DNA from: an uncultured Ruminococcus sp.
GTDB taxonomy: Bacteria > Bacillota > Clostridia > Oscillospirales > Acutalibacteraceae
NCBI GenBank assembly: GCA_902792115.1
Contig: CADAYJ010000031.1
Coordinates: forward strand, 1-54,440
Length of the DNA: 54,440 nucleotides
Direction of reading: 5' to 3'
Shown: positions 1-54,440 of the stretch, in pieces
Position numbering within the stretch: position 1 is the first letter of the stretch
How the letters are laid out: every line of letters starts with the position of its first letter
The notes under the pieces: generated by a model
The model's input: the letters and a program-made list of their open reading frames with translations, nothing else
Told to the model about the DNA's origin: nothing
The model's database searches: none
Program-made: the position numbers and the translations under genes

Positions 1-2
1 AA

Positions 3-1454
3 TGGAAAAAATCTTTAAAAATATTTGAAAAACTATGTACAAATTCAATTTTTTTTGGTACAATATGTAATGCGACCTCACAAAGACAAGTAGATGCGTA
101 TGAGTTGGCAAAGACATCAGATGCAGTAATTGTAATTGGTGGAAGACACAGTTCAAACACAAACAAGCTGTATGACATTTGCAAAAGGTCATGCAGCAGG
201 ACGTTTCTGATCGAAACAGCGGCCGAGCTTGAGCACATTTCTTTCCGGGAGGACGATAACATAGGTATTACTGCCGGGGCTTCTACGCCGGCAAGTATAA
301 TTAAGGAGGTACTGGATAGAATGAGTGAAAAATCCGGTGAAGTAATGGAAACTGCTGCAGAGCAGAATTTTGAGGAGATGTTGGAAGAATCCCTCAAGAA
401 TGTAAACACAAACGATAAGGTCTTCGGTGTTGTTGAGAGCATCGAGCCGAATGCCGTTTATGTTACACTTGACGACAGAAAGCAGACGGGCTATATCCCG
501 GTTGACGAGCTGTCAAACGATCCTGCAGCCAAGACAGAGGATATCGTCAAGGTCGGCGATAAACTCGAGCTTCTCATTATGCGTACAAACGATCAGGAAG
601 GTATGATTATGCTCTCCAAGAAGCGCGTTGACGCTACGAAGGGCTGGGACGTATTTGAGAAGGCAGAGGAGAACAAGGAGATCCTGAAGGGTACAGTTAC
701 CGAGGTAGTAAAGGGCGGCGTTATCGTCGTTTCCAACGCTATCAGAGTATTCGTTCCTGCATCGCAGGCGACCGCTTCAAGAAAGGATCCTCTCGAGGAT
801 CTCGTTTCCAAGGAAGTTGAATTCCGCCTCCTCGAGATCGATAAGAGAAGAAGAAGAGCTGTCGGCTCTATCCGTTCCGTTCTCAAGGAGCGCGCAGACG
901 CTGCAAAGGAAGCATTCTGGAGCACCGTTGAGGTCGGCAAGAAGTATACAGGCGTTGTTAAGTCGCTCACAAGCTACGGTGCATTCGTAGATATCGGCGG
1001 CGTAGACGGCATGATCCACATCTCCGAGCTTTCCTGGACAAGGATCAAGCACCCCTCCGAGGTCGTCAATGTCGGCGACACGGTCGAGGTCTATGTTAAG
1101 GGCATCGACAACGAGAAGGGCAACATCTCCCTTGGCTACAAGAAGGACGAGGACAATCCGTGGAACAAGTTTACGGCTAACTACAAGGTCGGCGACGTTA
1201 TCGAGGCTACGATCGACGGTCTCAGCACATTCGGTGCATTCGCCGTTATTATCCCCGGCGTAAAGGGCCTTATCCACATCTCTCAGATCGCTGATCACAG
1301 AGTTGAGAAGCCGCAGGACGAGCTTAAGGTCGGCGAGACTGTCAAGGTCAAGATCACAGAGATCAACAACGAGAGCAAGAGAGTATCCCTCTCCATCAGA
1401 GCTGTACTTGCAGACGAAGCTGCACAGGCAGAAGAGGCTCCCGTTGAGGAGTAA
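3..1454 (+). CDS. ispH: IspH-S1 fusion protein, 3' part (cut by window edge)
   Basis: The reading frame is open from base 3, so the gene begins before the window; 483 residues are visible. The first ~105 residues are the C-terminal lobe of IspH (LytB), the [4Fe-4S] enzyme that makes IPP and DMAPP in the last step of the MEP isoprenoid pathway. The motif [11 protein letters not shown] around residues 19-29 holds the last cluster cysteine, followed by [10 protein letters not shown] and ITAGASTP. After a short acidic linker come four S1 RNA-binding domains, roughly residues 135-210, 220-300, 310-380 and 395-470. Such IspH-ribosomal protein S1 fusions are known in Clostridia, so this is a family trait and not a local accident. 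A TTG at 105 could look like a start, but it lies inside the conserved IspH core. The S1 part probably binds mRNA or ribosomes; whether the halves cooperate is unknown. Confidence 0.93.
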
Positions 1455-3503
<2,049 letters not shown>

Positions 3504-3512
3504 GGTTAGTCT

Positions 3513-4138
3513 ATGATATATGCAATAGAAATGTATTTCGATAAAAAAACAGAGAAAAAATAATGGATCTGGCAGAAAAAGTTGCCGATAACGGTTTAAG
3601 CACTAAGGAGGCACTGATTAAATCGAGTGCCCATATCGCGCAGTCAGATTTTCAGGCAGGTTGCACGAAATGACCGCAGTAATACTGACGTATTTCAAGG
3701 GAATGGAAAACAAGACCTCACGTTACGCTTGCCGTGTTCAATGATGTTGATGAGGAAAAATGTACAAGGCTGCTTGAAAAGTTTGCAAACGAACACAAAG
3801 CCTTTACCGCTTATCTTGACTCCGTGGGAATGTTCAACGACACGAAGACTATTTTCCTTTCGCCTACTATGACGAGAAGTATGTATGATCTGCACAGTGA
3901 GCTTTATGATCTGATGGAGGAGTTTGATAAGAGCGGCTGGGAATGGTATCAGCCTGACGGATGGGTGCCGCATTGCACAGTAGCTCTGACATCGGAAGAT
4001 GAGGAAGATGTTTTCTTCAAAGCGAGCGACCTTATCCTGCATGAATTTACGAAGATAGAAGGTACGTATTCCTCCGTAGGACTCGTAAAGATCACGTTCC
4101 CGGTAGAGGAGCTTACCGCATTTGAATTTTCTGAGTGA
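3513..4138 (+). pseudogene. 2H phosphoesterase (2'-5' RNA ligase-like), disrupted
   Basis: The C-terminal part (open from 3692, with a GTG at 3734) resembles the 2H phosphoesterase/2'-5' RNA ligase superfamily, with a second HxT motif in PHCTVAL. The matching first HxT motif (PHVTLAV) is encoded at about 3716-3736 in the same frame but upstream of any good start. A plausible true start is the ATG at 3513 (MIYAIEMYFDKKTEKK), which stops at 3561 because an A-run (3555-3560) appears one base short. After that shift the frame reads IMDLAEKVADNGLSTK up to the inserted repeat (3605-3700), which adds an in-frame TGA at 3671. Beyond the repeat the same frame resumes as EWKTRPHVT. The gene therefore has two lesions, a 1-base frameshift and an inserted element. 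A sequencing error could explain the first but not the second. The exact substrate of the intact family member is not known to me. Confidence 0.78.
3605..3700. mobile_element. MITE-like interspersed repeat, copy 1
   Basis: These 96 bases align without gaps to 20214-20309, with about 80 identical positions by eye. Shared blocks include CACTGATTAAATCGAGTGCC and AATACTGACGTATTTCAAGG. The interior is an imperfect palindrome (GTCAGATTTT near 3643 against AATACTGACG near 3681). No open reading frame for a transposase lies within it. It sits inside the 2H phosphoesterase gene, interrupting a frame that is recognisable on both sides, which supports mobility. The right inverted end seen in copy 2 is absent here, so this copy is a shorter or truncated form. 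Confidence 0.75.
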
Positions 4139-4162
4139 TAATGTAGTTTTGTTTATGCTTTT

Positions 4163-4192
4163 AAAAGAACAGGCTCGTCCTGTTCTTTTTTT
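4163..4192 (+). terminator. Intrinsic terminator
   Basis: AAAGAACAGG and CCTGTTCTTT form a ten-pair stem around a four-base loop, followed by a run of seven or more T. It separates the broken 2H gene from the spoIIIA genes. Confidence 0.9.
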
Positions 4193-4228
4193 ATGCCTGT
4201 CTGCATATAATCTATTGAGGTGAGTAAG

Positions 4229-5137
4229 ATGTGTGAGTCAATACTGAGGATAACCGATCTTGTATCTCCCGTTCTGACTGCTGCTTTGCTCCCTCACATT
4301 GATGATCTTTGTGAAGTGCGTGTTCGTGCGGACAGACCGATCGTTGTATATATACTTATGTTACCGTATTATGTGAAGGCAGACGGGACTCTCTCTTCCT
4401 GTAAGTGCGAAGATCTTCTTACAGTATCATTTGAAAGACTCAGGGATATCTTTTCTGCTCTGTGTGAATATTCGGTGTACAAGCATCTTGATAACGCCGC
4501 AAACGGCTTTGTGACTTTTTCGGGAGGTCATCGTATCGGTGTGTGCGGTTCTGCCGTTACGGAAGGCGGCAAAGTCGTGTCGGTCTGTGATGTGACAAGT
4601 CTCAATATACGTGCCGCAAGGCAGATAAGAGGCTGCTCTGATATTCTTTTTGACAGCGGCGATCTTAGCCGGGGTATTCTTCTTTGCGGCGCTCCGTCCT
4701 CGGGCAAAACGACGATCCTTCGTGATACTGCGAGAGTGTTGTCTGTATGTAAGCAGAAAAAGGTTGCAGTAATTGACGAGCGACTGGAAATATCATCATG
4801 CTTCAGCGGTCACTGCGGTTTTGATATCGGACTTTCGGATGTTTACTGCGGTTATCCCAAAAGTACGGCAATAGTACTTTCAGTGCGTACAATGTCGCCC
4901 GATTATATCATCTGTGACGAGCTTACGGGCGATGACTGCGAGGCTGTTTCGGTGTGCTTCAACTGCGGAGCTGCGATAATAGCAGCCGTTCACAGTGACT
5001 CACTGTCGGCTGCAAAAAACAATCAAACTGTCAGAAAGCTGATGAGTACAGGCGCATTTTCGAGGATCGTTTTTCTTGACGGTCGTATCCCTGCCGGAGT
5101 TTCCGGAGTTATAAAAACTGAGGAGTTTTTTAAATGA
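4229..5137 (+). CDS. spoIIIAA: Stage III sporulation protein AA (SpoIIIAA ATPase)
   Basis: Cytoplasmic ATPase of the mother cell, thought to power the SpoIIIA-SpoIIQ channel between mother cell and forespore. A Walker A motif GAPSSGKT lies at about residues 154-161, and the region around RTMSPDYIICDEL (residues ~226-238) fits the Walker B/secretion-ATPase part. The ATG at 4229 is preferred because TTGAGGTGAG at 4215-4224 is a well-placed ribosome binding site; the GTG at 4220 lies inside that site. Length is 302 aa, close to the family norm. It overlaps spoIIIAB by four bases (ATGA). Codon use looks less GC-rich than in the next two genes. Confidence 0.93.
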   Translation: MCESILRITDLVSPVLTAALLPHIDDLCEVRVRADRPIVVYILMLPYYVKADGTLSSCKCEDLLTVSFERLRDIFSALCEYSVYKHLDNAANGFVTFSGGHRIGVCGSAVTEGGKVVSVCDVTSLNIRAARQIRGCSDILFDSGDLSRGILLCGAPSSGKTTILRDTARVLSVCKQKKVAVIDERLEISSCFSGHCGFDIGLSDVYCGYPKSTAIVLSVRTMSPDYIICDELTGDDCEAVSVCFNCGAAIIAAVHSDSLSAAKNNQTVRKLMSTGAFSRIVFLDGRIPAGVSGVIKTEEFFK

Positions 5138-5634
5138 AGCATATCGGGCTTCTTCTTATGTTTTCTGCGGTCGCTATGATAGGCGGAACGTGCGTGTCAC
5201 GGCTTCATGAACGTGTCAGGCTGTTGAAGGCTTTCAGATCACAGATACTTTCTGTAAAACGCAGGTTATCAGTCGGCAGACCATCATTTTACGAGCTTTT
5301 TGACAAATGTGATGATGCTTTTATCTATCCCTTTTTTGACATTATAAGTCAGCAGATGAAAAAAGGAAAGCCGCCTGATGAGGCTGTCAAGAAAGCGTTT
5401 AATTGTGCTGATGGAGCCCGGCTTTTAAAGCGGGACGAGCGTGAGGTGCTTTCCGGATGTTTTGCGTCGATCTCGATTTCGGATATTGCCACCGCCCTCA
5501 GAATACTCGACAACGCTTGTAAGGAGCTTGATACTTATATAGAACGGGCGACGGCTGAAGAACGTAAAAATGCAAAGCCGGTTATGTCTGTGGCGGTCTA
5601 CATAGGGCTTGCCGCTGTTATTTTATTATGGTGA
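5134..5634 (+). CDS. spoIIIAB: Stage III sporulation protein AB
   Basis: Membrane protein of the SpoIIIA complex, made in the mother cell. The 166-aa product has an N-terminal hydrophobic segment (about residues 3-20), a helical basic middle (RLLKAFRSQILSVKRRLSVG) and a C-terminal hydrophobic segment ending in ILLW, which matches the family's type II secretion GspF-like outline. It overlaps spoIIIAA by four bases and is followed 10 bases later by spoIIIAC, so translation is probably coupled. Identification rests on the topology and on its place between AA and AC. Confidence 0.9.
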   Translation: MKHIGLLLMFSAVAMIGGTCVSRLHERVRLLKAFRSQILSVKRRLSVGRPSFYELFDKCDDAFIYPFFDIISQQMKKGKPPDEAVKKAFNCADGARLLKRDEREVLSGCFASISISDIATALRILDNACKELDTYIERATAEERKNAKPVMSVAVYIGLAAVILLW

Positions 5635-5644
5635 GGTGTGAACA

Positions 5645-5839
5645 ATGGACATCGAGATTTTGTTCAAAATAGCCGCTGTCGGGATCATCGTCTCCGTGCT
5701 CGGACAAGTCCTTGCGAGAGCCGGACGCGACGATCAGGCAATGCTCACGGCTCTCGCCGGTCTCGTGATCGTCCTCACAATGGTGATACGCGAGGTCAGC
5801 AAGCTGTTTACGACCGTGAAATCTCTCTTCGGGCTGTGA
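5645..5839 (+). CDS. spoIIIAC: Stage III sporulation protein AC
   Basis: Small 64-aa membrane protein of the SpoIIIA channel. Two hydrophobic helices are visible (FKIAAVGIIVSVLGQVLA and MLTALAGLVIVLTMVI) with a short polar turn RAGRDDQA between them, the typical SpoIIIAC layout. A GTGAGGTG site stands before the ATG. The stop TGA overlaps the spoIIIAD start (TGATG). The DNA is visibly more GC-rich than spoIIIAA-AB just upstream. Confidence 0.93.
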   Translation: MDIEILFKIAAVGIIVSVLGQVLARAGRDDQAMLTALAGLVIVLTMVIREVSKLFTTVKSLFGL

Positions 5840-6234
5840 TGATGATAAATATTGTCTCCGTCTGCGTCCTTGCCGTCTTCGCCGTGATCCTTGGCGCAGC
5901 GCTCAGAAAGGAAAACGGCGAGATTGCGGCGCTCCTGCTGACGGCCGCCGCCGTATTGATCGCCTTCGCCGCCGTGCCCTACGTTCAGCGCGTTACGGAG
6001 CAGCTGTCGGAGCTGTCGGAGCAGGCCGCCGTCAAAGCGGAATATATGCAGGCTCTTGTCCGCGCCGTCGGGATATGCGTCCTCACCCGCACCGGCGCCG
6101 ATATTTGCCGCGAAAACGGCGGTCAGTCAGCCGCGTCCGGCGTCGAGCTGTTCGGCAGGCTCGCCGTTTTGCTGATCGCCTGTCCGCTTTACGCCGATCT
6201 TATCAAAACGGTCGGTGCATTTCTTTCACAGTAA
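5839..6234 (+). CDS. spoIIIAD: Stage III sporulation protein AD
   Basis: Membrane protein of the SpoIIIA complex, 131 aa from the ATG at 5839 (a second ATG follows directly at 5842). Hydrophobic stretches occur at about residues 4-22, 31-50, 75-90 and 108-128. Like AC it is GC-rich and Ala-rich. The overlap with the spoIIIAC stop fixes the start. In most spore formers AE, AF, AG and AH follow; here the next 165 bases hold no recognisable spoIIIAE and a new promoter for an unrelated small gene appears, so the operon is cut short. Confidence 0.9.
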   Translation: MMINIVSVCVLAVFAVILGAALRKENGEIAALLLTAAAVLIAFAAVPYVQRVTEQLSELSEQAAVKAEYMQALVRAVGICVLTRTGADICRENGGQSAASGVELFGRLAVLLIACPLYADLIKTVGAFLSQ

Positions 6235-6338
6235 ACCGATGCTGCCGCAGCTTTGGGAATTGAGTGTAAAGCATTATGCGCCGTATCAATCGCCCGGCAA
6301 ATTTTTGTATTGCAAGATCCGCCGCCGAACCGCCTGCC

Positions 6339-6366
6339 TTGCTTTTTTTTTAAAATGTGTTATAAT
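6339..6366 (+). promoter_or_regulatory. Sigma-A-type promoter
   Basis: TTGCTT (6339-6344) and TATAAT (6361-6366) with a 16-base T/A-rich spacer. It lies 34 bases before the ATG of the Cys-rich small protein and likely drives it and the PLP enzyme that follows. Confidence 0.75.
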
Positions 6367-6399
6367 ATATCAGAATGGTCGAAAAAAGGAGGCGACGGA

Positions 6400-6585
6400 A
6401 TGAAAAAGCAGAAGTCAAACTGCGATTACTGCGTCAATTACTCGTACAACGAGGAGTACGACTGCTACGAATGCGTCATTGACCTCGATGAGGACGAAAT
6501 GTACAGCTTCATGAATCATGAATACAGAAGCTGCCCGTACTTCCGCCTCGGAGACGAGTATAAGATCGTGCAAAAACAAAACTAA
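6400..6585 (+). CDS. Small Cys-rich conserved protein (DUF6472-like)
   Basis: A 61-aa acidic protein with a CDYC pair near the N-terminus, then CYECVIDLDEDEM and a late CPYF. The spaced cysteines suggest a small metal-binding fold. The layout resembles short Firmicutes proteins I recall as DUF6472, which have no known function. The start is fixed by AAAGGAGG eight bases upstream and by the promoter at 6339-6366. It stands 12 bases before the PLP enzyme gene, and the two are probably cotranscribed. The function is not known. Confidence 0.8.
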   Translation: MKKQKSNCDYCVNYSYNEEYDCYECVIDLDEDEMYSFMNHEYRSCPYFRLGDEYKIVQKQN

Positions 6586-6597
6586 GGAATGTGTCAG

Positions 6598-7920
6598 ATG
6601 GATAATTCAATGTACAGCAGACTCGGCATCGGCAGTGAGGTGCTCGCGTTCTGCGAAAAGACGCTCGCCGAGCTTGAGCCGCGCTTTAAGAAGATCGACG
6701 AAACTGCCGAGTATAACCAGCTGAAGGTCATTTCGGCAATGCAGGAAAACCGCGTAAATGCTGCGTGCTTCGCCGCGACAACAGGATACGGCTACGACGA
6801 CGCCGGCCGCGACAATCTCGAAAGAGTGTACGCCTCCGTTTTCGGAACGCAGGCGGCTCTCGTGCGTCCGCAGATAACGTGCGGCACTCACGCCCTCGCC
6901 GTTGCGCTTTCGGCGATACTCCGCCCCGGAGACACGCTGCTGTCGCCGGTCGGCAAGCCGTACGATACGCTCGAGGAGGTCATCGGCATCAGAGAGTCGA
7001 AATGCTCCTTGAAGGAATTCGGCGTGAATTACGCGCAGGTCGATCTCCTTCCCGACGGCTCCTTTGACCTTGACGGAATCAGAGCCGCTATAAACGAAAC
7101 TACGAAAATGGTCACGATCCAGCGCTCCAAGGGCTACCAGACGCGCCCTACGCTCTCCGTTGAACGTATCGGCGAGCTGATCGCGTTCGTGAAGTCCGTA
7201 AAGCCCGACATTATCTGCATGGTTGACAACTGCTACGGCGAGTTTGTCCAGAAGATCGAGCCGTCGGACGTCGGAGCAGATATGATCGTCGGATCGCTTA
7301 TCAAAAATCCCGGCGGCGGTCTTGCGCCGATCGGCGGCTACATATGCGGTACGAAGGAATGCGTTGAGAAATGTGCATACCGCCTCAGCGCTCCCGGACT
7401 CGGGCAGGAGGTCGGCGCAAATCTCGGCATAATGCCGGCGTTTTACCAGGGCTTTTTCATGGCTCCTACGGTCGTTGCAGGTGCGCTCAAGGGCGCCGTG
7501 TTCGCAGGTCTTTGCTATGAGAAGCTGGGTTTCAGGTGCGTTCCGAACGGTACGGAGGAGCGGTACGATATTATCCAGGCGGTCGAGCTTGGCTCCAGGG
7601 AGCGCATGGTCGCGTTCTGCCGCGGCATTCAGGCTGCGGCGCCTGTTGACAGCTACGTAACGCCCGAGCCTTGGCCTATGCCGGGCTATGATTCCGACGT
7701 CATCATGGCGGCAGGCGCGTTCGTGCAGGGCTCCAGCATCGAGCTTTCCGCAGACGGCCCGATCAAGGAGCCGTACGCCGTCTATTTTCAGGGCGGCCTG
7801 ACGTGGTACCACGCGAAGCTCGGAATAATGATGTCGCTCCAGAAGCTCTTTGAAAAGGGCTTGATCGAGCTGCAAAAAAAGAGACTCCCCGGCGGAGTCC
7901 CTTTTTTATCTTTTGCGTAA
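6598..7920 (+). CDS. Methionine gamma-lyase family PLP-dependent protein
   Basis: Member of the PLP-dependent Met_gamma_lyase group (often annotated as aluminium resistance protein), a fold-type I enzyme with uncertain substrate. Visible family features are TTGYGYDDAGRDNLERVYA, the cofactor region VRPQITCGTHALA, DNCYGEF, and a probable PLP lysine in SLIKNPGGGLAP. The ATG at 6598 is preferred because AAGGA at 6584-6588 has a 9-base spacing to it; the ATG at 6589 touches that site. The product is 440 aa. The last ~15 residues (KKRLPGGVPFLSFA) are encoded by an intrinsic terminator hairpin, so the normal stop codon seems to have been lost and the tail is probably non-functional. Confidence 0.9.
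   Translation: MDNSMYSRLGIGSEVLAFCEKTLAELEPRFKKIDETAEYNQLKVISAMQENRVNAACFAATTGYGYDDAGRDNLERVYASVFGTQAALVRPQITCGTHALAVALSAILRPGDTLLSPVGKPYDTLEEVIGIRESKCSLKEFGVNYAQVDLLPDGSFDLDGIRAAINETTKMVTIQRSKGYQTRPTLSVERIGELIAFVKSVKPDIICMVDNCYGEFVQKIEPSDVGADMIVGSLIKNPGGGLAPIGGYICGTKECVEKCAYRLSAPGLGQEVGANLGIMPAFYQGFFMAPTVVAGALKGAVFAGLCYEKLGFRCVPNGTEERYDIIQAVELGSRERMVAFCRGIQAAAPVDSYVTPEPWPMPGYDSDVIMAAGAFVQGSSIELSADGPIKEPYAVYFQGGLTWYHAKLGIMMSLQKLFEKGLIELQKKRLPGGVPFLSFA
7874..7907. terminator. Terminator inside the 3' end of a coding sequence
   Basis: GACTCC (7883-7888) and GGAGTC (7894-7899) form a stem flanked by A7 and T6, so it can act on both strands. It serves the convergent genes at 6598-7920 (+) and 7939-8238 (-). 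It lies wholly within the open frame of the plus-strand gene. Confidence 0.85.
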
Positions 7921-7938
7921 TTTTTGATATACCGGCCT

Positions 7939-8238
7939 CTACTTGATGATAACGGGGATTACCTCGATCTCGTGCCACGCGATAGCGCAGGGGACAGGTT
8001 CGTCTCCGTCAACGCTTACCGTGTCGAACAGAACGGTGTAGAAAACGCCGTCCTCGCCGAGACAGATCGGCTCACGATCCGAAAAATTCTTGAGAAGCTC
8101 GTTTGCGTAGGACATACCCTTTTCGTTCACGATGGCATTGTATATCTTTCTGTCCGTGATCGTGGCGTGCTCCTCTGAGATGCGGTAGCCCCTCTTGAGA
8201 AGCGGCACATCCTCTCTGTTCATAATTGTAAAGATCAT
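7939..8238 (-). CDS. Hypothetical protein, 99 aa
   Basis: I do not recognise this protein. It is a small soluble-looking product without signal peptide or membrane segment, with phrases such as EKGMSYANELLKNFSDREP and a hydrophobic C-terminus (EIEVIPVIIK). An AAGGAGC site stands about seven bases before the ATG on the minus strand. It converges on the methionine gamma-lyase-like gene with the bidirectional terminator between them, which supports its being a real transcription unit. Confidence 0.7.
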   Translation of the reverse strand: MIFTIMNREDVPLLKRGYRISEEHATITDRKIYNAIVNEKGMSYANELLKNFSDREPICLGEDGVFYTVLFDTVSVDGDEPVPCAIAWHEIEVIPVIIK

Positions 8239-8449
8239 TTTTTCAGCTCCTTCTGCAAAGATTGATTCCCATGATCATTTTACCATATTTTTTTTACGAA
8301 AACAATACTGATTTTCGATATTCTTACAATTTATACTGCCAATTTTGGTATGCAGCCGTTTTTTAATGGGTATGATCCGGTTTTTGTGGTGCCGGGTGAC
8401 ACGTAATTCTTACAGATTTGTTGATAACTTGTAAAAACAATAAAAGCGA

Positions 8450-8478
8450 TTGACTTTTTTTTGCACGAGTGATACAAT
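8450..8478 (+). promoter_or_regulatory. Sigma-A-type promoter
   Basis: TTGACT (8450-8455), 17-base spacer, TACAAT (8473-8478). It is the likely promoter of the P-loop ATPase and 2-oxoacid oxidoreductase operon. The rest of 8239-8534 is AT-rich and shows no gene. Confidence 0.8.
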
Positions 8479-8534
8479 GAACTTTAGGCTATATCCGGGC
8501 AAGGATTTTTGCCGCGATATTTCGGGAGGCGGTC

Positions 8535-9206
8535 TTGCTTTTGTTTGATTCAAAAAGGATTACGCTGCTCGCCGGTCACTACGGCAGCGGCAAAACGAAT
8601 ATCGCCGTCAACTGGGCGAAATATCTGCGCGAAACTATTGATCGCGTCTGCGTCGCTGATCTCGATATCGTCAACCCGTACTTCCGCACGAAGGACAGCG
8701 CGGAGGATTTCAGGCAGTGGGGCATACGGCTGATCTCGTCGGAGTATGCGAACTCCAACGTCGATTTTCCCGCGCTTCCGCAGGAGCTGTATTCGATAGT
8801 TGACGACAAGAGCTTTCACGCTGTGATCGACGTTGGCGGAGATGACAGAGGCGCGTTTGCGCTCGGCCGCTACGTTCCTCGGATACTTGAGGAAAACGAC
8901 TATGAGCTGCTGCTCGTTATCAACCGCTACCGTCCGCTGACGCCGGACTGCGAGTCCGTCGTCGGTATCAAAAACGAGATCGAGGCGGCGTGCCGCATGA
9001 AATTTACGGCGATAGTGAACAACTCAAACCTCGGGCGTGAGACTACGGCGCAGACGGTGCTGGATTCGCTGCCGTTTGCCGTGGAGGTCTCAAAGGCGAC
9101 GGGGCTTCCCGTAAAAATGACGACGGTTGAAGACAGATTATACAGTGAATTAAAGGATAAAATAGACGGCTTGTTCCCTCTGACATTACAGAGCAAGCTG
9201 ATTTAG
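8535..9206 (+). CDS. P-loop ATPase (MinD/CobQ-type), lead gene of oxidoreductase operon
   Basis: Predicted 223-aa cytoplasmic nucleotide-binding protein. The Walker A motif GHYGSGKTN lies at residues ~14-22, followed by ADLDIVNPYF, which resembles the switch I region of the MinD/ArsA/CobQ SIMIBI class, and AVIDVGGDD as a Walker B-like element. The start is a TTG at 8535, five bases after GGGAGG; another TTG at 8541 is possible. It is 11 bases from the ferredoxin-type subunit of the 2-oxoacid:ferredoxin oxidoreductase and shares its promoter. A role in assembly or metal/cofactor insertion for that complex is an inference from position only. Confidence 0.8.
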   Translation: MLLFDSKRITLLAGHYGSGKTNIAVNWAKYLRETIDRVCVADLDIVNPYFRTKDSAEDFRQWGIRLISSEYANSNVDFPALPQELYSIVDDKSFHAVIDVGGDDRGAFALGRYVPRILEENDYELLLVINRYRPLTPDCESVVGIKNEIEAACRMKFTAIVNNSNLGRETTAQTVLDSLPFAVEVSKATGLPVKMTTVEDRLYSELKDKIDGLFPLTLQSKLI

Positions 9207-9217
9207 GAGGTATTGAT

Positions 9218-9424
9218 GTGCCAAAGGTTACGATTGATTCCAACGCCTGCAAGGGCTGCGGACTGTGTGTAAGCGTGTGCCCGAAGAAGATCCTCAGAAT
9301 GTCCGAGGAAAAGATGAACAAGAAGGGTATGCACTACGCAGAAATGACAGATGAAGAGAAGTGCATCGGGTGCGCCTTCTGTGCGATGATGTGTCCCGAC
9401 TGCGTTATCAGAGTTGAAAGGTAG
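9218..9424 (+). CDS. 2-oxoacid:ferredoxin oxidoreductase, 2x[4Fe-4S] delta subunit
   Basis: A 68-aa ferredoxin-like subunit with two cluster motifs, CKGCGLCVSVCP and CIGCAFCAMMCP. It relays electrons from the TPP active site to ferredoxin in four-subunit VorABCD/KorABCD-type enzymes. The start is GTG at 9218, supported by GGAGGT about 9 bases upstream; an ATG at 9216 is in another frame. It is followed immediately by the alpha subunit. Confidence 0.93.
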   Translation: MPKVTIDSNACKGCGLCVSVCPKKILRMSEEKMNKKGMHYAEMTDEEKCIGCAFCAMMCPDCVIRVER

Positions 9425-9433
9425 GTGCTGAGA

Positions 9434-10504
9434 ATGTCTGAAAAGGTGCTTATGAAGGGCAACGAGGCGATCGCCGAAGCTGCGATCCGTTCGGGCTGCC
9501 GTTTTTATCTCGGCTATCCGATAACTCCGCAAACGGAGGTCGCCGCTTATATGGCAAAGCGTATGCCGAAGATCGGCGGTACGTTCCTGCAGGCCGAGAG
9601 CGAGCTTTCGGCGATAAATATGGTCTACGGCGTAGCCTCCGCCGGAAAACGCTGCATGACGTCCAGCTCCAGCCCGGGAATCTCTCTGAAGTGCGAGGGC
9701 TTATCTTACCTTGCGGCCTGTGACCTTCCCTCCGTAATCGTAAATGTTCAGCGCGGAGGTCCCGGCCTCGGCGGCATTCAGCCGTCGCAGTCCGATTATT
9801 TCCAGGCGACAAAGGGCTCCGGTCACGGTGATTTCCGCATGATCGTTCTCGCCCCGTCGTCCGTCCAGGAGATGGCGGATCTCACGTCGCTCGCCTTTGA
9901 CCTCGCGGACAAGCACAGAATGCCTGCAATGATCCTCGCCGACGGTACGATCGGTCAGATGATGGAGCCTGTGGAGCTTGCCGAGGATATGCACGCGACG
10001 CAGTACGAAAAGCCGTGGGCGTGCACCGGCACGAAGCTGGAGCGCGGGCATAATATCATAAATTCGCTTATCCTCAAGCCGGAGATACTCGAACGCCTCA
10101 ACATCGAGCGCTACGAAAAGTACAAGATCGTTGAGAGCGAAGAGGTTCGCTATGAGGAATATATGATGGACGACGCCGAAATATGTATCGTAGCCTTCGG
10201 CATCGCTTCGCGCGTCGCGAAGTCCGCGATCATGGAGGCGAGAAAGCAGGGCGTCAAGGTCGGTCTTATCCGCCCGATCACGCTCTGGCCGTTCCCTGCC
10301 GAGCCGATCAGAGCGGCTGCCGATAAGGTGAAGGCGTTTATCTCCGTCGAGCTTTCGATGGGACAGCTCATTTACGATGTCCGCCTTGCGTCGGAGTGCA
10401 AAAAGCCCGTTCATCTGTGCAGCAGAGTCGGCGGCATGATAACGTCGCCTGACTATGTGCTTAAAAAGATACTTGAAGTCAATGAAATGGGAGGTGCTGT
10501 CTGA
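9434..10504 (+). CDS. vorB: 2-oxoacid:ferredoxin oxidoreductase alpha subunit (VorB/KorA type)
   Basis: Catalytic alpha subunit of an enzyme that oxidatively decarboxylates a 2-oxoacid to acyl-CoA and reduces ferredoxin. The [14 protein letters not shown] motif is typical of the N-terminal pyrimidine-binding domain, and the length (356 aa from the ATG at 9434) fits the short VorB/KorA form rather than fused pyruvate enzymes. ATG 9434 is preferred over the GTG at 9425 because the GGTAGGTG site then has normal spacing. The stop overlaps the beta subunit start by one base. Substrate (branched-chain 2-oxoacid or 2-oxoglutarate) cannot be decided from sequence alone. Confidence 0.93.
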
Positions 10505-11259
10505 TGGTTGTTTTTGAGAAGCCTCACGGCTTGACCGACGTACCCCTGCACTACTGCCCCGGCTGTACGCACGGCATTATCCACCGTCTCGTCGCGGAAG
10601 CGATGGACGAGCTTGGCATCGAGGGCAGAACGGTGGGAGTCGCTTCCGTCGGCTGCTCCGTTATGAGCTACGATTATTTTAACTGCGATATGGTGCAGGC
10701 CGCTCACGGCAGAGCGCCTGCCGTTGCGACGGGCCTTAAAAGAGCGCTGCCCGACAATATCGTCTTCACATATCAGGGCGACGGCGACCTCGCGGCGATC
10801 GGTACAGCAGAGACCGTACACTCCGCCGCAAGAGGCGAGAATATCACTATCATATTCGTCAATAATGCTATTTACGGCATGACGGGCGGTCAGATGGCGC
10901 CGACGTCTCTTCCCGGTCAGGTCACGCAGACCTCGCCTTACGGCCGCGACGTAAAGACAGCCGGCTATCCCGTCAGGGTATGCGAGCTTCTCTCGAGCCT
11001 CGACGGTCCGGCTTACCTCGAGCGCGTCTCCGTAGACAGCCCGAAGGCAGTAAAGAATGCTAAGCGCGCGATCCTCAAGGCGTTCCGCAATCAGGTCGAG
11101 GGCAAGGGCTTTTCTCTCGTCGAGGTGCTGTCAACGTGCCCGACAAACTGGGGTATGACTCCCGTTGAAGCGCTCGAATGGTGCAGGGAGAACATGGTGC
11201 CGTATTATCCTCTCGGCGTCTATAAGGATAAATACGCGGACGAGGAGGCGGCAAAATGA
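10504..11259 (+). CDS. 2-oxoacid:ferredoxin oxidoreductase beta (TPP-binding) subunit
   Basis: A 251-aa thiamine diphosphate-binding subunit. The GDGDLAAIG segment (residues ~97-105) with [11 protein letters not shown] about 30 residues later is the TPP/Mg binding signature. Conserved HYCPGCTHG near residue 16 supplies the CxGC element seen in the family. It overlaps the alpha subunit stop and shares four bases with the gamma subunit start, so the three genes are translationally coupled. Confidence 0.95.
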
Positions 11260-11795
11260 GTACGACTAAGATCATTATCGCCGGCTTCGGCGGTCAGGGT
11301 ATCCTCTTCACGGGCAAGCTGATGGCATATCAGGGAATGATCGCCGGCAGATACGTAAGCTGGCTGCCCTCCTACGGCCCGGAGGTCAGAGGCGGTACGT
11401 GCAACTGCTCCGTGATAGTCAGCGACGAGCCGATCGGCTCTCCGATCATCGACAGCCCCGATATCGTTATCGCAATGAACAGACCGTCGCTCGATAAATA
11501 CGAGCCGACGCTCGCAAAGGGCGGAAAGCTCTTTGTAGAGTCCTCTCTTATCGACCGAAAGGCAGAGAGAGACGACGTTACCGTCTACTACGTTCCAGCG
11601 GCGGAGATCGCCTCCGAGAACGGCGACAACCGCCTCGGAAATATGGTCGTTCACGGCAACGTAATGAGCCGCAGCGACTGCTTCCCGTTCGACACGGTAG
11701 CCGCCGCGATCGAGAAGGTCATTTCGGCAAGGCACCGCGACCTGCTCGATATCAACATGAAAATGCTTGAAGCCGGCTACAAGTATGAAAGCTGA
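11256..11795 (+). CDS. 2-oxoacid:ferredoxin oxidoreductase gamma subunit
   Basis: A 179-aa gamma subunit that binds CoA and completes the complex. The N-terminal [15 protein letters not shown] motif and [15 protein letters not shown] are family hallmarks. The ATG overlaps the beta subunit stop (ATGA). No strong terminator follows; an AT-rich stretch leads to the secD promoter. Confidence 0.95.
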
Positions 11796-11905
11796 CGGTT
11801 CGCTTCAAAATATACATTTTCGCTTATTTTTGGGTGAATAATCTTAGAATAATAAGAAATAAAAGAGAAAAAATCAATTTTATTTACTAAATTATTATAA
11901 ATTTA

Positions 11906-11934
11906 TTGACTTTTAACGAGAAAAATCTTATAAT
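11906..11934 (+). promoter_or_regulatory. Sigma-A-type promoter of secDF
   Basis: TTGACT (11906-11911), 17-base spacer, TATAAT (11929-11934), in a strongly AT-rich stretch. It should start transcripts near 11941, giving a leader of about 140 bases before secD. Confidence 0.8.
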
Positions 11935-12080
11935 AACTCTGTTACGACCTTTTGAAGGAGGACTGCGCGCGCCGCGCAGAGGCACCCTTTCGGTCGCAGC
12001 AGAGTTATTTTGGCGGTACGGCCGCGGCTTTAGTGCAGTTTGCCGCGGCGGTAATCATACATTTAACGGAGGTTAAAACG
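11935..12080 (+). other. GC-rich hairpin leader of secD
   Basis: Three inverted repeats lie between promoter and gene. The outer pair is AACTCTG (11935-11941) with CAGAGTT (12000-12006), plus CGACC (11945-11949) with GGTCG (11992-11996). Inside is a perfect 7-bp hairpin (11963-11969 with 11973-11979). A second hairpin joins 12021-12028 and 12042-12049, each GCCGCGGC. The left outer arm overlaps the expected start site, so it may work as DNA, or the start is slightly upstream. There is no T-run and no known riboswitch is recognised. The secD ribosome binding site (CGGAGG) follows unpaired. Confidence 0.55.
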
Positions 12081-12081
12081 C

Positions 12082-13491
12082 ATGAAAAGAGTTGCAAAAC
12101 CCGTATTCTTCATCGTTGCTCTTCTCATCATCGCGCTCGCGGTCACGTCCGTTTTAGGATTCGACACGCAGTTCGGCGACGTGAAGACGACTCGTATCAA
12201 GGGTATCGACGATATTCGATGGGGAATCGACATCAAGGGCGGCGTTGAGGCGACGTTCCAGCCTGCAGAAGGTGTAGACGCTACGCCGGAACAGCTTGAA
12301 TCGGCTAAGTCCGTAATCGAGACGAGACTTGTATCAAACAGCATTACCGACTACGAGCTGTACGCAGACGAAAGCTCCAACAGGATTATCGTCCGCTTCC
12401 CTTGGAAAGAAGACACGACAAACTACGATCCGAACGAGGCGATCGAAGAGATCTCGGCTACGGCCGTCCTCACCTTCCGCCCCGGCAACAGCTATGAGTC
12501 TGTTGATTACGACGCCGACGGAAATCCCGTCATGAAGACGCCCTCCGGCGAAACGGCAGAGACGGTGCTTCTCGACGGCTCTACCGTCAAGAAGGCTGAG
12601 GCAGGTGTCATTGACGACAACGGCCAGATCAAGTATATCGTTTCTCTTGAGTTCAACGACGAGGGTGCGCAGCTCTTTAAGGATGCTACGACACAGTATC
12701 TCAATCAGACGATCTCGATCTGGATGGACGATACTCTCCTTTCATATCCGACGGTAAACGAGGTCATCTCAGAGGGCAAGGCTCAGATCTCCGGCAGCTT
12801 TACCGCAGAGGAGGCAACGGCTCTCGCAACGAAGATCAACGCCGGTGCGCTTCCCTTTACGCTTGAAACGGTAAACGTCTCCTCTATCAGCCCGACGCTC
12901 GGCGCGAACTCGCTCTATGCGATGGGGCTTGCAGCGATCATCGCTCTCTGCTTTATCACGATATTCATGATCGTGTTCTTCAGAGTGCCCGGCTTTGTTG
13001 CCGTTATCGCGCTTATCGGTCAGATGTCCGTTATCATCGTCGCTGTATCCGGTTACTTCCCGGTATTCAACAGCTTCACAATGACGCTCCCCGGTATCGC
13101 AGGTATGATCCTGTCTCTCGGTACGGGCGTTGACGCAAATATCCTTACGGCGGAACGTATCCGCGAGGAGCTCAAGCGCGGCAAGTCTCTCGACAGCGCT
13201 ATCAACGCAGGTACAAAGAATTCGCTTTCCGCTATCATCGACGGTAACATGACGATCGTTATCGTTGCCGTTATCCTTATCCTTGTCTTCGGCCCCTTCA
13301 ATATGCTTTCGTTCATATTCGGTCTCTCGACAACGGGTGCGATCTACGCCTTCGGCTACACGCTCCTCATCGGTACCATCGCAAACTTCATCATGGGTAT
13401 CGGTGCGGCAAGACTTATGCTCAAGTCGCTTTCGGGATACAAGTTCCTGAGAAATCCCAGACTTTACGGAGGTGCTAAGAATGAAAGATAA
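12082..13491 (+). CDS. secD: Protein translocase subunit SecD
   Basis: Inner-membrane subunit that works with SecYEG and SecF, using proton motive force to promote late steps of protein export. The 469-aa product has an N-terminal membrane helix (FFIVALLIIALAVTSVLGF), a large extracytoplasmic P1 region to about residue 265, and five further helices. The DIRWGIDIKGGVEATF region and the GTGVDANILTAERIREEL segment (residues ~347-364) are SecD signatures. The start is supported by ACGGAGG ten bases upstream. It overlaps secF by 11 bases. Confidence 0.97.
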   Translation: MKRVAKPVFFIVALLIIALAVTSVLGFDTQFGDVKTTRIKGIDDIRWGIDIKGGVEATFQPAEGVDATPEQLESAKSVIETRLVSNSITDYELYADESSNRIIVRFPWKEDTTNYDPNEAIEEISATAVLTFRPGNSYESVDYDADGNPVMKTPSGETAETVLLDGSTVKKAEAGVIDDNGQIKYIVSLEFNDEGAQLFKDATTQYLNQTISIWMDDTLLSYPTVNEVISEGKAQISGSFTAEEATALATKINAGALPFTLETVNVSSISPTLGANSLYAMGLAAIIALCFITIFMIVFFRVPGFVAVIALIGQMSVIIVAVSGYFPVFNSFTMTLPGIAGMILSLGTGVDANILTAERIREELKRGKSLDSAINAGTKNSLSAIIDGNMTIVIVAVILILVFGPFNMLSFIFGLSTTGAIYAFGYTLLIGTIANFIMGIGAARLMLKSLSGYKFLRNPRLYGGAKNER

Positions 13492-14440
13492 GATGCTCGA
13501 TTTCTTCGGAAAGAAAAAGATTTTCTTCGGCATTTCCCTCGGAATTATTGCTATCGGTATTATTTTCAATATCATCTTCGGAGTATCGCTCGATATCCAG
13601 TTCTCCGGTGGCTCGATGATCTCCTACTCTTACAGCGGAGAGGTCAACGAGGACGAGATGAAGGCTCTTATCCAGGAGAAGACTCCCGACGATAAGGTAA
13701 CGTTCACGATCGCAAAGGATATCGCTTCCAACAGCGATAAGGGCGACGGCTATACGCTCACAGTTCAGTTCTCCGGAACGGACGCGATCAGCACAGAGCT
13801 GCAGTCCGACATTCTCCAGTCCCTGCGCGAGAAATATCCCGACAACAACTTCGATACGAACGAGTTCACTTCCGTTGACGCGACGATGGGCCTTAAATTC
13901 TTCGTCAAGTGTCTCGTCGCTGTTGCTATCGCCTGCGTACTCATGGTTATCTACGTCACGATCCGATTCAAGAGGATCGGCGGTATGTCGGCAGGTATGT
14001 TCGGTCTCGTCGCTCTCTTCCACGATATCATCATGGTTTACGTCGTCTTCGTTCTGTTCAGAATGCCGATCGACAGTAACTTCATCGCAGTCGTCCTCAT
14101 GATCCTCGGCTACTCCCTCAACGATACGATCGTTATCTACGACCGTATCAGAGAGAACAAGGCTAAGATGGGACCGAAGGCTTCTCTCGTTGATATCTAC
14201 AACCTCAGCATGACGCAGTGCATCAAGAGAACGGTAATGACGTCCATCACGACTCTTGCAGCTATCACCTCTGTTTACGTAGTCTGCCTCGTATACAACA
14301 TCACATCTATCCAGAGCTTTGCTCTCCCGATGATGATTGGTCTTGTATCGGGCTGCTATTCCTCTATCTGCATCGCGACGCCGCTTTGGGTTATCTGGCA
14401 GCTTCACAAGAGAAAAAAGGAAGCAGAAAAGAAAGCATAA
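13481..14440 (+). CDS. secF: Protein translocase subunit SecF
   Basis: Partner of SecD in the cytoplasmic membrane. The 319-aa protein starts with a helix (FFGISLGIIAIGIIFNIIFGV), then the P1-like loop beginning with DIQFSGGSMISYSY, and five more helices containing GYSLNDTIVIYDRIREN, the SecF signature. The ATG at 13481 is chosen because GGAGGTG lies eight bases upstream; the GTG at 13472 lies within that site. Its first codons overlap the secD end. Gene order secD-secF and a terminator just downstream indicate a two-gene operon. Confidence 0.97.
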   Translation: MKDKMLDFFGKKKIFFGISLGIIAIGIIFNIIFGVSLDIQFSGGSMISYSYSGEVNEDEMKALIQEKTPDDKVTFTIAKDIASNSDKGDGYTLTVQFSGTDAISTELQSDILQSLREKYPDNNFDTNEFTSVDATMGLKFFVKCLVAVAIACVLMVIYVTIRFKRIGGMSAGMFGLVALFHDIIMVYVVFVLFRMPIDSNFIAVVLMILGYSLNDTIVIYDRIRENKAKMGPKASLVDIYNLSMTQCIKRTVMTSITTLAAITSVYVVCLVYNITSIQSFALPMMIGLVSGCYSSICIATPLWVIWQLHKRKKEAEKKA

Positions 14441-14452
14441 TTTAAGCATTTA

Positions 14453-14484
14453 CAGCCTCCGCTTTTTTGGCGGGGGCTGATTTT
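14453..14484 (+). terminator. Terminator after secDF
   Basis: CAGCCTCCGC (14453-14462) pairs with GCGGGGGCTG (14470-14479) across a T-rich loop, followed by ATTTT. Confidence 0.85.
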
Positions 14485-14590
14485 GTCGGAGAATCCGGCA
14501 GAGGAAAACCGGCTGCACCGTCTCCGCTGTGAGGCGGTGCATATCATTTTCTGCGAGCTTACCCTCCGCAGTAACATTTTTTCGGTCTCC

Positions 14591-14599
14591 TGCTATAAT
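14591..14599 (+). promoter_or_regulatory. Extended -10 promoter candidate for the spoVM pair
   Basis: TGCTATAAT is an extended -10 element with no convincing -35 box. A sporulation sigma site (sigma-E or sigma-K) would be expected for spoVM but I could not find a clear match. Starts from here would give a leader of about 95 bases. Confidence 0.4.
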
Positions 14600-14700
14600 G
14601 TAGTAAGGGCAACACCGAACAAAGGCTGCGTATGCTCGCCGCGATCTCTGAGCGGTATTGTCCGAGGAGTTTTCCGAAAGCGCTTGTGAGGTGAGACCGT

Positions 14701-14844
14701 ATGTGCCGCAGAAACTGCGTTTCAAAATGCGTGCTCTCGTTCGGCTTGGGAATGGTCGTGTCGTCATTCTTCGGCAAAGGCGTCGCCCTGTTCCTTGTGG
14801 GCGCGGCGGCCGTGATACTTTCCTTTGCCCTTCGTGAGCGCTGA
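14701..14844 (+). CDS. Small membrane protein, 47 aa
   Basis: A short gene with GAGGTGAG five to six bases before the ATG. The product begins MCRRNCVSKC with three cysteines in ten residues and then has a long hydrophobic stretch (residues ~11-43) broken by SSFFGKG, so one long or two short membrane helices. It ends in LRER. I do not recognise the family. It lies 18 bases upstream of the spoVM-like gene and they probably form one unit, so a sporulation role is possible but unproven. Confidence 0.6.
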   Translation: MCRRNCVSKCVLSFGLGMVVSSFFGKGVALFLVGAAAVILSFALRER

Positions 14845-14862
14845 TTATAGGGAGGTCAGCTT

Positions 14863-14955
14863 ATGAAATTCATCGTGATCGACAATCCGCGCTTTTTAGC
14901 GCCCGTTCTCAGGCGGATGTTCAAGATCAGGAAATCAAAGGATACGTCCCTCTAG
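14863..14955 (+). CDS. spoVM: SpoVM-like sporulation micro-protein, 30 aa
   Basis: A 30-residue peptide with a strong GGGAGG site eight bases before its ATG. It begins MKFIVIDNPRFLAPVLRRMF and lines up with Bacillus subtilis SpoVM (26 aa) as I recall it: MKF, Ile6, Pro9, a basic residue at 10, Phe11-Leu12 and Arg17 match in position. SpoVM is an amphipathic helix that senses the curved forespore membrane and anchors SpoIVA for spore coat assembly. Pro9 is known to matter in SpoVM. The C-terminus here is longer and rich in Lys. Genes this short are usually missed. The presence of spoIIIA genes in the window agrees with a spore former. Confidence 0.72.
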   Translation: MKFIVIDNPRFLAPVLRRMFKIRKSKDTSL

Positions 14956-15004
14956 AAAGCTGTGCGTCGGTTCCGCTGTCGGTACCGGCGCGCTTTGTTA
15001 TTTA
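14956..15004 (+). terminator. Probable terminator after spoVM
   Basis: An imperfect stem joins AAAGCTGTGCGTCGGT (from 14956) with ACCGGCGCGCTTT (to 14998), followed by GTTATTTAT. The T-run is weak. Confidence 0.5.
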
Positions 15005-15111
15005 TACCCAACTTTTGAAGGCATACAGCTTTTCTATTGGATAATATGATATACATACACATATGACCGGAGCTTATTTTGTAATTTTTTTCGCCCTGCG
15101 TCAAAAAAATC

Positions 15112-15140
15112 TTGATACATGGAGCAAAAAATGGTATAAT
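15112..15140 (+). promoter_or_regulatory. Sigma-A-type promoter of aspS-gatCAB
   Basis: TTGATA (15112-15117), 17-base spacer, TATAAT (15135-15140). No T-box motif is recognised in the ~70-base leader, which is too short for one. Confidence 0.8.
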
Positions 15141-15213
15141 ACAAATAATTGTGAGTAATGATGGGGCAGCTTTGCCTCCTTTACGTAAAAATCGCATGAA
15201 AGGGCAGAGAAAT

Positions 15214-16962
15214 ATGACGAGAGAAAATCAGTATCGCACGCACAACTGCGGTGAGCTTCGCGAGAGCGACATCGGCAAGGACGTTAGAGTTGCAGGCTGG
15301 GTTGAGAATATACGCGACCACGGCGGCGTTATGTTCCTTGATATACGCGACCAGTACGGTGTAGTTCAGGTGGTCGTGCATGACGATAATTTGCTGAAGG
15401 GCATAAATAGAGAGTGTACAGTGACAGTAGCCGGCAAGGTCGTCAAGAGAGACGAGGAGACGATCAACCCGAAGATCGCCACCGGTATGGTAGAGGTACA
15501 TACCGAGACGATCAGAGTTCTCGGCAAGTGCAAGGTAAACCTTCCCTTTGAGGTAAGCTCCGCAAAGGACGTAAAGGAGGAGGTACGTCTCAAGTACCGT
15601 TTCCTCGACCTTCGCAATAAGAAGAATCACGACAACATCGTCCTCAGAAGCGAGATCGTTTCCTATCTCCGCTCTCAGATGAACGAGATGGGCTTTATTG
15701 AGATATCGACTCCGATCCTCTCCACATCTTCTCCCGAGGGCGCGAGAGATTATCTTATCCCCAGCCGCAAGCACAAGGGCAAGTTCTACGCTCTTCCGCA
15801 GGCTCCGCAGATCTTCAAGCAGCTTCTGATGGTCTCCGGCTTCGACAAGTATTTCCAGATCGCTCCCTGCTTCCGCGACGAGGACGCAAGGGCGGACCGT
15901 TCCCCGGGCGAGTTCTATCAGCTCGATTTTGAAATGGCATTCGCTGAGCAGGAGGACGTTTTCGCGGTAGCCGAGCAGGTGCTCTACAACACCTTTAAGA
16001 AATTCGGCGGCGGCAAGGAGGTTAGCAAGCCCCCGTTCAAGCGCATTCCTTACAAAGAGGCAATGATCAAGTACGGCACGGACAAGCCCGACCTCAGAAA
16101 TCCGCTCGTTATCACCGATATATCCGATATGTTCGTTGAGACGGACTTCAAGCCCTTCTGCGGCAAGACTGTCCGCGCGATCAATGTTCCGGACTGTGCA
16201 GGCCAGTCAAAGAGCTGGTTCAAGAAGATGGAGGAATTCGCTCTTTCCATCGGTATGAAGGGCCTCGGCTACGTCAAGGTCAGAGACGATATGACGTTTG
16301 ACGGCCCGATCGACAAATTCCTTCCCGCCGAGGACAAGCTCGCTCTTATCGAGCGCACAGGTCTCAAGCCCGGCGCTGTCTGCTACTTCATCGCAGACAC
16401 GGCAGAGGAAGCTCCGAAGCTCGCAGGTCAGATCAGAACAGAGGTCGCAAGCCGCCTCGGCATCATTGACGAGAGCCGCTTTGAGCTTTGCTTTATCGTA
16501 GATTTCCCGATGTACGAGTACGACGACGACGGAAAGGTGATCTTCACCCACAACCCGTTCTCGATGCCGCAGGGCGGTCTCGAGGCGCTCGAGACGATGA
16601 ACCCCGTCGATATCCTCGCTTATCAGTACGACATCGTCTGCAACGGCGTAGAGCTTTCCTCCGGCGCCGTCAGAAACCACGACGTCGAGATTATGAAGAA
16701 GGCGTTCGATATCGCAGGATACAGCGAGGACGAGCTTAAAGCAAAGTTCACCGCGCTCTACAATGCTTTCCAGTACGGTGCGCCGCCGCACGCAGGCATG
16801 GCACCCGGCGTAGACAGAATGATAATGCTGCTCACGGGCGAGGAGAATATCCGCGAGATCATCGCGTTCCCGATGAACAGCAACGCGCAGGATCTCCTTC
16901 TCGGTTCGCCGGGAGAGGTAACGGAGCAGCAGCTTCGCGAGGTCCACATCAAATTAAGATAA
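15214..16962 (+). CDS. aspS: Aspartyl-tRNA synthetase, probably non-discriminating
   Basis: Class II synthetase that charges tRNA-Asp and, in non-discriminating form, also tRNA-Asn. The 582-aa length with an inserted GAD domain (about residues 290-420) is the bacterial type. The anticodon-binding OB domain carries RDHGGVMFLDIRD; a His in the RDHGG position is, from published work on Pseudomonas AspRS as I recall it, linked to relaxed tRNA choice, where E. coli has RDLGS. Motif 2 (FRDEDARADRSPGEFYQLD) and motif 3 (GMAPGVDRMIML) are intact. ATG 15214 is chosen because family members begin near MTRENQYRTHNCG. gatC, gatA and gatB follow at once, which fits conversion of Asp-tRNA-Asn to Asn-tRNA-Asn. 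Confidence 0.95.
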   Translation: MTRENQYRTHNCGELRESDIGKDVRVAGWVENIRDHGGVMFLDIRDQYGVVQVVVHDDNLLKGINRECTVTVAGKVVKRDEETINPKIATGMVEVHTETIRVLGKCKVNLPFEVSSAKDVKEEVRLKYRFLDLRNKKNHDNIVLRSEIVSYLRSQMNEMGFIEISTPILSTSSPEGARDYLIPSRKHKGKFYALPQAPQIFKQLLMVSGFDKYFQIAPCFRDEDARADRSPGEFYQLDFEMAFAEQEDVFAVAEQVLYNTFKKFGGGKEVSKPPFKRIPYKEAMIKYGTDKPDLRNPLVITDISDMFVETDFKPFCGKTVRAINVPDCAGQSKSWFKKMEEFALSIGMKGLGYVKVRDDMTFDGPIDKFLPAEDKLALIERTGLKPGAVCYFIADTAEEAPKLAGQIRTEVASRLGIIDESRFELCFIVDFPMYEYDDDGKVIFTHNPFSMPQGGLEALETMNPVDILAYQYDIVCNGVELSSGAVRNHDVEIMKKAFDIAGYSEDELKAKFTALYNAFQYGAPPHAGMAPGVDRMIMLLTGEENIREIIAFPMNSNAQDLLLGSPGEVTEQQLREVHIKLR

Positions 16963-16980
16963 CGGAAAGGACGATGATCC

Positions 16981-17262
16981 ATGGTCACCCGTGAGGACGT
17001 AATTAACATCGCCAGACTCTCCAAGCTGTATATCGCCGAGGAGGAGCTTGACGAAATGACAAAGGCAATGGGCGATATCATCAAATTTGCCGATACGATA
17101 AACGTCGCCTCCGAGCAGGGCGTAGAGGAGTTTGACAACATCAACAACCTCAAAAATGCTTTTCGCGAGGACGTCGTCGTTCCCTCGTATGAAAGGGACG
17201 AAATTCTTAAAAACGCAAATGACATTGACGAGGGACACTTCCTCGTTCGCAAGAGGGTGTAA
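16981..17262 (+). CDS. gatC: Asp/Glu-tRNA amidotransferase subunit C
   Basis: A 93-aa helical subunit that wraps around and stabilises GatA-GatB. The opening TREDVINIARLSKLYIAEEE and the FADTINVASEQGVE region are typical. A GGAAAGGA site precedes the ATG. It lies 18 bases after aspS and three bases before gatA. Confidence 0.95.
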   Translation: MVTREDVINIARLSKLYIAEEELDEMTKAMGDIIKFADTINVASEQGVEEFDNINNLKNAFREDVVVPSYERDEILKNANDIDEGHFLVRKRV

Positions 17263-17265
17263 GCT

Positions 17266-18732
17266 ATGGCAGAGGGAATGATCAAGCGCTTGGGCAGTAT
17301 GCTCGAAAACAAGGAGATATCCTGCACCGAGCTTACAAATACTTACCTATCGGCTATCGAAAGCGCTAACGGCGACCTCAACGCTTACATAAAGGTCACG
17401 CCGGAGGCGGCTCTCGACACCGCAAAAGCGGTTGACGAGAAGCTCGCAAGGGGAGAGCAGCTCGCTCCTCTCGAGGGAATTCCGATGACGCTGAAGGACA
17501 ATATCTCCACAAAGGGGATCGAGACGACTTGCTGCTCGAAGATACTCGAAGGCTATAAGCCGATCTACGACGCGACCGTCTGGGCGGAGCTTAAAAAGAG
17601 CAATGCGGTGCTTCTCGGCAAGACGAACATGGACGAGTTCGCAATGGGTTCGTCCTGCGAGACGTCATGCTTCGGCGGCGCCTCCAATCCTCACGATATC
17701 GGACGTGTGGCAGGCGGCAGCTCCGGCGGCGTAGCTTCTGCCGTCGGCGGCAATATCGCGGCGTACGGCCTCGGCTCCGATACGGGAGGATCTATCCGTC
17801 AGCCCGCGAGCTTCTGCGGAATAGTCGGTCTGAAGCCGACGTACGGCTCCGTTTCCCGTTACGGTCTTATCGCGTACGCTTCGAGCTTCGATCAGATCGG
17901 ACCGATCACAACGACGGTCGAGGACGCTTCGATCGTTTACGACGCGATCTCCGGCTACGACGCGATGGACTCCACGAGCCAGGGACGCAGGGGAGAGCCT
18001 ACGGTCAAGACTCTTAAAAATGACATCAAGGGCATGAAGATCGGCGTTGCCGACGAATACCTCGACGGCGTAAGCGACGAGGTGCGCTCCGTATTTGAAA
18101 AGGCGTGCGAGGTTTACCGTTCGCTCGGCGCGGAGATAGTTCGCTTCAAGCTGCCGTCGCTCAGATACGCACTGCCTGTTTACTATATTTTGGCGTGCGC
18201 GGAGGCGTCCTCTAACCTCGGACGTTACGACGGTATCCGCTACGGCTACCGCACCGCAAACTACAAGGACGTCAACGAAATGGTCTGCAAGACGAGAAGC
18301 GAGGGCTTCGGCGCCGAGGTTAAGCGCAGGATCCTTCTCGGTACATACGTTCTTTCCGCAGGTTATTACGACGCATACTACAAGAAGGCGCAGAACCTCC
18401 GCGGCTCGATCGTGAAGGCGTTCAAGGACGCATTCGAGACCTGTGATGTGATCCTCGCGCCGACCGTTCCTATGACTGCGTTCAAAAAGGGCAACGCGAT
18501 CAGCGATCCCATCGAGACGTATCTCACCGATATCTGCACCGTTCCCGTGAATATCGCGGGGCTTCCCGGAGTCAGCATTCCGTGCGGCTTTGACGGCGAG
18601 GGTATGCCGATCGGTATGCAGCTTATCGGCGATACGTTCTGTGAAAGCACTATCCTCAACGCCGCGTGGCAGTATGAAAACGCTGCCGGCGCAGAGGTAT
18701 TCAAGCCGTCTGCATACGGCGTAAAGCTATAA
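17266..18732 (+). CDS. gatA: Asp/Glu-tRNA amidotransferase subunit A
   Basis: The amidase that releases ammonia from glutamine for transamidation of Asp-tRNA-Asn or Glu-tRNA-Gln. The 488-aa protein has the amidase signature: the catalytic Lys in TLKDNIS (residues ~75-81), and the two serines in GGSSGGVASAVGG and GSDTGGSIRQPASFCG. Length is normal. It sits between gatC and gatB in one operon with aspS. Confidence 0.97.
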   Translation: MAEGMIKRLGSMLENKEISCTELTNTYLSAIESANGDLNAYIKVTPEAALDTAKAVDEKLARGEQLAPLEGIPMTLKDNISTKGIETTCCSKILEGYKPIYDATVWAELKKSNAVLLGKTNMDEFAMGSSCETSCFGGASNPHDIGRVAGGSSGGVASAVGGNIAAYGLGSDTGGSIRQPASFCGIVGLKPTYGSVSRYGLIAYASSFDQIGPITTTVEDASIVYDAISGYDAMDSTSQGRRGEPTVKTLKNDIKGMKIGVADEYLDGVSDEVRSVFEKACEVYRSLGAEIVRFKLPSLRYALPVYYILACAEASSNLGRYDGIRYGYRTANYKDVNEMVCKTRSEGFGAEVKRRILLGTYVLSAGYYDAYYKKAQNLRGSIVKAFKDAFETCDVILAPTVPMTAFKKGNAISDPIETYLTDICTVPVNIAGLPGVSIPCGFDGEGMPIGMQLIGDTFCESTILNAAWQYENAAGAEVFKPSAYGVKL

Positions 18733-18745
18733 GGAGGGAAGGATC

Positions 18746-20158
18746 ATGCAATACGAGATGGTCGCAGGCTTCGAGACACACGTGGAGCTTGCTACGAATA
18801 CGAAGATTTTTTGCTCCTGCACAACACAGTTCGGCGGTGATCCCAATACGCACTGCTGCCCGATCTGTATCGGTCTGCCCGGCGTTCTGCCGAAGCTGAA
18901 CCGCGCAGTCGTACAGTACGCGATCAGAGCAGGACTTGCGACGAACTGTCATATCGCCAATATCTCAAAAATGGACAGAAAGAACTACTGCTACCCCGAC
19001 CTTCCGAAGGCATATCAGATCTCGCAGTACGACAAGCCGCTCTGCGAGAACGGCTATGTGCAGCTTTCAAACGGCCGCAGGATCCGACTCAACAGGATCC
19101 ACATCGAGGAGGACGCAGGCAAGCTGATCCACAAGAGAGGCGATACTTACATTGACTATAACCGCGGCGGCGTGCCGCTTATTGAGATCGTTTCCGAGCC
19201 TGATATCCGCTCCGTCGAGGAGGCAAAGGAGTATGTAGAAAAGCTGCAGCAGATCATGCGCTACATCGGAGTCTCCGACTGCCGTATGCAGGAGGGCAGT
19301 ATGCGCTGCGACGTCAACGTATCCGTCAGACCTGTCGGCAGCGACAAGCTCGGAACGAGAACGGAGATCAAGAATATGAACTCCATCACATTCATCGGCA
19401 AGGCTATGGAATACGAGTTCAACCGCCAGGTCGAGCTTATCGAATCCGGCGGCGAGGTAGAGCAGCAGACTCTCCGCTACAACGACTCCGAGAACACAAC
19501 GTCGCCGATGCGCGGCAAGGAGGACGCTAACGACTACCGCTACTTCCGCGATCCCGACCTCGTGACGATCAGTGTCTCCGACGAGGAGATCGACGAGCTG
19601 AGAAAGACGATCCCGGAGCTTCACTTTGAGAAGGTAGAGCGCTACGTCGGGCAGTTCTCGCTCTCCGAGAAGGATGCGTCGAATATAGCTAAATACAGAA
19701 GGATCGCAGAGTTCTTCGAGCAGGCGTCGGACGGCGTCAAGAATCCGAAGACCGTCGCGAACTTCATCATCGGACAGATCTTCCGCCGCCTTGAGACTGA
19801 GGACGACAAGGAGTCGTTCGATATCAAAACGACGGCCGCTCAGCTTCGGGAGCTTGTGAAGCTCATCGACGACGGCAAGATCAGAAACAATCTCGCAAAG
19901 TCAACTCTCGAGCAGATGCTCGACACCGGCAAGCCGGCTTCCGAGTTTATCTCAGAAAGCGATATGGCAGGTCTCGACGAGAGCGCTCTCGAGGGACTCT
20001 GCCGCAAGGCCGTGGAGTCGAACCCGAAGGCTGTTGAAGACTTCAAAAAGGGCAAGCAGAAGGCTGTAAAGTCTCTTGTAGGCTTCGTAATGAAGGAAAG
20101 CCGAGGCAAAGCTGACGCCGCTGCAGCAGAGCAGCTCATAATATCAATAATCGGATAA
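18746..20158 (+). CDS. gatB: Asp/Glu-tRNA amidotransferase subunit B
   Basis: The kinase/tRNA-binding subunit that activates the misacylated tRNA and performs transamidation. The 470-aa product starts YEMVAGFETHVELATNTKIFC and contains NRGGVPLIEIVSEPD and KNMNSITFI, with zinc ligands in the CSCTTQFGGDPNTHCCPIC region. The C-terminal YqeY-like tail domain (about residues 325-470) binds the tRNA elbow. AAGGAGG lies upstream of the ATG. Last gene of the operon. Confidence 0.97.
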   Translation: MQYEMVAGFETHVELATNTKIFCSCTTQFGGDPNTHCCPICIGLPGVLPKLNRAVVQYAIRAGLATNCHIANISKMDRKNYCYPDLPKAYQISQYDKPLCENGYVQLSNGRRIRLNRIHIEEDAGKLIHKRGDTYIDYNRGGVPLIEIVSEPDIRSVEEAKEYVEKLQQIMRYIGVSDCRMQEGSMRCDVNVSVRPVGSDKLGTRTEIKNMNSITFIGKAMEYEFNRQVELIESGGEVEQQTLRYNDSENTTSPMRGKEDANDYRYFRDPDLVTISVSDEEIDELRKTIPELHFEKVERYVGQFSLSEKDASNIAKYRRIAEFFEQASDGVKNPKTVANFIIGQIFRRLETEDDKESFDIKTTAAQLRELVKLIDDGKIRNNLAKSTLEQMLDTGKPASEFISESDMAGLDESALEGLCRKAVESNPKAVEDFKKGKQKAVKSLVGFVMKESRGKADAAAAEQLIISIIG

Positions 20159-20164
20159 AATAAC

Positions 20165-20213
20165 GCAGGTGCAAAGGGTATCCTCTGCACCTGCTTGCCG
20201 TACCTGCATTTTT
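20165..20213 (+). terminator. Hairpin after gatB
   Basis: GCAGGTGCA (20165-20173) pairs with TGCACCTGC (20186-20194). A second CCTGC followed by ATTTTT at 20203-20213 allows an alternative fold with a T-run. Termination is likely but not textbook. Confidence 0.6.
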
Positions 20214-20350
20214 AGGGAGACACTGATTAAATCGAGTGCCAAAATTGCGCCGTCAGATTTTGCGGCAAATTGGACGAAAGAGCCGCCGGAATACTGACGT
20301 ATTTCAAGGCTTTTCTCAGTCCGCAGGACGTGATTTATTCAGTGTTTCCT
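20214..20350. mobile_element. MITE-like interspersed repeat, copy 2
   Basis: The first 96 bases (to 20309) match copy 1 at 3605-3700. This copy also has a right end: 20331-20350 read in reverse complement gives AGGAAACACTGAATAAATCA, close to the left end AGGGAGACACTGATTAAATC at 20214-20233, so it has imperfect terminal inverted repeats. An inner inverted repeat joins CGTCAG near 20252 and CTGACG near 20293, with GCGGC and GCCGC inside it. Length is about 137 bases with no coding capacity. It sits between the gatB hairpin and the permease gene, so it may also be part of that gene's leader. Confidence 0.75.
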
Positions 20351-20400
20351 TAGTAAACTACACGTTCCCTCGATCATTAAACATTTTTCAGGAGGATAGT

Positions 20401-21774
20401 ATGCAAGAAAAAAAGACTGTCGGCACAGAACTGGTTCGCGACGCACGGACTCTCGGCGTCCCGAGAATGATACTGCTGGGGCTCCAGCATCTTTTTGCAA
20501 TGTTCGGCGCTACGGTGCTCGTTCCGCTCATCACAGGACTTGACGTCTCCACAACTCTTCTTATGGCAGGTCTCGGCACGCTCCTTTTTCACTTCCTGAC
20601 TAAGGGCAAGGTGCCGGCGTTTCTCGGCTCCTCGTTTGCATACCTCGGCGGATATGCCGCTGTCGCTCCCTTTGTCAACGGCGAGCCGAACAAGGAAATG
20701 CTTCCGTATGCCTGCGGCGGCGTGCTCGTTTCCGGTCTTGTCTACATTTTGCTCGCGGCGCTCTTCAAGGCGTTCGGCATCAAGCGCGTTATGAAATTCT
20801 TCCCGCCCGTCGTTACCGGTTCGATGATAATAGCGATCGGTCTCACACTCGCACCGAGCGCGATCGACAACTGTCAGACAGACTGGCTTCTCGCTGTTAT
20901 AGCGATCATTCTCATCGTAGTCTGCAACATCTGGGGCAAGGGCATGATCAAGATCGTTCCGATAATGATCGGTATCGTCGGATCGTACATCGTTGCGGTG
21001 TGCCTCGGCAGAGTCGATTTTTCCGCGATAGCTCAGAAGGATATTATTGCCCTGCCGATCCACACGTCGGCTATGGCAAAGTTTGACGTCAGCGCGATCA
21101 TCACGATCCTTCCGATCGCACTTGCGACCGTTATGGAGCATATAGGTGATATCTCCGCGATAAGCGCGACGACAGGCGAGAACTACATCGCGGATCCCGG
21201 ACTTCACCGTACGCTCATCGGTGACGGACTCGCGACGTCGCTTTCCGCGTTCTTCGGCGGCCCCGCGAACACGACGTACGGAGAGAACACCGGCGTTCTC
21301 GTTCTTACAAAGATATTCGATCCCCGCGTTATCAGGATAGCGGCGTTTTTCGCGATCGGACTCTCTTTCTTCCCTGTCGTTTCTGCTGTGATCGAGACTG
21401 TTCCGGCAGCGATCGTCGGCGGCGTTTCGATCATTCTCTACGGCATGATCTCCGCTATCGGTATCCGCAACTTCGTCGAAAATAAAGTCGATCTCACAAA
21501 GAGCCGCAATGTGATCATCACGGCAGCGATGCTCGGCAGCGCTATCGGCTTCAAATACTCCGCAGCTCAGGGCATCTCGTTCACGGTCGCAGGCGCAACG
21601 GTTACGTTCTCCGGTCTCGCGATAGCCGCGATCGTCGGTATCCTGCTCAACGCCGTTCTTCCCGGCAAGGAATTTGTTTTTGAAGGTGGGGCAGAAGCGG
21701 CTGATAAAACCGTATCCGAAAACTCCGGAGAAAAGAAGGCTGAAAAGCCGTCCAAGAAGAAGAAAAAGCACTGA
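20401..21774 (+). CDS. uraA: Uracil/xanthine permease (NCS2 family)
   Basis: A 457-aa integral membrane transporter of the nucleobase:cation symporter-2 family. It opens with LLGLQHLFAMFGATVLVPLI, the characteristic first helix, and contains the AEHIG-like segment VMEHIGDISAISATTG and FGGPANTTYGENTGVL, which match uracil permeases (NTTYGEN). Around 12 to 14 hydrophobic segments are visible. The C-terminus is a charged tail rich in Glu and Lys. GGAGG stands before the ATG at 20401. Import of uracil would bypass the de novo pyrimidine pathway encoded at 31.6-42.1 kb. No PyrR-type leader is recognised. Confidence 0.92.
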   Translation: MQEKKTVGTELVRDARTLGVPRMILLGLQHLFAMFGATVLVPLITGLDVSTTLLMAGLGTLLFHFLTKGKVPAFLGSSFAYLGGYAAVAPFVNGEPNKEMLPYACGGVLVSGLVYILLAALFKAFGIKRVMKFFPPVVTGSMIIAIGLTLAPSAIDNCQTDWLLAVIAIILIVVCNIWGKGMIKIVPIMIGIVGSYIVAVCLGRVDFSAIAQKDIIALPIHTSAMAKFDVSAIITILPIALATVMEHIGDISAISATTGENYIADPGLHRTLIGDGLATSLSAFFGGPANTTYGENTGVLVLTKIFDPRVIRIAAFFAIGLSFFPVVSAVIETVPAAIVGGVSIILYGMISAIGIRNFVENKVDLTKSRNVIITAAMLGSAIGFKYSAAQGISFTVAGATVTFSGLAIAAIVGILLNAVLPGKEFVFEGGAEAADKTVSENSGEKKAEKPSKKKKKH

Positions 21775-21859
21775 TTTTTGCAACATTTTACCATTTTGCA
21801 ACAAAGCGTTAATTATTTCATCAAATCAAGGAATTATAATTGTATCTGTAAAAAAGCAG

Positions 21860-21900
21860 CTCGGCAAAATCGCGCCTTTGCGGCGCTTTTGCCGAGTTTT
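21860..21900 (+). terminator. Intrinsic terminator after the permease
   Basis: CTCGGCAAAA (21860-21869) pairs with TTTTGCCGAG (21887-21896), extended by an inner GCGCC/GGCGC-type pairing, and followed by TTTT. The 318-base gap 21775-22092 otherwise holds only AT-rich DNA and the promoter listed next. Confidence 0.88.
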
Positions 21901-21985
21901 GACCGGTAAACTGTTCATTTCGGAATTGAGTTCCCTTCGCGATATTAGGTAACTCTCCCAATTTCAGAAATAATGGTTTTTATTG

Positions 21986-22014
21986 TTGAAAAGAAGCTCC
22001 CGTTATGGTATAAT
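21986..22014 (+). promoter_or_regulatory. Sigma-A-type promoter
   Basis: TTGAAA (21986-21991), 17-base spacer, TATAAT (22009-22014), about 80 bases before the lipoprotein gene. Confidence 0.75.
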
Positions 22015-22092
22015 TAGCTGAAAGTCTGATTATGTCGAATTCTGGAGTGATACTGCATTTGGCAGTGTCTGTTTTTCTTTGGAGGATGTAAT

Positions 22093-23685
22093 ATGAAATT
22101 ATTCAGCAGAACGCTCTTTTGCTTTTATGTGCTGATGCTTGTACTGCTTGCCGCAGGCTGCGGCAAAAAGGAGTATTCCGTAAAGGATTTTGCCGACGTA
22201 ACCGTTATCGGCTATACGGAGCACGGCAGTCTTTCTATCAAGGTCAACGACGCGACTGTCAACGGCATTTATGCCGACGGAAAAAAGGATAAGACGGCCG
22301 CGCTGCGCTTTGCCGAGACGTTTCGTTTCTCGTACGACGGGCAGGACAGCGAGGACTCATATTTTACAAACGGTGACGTTGTAACGATCAATGTATCATA
22401 CGACGAGTCGATGGCAAGGTCTCTCGGTATCTCGTTCGTTGATTCCTCATTCGATTACAAGATCGACGGTCTGGAGGATAAAGTCGAGGCTAGCCCGTTC
22501 GACGGCCTCAACGTCAGCTTCAGCGGCGTTGCCCCTTACGGAACCGTACAGCTCGACAAATCGAACTGCAGCCAGTATGTTATAGATAATGTCACCTTCG
22601 AGTGCAGCAACTACGATCTCTCAAACGGCGATTCGATAATCGTAAAGGCAGAGTTCAATTCCGAGATCGCCGAGCGCAACGGCTATGTCTTCACCGAGAC
22701 GGCGAAAAAGTATAAGGTTATCGGCCTTTCAAAATATGTAACGACGATGATGGGCGTGACGTACAGCCCTGTCTCCGCGAAAATGCGCTACATGGTAGAG
22801 CAGTTCGTCGAAGGCTCCGAATCGTCGTATAAATCTCTCAAATGGTATTTCGGAGACGAGGATTCCGATTCCGACGGCGACGGATATATCGACGAGGACG
22901 AGACGGCTTCCTCTGATGAGTTCTCAGAGGATTCTTCCTCCGCGGAGGAGCAGGACGAGCTTTCGTCCGAGAGCGGCGAAAGCGGCACAGCCTCTTCAAA
23001 AAAGAAGCGAAAGACAGACGTTCAGCGCATAAAGGATGATTTTGCACTTTCCGATTTCAAGGCAAAGTTTGAGTATACGCCGGTCGAGTGCTTCTATTCG
23101 CTCAACCCGCTCCAGTACAGCGACAACATTTTCAGCTCCGCGTATAAGATCAAGGGCACGTTCGTCTGCGAAAGCACGGCAGGCTCCGGCTATATAAATC
23201 CCGGTGACACCGTAGTCGGCGAGATCTACGTTACGGCGTCTCTCACGGGCGGCAGCGTTGATATCAAGAACAATCTCGTTTACGAGGACACAACGCTTGA
23301 AAACTACCACGCTTATTCGATCCGCTCCTACCCCGAATACAAGGATATGTCGGCGGATATCTTCAAGAGCACGACGTACGTCGTCGAGAAGCTCGATTAT
23401 ATCGAAAATCAGGAAGCGTACGACAGCTTCGTTCAGGAGCAGGCAACTAAGTCAACGCGCTCCGCTCCGGAGGTCGCTCATATTACGATCGAATCCGATA
23501 CCGACTCAGACAAAAAGAAAAAGAAGCGCAGCTCCTCCGATGAAAACGCCTCCGAGATCGAGACTGATACGGATACCGAGCTTACGGGAGAAGAGGAAAA
23601 TCCGATCTATTTTGAGCCGGACGACGGTGAGTACGACGACGGTTTCAGCTATGATGACGGCGAGGACGGCGGCGACGAGGAATAA
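22093..23685 (+). CDS. Large predicted lipoprotein with tandem domains and acidic linkers
   Basis: I do not recognise the family. The N-terminus has a basic start, a hydrophobic stretch and a lipobox-like LLAAGC with Cys23, so it is probably a membrane-anchored lipoprotein. Two related beta-rich domains are visible, about residues 33-128 and 138-213. Both contain a pattern of the form NGD-V/I-hydrophobic and end in YKIDGL or YKVIGL after a phrase like RSLGISFV or RNGYVFTE. A low-complexity Asp/Glu/Ser linker (~255-305) with KKKRK follows, then a third domain (~315-465), and a Ser/Asp/Glu-rich C-terminus (~470-530). GGAGG precedes the ATG. It is monocistronic by its flanking promoters. The domains resemble the repeated DUF-type modules of Firmicutes surface lipoproteins, but no function can be given. 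Confidence 0.85.
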   Translation: MKLFSRTLFCFYVLMLVLLAAGCGKKEYSVKDFADVTVIGYTEHGSLSIKVNDATVNGIYADGKKDKTAALRFAETFRFSYDGQDSEDSYFTNGDVVTINVSYDESMARSLGISFVDSSFDYKIDGLEDKVEASPFDGLNVSFSGVAPYGTVQLDKSNCSQYVIDNVTFECSNYDLSNGDSIIVKAEFNSEIAERNGYVFTETAKKYKVIGLSKYVTTMMGVTYSPVSAKMRYMVEQFVEGSESSYKSLKWYFGDEDSDSDGDGYIDEDETASSDEFSEDSSSAEEQDELSSESGESGTASSKKKRKTDVQRIKDDFALSDFKAKFEYTPVECFYSLNPLQYSDNIFSSAYKIKGTFVCESTAGSGYINPGDTVVGEIYVTASLTGGSVDIKNNLVYEDTTLENYHAYSIRSYPEYKDMSADIFKSTTYVVEKLDYIENQEAYDSFVQEQATKSTRSAPEVAHITIESDTDSDKKKKKRSSSDENASEIETDTDTELTGEEENPIYFEPDDGEYDDGFSYDDGEDGGDEE

Positions 23686-23729
23686 CGCCCGCTTCGTGTA
23701 ATTTTTCTCGGAGTTTTTGCAGGAAATAT

Positions 23730-23758
23730 TTGAATTGTGACCTGCTTTATGGTATAAT
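23730..23758 (+). promoter_or_regulatory. Sigma-A-type promoter
   Basis: TTGAAT (23730-23735), 17-base spacer, TATAAT (23753-23758), upstream of the fakA-like gene. Confidence 0.78.
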
Positions 23759-23816
23759 TAGAATATCCGATGGAAGCTATGATTCTATAATTATCTGAAT
23801 AGGATGTGTATGAACA

Positions 23817-25499
23817 ATGATAAACGGTACGTGTTTAAAAAATGCGATCATTTCCGGCGCTAACAACATCAGCAAGAATAGATCTGCGATCGACGACCTC
23901 AATATTTTCCCCGTTCCCGACGGCGATACCGGCACGAATATGTCCATGACGATCAATTCCGCCGCGGCTGTCCTCAAGGAGATGGACGAGGCGGACGCAG
24001 GCATCGTGGCAGGCAAGGCAGCCTCCGCAATGCTTCGCGGCGCAAGAGGCAACTCCGGCGTTATCCTTTCGCTGATCTTCCGCGGCTTTTCGCAGGGACT
24101 CAAGGGAAAAGAGTCTGCTGACGGCGCCGACCTTACGGAGGCGCTCGGCAAGGGCGTTGAGGCTGCGTATAAGGCTGTTATGAAGCCGACAGAGGGCACG
24201 ATCCTCACGGTAGCCCGCATGGCATACGAGGCAGGTACGGAGCTTGCTGCAACCGACACCGATCCCGTTGCTGTATGGAGCGCGATCGTAGACGCAGCTC
24301 AGAAGGCGCTCGACCTTACCCCCGAGCTTCTTCCCGTTCTGAAAAAGGCAAACGTCGTAGACGCAGGCGGCAAGGGCCTTCTCACGATCTTCGAGGGTAT
24401 GCTTTCCGTCTTCAGAGACGGCACTGTTATCGAGTATGACGCTGAGGCTGATGATGCAAAGCCTGCCGAGGAGGATTACTTCCGCAGTGCGGCCGCTCAG
24501 TTTGACAGCGATATCACCTTTACCTACTGCACCGAGTTTATCGTCGGCAAGGATCCCGACGTCCACACCGATACTCAGGAGCTTAGAGAGTATCTCAAGA
24601 CGATCGGCGACTGCGTAGTCGTAGTTGACGACGAGGAGATCATCAAGGTTCATGTTCATACAGAGAATCCCGGCAATGCGCTTCAGGCAGGTCTTGACTT
24701 CGGTCAGTTGCTCAAGGTCAAGGTCGAGAACATGAAGGAGCAGCACAGAAAGGCTGCCGAGGCCGAGGAGAGAGCAAAGGCTCGTCTCGCAGAGCGCATG
24801 GAGAAGGAGCAGGAGCTTTCCGTCAAGGAGCCGACAGAGGAGATAGGCTTCGTCGCTGTCGCGGCAGGCGAAGGCCTCGTTCAGCTCTTTAAGGACTGCG
24901 GCTGCAGCCACGTTGTAAGCGGCGGTCAGTCCATGAATCCGAGCACGCAGGATATCCTCTCCGCAGTTCTCGCAATTCCGGCAAAGAAGGTCGTAGTTCT
25001 CCCGAACAACAAGAATATCATCATGGCAGCAGAGCAGGCTGTTCCGCTCGTAGACGACAGAGAGGTTGTCGTAATCCCGACGAGGACGATACCGCAGGGT
25101 ATCTCCGCGCTTCTCTCATACGACACCGAGCTTGAAGCAAGCCTTGCGATCGACGTCATGAAGGATTCCTTCAAGGACGTACAGACAGGTCTTGTAACAT
25201 TTGCCGCAAGAAATTCCGAGTTTGGTTCTCACAAGATCAAGGAGAATGACATCATCGGTCTTGAAAACGGCAAGCTCACCGTCAACGAGAAGGATATCGT
25301 CAAGGCGGCCGTTAAGCTGACAAAGTCTCTCGTTTCCAAGGATTCCTCGTTCATCACCGTAATTTCCGGCGAGGGCGTTTCGCAGGAGCAGGCGGACAAG
25401 GTCGTAGATATACTTACCTCTAAGTTTGGCAAGGATATGGAGATCACATACGTAAACGGAGGTCAGCCCGTTTATTACTTCATCATTTCCGTAGAATAA
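23817..25499 (+). CDS. fakA: DAK2-domain fatty acid kinase subunit FakA (YloV family)
   Basis: Kinase subunit that phosphorylates fatty acids held by a FakB (DegV) partner, letting exogenous fatty acids enter phospholipid synthesis. The N-terminal DAK2/DhaL domain has FPVPDGDTGTNMSMT (residues ~31-45), with the Asp residues that bind Mg-ATP, and RGARGNSGVILSLIFRG. A middle domain (~210-310) and a C-terminal DegV-like region (~335-560, with SGGQSMNPSTQDI and LPNNKNIIMAAEQA) complete the 560-aa protein, which is normal size. It is followed three bases later by recG, an arrangement often seen in Firmicutes. Confidence 0.93.
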   Translation: MINGTCLKNAIISGANNISKNRSAIDDLNIFPVPDGDTGTNMSMTINSAAAVLKEMDEADAGIVAGKAASAMLRGARGNSGVILSLIFRGFSQGLKGKESADGADLTEALGKGVEAAYKAVMKPTEGTILTVARMAYEAGTELAATDTDPVAVWSAIVDAAQKALDLTPELLPVLKKANVVDAGGKGLLTIFEGMLSVFRDGTVIEYDAEADDAKPAEEDYFRSAAAQFDSDITFTYCTEFIVGKDPDVHTDTQELREYLKTIGDCVVVVDDEEIIKVHVHTENPGNALQAGLDFGQLLKVKVENMKEQHRKAAEAEERAKARLAERMEKEQELSVKEPTEEIGFVAVAAGEGLVQLFKDCGCSHVVSGGQSMNPSTQDILSAVLAIPAKKVVVLPNNKNIIMAAEQAVPLVDDREVVVIPTRTIPQGISALLSYDTELEASLAIDVMKDSFKDVQTGLVTFAARNSEFGSHKIKENDIIGLENGKLTVNEKDIVKAAVKLTKSLVSKDSSFITVISGEGVSQEQADKVVDILTSKFGKDMEITYVNGGQPVYYFIISVE

Positions 25500-25511
25500 A
25501 GGTTGATTCAG

Positions 25512-27554
25512 TTGGCATCACTTTATGAGATCCCAATAGAGAAAATAACCGGCATAGGTGCTAAGCGTGCCCGGCTTTATAATAAGCTGGGCATTGCTTC
25601 TGTCGGTGACCTGATACGCTTCTATCCCCGGGCATACGAGGATTGGAGTTCCGTTACCGATATCTTTTCTGCCGTGCCGGGCGATGTTTGCTGCGTCAGG
25701 GCGACTCTCGATCTCCCGGTGACGTCGCGCAGAGTCGCAGGCGGTAAGCTGCTTGCAACGACGCGCATCTCCGACGAGACCGGATTCGTCAAGCTGGCCT
25801 TTTTTAACAATAAATATATTGAATCAATGCTCTCTCAGGGCTGCGAATACTTGTTTTATGGCAAACTGACCGACAATTCCGGCGTCCGCGAGATGATAAA
25901 CCCGACATTCCAGAAGGTCGGTAAGGAGATCCCGATCCGGCCTATATACAGTCAGGTCGCCGGTCTTTCGACTAAGCAGATCGAAGCCGCCGTCGGTCAC
26001 GCGCTGAAAATGCTTCCGGAAGCTGTCAACGATCCTCTGCCGGAGAGCATACGCTCACGCTACGGGCTGATCGGCCTGAAGGAAGCTCTGTTAAAGATAC
26101 ATTTTCCTGCTTCTCGGGACGACGTCTCCTTATCACGCAGACGGCTGATCTTTGAGGAGCTTTTGGTGCTTGTGCTCGGACTTATGTCGGTCAAGAGTAT
26201 GCCGGAAAAGCAGACGTCCGTCGTAATTGGCGAGGATCACACCGAGGAGTTTCTCAGGCTGCTCCCGTTTAAGCTGACAAATGCCCAGCGCCGCGCTATA
26301 AAAGATTGTACGGCAGATATGATGGCAAACTCAAAGGCGATGAATCGCCTTGTTCAGGGTGACGTAGGCTCCGGAAAAACGATGGTTGCGGCGGCGGTCG
26401 CATTTAACTGCGTAAAAAACGGCGCTCAGGCCGCGATGATGGCTCCGACGGAGATCCTGGCACGCCAGCACTACGAAAACCTCTTAAAGCTGCTTGCGCC
26501 TGCCGGCGTTAATGTCAGCTTGCTTACCGGCTCAATGACGGCGAAGCAGAAGCGCGAGACGCTATCCTCGCTCGAAGCAGGGGAGACCGACCTTCTCGTC
26601 GGCACGCATTCGCTCATTTCGGACAGCGTCGTCTTTCACCGCCTCGGAGTCGTTATCACGGACGAGCAGCACCGCTTCGGCGTACGCCAGCGTGCAACGC
26701 TCCTTGCGAAGGGCTGCAATCCGCACCTCCTTGTCATGTCGGCAACTCCGATACCGCGAACGCTCGCGCTTATGATCTACGGAGATCTCGATATCTCCGT
26801 GATCGACGAGCTGCCTCCGGGCAGGGAAAAGGTAGACACTTTTTTCATAGACGAGACTATCCGTCAGCGGGCGTACGGTTTCCTTGTGAAAAACATCAGG
26901 GAGGGCAGACAATGCTATATCGTCTGTCCTGCCGTAGAAAACACGGACACTGGTCTGATAGGCGTCGAGGAATATGCGCAGGAGATAAGCAGAACTGTCT
27001 TTCGCGATTTTCGCGTCGGAGTTCTTCACGGCAAGATGAAGCCGTCCGAGAAGGACAGCGTTATGAACGATTTCATCGACGGGAATATTGACGTTCTCGT
27101 CTCGACTACCGTTATCGAGGTCGGCGTAGACGTTCCGAACGCCTCCGTCATGCTGGTTGAAAATGCCGACCGCTTCGGTCTTTCGCAGCTTCACCAGCTT
27201 CGCGGAAGAGTCGGAAGAGGCGGCTATAAATCGTACTGTATACTCATCTCCAATACGAACGGAGAGGACGCAAAGCGCCGTCTCAGTGCGCTTTGTCAGA
27301 CGAACGACGGCTTTAAGATCGCCGACGAGGATCTCAGAATGCGCGGCCCCGGAGATTTCTTTGGCTCCCGGCAGCACGGTCTTCCCGAGCTGAAAATCGC
27401 CGATCTCGCCGAAAACGTAGATGTGCTGCGTGATGCACAGTCCGCCGCTAAGGAGATCACGGAGAGTTATCCCGATCCGGAGTGCCGCGAGCTGAGAGGT
27501 CTTCGCGCTGAGGTTCGGCAGCTCTTCGGAAGCGTCGGAACACAGCTTAATTGA
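25512..27554 (+). CDS. recG: ATP-dependent DNA helicase RecG
   Basis: Branch-migrating helicase that remodels stalled forks and Holliday junctions. The N-terminal wedge OB domain starts IPIEKITGIGAKRARLYNKLGI; the helicase motifs are GDVGSGKT (motif I), MAPTEILARQHY (Ia), TDEQHRFG (II, DEQH box), MSATPIPRTLAL (III) and QLRGRVGRG (VI). The product is 680 aa from the TTG at 25512, chosen because AAAGG at 25498-25502 has a 9-base spacing to it, while the TTG at 25503 touches the site. It overlaps nothing upstream and leads directly into the carboxypeptidase gene. Confidence 0.96.
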   Translation: MASLYEIPIEKITGIGAKRARLYNKLGIASVGDLIRFYPRAYEDWSSVTDIFSAVPGDVCCVRATLDLPVTSRRVAGGKLLATTRISDETGFVKLAFFNNKYIESMLSQGCEYLFYGKLTDNSGVREMINPTFQKVGKEIPIRPIYSQVAGLSTKQIEAAVGHALKMLPEAVNDPLPESIRSRYGLIGLKEALLKIHFPASRDDVSLSRRRLIFEELLVLVLGLMSVKSMPEKQTSVVIGEDHTEEFLRLLPFKLTNAQRRAIKDCTADMMANSKAMNRLVQGDVGSGKTMVAAAVAFNCVKNGAQAAMMAPTEILARQHYENLLKLLAPAGVNVSLLTGSMTAKQKRETLSSLEAGETDLLVGTHSLISDSVVFHRLGVVITDEQHRFGVRQRATLLAKGCNPHLLVMSATPIPRTLALMIYGDLDISVIDELPPGREKVDTFFIDETIRQRAYGFLVKNIREGRQCYIVCPAVENTDTGLIGVEEYAQEISRTVFRDFRVGVLHGKMKPSEKDSVMNDFIDGNIDVLVSTTVIEVGVDVPNASVMLVENADRFGLSQLHQLRGRVGRGGYKSYCILISNTNGEDAKRRLSALCQTNDGFKIADEDLRMRGPGDFFGSRQHGLPELKIADLAENVDVLRDAQSAAKEITESYPDPECRELRGLRAEVRQLFGSVGTQLN

Positions 27555-27586
27555 TCTTGGGAATATTTATCAAAGGGAGAGAAGAA

Positions 27587-28948
27587 ATGAGAATGAAAAG
27601 ATTTGCTGCGGCGTTTATTGCCGCGGCCGTGATGATCGTCAGCCTTACCGTTTCCGCATCGGCTGCTGTTTTTATGCCCGACGTAGACACCACGTGCAAA
27701 GCGGTATATATGATCAATCTTGACACCGGCATCGTCGTTTACGAGAAGAACTCCACAGAAAAGGTCTTCCCGGCTTCGACAACGAAGATTATGACGTATA
27801 TCGTCACCGTTGAAAATGTCCCTGATGTTAAGAATACAAAAGTCGTAGTCGAGCAGGAGGTTCTCGACGAGCTTCTCGGAACGGGCAGCTCGCTTTCCGG
27901 ACTTGAAAACTTCGTGGGGCAGACAGTTACCGTGTTTGACCTGCTCAATTGTCTGATGGTCAAGTCAGGCAACGACGCGGCGCTGCTGCTTGCTCACCAT
28001 GTCGGCAACGGATCAACGCAGACCTTTATCGACATGATGAATCAGAAGGCGCAGGAGCTTGGCTGCAAGAATACTCATTTCGTCAATCCTCACGGTCTTC
28101 ATGATCCCGATCACTACACAACGGCAGAGGATCTCGCGACGATAATGCAGTACGCACAGACGCTCCCCGATTTCAACGAGATCTGCGGCACCGTCAGCAC
28201 ATACATCTCAGCCGACACCGAGAAGAATTATCCCCTTATCACTACTAATTACCTTATAGATCAGGTGAACGGCGGCGATTATTACTATGAGCCGTGCAAG
28301 GGCGGCAAGACTGGTACAACGGACGAAGCAGGCTACTGCCTCTGTTCGACAGCGTCAAATGGGGGATACACGTATATGTGCATCGCTCTCGGCTCGCCTT
28401 CCGTCAACGCTCACGGCGAGGAGGTCGAGACTAACGGCGCAATGGTCGATACAAAGAAGCTCTATGAGTGGGCTTTTGCGAACCTCGAGCTGAAAACGGT
28501 AGTAGACGAGAAAAAGCCGATGTGCGAGGTTCCGATATCACTCGCATGGGATCAGGATACGATCCAGCTCGTTCCTCAGGGCAGCTTCTCCACGATCCTT
28601 CCGTCTGACGTCGAAAGCTCCAGTATGGATGTCAGAACAGATATCCCAGATACGCTCACAGCCCCCGTCCTCGAAGGCAACATAATCGGCACGGCGACGG
28701 TCAGCTACGCAGGGCAGGAGCTTTGTACCGTTAACCTGATCGCGGCGGAGACGGTCGAGCGCAGCAAAATGCTGTACTTCCTTGAATCGGCGAAGAAGAT
28801 ACTCCGATCTCGCTGGATGATCCTCGCGATTACGATCGTAGTTATCCTTTTCATTATATATATCATAATTACGCAGATCTACAACAACAAGAAGAAGCGC
28901 AACAAGGCGATGAAGGACAGAAAAAAGCGCCGTTCATCAAAGCACTGA
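27587..28948 (+). CDS. D-alanyl-D-alanine carboxypeptidase (penicillin-binding protein 5/6 family)
   Basis: Exported serine peptidase that trims the terminal D-Ala from peptidoglycan stem peptides. A signal peptide (MRMKRFAAAFIAAAVMIVSL..ASA, residues 1-27) precedes the catalytic domain with SxxK (Ser64-Lys67 in PASTTK), SGN (VKSGNDAALL) and KTG (GGKTGTTDEAG). A C-terminal extension holds a membrane helix near residues 405-428 (WMILAITIVVILFIIYIIIT) and a very basic tail, so the protein may be anchored by the C-terminus, unusual compared with the amphipathic anchor of most DacA/DacF proteins. The 453-aa ATG at 27587 follows AAAGGGAGAG. The closest relatives are DacF/DacB-like. Confidence 0.92.
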   Translation: MRMKRFAAAFIAAAVMIVSLTVSASAAVFMPDVDTTCKAVYMINLDTGIVVYEKNSTEKVFPASTTKIMTYIVTVENVPDVKNTKVVVEQEVLDELLGTGSSLSGLENFVGQTVTVFDLLNCLMVKSGNDAALLLAHHVGNGSTQTFIDMMNQKAQELGCKNTHFVNPHGLHDPDHYTTAEDLATIMQYAQTLPDFNEICGTVSTYISADTEKNYPLITTNYLIDQVNGGDYYYEPCKGGKTGTTDEAGYCLCSTASNGGYTYMCIALGSPSVNAHGEEVETNGAMVDTKKLYEWAFANLELKTVVDEKKPMCEVPISLAWDQDTIQLVPQGSFSTILPSDVESSSMDVRTDIPDTLTAPVLEGNIIGTATVSYAGQELCTVNLIAAETVERSKMLYFLESAKKILRSRWMILAITIVVILFIIYIIITQIYNNKKKRNKAMKDRKKRRSSKH

Positions 28949-28960
28949 TTGTTAAAATAC

Positions 28961-28993
28961 GCGGGAGGTCAAGCCGGTCTCCCGTAATTTTTT
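28961..28993 (+). terminator. Intrinsic terminator
   Basis: CGGGAG (from 28962) pairs with CTCCCG (to 28984) around an 11-base loop and is followed by TAATTTTTT. Confidence 0.85.
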
Positions 28994-29035
28994 GTAAAAA
29001 ATATCGTAATTTACACAAAAAATTCAAAACTTCTC

Positions 29036-29064
29036 TTGATTTTTATATTACATTGTGATATGAT
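29036..29064 (+). promoter_or_regulatory. Sigma-A-type promoter of hpf
   Basis: TTGATT (29036-29041), 17-base spacer, TATGAT (29059-29064). The short leader contains an inverted repeat, ATAGAGA (about 29071) with TCTCTAT (to about 29096), that could fold near the mRNA 5' end. Confidence 0.7.
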
Positions 29065-29131
29065 TAGTACATAGAGATTCAGTGGTGCGTCTCTATATTC
29101 ATTATTCCTTCAAAAGAAAGGGTGGGATATT

Positions 29132-29674
29132 ATGAAAATTACCTACACAGCAAGAAAAGTCACACTGAAAGATAACTTTAAGGAGCGTGTTGAGAAAAAG
29201 CTCAAAAAATATGACCGTGTCTTCTCCGAGAATGCGGAGGTCATGGTAAAGGTGACGGTCTACAAGAACCGTCAGACCGTCGAGATTACGATCAATGACA
29301 ACGGTATGATCTACCGTGTTGAAGATACAAAGGCAGAGATGAACGAGGCTCTCGATATTGACATCGACAAGCTCTCCCGTCAGATCCGCAAGAACAAGAC
29401 GAGGCTTGCAAAGAGGCTTCGCGACACTGCCTTCGATGAGCCGCTCGTAGACGAGGAAGTCGAGGACGAGCCGGTAGAGGAGCCGACATACGAGCTCTTC
29501 CGCAAAAAGAAGGTCTCCCTCAAGCCGATGTCGCCCGATGAAGCGATCCTTCGCATGAATATGGTAGACCACAAGTTCTTCATGTTCCTCAACTCCGATA
29601 CAGACAAGATTTCCGTCGTTTATATCCGCGACAACGGCGACTACGGTATGCTTGAATCGGAGGTCGAGGGCTGA
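29132..29674 (+). CDS. hpf: Long-form ribosome hibernation promoting factor
   Basis: Binds the 30S decoding site in stationary phase and joins two ribosomes into inactive 100S dimers. The N-terminal S30AE domain (residues ~1-100, with VTVYKNRQTVEITI) and a C-terminal dimerisation domain (~120-178, RKKKVSLKPMSPDEAILRM and VYIRDNGDYGMLE) show the 180-aa long form found in Firmicutes. An acidic linker at ~103-116 joins them. AAAGGGTGGG precedes the ATG. It stands alone between a terminator and its own promoter. Confidence 0.96.
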   Translation: MKITYTARKVTLKDNFKERVEKKLKKYDRVFSENAEVMVKVTVYKNRQTVEITINDNGMIYRVEDTKAEMNEALDIDIDKLSRQIRKNKTRLAKRLRDTAFDEPLVDEEVEDEPVEEPTYELFRKKKVSLKPMSPDEAILRMNMVDHKFFMFLNSDTDKISVVYIRDNGDYGMLESEVEG

Positions 29675-29748
29675 TTTGGAATGATTTAGTGCCGTTCGGC
29701 ATAAACGGCGCATTTCTTCATAAAGATCCATCTCCTTAGCAAATTAGC

Positions 29749-29793
29749 AGCAAAAGGGGCGCAGACCGTGAGGCTTGCGTCTCTTTTGCTTTT
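29749..29793 (+). terminator. Terminator after hpf
   Basis: AGCAAAAG (29749-29756) pairs with CTTTTGCT (29783-29790), extended by inner GCGCA/TGCGT pairing, and followed by TTTT. Confidence 0.85.
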
Positions 29794-29957
29794 AAATAAA
29801 TGAACCATTTCCCGTTCTCGGCTGTATATATAGTGAAAGGCCTTCATACCGCGTTTCAATTAGATAGTATAATGCCTTTATTTAATTGAAAAGCAGGTTG
29901 CGGATCGGCTGCCCCTTCCGCAGAAAATATCGGTGCACCAAAAAAGGTGGTGAGAAT

Positions 29958-30458
29958 TTGAAAAGCAGCTTCAGCAAGTATATCGAACAGTACAGCGCAG
30001 ACTTAACGCGCCTTTGCATATCGCTTTGCGGCAATAACGCCGACGCGGAGGATCTCTTCCAGGACACGTGGCTCAAGGCGCTCAGAGGCTTCGATACATA
30101 CGACGGCGAGCGCCCCTTCGACAAGTGGCTCTTCGCTATCTGTGTAAATGCTTTCAAAAACAAAACTGCGCTTTTCTTCAACAAAAAGCGATATCATTTT
30201 TCCTCGGACGAGGAGATGCAGTCATTTTTCGATTCTCTCCCCGATACGGCAAGCGAAGCTCACGATCGTTATTATGAGCTTCACAGCGCCGTATGTGAGC
30301 TTCCTAGGAAGCAGCGCGCCGCACTTGTGCTGTACTATTTCAGGGAGCATTCCGTCTCCGAGGTCGCAGAGATACTCGGCGTCCCGGAGGGGACGGTAAA
30401 ATCCCGGCTCTGCGCTGCGCGGCGTCAGATCAAAAGGAGGCTTGAGCATGAACAATAA
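29958..30458 (+). CDS. ECF-type RNA polymerase sigma factor
   Basis: A 166-aa sigma-70 family member of the extracytoplasmic-function type. Region 2 is at about residues 18-65 (GNNADAEDLFQDTWLKALRG and PFDKWLFAICVN), and region 4 at ~110-160 with an HTH (VSEVAEILGVPEGTVKSRL). The start is a TTG at 29958, supported by AAAAAGGTGGTGAG directly upstream; an in-frame GTG-like extension to 29886 lacks a site. It overlaps the next gene by 11 bases, which encodes a one-helix membrane protein, so the pair looks like a sigma/anti-sigma module. A TATAAT at 29868-29873 might serve as its promoter. Confidence 0.92.
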   Translation: MKSSFSKYIEQYSADLTRLCISLCGNNADAEDLFQDTWLKALRGFDTYDGERPFDKWLFAICVNAFKNKTALFFNKKRYHFSSDEEMQSFFDSLPDTASEAHDRYYELHSAVCELPRKQRAALVLYYFREHSVSEVAEILGVPEGTVKSRLCAARRQIKRRLEHEQ

Positions 30459-31503
30459 ATTGACAGACGAACGACTTGACAAAATGCTTGATGAGTATTT
30501 TTCGCGCGAGCCTGAGGTCGAATTCTCTGCCCGGCTCGCGCGAGAGGAAAGGAGACCGGTAAATGTGACGCATTTAAAGAGAAGTCTTGCTATTGCCGCC
30601 GCCGTATTCTGGAGCTTTACAGTTGTCATTGTTGGGATAGACCGTTACAGATATTATCACGAGGGAATGTTTGGAGCTGTCGTTGTGGAATCCGGCGACG
30701 ACGACGGATCGCAGCAGGGCAGTTCGGATGAACTGTTCGTTACCTCGACCGCCCCGGACTCTCAGCCTGATGAGAGCGAAACGCTCGCGTCGAAGAATCC
30801 GCTTTTCCTGCTGGCATACGGCGACAAAATGACAGAGGCAGATATGCAGAAGATGAAGGATGAGGCTGTCGTCGGCGCCCGTGACCTGAATAATCTAAGG
30901 CAGGAGCGCCTCGATTACGGCAAAATATGGTACGCCGAGGATATGGCTTACAGGTACAGCGTCGATGATGAATCGAAGCCGATAGATTTTGTTCCCGCTG
31001 AAACGTGTACAGAGGAGAAGGATATCATAAACGAGACACTAGGCTGTATCTACCTCACGAATATAAGACTGTGTGTCAACGGAGAAAATATTTCTCGTCT
31101 GAGCTTTGAGAGCGAAAAAGACGCAAAGATCGTTTGTGCCGTTCCGGGGGGCGATTTTGCAACAAACGTCGATACCGGGGAAAAGCAGCCTTCCGACAGC
31201 TATCTTGATCCGACCGATGTTGAGTATCAGGAGTACCTCAGGATAACATATATTGGACTAAAAGAACTGATATACGACGGCGAGAATATCATCAATGACG
31301 AGCCTTTCCCGTCTCGCGAGGAGGTGAAGCACCTGACTGAGAAGCGCCGCGAGTTTTTCAAGGACATGGACGCCGCCAAGTACAACAGGTATTTCGGAGA
31401 CACCGTTACGGTCACCGCAACGTACACCGACGGCTCGCAGAGCATTTCCCATATCTACATTACCTTCGACGACGAAGGAAACTATCTCATAGACTATGAT
31501 TGA
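30448..31503 (+). CDS. Single-pass membrane protein, probable anti-sigma factor
   Basis: A 351-aa protein with a short cytoplasmic N-terminus (KLTDERLDKMLDEYFSREPEVEFSARL, residues ~5-30), one membrane helix at about residues 49-68 (LAIAAAVFWSFTVVIVGIDR), and an extracellular acidic domain of about 280 residues with no motif I recognise. The N-terminal phrase and position directly after an ECF sigma gene match membrane anti-sigma factors. ATG 30448 is chosen since GGAGG lies eight bases upstream; the TTG at 30442 is inside that spacing. The sensing domain is unique enough that the signal cannot be guessed. Confidence 0.75.
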   Translation: MNNKLTDERLDKMLDEYFSREPEVEFSARLAREERRPVNVTHLKRSLAIAAAVFWSFTVVIVGIDRYRYYHEGMFGAVVVESGDDDGSQQGSSDELFVTSTAPDSQPDESETLASKNPLFLLAYGDKMTEADMQKMKDEAVVGARDLNNLRQERLDYGKIWYAEDMAYRYSVDDESKPIDFVPAETCTEEKDIINETLGCIYLTNIRLCVNGENISRLSFESEKDAKIVCAVPGGDFATNVDTGEKQPSDSYLDPTDVEYQEYLRITYIGLKELIYDGENIINDEPFPSREEVKHLTEKRREFFKDMDAAKYNRYFGDTVTVTATYTDGSQSISHIYITFDDEGNYLIDYD

Positions 31504-31539
31504 TCCAAGTATAACTTTTTTCCCTATACAATCAAAAGA

Positions 31540-31578
31540 CGCGCCGCTTACCCGAAAAGGGCAGGCGGCGCGCCGGCT
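31540..31578. terminator. Bidirectional terminator between convergent genes
   Basis: CGCGCCGC (31540-31547) pairs with GCGGCGCG (31565-31572), with CCC/GGG inside, next to CTTTT on both sides. It ends the anti-sigma gene (+) and the pyr operon (-). Confidence 0.8.
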
Positions 31579-31587
31579 TTTACTGTA

Positions 31588-32004
31588 TTATTTCGCTTTG
31601 CTCTCGCAGTAGATGCACCTGTAAATCCGCTTTTCGCGGTCTGTCAGCTTGAAGATGTGGACAAGCTCCTGCTCGTCCTGCGATATGCAGCGCGGATTCT
31701 TGCAGCGGATAACGTCCACGAGCCTCTCGGGAAGCTCGGGGTGGAATTTCCGGACGATCTCGCCGTTCTTTATCACATTTACGGAAACACCGGGATCAAG
31801 ATACCCCAGCACGTCCACGTCGATGTCGATCGGGCGGTCAATCTTGATGATGTCCTTCTTGCCGTTCTTGGCGCTCGGCGCATTCTTGATGATAGCGACC
31901 GAGCAGGTCAGCTTGTCAAGATTGAGATACTTGTAAAGCACCATGCTCATACCCGACGTAATATGGTCAATGACAATGCCGTCGTTGATCGAGTCGATAA
32001 CCAT
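31588..32004 (-). CDS. pyrI: Aspartate carbamoyltransferase regulatory subunit
   Basis: Zinc-binding regulatory chain that gives PyrB its allosteric response to nucleotides. The 138-aa protein has the C-terminal four-cysteine zinc site (Cys101, 106, 130, 133; CKNPRC and CIYC). The N-terminal allosteric domain (residues ~1-95) is compact compared with E. coli. It follows pyrB without a gap. It is the last gene of the pyr operon before the bidirectional terminator. Confidence 0.94.
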   Translation of the reverse strand: MVIDSINDGIVIDHITSGMSMVLYKYLNLDKLTCSVAIIKNAPSAKNGKKDIIKIDRPIDIDVDVLGYLDPGVSVNVIKNGEIVRKFHPELPERLVDVIRCKNPRCISQDEQELVHIFKLTDREKRIYRCIYCESKAK

Positions 32005-32919
32005 TTATTCCACCTCCAGCAGCTTGAGTATCAGCGCCATTCTCATATACTTTCCGTTAAGAACCTGCTTGAAGTAGCAGGCGCGCGGATCGTTGTCAAC
32101 GGCGACGGAGATCTCGTTTACGCGCGGCAGCGGATGCATGATGCAAAGATCCGCCTTTGCGTTATCCAGCTTGTCTGGCGTGAGGATGTAGCTGTCTTTA
32201 AGTCTGATGTAGTCCTGCTCGTTGAAGAAGCGCTCGCGCTGAACTCTCGTCATGTAGAGAATGTCGAGCTTCGGCATCGCCTCAAGCAGATCCGTCGTCT
32301 CCTCATAGGGAATGCTGTTCTTGATGAGTACGTTATTCGTCACGTAGTCCGGCAGACGAAGCTCCTCGGGGGAGATCAGCACGAATTTTATCCCGGAGTA
32401 CCGCGAAAGCGCGTTGATGAGTGAATGCACCGTGCGGCCGAATTTGAGGTCTCCGCAGAGACCGACCGTGAGATCGCTGAATCTGCCCTTTTCACGGTAT
32501 ATCGTAAGAAGATCGGCGAGCGTCTGAGTCGGGTGGTTGTGTCCGCCGTCGCCTGCGTTGATGATCGGGATAGAGCTGACCATCGAGGCTACCATCGGCG
32601 CGCCCTCCTTCGGGTGGCGCATTGCGATGATGTCGGCGTAATTCGAGACGACCTTTATCGTGTCCGAAACGCTCTCGCCCTTTGAAGCGGAGGAGCTTCT
32701 GCCCTCGGAGAAGCCGATAACATTGCCGCCCAGCTCATACATCGCTGCCTCGAAGCTGAGGCGCGTGCGCGTGCTCGGCTCGAAGAAAAGCGTCGCGAGC
32801 TTCTTCCTGCGGCACTTTTCAGCGTACTTGTCCGGATTTTCTATGATGTCGCACGCCTTTGCGATCAGCTCGTCAAGCTCTTCCGTCGAGAAATCGAGAA
32901 TATCTAACAAATGTCTCAT
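32005..32919 (-). CDS. pyrB: Aspartate carbamoyltransferase catalytic subunit
   Basis: Condenses carbamoyl phosphate with aspartate, the committed step of pyrimidine synthesis. The 304-aa protein has the carbamoyl phosphate motif [13 protein letters not shown] (residues ~49-61), and later [11 protein letters not shown] and MHPLPR motifs, all intact. The start overlaps the pyrE stop by four bases. AGGTG lies upstream as ribosome binding site. Confidence 0.97.
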
Positions 32920-33554
32920 TTTGCAGCACCTATCCAGCTCTCGTCGGAGGGGTTGTTTCTGAACTTAATGATCTTTTCCTTGTCCTCGGGCTTGATGTAG
33001 CCGTTCTCCGCAGCTACCTCAACGACCTCGTCAATGCAGGTGAGGCTTACATTCTTTACGTTTGCAGCGGCAAGTCTGTCAATACCCTTCTGCATTCCGT
33101 AGGTGAAGATGCTTGCGATGCCGAGCACCTCTGCGCCTGCGTCACGAAGCGCATTTACGACCTCGATAACGCTGCCGCCCGTCGAGATAAGATCCTCTAT
33201 GACAACGACCTTCTGTCCTGCCTCGAGCTTGCCCTCGATCTGGTTGCCGCGTCCGTGATCCTTAGCGCCGGAGCGAACGTAGCCCATCGGGAGGTCAAGG
33301 ATCGTCGCCGTGATTGCGGCGTGCGCGATTCCTGCCGTAGACGTGCCCATAAGCACCTCTGCGTCGGGGTATTCATTGCGGACTACCTCGGCGAGAGCGT
33401 TTTCAACGTCGTTTCTCACCTTCGGAGCGGTGAGAGTCAGACGGTTGTCGCAGTAGATCGGGCTTTTGATTCCGCTGGCCCATGTGAACGGCTCCTGCGG
33501 TCTGAGAAATACTGCGTTTATAGATAAAAGGTCTTCTGCGATTAGTTTATTCAT
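32916..33554 (-). CDS. pyrE: Orotate phosphoribosyltransferase
   Basis: Transfers ribose phosphate from PRPP to orotate. The PRPP-binding motif [14 protein letters not shown] (residues ~115-128) and [13 protein letters not shown] are typical. ATG 33554 is preferred since AAAGGATG then lies about eight bases upstream; an ATG at 33563 is part of that site. The product is 212 aa. Its stop overlaps the pyrB start. Confidence 0.95.
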
Positions 33555-33590
33555 AATTAACATCCTTTCAATATATATGGATCATTCATT

Positions 33591-34241
33591 TTATTCCTTC
33601 AGCAGGAATTCTCCGAGCGCATTGACGTCTTCTAAAATGAAGTCCGCGCCGCAGCTTTGTGCCTCCTCGCGGCTGCCGTAGCCGAAGAGCACGTAAGCGC
33701 ATTTCATGCCGACGTTGTGCGCGCCGGCGACGTCGTGCTTCCTGTCGCCGACCATCAGCGACTCTGACATATCGGTAACTCCGATCTGAGAGATCGCGTA
33801 TTTGAGAACGTCCGTCTTGTTGTTTCGCGTTCCGTCCATCGTGCTGCCTGCGATAAGGTCAAAATACTGTGAAACACCGAAGTGCTCAAGTATCCTTACG
33901 GCGAACACCTCAGGCTTCGACGTCGCGAGTACGATCGTGCTGTCTGTCTCTGAAAGAGCCTTCAGAAGCTCCTCCATACCGCCGTACAGCTTATTCTCGA
34001 AAATACCCTTCTGCGGATAATACTCGCGGTAATAGCGGACTCCGCGCGCCGAGGTCTCGTCGTCAAAGCCGTAGAACTCGCGGAACGACTCCGAGAGGGG
34101 AGGACCTATGAACGGGCGGAGGGTGTTTTTGTCCTCAACGGGATATCCGAGCTTTTCAAGAGCGTAAGCGACGGAGTTGAGAATGCCCTCCTCGGATTCC
34201 GTCACCGTCCCGTCCAGGTCGAGAAAAATATAATCGTACAT
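33591..34241 (-). CDS. HAD-family phosphatase in the pyr operon
   Basis: A 216-aa haloacid dehalogenase superfamily hydrolase. Motif I is FLDLDGTVTESEEG (residues ~6-19), motif II ATSKPE, and motif III with the final Asp pair in MVGDRKHDVAGA. The alpha-helical cap after motif I places it near phosphoglycolate phosphatases (Gph/PpaX). Its place between pyrF and pyrE, six bases from pyrF, suggests a nucleotide or pathway-linked phosphate ester as substrate, for example a pyrimidine 5'-nucleotidase role; this is inference. The ribosome binding site is weak, so it may be translated by coupling. Confidence 0.88.
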   Translation of the reverse strand: MYDYIFLDLDGTVTESEEGILNSVAYALEKLGYPVEDKNTLRPFIGPPLSESFREFYGFDDETSARGVRYYREYYPQKGIFENKLYGGMEELLKALSETDSTIVLATSKPEVFAVRILEHFGVSQYFDLIAGSTMDGTRNNKTDVLKYAISQIGVTDMSESLMVGDRKHDVAGAHNVGMKCAYVLFGYGSREEAQSCGADFILEDVNALGEFLLKE

Positions 34242-34246
34242 ATTTA

Positions 34247-34945
34247 TCAGCCCACGAACTCGGAAACGCAGCGTCTGTAAGCTGCGACCGGATCATCAGC
34301 CTGCGTGATCGGTCTGCCGACTACGATGTAATCGGAGCCGATCTCCTTTGCCTGAGCGGGCGTCATAACTCTTACCTGATCGCCAAGCTCACCGTCCGCG
34401 AAACGAACGCCGGGAGTTACCGTGACGAAGCTGTTTCCGCAGATGTCGTGAACCTTCTTAGCCTCGAGCGGCGAGCAGACGACGCCGTCAAGCCCCGCCT
34501 TCTGCGCGTTCATCGCGTAGTGCAGAACAACGCTGTCGATCGGGCGCTCTATAAGCAGCTCGTCTCTCATGCGCTCCTCGCTCGTAGATGTGAGCTGCGT
34601 AACGGCGATGAGTATCGGGCGCGTGCCGTCCTCTCTCGTAAGACCCTTTATAGCTGCCTCCATCATAGCGGCAGTACCGGCTGCGTGAAGGTTCGTCATA
34701 TCGACGTCGAGCTTCGACAGCACCTTCATAGCCTTCATAACGGTGTTCGGGATATCGTGGAGCTTGAGGTCAAGGAATATCTTGTGACCTCTTCTCTTGA
34801 TCTCCCTTACGATTTCCGGACCTTCCGCGTAAAAAAGCTCCATACCGATCTTTACGAAGGGCTTTTCCTCCGTGAACTTGTCGAGGAACGAAAAGACCTC
34901 CTCCTTGCTGTTGAAATCGCATGCAACGATTACGTCCTTACCCAT
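34247..34945 (-). CDS. pyrF: Orotidine 5'-phosphate decarboxylase
   Basis: Makes UMP from OMP. The 232-aa protein has the catalytic Lys-Asp array in [13 protein letters not shown] (residues ~58-70), the phosphate-binding [15 protein letters not shown] and VVGRPIT near the C-terminus. Its start overlaps the end of pyrD by eight bases. Confidence 0.97.
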
Positions 34946-35855
34946 TGTGACTACCTCCTATGATATCTGTAAGATTTTCAATGCCGAGCTGTTCCATGAC
35001 CTCCGGCAGATCGTTGATCATTTTCCTGCAGGCGCAGGGATCTATGAGATTTGCCGCGCCGACCTGAACGGCCGTGGCTCCGGCAAGCATCATCTCGATA
35101 ACGTCTCTTGCGCTCGAAACGCCTCCCATGCCGATAATCGGTATCTTAACGGCTTCGTACACCTGATACACCATTCTCACCGCGACGGGGAAGATCGCCG
35201 GTCCCGAGAAGCCGCCCATCTTGTTTGCGATAACGGGCTTCCTTGTTTTCAGGTCGATCCTCATGCCGAGCAGCGTGTTTATCAGGGAAATGCCGTCGGC
35301 GCCTGCGTCCTCGCACGCCTTCGCGATCGAGACGATATCCGTCACATTCGGGCTGAGCTTGATGTATACGGGCTTCTTCGTGACCGCCTTCACAGCCTTG
35401 GTTACGGCAGCGGCGGATTCCGGGCTTGTGCCGAAGCTCATGCCGCCGTTGTGTACGTTCGGGCAGCTCACGTTCACCTCAAGAATACCGACCTGCGGCT
35501 GCTCGTCCATTCTGGCGCAGGTGTAGGCGTACTCGTCGATCGAAAAACCGCTCACATTCGCAATGATAGGCTTGCTGTATACCTTTGCGAGCTTCGGAAG
35601 CTCGTCGGAGATCACCTTGTCAACGCCCGGGTTCTGCAGCCCGACGGAGTTGATAAGTCCCTCGGAGCATTCGGCGATACGTGGCGTCGGATTGCCGAAG
35701 CGCGGCTCCTTCGTCGTGCCCTTGCAGGAGATCGAGCCGAGGACATTTATGTCGTACCAGTCGGCAAATTCGTAGCCGAAGCCGAATGTGCCGGAGGCAG
35801 GGATAACGGGGTTATCGAGAGTAAGTCCGCTTAATGTTACCGCCGTATTTACCAT
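34938..35855 (-). CDS. pyrD: Dihydroorotate dehydrogenase B, catalytic subunit
   Basis: FMN enzyme that oxidises dihydroorotate to orotate. The 305-aa length and [19 protein letters not shown] motif with a catalytic cysteine (VSCPN) mark the class 1B (NAD-dependent) form, which needs the PyrK subunit for electron transfer. FMN-binding [10 protein letters not shown] is present. It overlaps the pyrK end by seven bases. Since pyrK appears broken here, the enzyme may lack its partner. Confidence 0.95.
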
Positions 35856-36536
35856 ATGATCTCCTCCTTTTCCAGAACGGGGCCGTCCTTGCAGATGCGC
35901 TTGTAGCCGTTCTTAGTTTTGTGTGTGCAGCCCATGCAGGCGCCGAAGCCGCAGCCCATGCGCTCCTCAAAGCTGAATTGACCGCTCGTCTTTGCAGCGG
36001 CGTTTACGGCGCGGAACATCGGCATAGGTCCGCACGTGTAGAAGTACGTATAATCCACCTTGCCGAAGGCGTCCGTAACGAAGCCCTTGATGCCGTGCGA
36101 GCCGTCAACGGTCGTCACAAAAACGTCGGCGCCGAGAGCCTTGAACTCCTCCTCGTAAAAGACCTCGTCGGCAGTGTTGAAGCCGAGGATCACAGAAGGA
36201 TTTTTGCCCTGTGAGATCAGCGTTTTGCAAAGGTTATAAAGCGGCGGCACGCCGACGCCTCCGCCGATCAGCAGCGGCTTGTCTCCGCTTTTAGAGGTGT
36301 CGTAGCCGTTCCCAAGCCCCGAAATTGGGGAATCCGACGACCTTGTAGATCACCGTTATCGTGCTGTCGTCGTAGTCGCAGATCGAAATAGGACGGCGCA
36401 GAAAGAACCCTTCGAGAGAGATGTTGATGAATTGTCCGGGAGCCTTGACAGAGCTTGTGTCACCGCGAAGTATCATCTTGTAAACATCTTTAGCGATCCT
36501 TTCGTTGCCGACTATGCTGTATAAGCTGTTGTTCAT
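35849..36536 (-). pseudogene. pyrK: Dihydroorotate dehydrogenase B electron transfer subunit, deleted/frameshifted
   Basis: PyrK carries FAD and a [2Fe-2S] cluster and passes electrons from PyrD to NAD+. The N-terminal part (start at 36536 with GGGGAGG, to the phrase VIYKVVG near 36333) has LRRPISICD, the FAD-binding region. The other part, in a different frame from about 36316 to 35849, resumes with LGNGYDTSKSGD, LLIGGGVGVPPLY and the cluster cysteines CGFGACMGC and C near KRICKDGP. Between them 16 bases (36317-36332, holding CCCCGAAATTGGGG) replace the ~60 bases that code for about 20 residues in the Bacillus protein I remember. The result is a deletion plus a frameshift. A genome assembly error in this stretch is possible. 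Confidence 0.8.
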
Positions 36537-36560
36537 AAAAACCTCCCCGTTTTATGACAA

Positions 36561-36596
36561 CACCGCACAAAGAATCATATATTGCCTTGTGCGGTG
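36561..36596. repeat. Intercistronic hairpin between carB and pyrK
   Basis: CACCGCACAA (36561-36570) is the exact reverse complement of TTGTGCGGTG (36587-36596). It lies in the only sizeable gap inside the pyr operon. No T-run follows on the minus strand, so it is more likely an mRNA-stabilising or attenuating structure than a full terminator. Confidence 0.6.
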
Positions 36597-36606
36597 AGTG
36601 TATGAT

Positions 36607-39600
36607 TTACATATCTATGGTAGAGATGCAGAGCGTCGTTTCCTCAAGCACATCGAGCAGAGCGCGGACGGTGTCGAGCGCCGTAAAGATAGCGATATTG
36701 TTCTCAACAGCCCAGCGGCGGATCATGTAGCCGTCGTTGTTTGCCTCGTGGTAGAGATCCTTCGTGTTGATAACGTAGCTGATGTAGCCGGAGTGCATAG
36801 CGTCGAAGATCTCCTCGTTGCCTGTGGAGAGCTTCTGGCGGACTCTCGTCCTGATGCCGTGCTTTTTGAGGAAGTTTGCCGTTCCCTCGGTAGCCTCAAT
36901 GTTGAAGCCGAGATTGTAGAAGCGGCGGATAAGAGGCAGAGCCTCCTCCTTGTCAACGTCTGCGATAGTAGCGAAGACAGTGCCGTAATTGACCATCTTT
37001 GTTCCTGCGGACTGCAGCGCCTTATAGAGAGCGCGCGTACGAGTCCTGTCGTAGCCGATAGCCTCGCCCGTGGACTTCATCTCGGGGCTGAGGTATGCGT
37101 CGAGACCTCTGAGCTTCGAGAACGAGAATGCCGGAGCCTTGACGTACCAGCGCTCCTTCTCGGGCGGGTATACAACGTCGAGCCCCTGCTCCTTGAGGCT
37201 CTTTCCGAGGATAGCGAGCGTTGCTATATCCGCAAGGGAGTAGCCTGTCGCCTTCGAGAGGAACGGAACCGTTCTGGAGGAACGCGGGTTGACCTCGATA
37301 ACGTAAACGTCGTTGTTCTTGTCAACGATGAACTGTATGTTGTAAAGACCTACGATCCCGATGCCGCGACCGAGCCTTACGGTGTAGTCGATGATAATGT
37401 CCTTGACCTCCTGCGTGAGATTGAAGGAGGGGTACACGCTGATACTGTCACCGGAGTGGACGCCCGTTCTCTCGACGTGCTCCATGATGCCGGGGATAAA
37501 TACGTCCTTGCCGTCGCACACAGCGTCGATCTCGCACTCGGTACCGGAAATGTACTTGTCAACGAGCACGGGCTTGTCAACATCAACTTCAACGGCCGTC
37601 TTGAGGTAGTGGCGAAGCATATCCTCGTTTGCAACGATCTGCATCGCGCGTCCGCCGAGAACATAGCTCGGACGAACGAGTACGGGGTAGCCGATCTCTG
37701 CCGCTGCCGCAACGCCGTCCTCGATGTTCGTGACAGCCTTGCCCTTCGGCTGCGGAATGTTCAGCTCCTCCATGATCTTCTCGAAGGAGTCGCGGTTCTC
37801 AGCCTTCTCGATCGCGTCAACGTCTGTTCCGATGATCTTTACGCCTCTCTTCATGAGCGGCTCTGCGAGGTTGATCGCCGTCTGTCCGCCGAGAGAAGCG
37901 ATAACGCCCAGCGGCTTTTCAAGCTCGATTATATTCATGACGTCCTCAACGGTGAGCGGCTCGAAATAGAGCTTGTCGCTCGTCGTGTAATCCGTGGATA
38001 CCGTCTCGGGGTTGTTGTTGATGATAATAGCCTCAAAGCCGTTGTTCTTGATCGTCATTACGGCGTGAACGGTCGAGTAGTCAAACTCAACGCCCTGTCC
38101 GATGCGGATAGGACCGGAACCGAGAACGACGATCTTCTTTCTGTCTGATACGATCGACTCATTCTCCTGCTCGTAAGTTGAGTAGAAATAGGGGATATAC
38201 GAATCGAACTCCGACGCGCACGTGTCAATCATCTTGTATACGGGGAACATTTTAAGCTCGCAGCGCAGCTTGTATACGTCCTCCTCAGTACACTCCCAGA
38301 GCTTCGCGATGTACTTGTCGGAGAAGCCCATTCTTTTTGCCTCGTAGAGCGTGCTGCTGTCGTTTTTGTTCGCTTTGATAACTCTCTCAAACTCGACGAT
38401 ATTCTTGATCTTCTCCAGGAAGAACATATCAATCTGAGTGATCTTGAAGATCTCGCGCAGGTCGATACCGTTCCAGATAAGCTCCGCGATAGCGTAGATT
38501 CTGTCATCCGTACCCTTGCGGATATAGTCGAGAAGCTCGTCGTTGCTCATGTCGTTGAACTTAGGCTTGTAGAGATGGTAAACGTCGATCTCGAGCGAAC
38601 GAACGGCCTTGAGCAGGCTCTCCTCAAACGTCCTGCCGATGCTCATTACCTCACCGGTCGCCTTCATCTGAGTGCCGAGCACGTTTGACGCATCGGAGAA
38701 TTTGTCGAACGGGAAGCGCGGCATCTTCGTAACGATGTAGTCGAGCGTAGGCTCGAAGGAAGCCGGTGTGTTGGCGATTCTGATCTCGTCAAGCGTCATG
38801 CCGACGGCGATCTTCGCCGATACTCTTGCGATCGGGTAGCCGCTCGCCTTTGAAGCGAGCGCCGAGGAACGCGATACTCTCGGGTTTACCTCGATCAGAT
38901 AATAGTCGAACGATACGGGATCGAGCGCAAACTGTACGTTGCAGCCGCCCTCGATCTTCAGTGCGCGAATGATCTTCAGCGCGCTGTCTCTGAGCATATG
39001 ATACTCTTTATTTGTAAGCGTCTGCGACGGAGCGACGACGATCGAGTCGCCGGTGTGGATACCGACGGGATCGAGGTTCTCCATGTTGCAGATGGTGATA
39101 GCTGTGTCGTTGGAGTCGCGGATTACTTCATATTCGATCTCCTTGTAGCCCTTGACGCTTTTCTCGACGAGCACCTCGTGAACGGGGGAGAGGCGAAGCG
39201 CGTTCGTCTGAATGTCGATAAGCTCCTCATCGTTGTTGACGAAGCCGCCGCCTGTGCCGCCGAGCGTGAAAGCAGGGCGCAGTACAACGGGGTAGCCGAT
39301 GTTGTGAGCGGCTTCAAGAGCCTCCTCTACGGAGTGCGTCGTGACGGAGGGGAGGATAGGCTCTCCCAGATCTTCGCAGAGCTGCTTGAACATCTCTCTG
39401 TCCTCAGCCTTCTCGATCGACTCAACGCTTGTGCCGAGCAGCTCGACCTGGCACTCGTGAAGAACGCCCTTCTTCGCGAGCTTAACGGCGAGGTTAAGAC
39501 CTGTCTGACCGCCGATGCCCGGAACGATAGCGTCGGGGCGCTCGTAACGGAGGATCTTCGCAAGATATTCGAGCGTCAGCGGCTCCATGTAAACCTTGTC

Positions 39601-39783
39601 CGCGATAACGGTGTCCGTCATGATCGTTGCAGGGTTGGAGTTGCAAAGAACGACCTGATAGCCCTCCTCGCGCAGAGCAAGGCACGCCTGAGTGCCGGCA
39701 TAGTCGAATTCAGCAGCCTGACCGATTACGATCGGACCGGATCCGATAACAAGCACCTTCTTGATATCGCTTCTTTTTGCCAT
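36607..39783 (-). CDS. carB: Carbamoyl phosphate synthase large subunit
   Basis: Makes carbamoyl phosphate from bicarbonate, ammonia from CarA and two ATP, feeding pyrimidine and arginine synthesis. The 1058-aa protein has the typical duplicated architecture: two ATP-grasp halves, each starting [20 protein letters not shown] or [20 protein letters not shown], with [14 protein letters not shown] at the first site, and a C-terminal allosteric MGS-like domain. The start codon is three bases from the carA stop, and the two genes are likely coupled. Length is normal. Confidence 0.98.
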
Positions 39784-39784
39784 T

Positions 39785-40873
39785 TTATTTGCCCTCCTTC
39801 ATCAGACGGATAAACTTTTCAAAGAGATATGTGCTGTCCTGCGGACCGGGCGCGCTCTCCGGGTGGTACTGCACGCTGAATACCTTGTCCTCCTCGCAGG
39901 AAACGCCCTCAACGGTGTTGTCGAGAAGATTGATGTGAGTCACCTTCAGCTTCGTGTCCCTGACGCTGTCGGAATCGACGGCGTAGCTGTGGTTCTGGCT
40001 CGTGATCTCGATCTTGCCTGTTTCAAGGTTCTTGACGGGGTGGTTTCCGCCTCTGTGACCAAACTTCAGCTTGTACGTTTTTGCGCCGTATGAAAGGCTG
40101 ATAAGCTGATGGCCGAGGCAGATGCCGAAGATCGGATACTTGCCCCTGATCTTTCTTATAAGCTCAATTACGCAGGGAACGTCCTCCGGGTTGCCGGGAC
40201 CGTTTGAGAAGAATACGCCGTCCGGATCGAGGCGCTCGATCTCCTCCGCGGTCGTGTCGTACGGAACGACTGTGACGTTGCAGCCGAGTCTGTTAAGGCT
40301 TCTGATAATATTGAGCTTGATACCGCAGTCAACAGCGACGACCTCGAGCTTCGGGTGAGCCGTTCTCGAGTACCATCTCTTTTTGCAGCTTACCTTTGAG
40401 ACGGCGTCAACGGGGATAGCCGTCTCTGCAAGTATTTTCATGCACTCGTCATGAGGCTTGTCGGCAGAGGTGATGAGCACCTTCTGATGACCTTCGTCAC
40501 GAATGCGCCTTGTTATCATTCTTGTGTCGATGCCGGAGATGCCGGGAATGCCATACTCCTCCAGCGTCTCGCCGAGAGTTTTTGTGAATCGGAAGTTTGA
40601 GGGGATATTGTTGTACTCTCTTACGATGAGTCCGCCGATCGTCGGGATCCTCGTCTCGAAATCATCGTCCGCAATGCCGTAGTTGCCGATGAGCGGATAT
40701 GTCATCGTTACCATCTGATAAGTATACGACGGATCGGAAACGATCTCCTGATATCCCACCATAGACGTGTTGAATACAAGCTCGCACACTCTCTCGCACT
40801 CGTGGCCGAAGCCCGTGCCGAGGAACTCGCTGCCGTCTTCAAGGACGATCTTCCTGTTCTTTATTGTTTCCAT
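39785..40873 (-). CDS. carA: Carbamoyl phosphate synthase small subunit
   Basis: Glutaminase subunit that delivers ammonia to CarB. The 362-aa protein has a class I amidotransferase domain with the nucleophile in [11 protein letters not shown], and the His-Glu pair in [13 protein letters not shown] 40873 is chosen since AGGGGG lies eight bases upstream; it overlaps the pyrC stop by 13 bases. An in-frame upstream extension falls inside pyrC. Confidence 0.96.
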
Positions 40874-42128
40874 TTTATTTCCCCCTTGAGCATAGTCATA
40901 ATACACTCTCCGAAGACGCTGATCCCTGCAAAGGGCGTTGCGCGGCCCATTGTCAGGAAGCTGTCCGGATCTATCGTGTATTCTTTATTTAAGTTCCATA
41001 CGGAAAGGTTTGCCCATGCGCCCTCTTTGATCTGCGTGTCGATCCCGAAGCGCTTTCCCGGTTTTTCGCTCATCAGCTCAACGAGCTGTTCGAGCGTCAG
41101 TACACCCGTCTTCACCAGCTTTGTGTAAAGGACGGGGAAGGCTGTTTCCAGCCCCACGACTCCCATAAGGCTCTTTTCAAGCCCTTTCGATTTTTCCTCG
41201 GCGCTGTGCGGCGCGTGATCCGTCGCGATCATGTCGATCGTGCCGTCGAGTATGCCCTCGATAAGAGCCGCCTTGTCGTCCTCGCTTCTTAGCGGCGGGT
41301 TCATTTTGAACCTGCCGTCCTCGATGAGATCCCTGTCGCTGAAAACGAGGTAGTGCGGGCCTGTTTCGCACGTAATGTCAACGCCGTCCTTCTTCGCCCT
41401 GCGTATAAGTTCGACGCTTTCCTTTGTCGAGACGTGGCAGACGTGGTAGCTGCAGCCCGTTTCCTTTGCAAGCTCTATGTCGCGCTTGATCTGCCCCCAT
41501 TCGCTTTCGCTGCAGATCCCGCGATGCCCGTGAGCCTTCGCGTATTCTCCGTCGTGGATATAGCCGCCCTTCAAAAGCTCGTTGATCTCGCAGTGCGCCG
41601 CGACGATCCTGCCGAGCGACTTTGCCTTTGTCATTGCCTCTCTCATCATCTCGCCGCTCTGAACGCCCCTGCCGTCGTCGGAGAAGGCGATAACGTCCTT
41701 TGCCATGCCTTCAAGATCGGAGAGCTGCTCTCCTGCCTCGTTGACGGTGAGCGAGCCGTATGGGTGTACGTTTATTACGGCGTCCCTTTCGATTATGTCA
41801 AGCTCCTGCCGCAGATGCTCCGCGCTGTCCGGAACAGGCTTTAAGTTCGGCATCGCGCATACATCTGTGTATCCGCCGTGAGCCGCCGCCAAAGATCCGG
41901 TTCTGATCGTCTCCTTATATGAAAAACCCGGTTCTCTAAGATGTACATGAACATCAATGAAACCGGGAAAACAAAATAATTATTCATATCAATAACTTCC
42001 ACGGCGCTGTCCTGTGAAACAGAAACACCAATACCAATGGAAACGATCTTGCCGTCGGAAATGAGAAGGTCTTTTTTTTCTATCTTAGAATTCTGAAAAA
42101 CGAACGCATTCTTCAGCACATATTTCAT
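40861..42128 (-). pseudogene. pyrC: Dihydroorotase with a frameshift near the N-terminus
   Basis: Cyclises carbamoyl aspartate to dihydroorotate. The start is ATG 42128 (GTATG of MKYVLKNAFVFQNSKIEKKD) with AAGGGG upstream. The first frame reads to YFVFP and then fails; one base inserted near 41964-41967 (CCCGG should be about CCGGG) restores the metal-binding HVHLREPG and the rest of a class I dihydroorotase of about 420 residues, including ATDHAPH and CDMGP-type segments. The downstream reading frame contains no other break. A single missing G in a C/G run is a common sequencing error, so confirmation from reads is needed before calling it dead. Confidence 0.8.
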
Positions 42129-42202
42129 TCCGATAACCCCTTTGCGAATCTGGAAAATCCCGACCGGCATTTAAAAGCACACCGGCCTGAAATTCTCTCA
42201 TT

Positions 42203-42231
42203 ATAATACCATTTTGCACACCTTCTGTCAA
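42203..42231 (-). promoter_or_regulatory. Promoter of the pyr operon
   Basis: On the minus strand TTGACA (42231-42226), 17-base spacer, TATTAT (42208-42203; a TATAAT overlaps just downstream). The leader to pyrC is about 70 bases and shows no clear PyrR-binding loop or terminator/antiterminator pair. Confidence 0.8.
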
Positions 42232-42396
42232 GCTACAAAATTGTTAAATTGTGAATAATTATACGAATTATGCAAAGAAACTATCTTCTCAAACGTGCTG
42301 TTTTTTGTTGATATTTACATCTTCGCCAAAGCGTATCAAAACAGCCCGTCCGGCGATACTATATAATGAATAAGATCATTCAAGGGAGGAAACGAA

Positions 42397-42612
42397 ATGA
42401 AGAACGACCAGGAACACGGGAATGTGCGCTTTGATCACGCCGGTCACACGTTTTACGGCGCTGCCGGCGGCAGGAGATTCACCGGAATGCCCGTCAGCGC
42501 GATGATGAGCGGCGCACAGCGTGCCGCGACAGACAGGGCGACGAACGCCGCCGTCCCGTCCGACTCTGATGTCGAGGATATGCGCCGCTTCAGCGAGGAG
42601 AACCGTCTGTAA
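42397..42612 (+). CDS. Hypothetical protein, 71 aa
   Basis: A small, polar, Ala/Arg-rich reading frame with AAGGGAGG placed before its ATG and a -10-like TATAAT at 42362-42367. It has no membrane segment or known motif (e.g. GHTFYGAAGGRRFTGMPVSAM). It is followed by a terminator. The evidence is a good ribosome binding site and good codon use, but no family is recognised. Confidence 0.55.
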   Translation: MKNDQEHGNVRFDHAGHTFYGAAGGRRFTGMPVSAMMSGAQRAATDRATNAAVPSDSDVEDMRRFSEENRL

Positions 42613-42635
42613 CTCAGAGTATCGGGAGATACGCA

Positions 42636-42675
42636 AAAAGACCGCCCGGAAGCATTTCGCCCGGGCGGCCTTTGA
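42636..42675. terminator. Bidirectional terminator
   Basis: CCGCCCGG (42642-42649) pairs with CCGGGCGG (42661-42668); A-run before and CCTTTGA after. On the minus strand the tail reads TCTTTTTG, so it serves the lipoprotein gene best. Confidence 0.8.
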
Positions 42676-42687
42676 GCTTGAAGCGGT

Positions 42688-43026
42688 TCATTTTTCTTTT
42701 GCGAGCGTTACAGAGTCCTTGCCGCAGCCGAGCGTCAGCGTGCTGCCGGTCAGGCGGTAGCTGAACTCAAACTTGTCGGATTCGTCGAGAATTATCAGCA
42801 CTCCGTCGCCGATAACGCACAGACCTTCAAGCTCGTCGTGCTCGCTGCCGCTGTCTATTCTGAGGCTCGCACAGTCTCCCGAAAAGGTGAGGGAGGCGGA
42901 GACGTCCCCCTCGCTGACCGACCAGGCGGCAGACGTTATCTCGTCCGCTTCACTTCTGCATTCGTAGCTGCCGCAGCCGCACAGCAGCGCAGCGGCACAA
43001 GCCGTACATAAAGCCATCATCTTCAT
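42688..43026 (-). CDS. Small predicted lipoprotein, 112 aa
   Basis: The N-terminus is a lipoprotein signal peptide with lipobox LLCGC (Cys18). The mature part begins GSYECRSEAD and is rich in Ser and acidic residues, with probable beta strands (SASLTFSGDCASLRI). I do not recognise a family. GGGTGGAG precedes the ATG. Confidence 0.75.
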   Translation of the reverse strand: MKMMALCTACAAALLCGCGSYECRSEADEITSAAWSVSEGDVSASLTFSGDCASLRIDSGSEHDELEGLCVIGDGVLIILDESDKFEFSYRLTGSTLTLGCGKDSVTLAKEK

Positions 43027-43086
43027 GACTCCACCCCACTTTAAAAATATTATATGACAGGTGGAATCGCAATATGAAACGACCGC

Positions 43087-43124
43087 TTAAAAAAACTCCC
43101 GGCTCCAAACGAGTGAGCCGGGAG
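43087..43124 (-). terminator. Terminator of the AIM24-family gene
   Basis: CTCCCGGCTC (43096-43105) and GAGCCGGGAG (43115-43124) form a 10-pair stem; on the minus strand the stem is followed by seven T. Confidence 0.92.
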
Positions 43125-43135
43125 AATTATCTCGA

Positions 43136-43837
43136 TTAGTTGCTTGTCGGAATGTAAGGTCTGATAGCGTCTGCGAGAATGTTGGAGGGCATTGTCTGGA
43201 GCCAGATCTTGCCGGGGCCTGTTACTCTCGTGTTGAAGAGACCTTCGCCGCCTGCTACGATGTTGCCGAGGCCCTTGACTGTCTCAACGTCCATAGAGCA
43301 GGTTGCTTCCATTGCTGCGAGGTAGCCGGTGTCGATGAGCATGGACTCACCTGCGCCGAGCGTGTAGTTGTAAACGCAGCCGTCGATCTCGAGGAATACA
43401 GTACCGTTGCCTGTGAACTTCTGCATGATGAGACCTTCACCGCCGAAGATACCGCCGACCTTCTTGCCGCCTGTGAATGCAAGCTCCATCTGAACGCCCG
43501 GTGTGCTTGCGAGATATGCTCTCTTCTGAGCGATGATCTGGTTAGCGCCGACGTCAAAGGAAATGATGTCGCCCGGGAATGTGGAAGCGAAAGCGATCTC
43601 ACCGGGGCCTGCTGTTGCAGTGTAGGTGTTTCTGAAAATGGACTCACCCGTTACTGCGCTCTTAGCCATCTTGCCGATTGCGCCGAGAACGCCCTTGCCG
43701 CCGCTGCCAAGACCTGTCTGCATGGAGATGGAGGGTGTCATCCAGGACATAGCGCCCTTCTGGCACTCAACGCTCTCACCCTGGTTCAGTCTGCAGATGA
43801 GGACCGGAAGAGGTCTGTTGTGTACTTCATATTGCAT
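43136..43837 (-). CDS. AIM24 (TIGR00266) family protein
   Basis: A 233-aa protein of the AIM24 family, named after a yeast mitochondrial protein; bacterial members are widespread and their role is unclear. Glycine-rich beta repeats such as GAMSWMTPSISMQTGLGSGGKG, GGKKVGGIFGGEGLIMQKFTG and GGEGLFNTRVTGPGKIWLQTMP are typical of its jelly-roll fold. No signal peptide or membrane helix. AAGGAGG stands before the ATG. It is a single-gene unit with its own promoter and terminator. Confidence 0.9.
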   Translation of the reverse strand: MQYEVHNRPLPVLICRLNQGESVECQKGAMSWMTPSISMQTGLGSGGKGVLGAIGKMAKSAVTGESIFRNTYTATAGPGEIAFASTFPGDIISFDVGANQIIAQKRAYLASTPGVQMELAFTGGKKVGGIFGGEGLIMQKFTGNGTVFLEIDGCVYNYTLGAGESMLIDTGYLAAMEATCSMDVETVKGLGNIVAGGEGLFNTRVTGPGKIWLQTMPSNILADAIRPYIPTSN

Positions 43838-44159
43838 AATAGATGCCTCCTTAAAAATATAGTCGTTATTCAGGGATACGCAGCTTTACTGCTAATCGAT
43901 TCCCACAATGAATTATAACATATTCTTGAAAAAAAGAAAAGATTTTTCATAGACTTTGTTGAATTGTCCGTACAGAATTGTAGCAATGACAAATATCCAC
44001 CTGCGAAAAGTATGAATATTTGTGCAAAATATACGCAGAAATTATAATTGTTCTCATTTTTAAATATACCACAGCAATTCTTTATACATTTTAATGTACC
44101 AAACCGATGCCGGTTAGTAGGAAAGATGTTAATAATGACTAATGGATAGCCTGCTTTTG
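43838..44159. other. Gene-free AT-rich divergent region
   Basis: Apart from the two outward promoters, this stretch is AT-rich with several near-repeats such as ATATTTGTGC and ATATACGCAG and no plausible gene on either strand. No further feature is seen. Confidence 0.5.
43912..43920 (-). promoter_or_regulatory. Extended -10 promoter of the AIM24-family gene
   Basis: On the minus strand TGTTATAAT forms an extended -10, about 75 bases before the gene; the -35 is poor. Confidence 0.5.
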
Positions 44160-44188
44160 TTGACATTCAATTTCTGTTACGGTATAAT
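44160..44188 (+). promoter_or_regulatory. Near-consensus sigma-A promoter
   Basis: TTGACA (44160-44165), 17-base spacer, TATAAT (44183-44188): both boxes are consensus. Drives the phosphoesterase-like gene that starts 23 bases later. Confidence 0.92.
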
Positions 44189-44210
44189 AAAAACAAAGGG
44201 AGGGATCTTT

Positions 44211-44948
44211 ATGATCTATTGTATTTCTGATATACGCGGCGAATACGAACGCTTCCTCAAGCTGCTCAAGGATATACGCTTCAACAGCCGCGATACGCTC
44301 TACGTGCTCGGCAATCTTATCGACGGCTCGGACGGCAGCATGAAGCTGCTGCTCGATATAATGATGAGGGACAATGTGTACCCCGTTATCGGTGATCATG
44401 AATACGCTGCGCTGAGCTGCCTCAAATGGCTCGCGGAGGGAGTGACGCATCAGGACGTCTCCGGCATGGACGCCGATATGATGCAGAGAATGGCTGAGTG
44501 GACGGCGATCGGCGGTCAGGAGACGATAGCCGAATTCCGCGCGCTCGACGACGACCGTCGTGAAATGGTCGTGGACTACCTCAGTGAATTCTCTCTTTAC
44601 GAGGAGGTCGAGGCAGGCGGAAAGAGCTTCGTGCTCGTACACGCCGGCATCAACAATTTCGATCCCGGCAAGGATCTCGACGATTACGATATCCGCGAGC
44701 TGATAACGCAGGCTCCCGACTACTCAAAGCGCTTCTGGCAGGACAAATACCTCGTAACGGGGCATACGCCCACGAGAAGGATCCGCGAGGAGCTGAACCC
44801 GCTTATAGATAAAACGCCCGACGGCGATCCGTCTCCCTACGACAAGGTGTTCGAGGAGAACGGACACGTTGCGATCAACTGCGGCGTGGATATCGGCGGC
44901 CGCCTCGCAGCCGTAAGGCTCGACGATATGAAGGCGTTTTACGCTTAA
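44211..44948 (+). CDS. Metallophosphoesterase-like protein with altered metal ligands
   Basis: A 245-aa protein with the fold of PPP-type phosphatases (PrpE/Ser-Thr phosphatase-like). In active members the metal ligands come from the motifs GDxHG, GDxVDRG, GNHE and two histidines. Here these read SDIRG (Arg9 for His), GNLIDGS (Asn35 for Asp, and no Arg after Asp), and GDHE (Asp62 for Asn); HAG (His144) and GHTP (His185) are kept. Three of six ligand positions are therefore replaced. This may be a degenerate or non-catalytic member, or a variant with a different metal. GGGAGGG lies upstream of the ATG; an in-frame ATG at 44142 is before the promoter. It is monocistronic. Confidence 0.85.
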   Translation: MIYCISDIRGEYERFLKLLKDIRFNSRDTLYVLGNLIDGSDGSMKLLLDIMMRDNVYPVIGDHEYAALSCLKWLAEGVTHQDVSGMDADMMQRMAEWTAIGGQETIAEFRALDDDRREMVVDYLSEFSLYEEVEAGGKSFVLVHAGINNFDPGKDLDDYDIRELITQAPDYSKRFWQDKYLVTGHTPTRRIREELNPLIDKTPDGDPSPYDKVFEENGHVAINCGVDIGGRLAAVRLDDMKAFYA

Positions 44949-44965
44949 CGAAGAAGATACCATCT

Positions 44966-44997
44966 GCCCGGGGAGGGATACTTCTCCGGGCGTTTTT
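44966..44997 (+). terminator. Intrinsic terminator
   Basis: GCCCGGGGAG (44966-44975) pairs with CTCCGGGC (44984-44991) and a T5 run follows. Confidence 0.88.
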
Positions 44998-45243
44998 ACG
45001 CTTATCGGCACACCGCGGCTGCGGCGGCGCTCGCTGTTTTCGGTCAATGCAAAAAGTTACAAAATGTTATCATTTTTCACCTTACCGGCAAATAACATAC
45101 GTCATCCGTTTGGCAATTATACACAAAAAATGTTATGTTATGGAGGAAATCGGGTTAGTCAAGACTTACTTTGCCTGCGGCGTTTGGTGTTTTGACCAAT
45201 TATTCAGCAAATCTTTTATAATATTATTGACAAAAACAAAAAA

Positions 45244-45261
45244 TCGACAAATATTTAACAA
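45244..45261. promoter_or_regulatory. Possible Rex-type operator
   Basis: TCGACAAATATTTAACAA resembles the palindromic binding site of the redox repressor Rex in Clostridia, roughly TTGTTAA-N4-TTAACAA. The right half is a good match, the left half only partial. It lies just before the -35 box of the hydrogenase promoter, where a repressor would be expected. Confidence 0.4.
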
Positions 45262-45268
45262 TATCCTA

Positions 45269-45297
45269 TTGATTTGAACTAAAAAATGCGGTATAAT
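45269..45297 (+). promoter_or_regulatory. Promoter of the hydrogenase operon
   Basis: TTGATT (45269-45274), 17-base spacer, TATAAT (45292-45297), 36 bases before the first gene. Another candidate (TTGACC 45192, TATAAT 45217) has a 19-base spacer. The rest of 44998-45268 holds no gene. Confidence 0.8.
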
Positions 45298-45333
45298 GGT
45301 TAAAATCTATTAGGATTTATAGGAGGTCCACAA

Positions 45334-45846
45334 ATGGCAGAAAAAAATGTTCAACCATTCCGTGAAACCGCAGAACAGAAGCAGCAGCTTCAGGAAGTGA
45401 TCGAACGGAATAAGGTTCAGCCGGGAGCATTGCTCCCGATCCTTCACGAGGCGCAGGAGATCTACGGCTATCTTCCGATCGAGGTCCAGCAGAGAGTTGC
45501 TGACGGTCTCGGAATCTCGCTCAGCGAGGTTTACGGCGTAGCTACGTTCTACTCGCGTTTCAGCCTTACCCCGAAGGGTAAGCACAGAGTCAGCGTATGT
45601 CTCGGTACGGCTTGCTACGTAAAGGGCGCTGACAAGGTTCTTGCCGAGGTCGAAAAGAAGCTCGGCATCAAGAGCGGCGAATGTACTGAGGACGGTCTGT
45701 TCTCGATTGATTCCTGCCGCTGCGTAGGTGCTTGCGGTCTCGCACCGGTAATGATGATTGGTGAGGAAGTTTACGGTAAGCTCACGCCGGCTATGGTAGA
45801 CAAGATCCTCGACAAGTACATCAAAGAGGAAGGAGAGAGCAAGTAA
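45334..45846 (+). CDS. hydC: NuoE-like [2Fe-2S] subunit of the [FeFe] hydrogenase
   Basis: Thioredoxin-fold [2Fe-2S] subunit (HydC/HndA/NuoE family), 170 aa. Its cluster cysteines lie in CLGTACYVKG and CRCVGACGLAP. In trimeric hydrogenases it helps link NADH oxidation at the NuoF-like subunit with the catalytic subunit. AGGAGG precedes the ATG. Its stop overlaps the start of the next gene by one base. Confidence 0.95.
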   Translation: MAEKNVQPFRETAEQKQQLQEVIERNKVQPGALLPILHEAQEIYGYLPIEVQQRVADGLGISLSEVYGVATFYSRFSLTPKGKHRVSVCLGTACYVKGADKVLAEVEKKLGIKSGECTEDGLFSIDSCRCVGACGLAPVMMIGEEVYGKLTPAMVDKILDKYIKEEGESK

Positions 45847-47738
45847 TGACTATTGAAGAACTCAACAAGATTAAAGCTGATCACCAGCAGCTGGTCATGG
45901 TCAGAAAGGTCATCAAGGAGCAGGGCGAGGAGCTCGCTAAGCAGACAGGCTACCGCAAGCAGGTGCTCGTTTGCGGCGGTACAGGCTGTACGTCCTCCGG
46001 CAGCAAGAAGGTTCTTGCCGCTCTTGACGAAGCACTCGAGGAGAACGGCATCAAGGACGAGATCCTCGTTGTCAGAACAGGCTGCTTCGGCCTTTGCTCA
46101 CTCGGCCCGATCATGATCGTATACCCCGAAGGCTCGTTCTATTCGCAGACGACTCCCGAGGGCGTCAAGAAGATCGTTAAGGAGCACCTCGTAGAGGGCA
46201 ACGTCGTTAAGGAGCTTCTCTATCAGGAGACAGTTCACGCAGACGGCTCTATCCTCGCTCTTTCCGAGACTCCGTTCTACAAGAACCAGCTCAGGATCGC
46301 GCTTCGCAACTGCGGCGTAATCGATCCCGAGAATATTGAAGAGTACATCGCCGTAGACGGCTATCAGGCTCTCGCAAAGGCGCTCACGACAATGACTCCG
46401 GACGAGGTCATCAAGGAAGTCCTCGATTCCGGTCTGCGCGGACGCGGCGGCGGCGGATTCCCGACGGGCAGAAAGTGGATGTTCGCCAAGGCATCTCAGG
46501 GCGATGTGAAGTACGTAGCCTGCAACGCCGACGAGGGCGATCCGGGCGCGTTCATGGACCGTTCCATTCTTGAGGGCGATCCGCAGTGCATCATCGAGGC
46601 AATGGCTATCGCCGGCTACGCTATCGGCGCAAACCACGGCTTCGTATACGTAAGAGCAGAGTATCCGATCGCCGTTGAGCGTCTCAGAATCGCTATTGAC
46701 CAGGCGAGAGAGCGCGGCTTCCTCGGCAAGAATATCTTCGGCTCCGGCTTTGACTTCGATATGGAGATCCGTCTCGGCGCAGGCGCATTCGTATGCGGCG
46801 AGGAGACTGCTCTCATGACGTCTATCGAAGGCAACCGCGGCGAGCCCCGTCCGAGACCTCCGTTCCCGGCAGTCAAGGGACTCTTCGGCAAGCCGACAGT
46901 CCTCAACAATGTTGAGACATACGCCAACATCGCTCAGATCATTCTCAAGGGCAGCGCGTGGTACGCTTCCATGGGTACCGAGACGAGCAAGGGTACAAAG
47001 GTATTTGCCCTCGGCGGCAAGATCAACAACGTCGGCCTCGTAGAGGTTCCGATGGGTACGACTCTGCGCACGATCATCGAAGAGATCGGCGGCGGCGTTC
47101 CGAACGGCAAGAAGTTCAAGGCAGCTCAGACGGGCGGTCCTTCCGGCGGCTGTATCCCCGCAGAATATATCGACACTCCGATCGACTACGACAGCCTTAT
47201 CGCTATCGGCTCCATGATGGGCTCCGGCGGAATGATTATCCTTGATGAGGATACCTGTATGGTAGATATCGCGAAGTTCTACCTCGAGTTCACCGTTGAC
47301 GAGAGCTGCGGCAAGTGTACGCCGTGCCGTATCGGTACAAGAAAGCTCCTCCAGTACCTCGAGAAGATCACGGAGGGCAAGGGCGAGCCTCAGGATCTCC
47401 AGGAGATCGAAGACCTCGCAACACATATGCAGAAGTCCTCTCTCTGCGCTCTCGGCCAGACAGCTCCGAACCCGATCCTTTCCACAATGAAGTTCTTCAA
47501 GGACGAGTACGTAGCTCATATCGAGGACAAGACCTGCCCGGCAGGCGTATGTAAGTCCCTCATCAAGTATGAGATCATTCCCGAAAAGTGCAAGGGCTGC
47601 ACGCTTTGCGCCCGCAACTGTCCGGTCGGCGCTATCACCGGCACAGTCAAGAATCCGCACGTTATCGATCCCAACAAGTGCATCAAGTGCGGCGTCTGCA
47701 TGAGCAACTGTAAGTTTGGCGCAATCATTACGAAATAA
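45846..47738 (+). CDS. hydB: NuoF-like NADH/FMN subunit of the [FeFe] hydrogenase
   Basis: A 630-aa flavoprotein of the HydB/HndC type. A thioredoxin-like [2Fe-2S] domain (residues ~30-120; CGGTGC and CFGLCSLGP) is followed by the NADH/FMN-binding NuoF core with GRGGGGFPTGRKW and NADEGDPGAFMDR, a [4Fe-4S] site in ESCGKCTPCRIGTRKL, and two C-terminal ferredoxin clusters (CKGCTLCARNCP and CIKCGVCMSNCK). The flavin is the proposed site where electrons from NADH and ferredoxin are brought together in bifurcating enzymes. It lies directly between hydC and hydA. Confidence 0.95.
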   Translation: MTIEELNKIKADHQQLVMVRKVIKEQGEELAKQTGYRKQVLVCGGTGCTSSGSKKVLAALDEALEENGIKDEILVVRTGCFGLCSLGPIMIVYPEGSFYSQTTPEGVKKIVKEHLVEGNVVKELLYQETVHADGSILALSETPFYKNQLRIALRNCGVIDPENIEEYIAVDGYQALAKALTTMTPDEVIKEVLDSGLRGRGGGGFPTGRKWMFAKASQGDVKYVACNADEGDPGAFMDRSILEGDPQCIIEAMAIAGYAIGANHGFVYVRAEYPIAVERLRIAIDQARERGFLGKNIFGSGFDFDMEIRLGAGAFVCGEETALMTSIEGNRGEPRPRPPFPAVKGLFGKPTVLNNVETYANIAQIILKGSAWYASMGTETSKGTKVFALGGKINNVGLVEVPMGTTLRTIIEEIGGGVPNGKKFKAAQTGGPSGGCIPAEYIDTPIDYDSLIAIGSMMGSGGMIILDEDTCMVDIAKFYLEFTVDESCGKCTPCRIGTRKLLQYLEKITEGKGEPQDLQEIEDLATHMQKSSLCALGQTAPNPILSTMKFFKDEYVAHIEDKTCPAGVCKSLIKYEIIPEKCKGCTLCARNCPVGAITGTVKNPHVIDPNKCIKCGVCMSNCKFGAIITK

Positions 47739-47750
47739 GGAGGAGTTAGC

Positions 47751-49508
47751 ATGGAAACTGTAAGTCTTAAGATCAACAATATCCCTGTGGAAGTGCCGAA
47801 GGGCTACACGATTCTGCAGGCTGCAAAGCAGGCAAACATTGAGATCCCTACGCTGTGCTATCTCAAAGATATAAACTGCATCGGCGCGTGCCGTGTATGT
47901 ATGGTTGAGGCAAAGCTGAACGGCAGACCGATGAGAGGTCTCCTTGCAGCGTGCGTATATCCCGTAGAAGAGGGCATGGAGGTATTCACAAATACTCCTG
48001 CCGTCAGAAAGTCGAGAAAGACGACACTCGAGCTTCTTCTCGCAAACCACAACAAGAAGTGCCTTTCCTGCGAAAAGAGTACAAACTGTGAGCTGCAGCG
48101 CCTCGCAAGAGAGTATGGCTGCGATGAGGAGCACTTCAGGAGCGAGGAGCCGAGATACTCCGTTGACGATATCTCCCCGTATATCGTCCGCGACAACAAC
48201 AAGTGCATTCAGTGTATGCGCTGCGTAGCTGTATGTAAGAACGTACAGACAGTCTCCACGATCGGCCCGATCCAGAGAGGCTTCAACGCTCACGTAGGCA
48301 GCGCGTTCGATAAGAGCCTTGCCGATTCTCCGTGCGTAGGCTGCGGTCAGTGCGTAGTAAGCTGCCCCGTAGGCGCGCTCAAGGAGAAGAGCCAGGTGGA
48401 CAAGGTCTGGGACGCTATCGCAGATCCCGACAAGAAGGTCATTTTCTTCACGGCTCCTTCCATCAAGGCTACTCTCGGCGAGAGCTTCGGTATGCCGATC
48501 GGCACTAACGTCGAGGGCAAGATGGCAGCGGCTATCCGCCGTCTCGGCGACGTCGCCGTATTCAACATGGACTTCACGGCAGACCTTACGATCATCGAGG
48601 AAGCCAACGAGCTTGTTCAGAGAGTATCCAATGGCGGTACGCTCCCGATGTTCACATCCTGCTGCCCCGGCTGGGTAAAGTTCGTTGAGCATTATTATCC
48701 CGAATTCATTCCGAACCTCTCCACCTGCAAATCGCCGCAGGCAATGTTCGGCGCAGTTCTGAAGAGCTACTACGCTAAGAAGAACAATATTGATCCCGAG
48801 AAGATCTTCGTCGTCAGCGTTATCCCCTGTACGGCAAAGAAGTTCGAGGTCACACGTCCGCAGCTCCGCTCAGAGGAGGCTTACGACGACGTAGACGTTG
48901 CACTCACAACGAGAGAGCTTGCAAGAATGATTCAGCGCGCAGGCATCAAGTTTGCGGATCTTGAGGACGAGGATTTCGATCTCCCGTTCAACAAGGCAAC
49001 GGGCGGCGGCGCGATCTTCGGCGCAACGGGCGGCGTTCTCGAGGCTGCTCTCAGAACGGCTGCTCATACTCTCGACGGCGAGTTCAAGAAGGTTGACTTC
49101 GAGGAAGTCAGAGGTCCGGAGCCGATCAGAACGGTCACATACGAGGTAGCAGGCCTCAAGATCACGGTAGCTGTTGCTTCCGGTCTCGGCAATGCAAGAA
49201 AGATCCTCGAGATGATCAAGAAGGGCGAGCTGGACTGCCAGATGGTCGAGATCATGGCGTGCCCGGGCGGCTGCATCAACGGCGGCGGTCAGCCGATCCA
49301 GCCCGATTCCGTTCTCAACTCCGTGGACTACAAGGCGCTCCGTTCCAAGGCGCTCTACGACTACGACAAGAACGCTGAATTCAGATCGAGCCACGAGAGC
49401 CCGGTTATCAAGATGATCTACGACGAGTTCCTCGAAGAGGCAGGCTCGCACGTATCTCACAAGTACCTCCACACCTCTTATACAGAGCGTGGTCACTTCT
49501 ATAAATAA
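47751..49508 (+). CDS. hydA: [FeFe] hydrogenase catalytic subunit
   Basis: Evolves or takes up H2 at the H-cluster. The 585-aa protein has an N-terminal [2Fe-2S] domain, a His-Cys3 [4Fe-4S] site near residues 95-110 (HNKKCLSC), two [4Fe-4S] clusters (CIQCMRCVAVCK, CVGCGQCVVSCP), and the H-cluster motifs L1 TSCCPGW (302-308), L2 PCTAKKFE (359-366) and L3 MACPGGC (502-508). L2 has Ile358 where most known enzymes have Met. AAGGAGGAG precedes the ATG. With hydC and hydB it fits the trimeric, ferredoxin- and NAD(H)-using type (group A3). Confidence 0.97.
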   Translation: METVSLKINNIPVEVPKGYTILQAAKQANIEIPTLCYLKDINCIGACRVCMVEAKLNGRPMRGLLAACVYPVEEGMEVFTNTPAVRKSRKTTLELLLANHNKKCLSCEKSTNCELQRLAREYGCDEEHFRSEEPRYSVDDISPYIVRDNNKCIQCMRCVAVCKNVQTVSTIGPIQRGFNAHVGSAFDKSLADSPCVGCGQCVVSCPVGALKEKSQVDKVWDAIADPDKKVIFFTAPSIKATLGESFGMPIGTNVEGKMAAAIRRLGDVAVFNMDFTADLTIIEEANELVQRVSNGGTLPMFTSCCPGWVKFVEHYYPEFIPNLSTCKSPQAMFGAVLKSYYAKKNNIDPEKIFVVSVIPCTAKKFEVTRPQLRSEEAYDDVDVALTTRELARMIQRAGIKFADLEDEDFDLPFNKATGGGAIFGATGGVLEAALRTAAHTLDGEFKKVDFEEVRGPEPIRTVTYEVAGLKITVAVASGLGNARKILEMIKKGELDCQMVEIMACPGGCINGGGQPIQPDSVLNSVDYKALRSKALYDYDKNAEFRSSHESPVIKMIYDEFLEEAGSHVSHKYLHTSYTERGHFYK

Positions 49509-49525
49509 TTGTTTCACGATCCGGT

Positions 49526-49556
49526 TCCCCGACATTCGCTGTCGGGGAGTTGGTTT
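49526..49556 (+). terminator. Terminator-like hairpin after hydA
   Basis: TCCCCGACA (49526-49534) pairs with TGTCGGGGA (49540-49548); tail GTTGGTTT is weak. Confidence 0.7.
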
Positions 49557-49623
49557 GAAAATCTTATTCTGACGCAAAAGGTTTTCTGATGCGAAAGGGC
49601 AAGTGTTATCCGATGAATAATAT

Positions 49624-49662
49624 CCGGCTGCGCCCTTTCGGGTGCGGCCGTTTGCTTTTTTG
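49624..49662 (+). terminator. Second hairpin with T-run before the regulator gene
   Basis: CCGGCTGCGCCC (49624-49635) and GGGTGCGGCCG (49640-49650) form a GC-rich stem followed by TTTGCTTTTTT. Together with the hairpin at 49526 it should reduce read-through from hydCBA to the maturation genes. No clear new promoter is seen between 49660 and 49712. Confidence 0.75.
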
Positions 49663-49711
49663 CAGGCTTAAACCTTTGCTGCTTCACATCAAGAATAAAA
49701 GGAGAATAACT

Positions 49712-49957
49712 ATGGAAACCAGAGTTGCAATCATCGGCATTATCGTTGAGAATACCGAATCGGTAGACAAGCTGAATGAGCTTCTTCACGAGTACGGCGA
49801 ATATATCATCGGCAGAATGGGCATACCGTATGCAAAGAAGAATGTTAATATCATCAGCATCTCGCTCGACGCGCCCCTCGACGTTATCAACCGCCTCTCC
49901 GGAAAGATCGGCATGATCGAAGGACTCAGCGCTAAGGCGGTATTCTCGAATGTCTGA
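49712..49957 (+). CDS. Iron-only hydrogenase system regulator (TM1266 family)
   Basis: An 81-aa ACT-like protein starting METRVAIIGIIVENTESVDK and containing HEYGEYIIGRMGIPY. It matches the small putative regulator found next to [FeFe] hydrogenase maturation genes (TM1266/TIGR03959 type as I recall). Ligand and target are unknown. AAAAGGAG stands before the ATG at 49712; a longer in-frame start at 49589 would run through the terminator hairpin. Its end overlaps hydE by eight bases. Confidence 0.9.
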   Translation: METRVAIIGIIVENTESVDKLNELLHEYGEYIIGRMGIPYAKKNVNIISISLDAPLDVINRLSGKIGMIEGLSAKAVFSNV

Positions 49958-50999
49958 GTCTGCCAGATTTTTGATAGATAAGCTGTACGGCGAAACGTCT
50001 CTTTCCCGGGAAGAGTACGCGCAGCTTATCGCGGCTCATACAAACGAGGACGCCGAGTACCTTTTCTCGCTCGCTCTCAGGCGGCGCGAGGAGTTTTACG
50101 GCAGAGACGTCTATATCCGGGGCTTGATAGAATTTACGAATTACTGCAAAAACGACTGCCTGTACTGCGGCATCCGACGCAGCAACCGCAAAGCTGAGCG
50201 GTACCGCCTGACGTTTGACGAGATCATGAGCTGCTGCGAGCAGGGCTACGGTCTCGGTTTCAGGACGTTTGTCCTCCAGGGCGGTGAAGATGCGTACTTT
50301 AATGACGAGCGTCTGTGCAATATCGTTTCGTCGATCAAGAAAAAATACCCAGACTGCGCCGTCACGCTTTCCGTCGGGGAGCGCAGCCGGGAGAGCTACA
50401 AGGCTCTCTACGACGCCGGAGCGGATCGCTATCTGCTCCGCCACGAGACGGCCGACAACGGCCACTACGCGAGGCTCCATCCGAAGGAGCTTTCTCCCGA
50501 AAACAGAAAAAGATGCCTTGCGGACCTCAAGGCGATCGGATATCAGGTCGGCTGCGGCTTTATGGTCGGCTCGCCGTACCAGACAGCGGAGAACCTCGCC
50601 GACGACATGATCTATATAAAGCAGCTTATGCCGCATATGGTCGGCATAGGGCCGTTTATCCCGCAGAAGGACACGCCGTTCGCAGATAAGGCGGCAGGCA
50701 CGCTTGAACAGACGCTCTTCATGCTCGGCATTATAAGGCTGACGATCCCGAATGTTCTGCTTCCTGCAACGACTGCGCTCGGAACGATACATCCGCTCGG
50801 CCGCGAAAAGGGCATGATGGCGGGCGCGAACGTCGTAATGCCGAACCTTTCGCCCGTCGCTGTTCGGGATAAATACAAGCTGTATGACAACAAGCTCTGC
50901 ACCGGCGACGAAGCTGCTGAGTGCAGGCGCTGCCTCCAGGCACGAATGGATAGAATCGGCTTTCATATCGTGACAGACAGAGGCGACTGCAAAAGATAA
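49950..50999 (+). CDS. hydE: [FeFe] hydrogenase maturase HydE (radical SAM)
   Basis: Radical SAM enzyme of H-cluster assembly that acts on the precursor delivered by HydG. The 349-aa protein has the CxxxCxxC cluster site Cys66, Cys70, Cys73 (CKNDCLYCGIRR) within the TIM barrel, and GVGMIVGSPYQT-like GCGFMVGSPYQTAENL. Overlap with the regulator gene upstream suggests translation coupling. Length matches the family. Confidence 0.96.
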   Translation: MSESARFLIDKLYGETSLSREEYAQLIAAHTNEDAEYLFSLALRRREEFYGRDVYIRGLIEFTNYCKNDCLYCGIRRSNRKAERYRLTFDEIMSCCEQGYGLGFRTFVLQGGEDAYFNDERLCNIVSSIKKKYPDCAVTLSVGERSRESYKALYDAGADRYLLRHETADNGHYARLHPKELSPENRKRCLADLKAIGYQVGCGFMVGSPYQTAENLADDMIYIKQLMPHMVGIGPFIPQKDTPFADKAAGTLEQTLFMLGIIRLTIPNVLLPATTALGTIHPLGREKGMMAGANVVMPNLSPVAVRDKYKLYDNKLCTGDEAAECRRCLQARMDRIGFHIVTDRGDCKR

Positions 51000-51023
51000 T
51001 ACTGAATAAAGGAGTTGATCGTA

Positions 51024-52451
51024 ATGGGCTTTAAATACGATCCCAAATCATCGGTCGCCGATGAGTTTATCAATGACGAGGAGATCAGAGCGTGCCTCGA
51101 GTACGCCGAGAAGAACAAGCATAACGCCGAGCTGATCGACGAGATCCTCGAAAAGGCAAGAAAGGGAAAGGGGCTTTCCCATAAGGAGGCGATCGTCCTT
51201 CTTGACTGCGATATCGAGGAGAAGAATCAGGAGATATACGCGCTTGCCGAGAAGATCAAAAAGGATTACTACGGCAACCGCATCGTTATGTTTGCTCCGC
51301 TCTACCTCTCGAACTACTGCGTAAACGGCTGCCTTTACTGTCCGTACCACGCAAAGAACAAGCATATCCGCCGCGTGAAGCTGACTCAGGAGCAGATCCG
51401 CGACGAGGTCATTGCACTGCAGGATATGGGACACAAGCGCCTCGCTCTCGAAGCAGGCGAGGATCCCGTAAACAACCCGATCGAGTATATCCTCGAGAGC
51501 ATCAAGACGATTTACAGCATCAAGCACAAGAACGGCGCTATCCGCCGCGTAAACGTAAACATCGCAGCTACGACTCACGAGAATTACAAGAAGCTCAAGG
51601 ACGCCGGCATCGGCACATATATCCTTTTCCAGGAGACGTATAACAAGGAGTCCTACGAGCGCCTGCACCCGACAGGACCAAAGCACAACTACAACTACCA
51701 TACAGAGGCTATGGACAGAGCAATGGAGGCAGGTATCGACGACGTAGGCTGCGGCGTACTCTTCGGGCTTGAGCTGTACCGCTACGAATTTGTCGGTATC
51801 CTCATGCACGCCGAGCACCTTGAAGCGAAATTCGGCGTTGGTCCTCATACGATCAGCGTTCCGCGCGTCCGCCGCGCAGACGATATTGATCCGGACGTCT
51901 TCGACAACGGTATTTCCGACGACACATTTGCGAAGATCGTTGCCTGCATCAGGATCGCCGTTCCGTACACGGGAATGATCGTTTCAACACGTGAGAGCCA
52001 GCAGAGCAGAGAGAGAGTCCTGCACCTCGGCGTCTCCCAGATAAGCGGCGGCTCGAAGACGAGCGTCGGCGGCTACGCAGAGCCGGAGGCAGAGGAGGAC
52101 GATTCCTCGCAGTTCGACGTAAGCGACAAGAGAACGCTCGACGAGGTCGTCAAGTGGCTCATGGAGCTTGGCTACATTCCGAGCTTCTGTACCGCCTGCT
52201 ACCGCGAGGGCAGAACAGGCGATAGGTTCATGAGTCTCTGCAAGGCAGGTCAGATCCAGAACTGCTGCCACCCGAACGCACTCATGACGCTCAAGGAGTA
52301 CCTTGAGGACTACGCTTCGCCCGAGACGAGAAAGATCGGCGAGGAGCTGATCCTCCGGGAGCTTGATAATATCCCGAAGGAGAAGGTGCGCGAAAAAACG
52401 AAGGAGTATCTCACCGGTATCCACGCCGGCGAGCGCGATTTCCGTTTCTGA
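51024..52451 (+). CDS. hydG: [FeFe] hydrogenase maturase HydG (radical SAM tyrosine lyase)
   Basis: Splits tyrosine to yield the CO and CN ligands of the H-cluster. The 475-aa protein has the radical SAM site Cys99, Cys103, Cys106 (CVNGCLYC) and a C-terminal auxiliary cluster site (CTACYREGRTGDRF and a later Cys-Cys in IQNCC). AAAGGAG lies nine bases before the ATG at 51024; the TTG at 51015 touches that site. It lies 24 bases after hydE. Confidence 0.97.
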   Translation: MGFKYDPKSSVADEFINDEEIRACLEYAEKNKHNAELIDEILEKARKGKGLSHKEAIVLLDCDIEEKNQEIYALAEKIKKDYYGNRIVMFAPLYLSNYCVNGCLYCPYHAKNKHIRRVKLTQEQIRDEVIALQDMGHKRLALEAGEDPVNNPIEYILESIKTIYSIKHKNGAIRRVNVNIAATTHENYKKLKDAGIGTYILFQETYNKESYERLHPTGPKHNYNYHTEAMDRAMEAGIDDVGCGVLFGLELYRYEFVGILMHAEHLEAKFGVGPHTISVPRVRRADDIDPDVFDNGISDDTFAKIVACIRIAVPYTGMIVSTRESQQSRERVLHLGVSQISGGSKTSVGGYAEPEAEEDDSSQFDVSDKRTLDEVVKWLMELGYIPSFCTACYREGRTGDRFMSLCKAGQIQNCCHPNALMTLKEYLEDYASPETRKIGEELILRELDNIPKEKVREKTKEYLTGIHAGERDFRF

Positions 52452-52527
52452 TAAATGACTGTATCTGCCCGCACAGCGGTTTTCTGATACCCTGTGTGGG
52501 CAGATTCTGTAAATAGAGGTGATATGC

Positions 52528-53070
52528 GTGGTAATAGATCTGAATTTGATCCTGTTGATTCTCCTTATTATCCTCGTCGGCTGCGTTGTGATAAAAATCA
52601 AAGAGGGTTCAGATAAAAGCGGATACAGAAGAAATGTCAGAAGACTGAGCTTTGACAATTATATCTCGACTAACGCCGTTATTACGAATATCGAGGAGCA
52701 GACGATCAAGATACATCAGCAGAAAAATAACAGCTACACAGACCTCGGTCAGACCTCAAAGCCCGTATATGACAGCAACCTTACAGCGCTGAACTCTATG
52801 ATCGCAAGGAGGCAAATAAAAAAGGTCAGCTACGAGGATCAGCTTGGCAGATCTATGTCGGAGCTTAACAGCCTGATGAGCGAGAGCGCCAAGGAGGTCG
52901 TCAGATACAACGTAACGTATGAGTACGAGGACAGCAGCGGCAACAGCTATTCGGCGCATTCGATTATCTACAAGCTGCCGCCCGGCTACGATAAAGGCGA
53001 GTATATCGAGATCAAATATAAGCCAACCAATCCGAATGCGAGCTTTATCGCCGCATTTCCGCCGATCTGA
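52528..53070 (+). CDS. Single-pass membrane protein, DUF3592-like, between hydG and hydF
   Basis: A 180-aa protein starting with a membrane helix (LNLILLILLIILVGCVVIKIK, residues ~5-25) and a soluble domain facing either side. Its C-terminal part (NVTYEYEDSSGNSYSAHS, then GEYIEIKYKPTNPNASFI) follows the YxY..G..Y and YxPxNP pattern of DUF3592 proteins. Function unknown. The GTG at 52528 follows AGAGGTGA; a GTG at 52519 lies inside that site. It separates hydG from hydF, which are often neighbours, so it may be a hydrogenase-linked gene or an insertion. Confidence 0.72.
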   Translation: MVIDLNLILLILLIILVGCVVIKIKEGSDKSGYRRNVRRLSFDNYISTNAVITNIEEQTIKIHQQKNNSYTDLGQTSKPVYDSNLTALNSMIARRQIKKVSYEDQLGRSMSELNSLMSESAKEVVRYNVTYEYEDSSGNSYSAHSIIYKLPPGYDKGEYIEIKYKPTNPNASFIAAFPPI

Positions 53071-53152
53071 TGATCGTAAATCAATACTGCTTTTCAATTA
53101 GGTTTGTTAAGCCTCTGAATTAAATCAGTATAACACCGAAAGGATGATAAAC

Positions 53153-54352
53153 ATGAGCCTTAATTCCGTTCCGGCAGCGGAGCGTATCCATATCGGATTC
53201 TACGGCAAGCGCAACGCCGGGAAATCGAGTCTTGTAAACGCTGTAACGTCGCAGAGCCTCGCGATCGTCTCCGACGTCCCCGGCACGACGACCGATCCCG
53301 TCACAAAGACGATGGAGCTTCTTCCGCTCGGCCCCGTTGTTATTATCGACACGCCCGGTATCGACGACGAGGGGGAGCTTGGAAAGCTGCGTGTAGAGAG
53401 AAGCTATCAGGCGCTCAACAAAACGAATATCGCCGTTGTTGTCGTCGATTCGTCAGCCGGTATCGGACGCGAGGAGCAGGCTCTTATAGAGCGAATCAGG
53501 GAGAAGAATATCCCGTATATCGTCGCTTTCAGCAAGTCCGATATCTCCAGGCGCGAGACGTCCGCCGGCAACGAGATCGCCGTCAGCAGCGAGACGGGCG
53601 AGAATATCTCTGAATTGAAGGAAATGATCGGCAGACTCGCCGCTAAAGCAGGGGAGGAGCGTCATATCATTTCCGACAAGCTCTCCCCGGGAGACTTTGT
53701 CGTCCTCGTTATCCCCGTAGACAAGGCGGCGCCGAAGGGGCGTCTTATCCTTCCGCAGCAGCAGACGATCCGAGATATCCTCGACGCTCATGCCATGTGC
53801 GCCGTCACCCAGGACGACCGCCTCCCCGAGACGCTTGCGGCGCTCAGCGTCAAGCCGAGGTTCGTCATAACGGACAGCCAGGTCTTCGGCAAGGTCAGCA
53901 AAATGACGCCGGAGGATATTTCTCTCACCTCCTTCTCGATCCTGTTTGCAAATTACAAGGGTAATCTGCGCCTCTGCGTAGAGGGCGTCAAGACTCTCGA
54001 TACGCTAAAGGACGGCGACCGCGTTCTGATCGCCGAGGGCTGTACGCACCACCGCCAATGCGGCGATATCGGTACGGTCAAGCTGCCTGCGCTCATAAAG
54101 AAATACAGCGGCGCGTCGCCCGAATTCACCTGGACGTCAGGCACGGAATTCAAGGAAGACCTCAGCAAATTCAAGCTCGTGATCCACTGCGGCGGCTGTA
54201 TGCTAAACGAAGCCGAGATGCAGTCACGCCTCGCGTCTGCCGAGCGTCAGGGCGTTCCGATCACAAATTACGGCACGGCTATCGCCTACATGAACGGCAT
54301 TTTGAAGCGCAGCCTTTCCCCGTTCCCGGAAATACAGGAGCTTATCAAATGA
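53153..54352 (+). CDS. hydF: [FeFe] hydrogenase maturase HydF (GTPase scaffold)
   Basis: GTPase that carries the assembled 2Fe subcluster and delivers it to HydA. The 399-aa protein has G1 GKRNAGKSS (residues ~18-26), G3 DTPG and G4-like SKSD, then a dimerisation domain and a C-terminal [4Fe-4S] site formed by CTHHRQCGD and HCGGCMLN. ATG 53153 is preferred because AAAGG at 53139-53143 has a 9-base spacing to it, whereas the ATG at 53144 touches that site. Last gene of the hydrogenase block. Confidence 0.95.
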   Translation: MSLNSVPAAERIHIGFYGKRNAGKSSLVNAVTSQSLAIVSDVPGTTTDPVTKTMELLPLGPVVIIDTPGIDDEGELGKLRVERSYQALNKTNIAVVVVDSSAGIGREEQALIERIREKNIPYIVAFSKSDISRRETSAGNEIAVSSETGENISELKEMIGRLAAKAGEERHIISDKLSPGDFVVLVIPVDKAAPKGRLILPQQQTIRDILDAHAMCAVTQDDRLPETLAALSVKPRFVITDSQVFGKVSKMTPEDISLTSFSILFANYKGNLRLCVEGVKTLDTLKDGDRVLIAEGCTHHRQCGDIGTVKLPALIKKYSGASPEFTWTSGTEFKEDLSKFKLVIHCGGCMLNEAEMQSRLASAERQGVPITNYGTAIAYMNGILKRSLSPFPEIQELIK

Positions 54353-54385
54353 TCGCCGTCTTTATAATATGATTCATTTTCTTCG

Positions 54386-54420
54386 CGCCCGAGGGATTCT
54401 GTGACTTCTCTCGGGCGTTA
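54386..54420 (+). terminator. Hairpin after hydF
   Basis: CGCCCGAG (54386-54393) pairs with CTCGGGCG (54410-54417); the tail TTATAG is weak in T. Confidence 0.65.
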
Positions 54421-54440
54421 TAGCAATAAAATTGTAAACC

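Follow-up and report, generated by a model that had tools for sequence, protein, structure and literature searches.

The window analysed here, a 54,440-nucleotide stretch of contig CADAYJ010000031.1 from an uncultured Ruminococcus sp., holds two similar short sequences, and they raise the question of what kind of element they are and which part of it is being kept. The first-pass annotation had described a MITE-like repeat present twice, one copy splitting a gene and the other preceding a permease, and had proposed that it can move with a host transposase and form RNA hairpins. Comparing the two copies by BLAST, we find that they align over 97 positions with 84% identity (3604-3700 vs query 9-105). 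Within the window, chance predicts 0.14 matches to the end pattern GGARNCACTGATTAAA at up to 2 mismatches, where we count 3; for the 25-base core at up to 3 mismatches it predicts 0.00, where we count 2. Model R1, which was built after the two copies had been located, returned exactly these two and none other up to E = 1. In the window's own genome, two BLAST searches gave 42 and 52 matches, which are pieces and not copies, the left and right parts of one element being counted apart. These matches and the end-pattern and core counts, far above expectation, lead us to reject chance similarity. The features are collected in Table 1.

Table 1. The two copies of the repeat and their neighbouring genes in the window.
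Feature	Position	Strand	Basis
Copy 1, left half of a second element that keeps the tip but lacks the right arm and right end	3607..3700	+	pattern, core, model R1
Copy 1 left-junction target CTAA	3603..3606	.	read from sequence; same place uninterrupted in relatives L276 and L277
Copy 1 hairpin tip GCAGTAATACTGACGTATTTCAAGG	3676..3700	+	core search, 1 mismatch
5' piece of split 2'-5' RNA ligase-like gene, with an additional frameshift upstream of the insertion	3513..3606	+	comparison with uninterrupted relatives
3' piece of split 2'-5' RNA ligase-like gene (PF13563)	3701..4138	+	Pfam; comparison with relatives
Copy 2, element with both ends, internally shortened, 134 bp	20216..20349	+ (core strand +)	terminal repeats by pattern; model R1
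Copy 2 left target-site duplication TTAG	20212..20215	.	read from sequence; 4-bp YTAR-type duplication is the family rule
Copy 2 right target-site duplication TTAG	20350..20353	.	read from sequence; family rule
Copy 2 left terminal inverted repeat GGAGACACTGATTAAATC	20216..20233	+	pattern search and reading
Copy 2 right terminal inverted repeat GGAAACACTGAATAAATC	20332..20349	-	pattern search, 1 mismatch, and reading
Copy 2 conserved hairpin tip GCCGGAATACTGACGTATTTCAAGG	20285..20309	+	1 mismatch to consensus; folds
Xanthine/uracil permease gene (PF00860), downstream neighbour of copy 2	20401..21774	+	Pfam match

Copy 1 is a half-element interrupting a gene. The ligase-like gene was found in 2 of the 20 relatives searched and is uninterrupted in both. 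The right-hand loss may be a real deletion that also removed a few host bases; it may instead be an assembly effect, because at least nine contig ends of the same genome fall about 100 bp inside an element. The repeat may itself account for these contig breaks.

Copy 2 is an element that retains both ends and a foldable rod. It lies between gatB and the permease gene. Here the annotation was right about the presence of two copies; its 137-base element is an internally shortened member of the family, with limits corrected to those of Table 1. Model R1 scores copy 2 at 62.9 bits (E 1.7e-14). Its RNA (20215-20348) folds at -53.7 kcal/mol (z -6.1), against -43.1 kcal/mol (z -4.4) for the opposite strand, and its tip consists of the helix GGAATAC/GTATTTC (20288-20294/20299-20305) closed by a TGAC loop. 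In same-genus relatives, the 270-500 bases downstream of gatB lacked the ends and the core in all 7 readable loci of 8, where the gene order also differs.

We extracted 87 elements to define the family. Of these, 48 measure 171 or 172 bp and 64 fall within 158-172 bp; in 78, a distance of 72-75 bp separates the left end from the start of the core. The end pattern matched 120 times in genome G000 against 3 times in a reversed control, and near-identical copies stand at several places within one genome. With limits set by a profile independent of the duplication, the elements end in terminal inverted repeats and are flanked by a duplicated 4-bp target, mostly TTAA, TTAG, TTAT, CTAA or CTAG. A 4-bp YTAR target duplication is typical of the IS5 group. 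The left flanks of the 87 elements read TTAA in 42, TTAG in 8, TTAT (outside YTAR) in 7, CTAA in 4 and CTAG in 3; their limits came from a script that accepted an element only if it had end repeats and no more than one mismatch in the duplication, so that the frequency of duplication is not derivable from them, and some limits are wrong (e.g., those starting TTTGA and CATCA). Of 85 real cores this end-finding rule accepts 61, and of 85 given a foreign right side it accepts 2. A more lenient near-partner rule passes 76 of 86 cores, but also 26 of 85 foreign right sides, and we therefore relied on the stricter one. Rows misplaced by the script (among them L265, L266, L269, L271, L272 and L299-L301) were excluded from the end analysis. 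Among model-found loci, 6 of 11 had ends together with a duplication mismatched at no more than one position, while L296 and L298 show the hairpin with no recognised ends. Y-shaped forms of the hairpin also occur, for which no target duplication was established.

Searching for insertion sequences with the same ends, we found IS5-family copies in the window's own genome and in the genus. A DDE fragment (L214, genome G003) has a type-A repeat at its one visible end. An IS remnant of the own genome (L205) has type-A repeats at both ends, with flanks TTAG and CTAA and no direct duplication. A 1129-bp IS (L209, genome G015) has the type-B pattern at both ends and TTAA/TTAA flanks, its transposase frame being split in two. 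The L214 and L209 proteins score above the NCBIfam transpos_IS5_4 cut-off; the L205 fragment falls below it (97.9 of 140 bits) with the same best family. Ends shared with an autonomous element are thereby found for types A and B, and of the three IS only L209 has both ends plus a duplication. For other end types, no IS partner matched in 21-25 genomes searched with two Pfam families. The terminal 14-16 bp of these IS are the same as in two end types of the elements, and L209 uses the same 4-bp target type. The hairpin core is absent from all three (best 8-9 mismatches). Since these three IS carry a transposase and no core, the MITE body did not arise from them by internal deletion. A search within 6 kb for an autonomous carrier of both hairpin and transposase gene found none, with 0 far partners among 86 cores.

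As is usual for bacterial MITEs, the elements are short, lack coding capacity and have terminal inverted repeats and target duplications, with uninterrupted sites in relatives at the ligase gene. The label proposed in the first pass holds because the family is dispersed, its members are flanked by duplications, the ligase gene is uninterrupted elsewhere and IS5-family copies share the ends; these copies also support movement by a host transposase, although the movement itself is deduced. The repeat seemingly hops around the genomes of gut bacteria.

The annotation was not in a position to see that the hairpin, rather than the ends, is what many element types have in common, or that one strand alone shows its conservation, as RNA. 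About ten different end types share one rod-like hairpin with a near-constant tip. The tip combines an asymmetric internal loop (GCA/AA), a 7-bp helix in which one G.U pair is preferred and, in most cases, a UGAC loop; its motif is GCAGG...UCAAGG. Constancy of 20 bases is built into our first set, which was gathered by an exact 20-base core; this does not apply to the flanking CGC.GG or to the later model-based sets, and in the latter the tip helix varies. In 66 sequences, 93.7% of cells are paired, compared with 44.7-55.7% for slid structures, two-sided changes occur in 19 of 21 pairs, and the covariation score is 0.536 against 0.143 after shuffling. On all five covariation measures, the observed value was reached by 0 of 500 shuffles. 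Alignment A3 was obtained by fitting to the model, a procedure biased toward pairing, and we selected the 60 loci behind it ourselves. A set of 18 sequences, reduced from 69 candidates through 22 distinct sequences and 20 (L150 and L003 dropped; then L197 and L146 left out), showed two-sided changes in 13 of 21 pairs.

The two strands differ markedly. In 76 elements, G.U outnumbers A.C by 362:36, where composition predicts 1.3-2.8:1; the ratio drops to 121:32 with each family-position counted once. Grouping elements by their first five letters, we found more G.U in 17 of 21 groups, the reverse in 1 and ties in 3. In 31 rows of model-found loci from other genera the count was 75:19, with 26 rows favouring G.U and none A.C. 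Non-paired positions on the core strand are purine-rich (A.G 422 vs C.T 17), and this strand folds more stably in 72 of 73 elements, by a mean of 24 kcal/mol. Judged by folds and covariation, the element body is probably a strand-specific structured RNA with a putative function, and the earlier proposal of RNA hairpins is supported. Conservation of the hairpin on one strand suggests that the repeats work as RNA and are more than junk with matching ends.

Matches occurred in 21 of 98 relatives (own genome excluded) and in 17 of 21 genomes of the genus, mostly several per genome, contrary to the pattern that the annotation had named as refuting a mobile repeat. Carriers include Clostridiales bacterium NK3B98 and Ruminococcaceae bacterium P7, neither of which is labelled a MAG. 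The covariance model matched 59 of the 245 genomes searched in the order and 29 of the 245 searched in the class (both tallies take in the own genome), with rough E-values and weak matches that were mostly uninspected; another tally, 2/398, likewise counts the own genome. A phage or plasmid origin was considered and rejected: copy 2 had no match among 50,697 phage and 72,556 plasmid records. The hairpin core is present in one viral contig. Rfam 15 gave 0 matches over the window and, with E up to 1, none at curated score over elements in 12 further loci; the single sub-threshold overlap with an element was RF02452 in L274 (30.5 of 60 bits, E 0.63). We reject a known RNA family, as nothing in Rfam is above threshold and the T-box, tRNA, ZTP and microRNA matches only adjoin the element. 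No report of the element was found in the open-licence literature.

Taking these observations together, we consider it probable that the repeats are trans-mobilised non-autonomous elements whose body is a one-strand structured RNA. Both window copies would be members of one extensive superfamily of short, non-autonomous transposable elements, whose ends IS5-family transposases would recognise so as to move them in trans; the ends and duplications are seen directly. The body would be RNA of one strand, a single rod with a near-constant tip, and not leftover IS sequence. The RNA appears to be the kept part and the ends exchangeable, because stem sequences and terminal repeats change between types while rod and tip stay. 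The ends may adapt to whichever IS5-type transposase is available, although an IS partner is known for just two of the end types. As the likeliest mode of action, copies transcribed by chance would make the rod, and a conserved protein is predicted to bind its tip. Tentatively, we suggest that selection acts on the element itself and not on neighbouring genes, e.g., by helping mobilisation or tolerance. It is possible, but more doubtful, that a class-wide undescribed RNA is the unit under selection, a putative protein-binding hairpin (rod or Y arm) that repeatedly adopts IS5-type ends and is active in its own mobilisation.

The folded form that matters could instead be single-stranded DNA of the core strand, present while DNA replicates or as an intermediate of transposition. 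Selection for folding of one strand would be expected in that case as well, and an excess of core strands is found on the C-rich side (85/132, p 0.001, uncorrected), so that orientation to replication may be non-random. We regard this as unlikely: in 55 of 66 rows G.U forms the second pair of the tip helix, and at one stem position U.G occurs more often than any other pair (66 rows), whereas G.T is a poor pair in DNA, and we know of no need for a folded single strand in IS5-family DDE transposition.

Insertions near genes might also be kept since the hairpin tunes host mRNA stability or processing, as proposed for ERIC and NEMIS, whose RNAs are reported to act so (PMC2229807). In keeping with this, 120 of 122 elements lie outside open ORFs, a count in which gene-breaking insertions such as copy 1 rank as outside. 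A role in sense-strand mRNA predicts an excess of upstream genes on the core strand, but with ORFs called by a simple script the upstream gene divides 55:55 and the downstream gene 41:59. This lack of orientation preference argues against a simple cis-regulatory RNA, a reading that gained no support from gene orientation, and a host regulatory role is quite unlikely.

That these are ordinary MITEs, their palindrome kept at the DNA level (by arm-to-arm correction or as hairpin DNA aiding transposition) and the RNA fold a by-product, we consider improbable. Ends and target duplications of the DNA-transposon kind, the IS5-family partners and the random orientation to genes would all follow, but a palindrome kept as DNA should favour neither strand, and here G.U outnumbers A.C roughly ten to one, the core strand is the stabler and its non-paired positions are purine-rich. 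The annotation's own alternative, an immobile ancestral RNA inherited in place and carried by all relatives as the same two copies with no others, agrees with the occurrence of the hairpin across the class, but has next to no probability, being refuted for the 172-bp form by the target duplications, the uninterrupted gene and the near-identical copies at several places per genome.

MITEs are normally defined by their ends, and their bodies are treated as filler. For the mobilised RNA elements proposed here this is reversed: the body is near-constant and the ends can be exchanged, and conservation is seen on one strand, which points to RNA. If confirmed, they would add a widespread structured RNA for Clostridia, often in several copies per genome, together with a concrete candidate protein-binding motif, and why bacterial MITEs so often form hairpins would become testable.

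Known repeats share single traits with these elements. The ends of NEMIS/Correia elements differ from those here, and to our knowledge no tip shared across end types is known for them. NEMIS/Correia of Neisseria is described as a MITE whose transcript stem-loop is a proposed RNase III substrate (PMC2229807); the stem-loop is the likeness, and confinement to one genus the difference. The same paper describes ERIC/IRU (RU-1) of Enterobacteria as short multi-copy, MITE-like repeats that are transcribed together with adjacent genes and whose RNA conformation is proposed to affect mRNA stability. That likeness is of architecture only (a short multi-copy MITE-like repeat with an RNA conformation), and Rfam showed no relation; unlike ERIC/IRU by that description, the elements here have ends matching IS5-family copies, 4-bp YTAR duplications and a tip that some ten end types have in common in many families of a single class. 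Caulobacter CIR elements are, by the same account, short repeats with a conserved RNA structure of two arms and a linker and the terminal-loop motif GANTC (PMC2229807), as against GCAGG...UCAAGG here, and our Y-shaped forms resemble them only in outline. QMITEs of Coxiella burnetii are MITEs that overlap loci of small RNAs and form a palindromic RNA structure of great length (PMC5896051), and the QMITE2 'tip' is reported as more divergent in alphaproteobacteria; in the elements described here, by contrast, the tip is the most conserved part.

Two stretches of the window had been flagged in the first-pass annotation as a MITE-like repeat, and both are real and homologous, with 84% identity across 97 positions. 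The element-end pattern and the core, the conserved hairpin-tip sequence, each occurred far above chance frequency in the window.

Position and flanks of the two repeat copies in the window
Feature	Position	Flanks and state
Copy 1	3607-3700	CTAA directly before; right part missing
Copy 2	20216-20349	TTAG flanking each side

Several contig-internal copies also lack the right arm and stop exactly after CAAGG, as copy 1 does (loci L001, L007, L019, L026 and L029 of the own genome, and L111).

Searching the own genome (G000; 2.05 Mb, 114 contigs), we found 42 pieces matching copy 1 and 52 matching copy 2, some of them 98-99% identical at other places. Eight contigs (C18 at both ends, C25, C26, C35, C49, C74, C87, C102) break off roughly 100 bp into an element, so the repeat fragments the assembly and copy numbers are lower bounds. 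The end pattern matched 120 times in the own genome, where its reversed control gave 3 matches; in the relative G003 the figures were 316 and 1. Matches were present in 21 of 98 other genomes (within the genus, 17 of 21). Full elements were mostly 171-172 bp, bounded by 4-bp YTAR-type duplications. Sequence comparison thus demonstrates a repeat family with its ends and target duplications, and we infer that the element moves.

Copy 1 lies in a 2'-5' RNA ligase-like gene (PF13563), found in 2 of 20 other genomes and uninterrupted in both (L276, L277). The window gene is broken on two counts, by the element and by an additional frameshift ahead of it (within 3513-3606). Copy 2 lies downstream of gatB, where neither element ends nor core occurred in 7 of 8 same-genus loci (the 7 readable, 270-500 bases each); the permease had no match in these loci as fetched and gene order differs from the window, so this comparison is not a clean empty site.

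Among named genomes, at least 115 stretches held the 20-base core AATACTGACGTATTTCAAGG without mismatch; the 80 matches listed came from Ruminococcus, Oscillospiraceae, Ruminococcaceae, Clostridiales and Clostridia records. One viral contig of IMG/VR (L244) also carries the exact core. Many cores lie in short elements whose ends are different (GGCAAYACCGCA, GGAACTGT, GGAATTGTCAAGAA, GGGCAGTTCTAAAA, GGGAATCTCTAATA; further, GGGTGTATCTGAAA, TTGCTCCGCCAA, AGTGTGTGTTAAAA, ACTGATCTCTGATTA). Our element-extraction rule passed 61 of 85 cores, compared with 2 of 85 given a foreign right side, and in 78 of the 87 elements that it extracted, 72-75 bp separated the left end from the start of the core.

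Checking for element ends around transposase genes of the IS5 type (PF05598, found in 8 of 25 genomes; PF01609, in 11 of 21), we identified IS5-family partners for two end types, as judged from shared terminal repeats. In G003, L214 has a type-A repeat at one end, the opposite end lying off the contig. L205, in the own genome, is a remnant of 479 bp that keeps type-A ends and lies between TTAG and CTAA. L209, in G015, is an IS of 1129 bp whose ends are of type B; TTAA flanks it on each side, and its transposase is split across two frames. The L214 and L209 proteins exceeded the NCBIfam cut-off for the IS5 family; the L205 fragment had that family as best match, below the cut-off. The core was absent from all three IS copies.

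Each of 17 example elements folded into a rod (-48 to -92 kcal/mol), and the tip was the same in all of them. Two-sided changes occurred at 13 of 21 pairs among 18 diverse members, and at 19 of 21 in a larger alignment of 66 members that the covariance model located in a chosen set of 60 loci; there 93.7% of cells were paired and the covariation score was 0.536 (0.143 shuffled, 0.099-0.153 slid). In members collected without requiring the exact core, the tip helix itself covaries (GGCATAC/GTATGTC, GGAATCC/GGATTTC, GGCAGGC/GCCTGTC), and GCAGG and UCAAG are mostly unchanged; a protein may read this tip.

We aligned the two arms as DNA, scoring both strands alike and leaving out the tip. Arm mismatches were 388 G.U to 48 A.C in all 87 elements, and 362 to 36 when only the 76 whose limits were plausible were kept; the ratio expected from composition is 1.3 to 2.8 to 1. 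With every family-position entered a single time, the figures became 121 to 32. Model-found loci of other genera (31 rows) gave 75 to 19; G.U led in 26 of these rows, A.C in none, and 5 were even. In 72 of 73 elements the core strand, the one that carries the core, folded more stably than its complement. Among the 66 members, a G.U pair was preferred in the tip helix (in 55) and one stem position most often held U.G. Such features would not be expected of a palindrome maintained at the DNA level. The aligned sequences demonstrate hairpin covariation and strand asymmetry; the element is presumably transcribed, and selection may act on it.

As for what the RNA would do, 120 of 122 elements were not inside an open ORF, by a script blind to genes broken by insertion, and orientation relative to neighbouring genes was even, so tuning of those genes is an unlikely reason for the RNA to have been retained. 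The core strand lay on the C-rich side of the local GC skew in 85 of 132 elements from fetched loci (85:47, with a p-value uncorrected for shared assemblies), and local coding orientation was even for the same elements (69:63). Loss of the better-folding strand from the lagging-strand template is a candidate cause that would explain this bias.

R1, our covariance model of the hairpin, had matches at E<=1e-4 in 59 of the 245 genomes searched in the order (33 of 127 genera, 15 families; own genome counted). For the class, 29 of 245 genomes matched at E<=1e-5; 26 of these lie outside the order, where type-A and type-B ends recurred. Of 398 genomes taken from the phylum, only 2 held the near-exact 25-base core, the own genome among them; since it is so rare, the hairpin's letters vary more than its shape. 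In some genomes the hairpin forms one arm of a Y-shaped element about 275 bp long, whose inverted ends measure some 23-25 bp (L251, L255, L258, L260), as it also does in L261, L267 and L274; for all seven, inverted ends were found and no target duplication was established. Several Y-shaped elements carry GGCGCCAGCC at the second-arm tip. Locus L257 holds a near-identical hairpin pair (1501-1595 and 1768-1862) 267 bp apart, with no recognisable ends.

The nearest known systems are ERIC, NEMIS, CIR and QMITEs. None is described, in the available portions of the sources, with one conserved tip under many different ends; what they have in common with the present family is the concept of a MITE that bears a hairpin of RNA (PMC2229807, PMC5896051).
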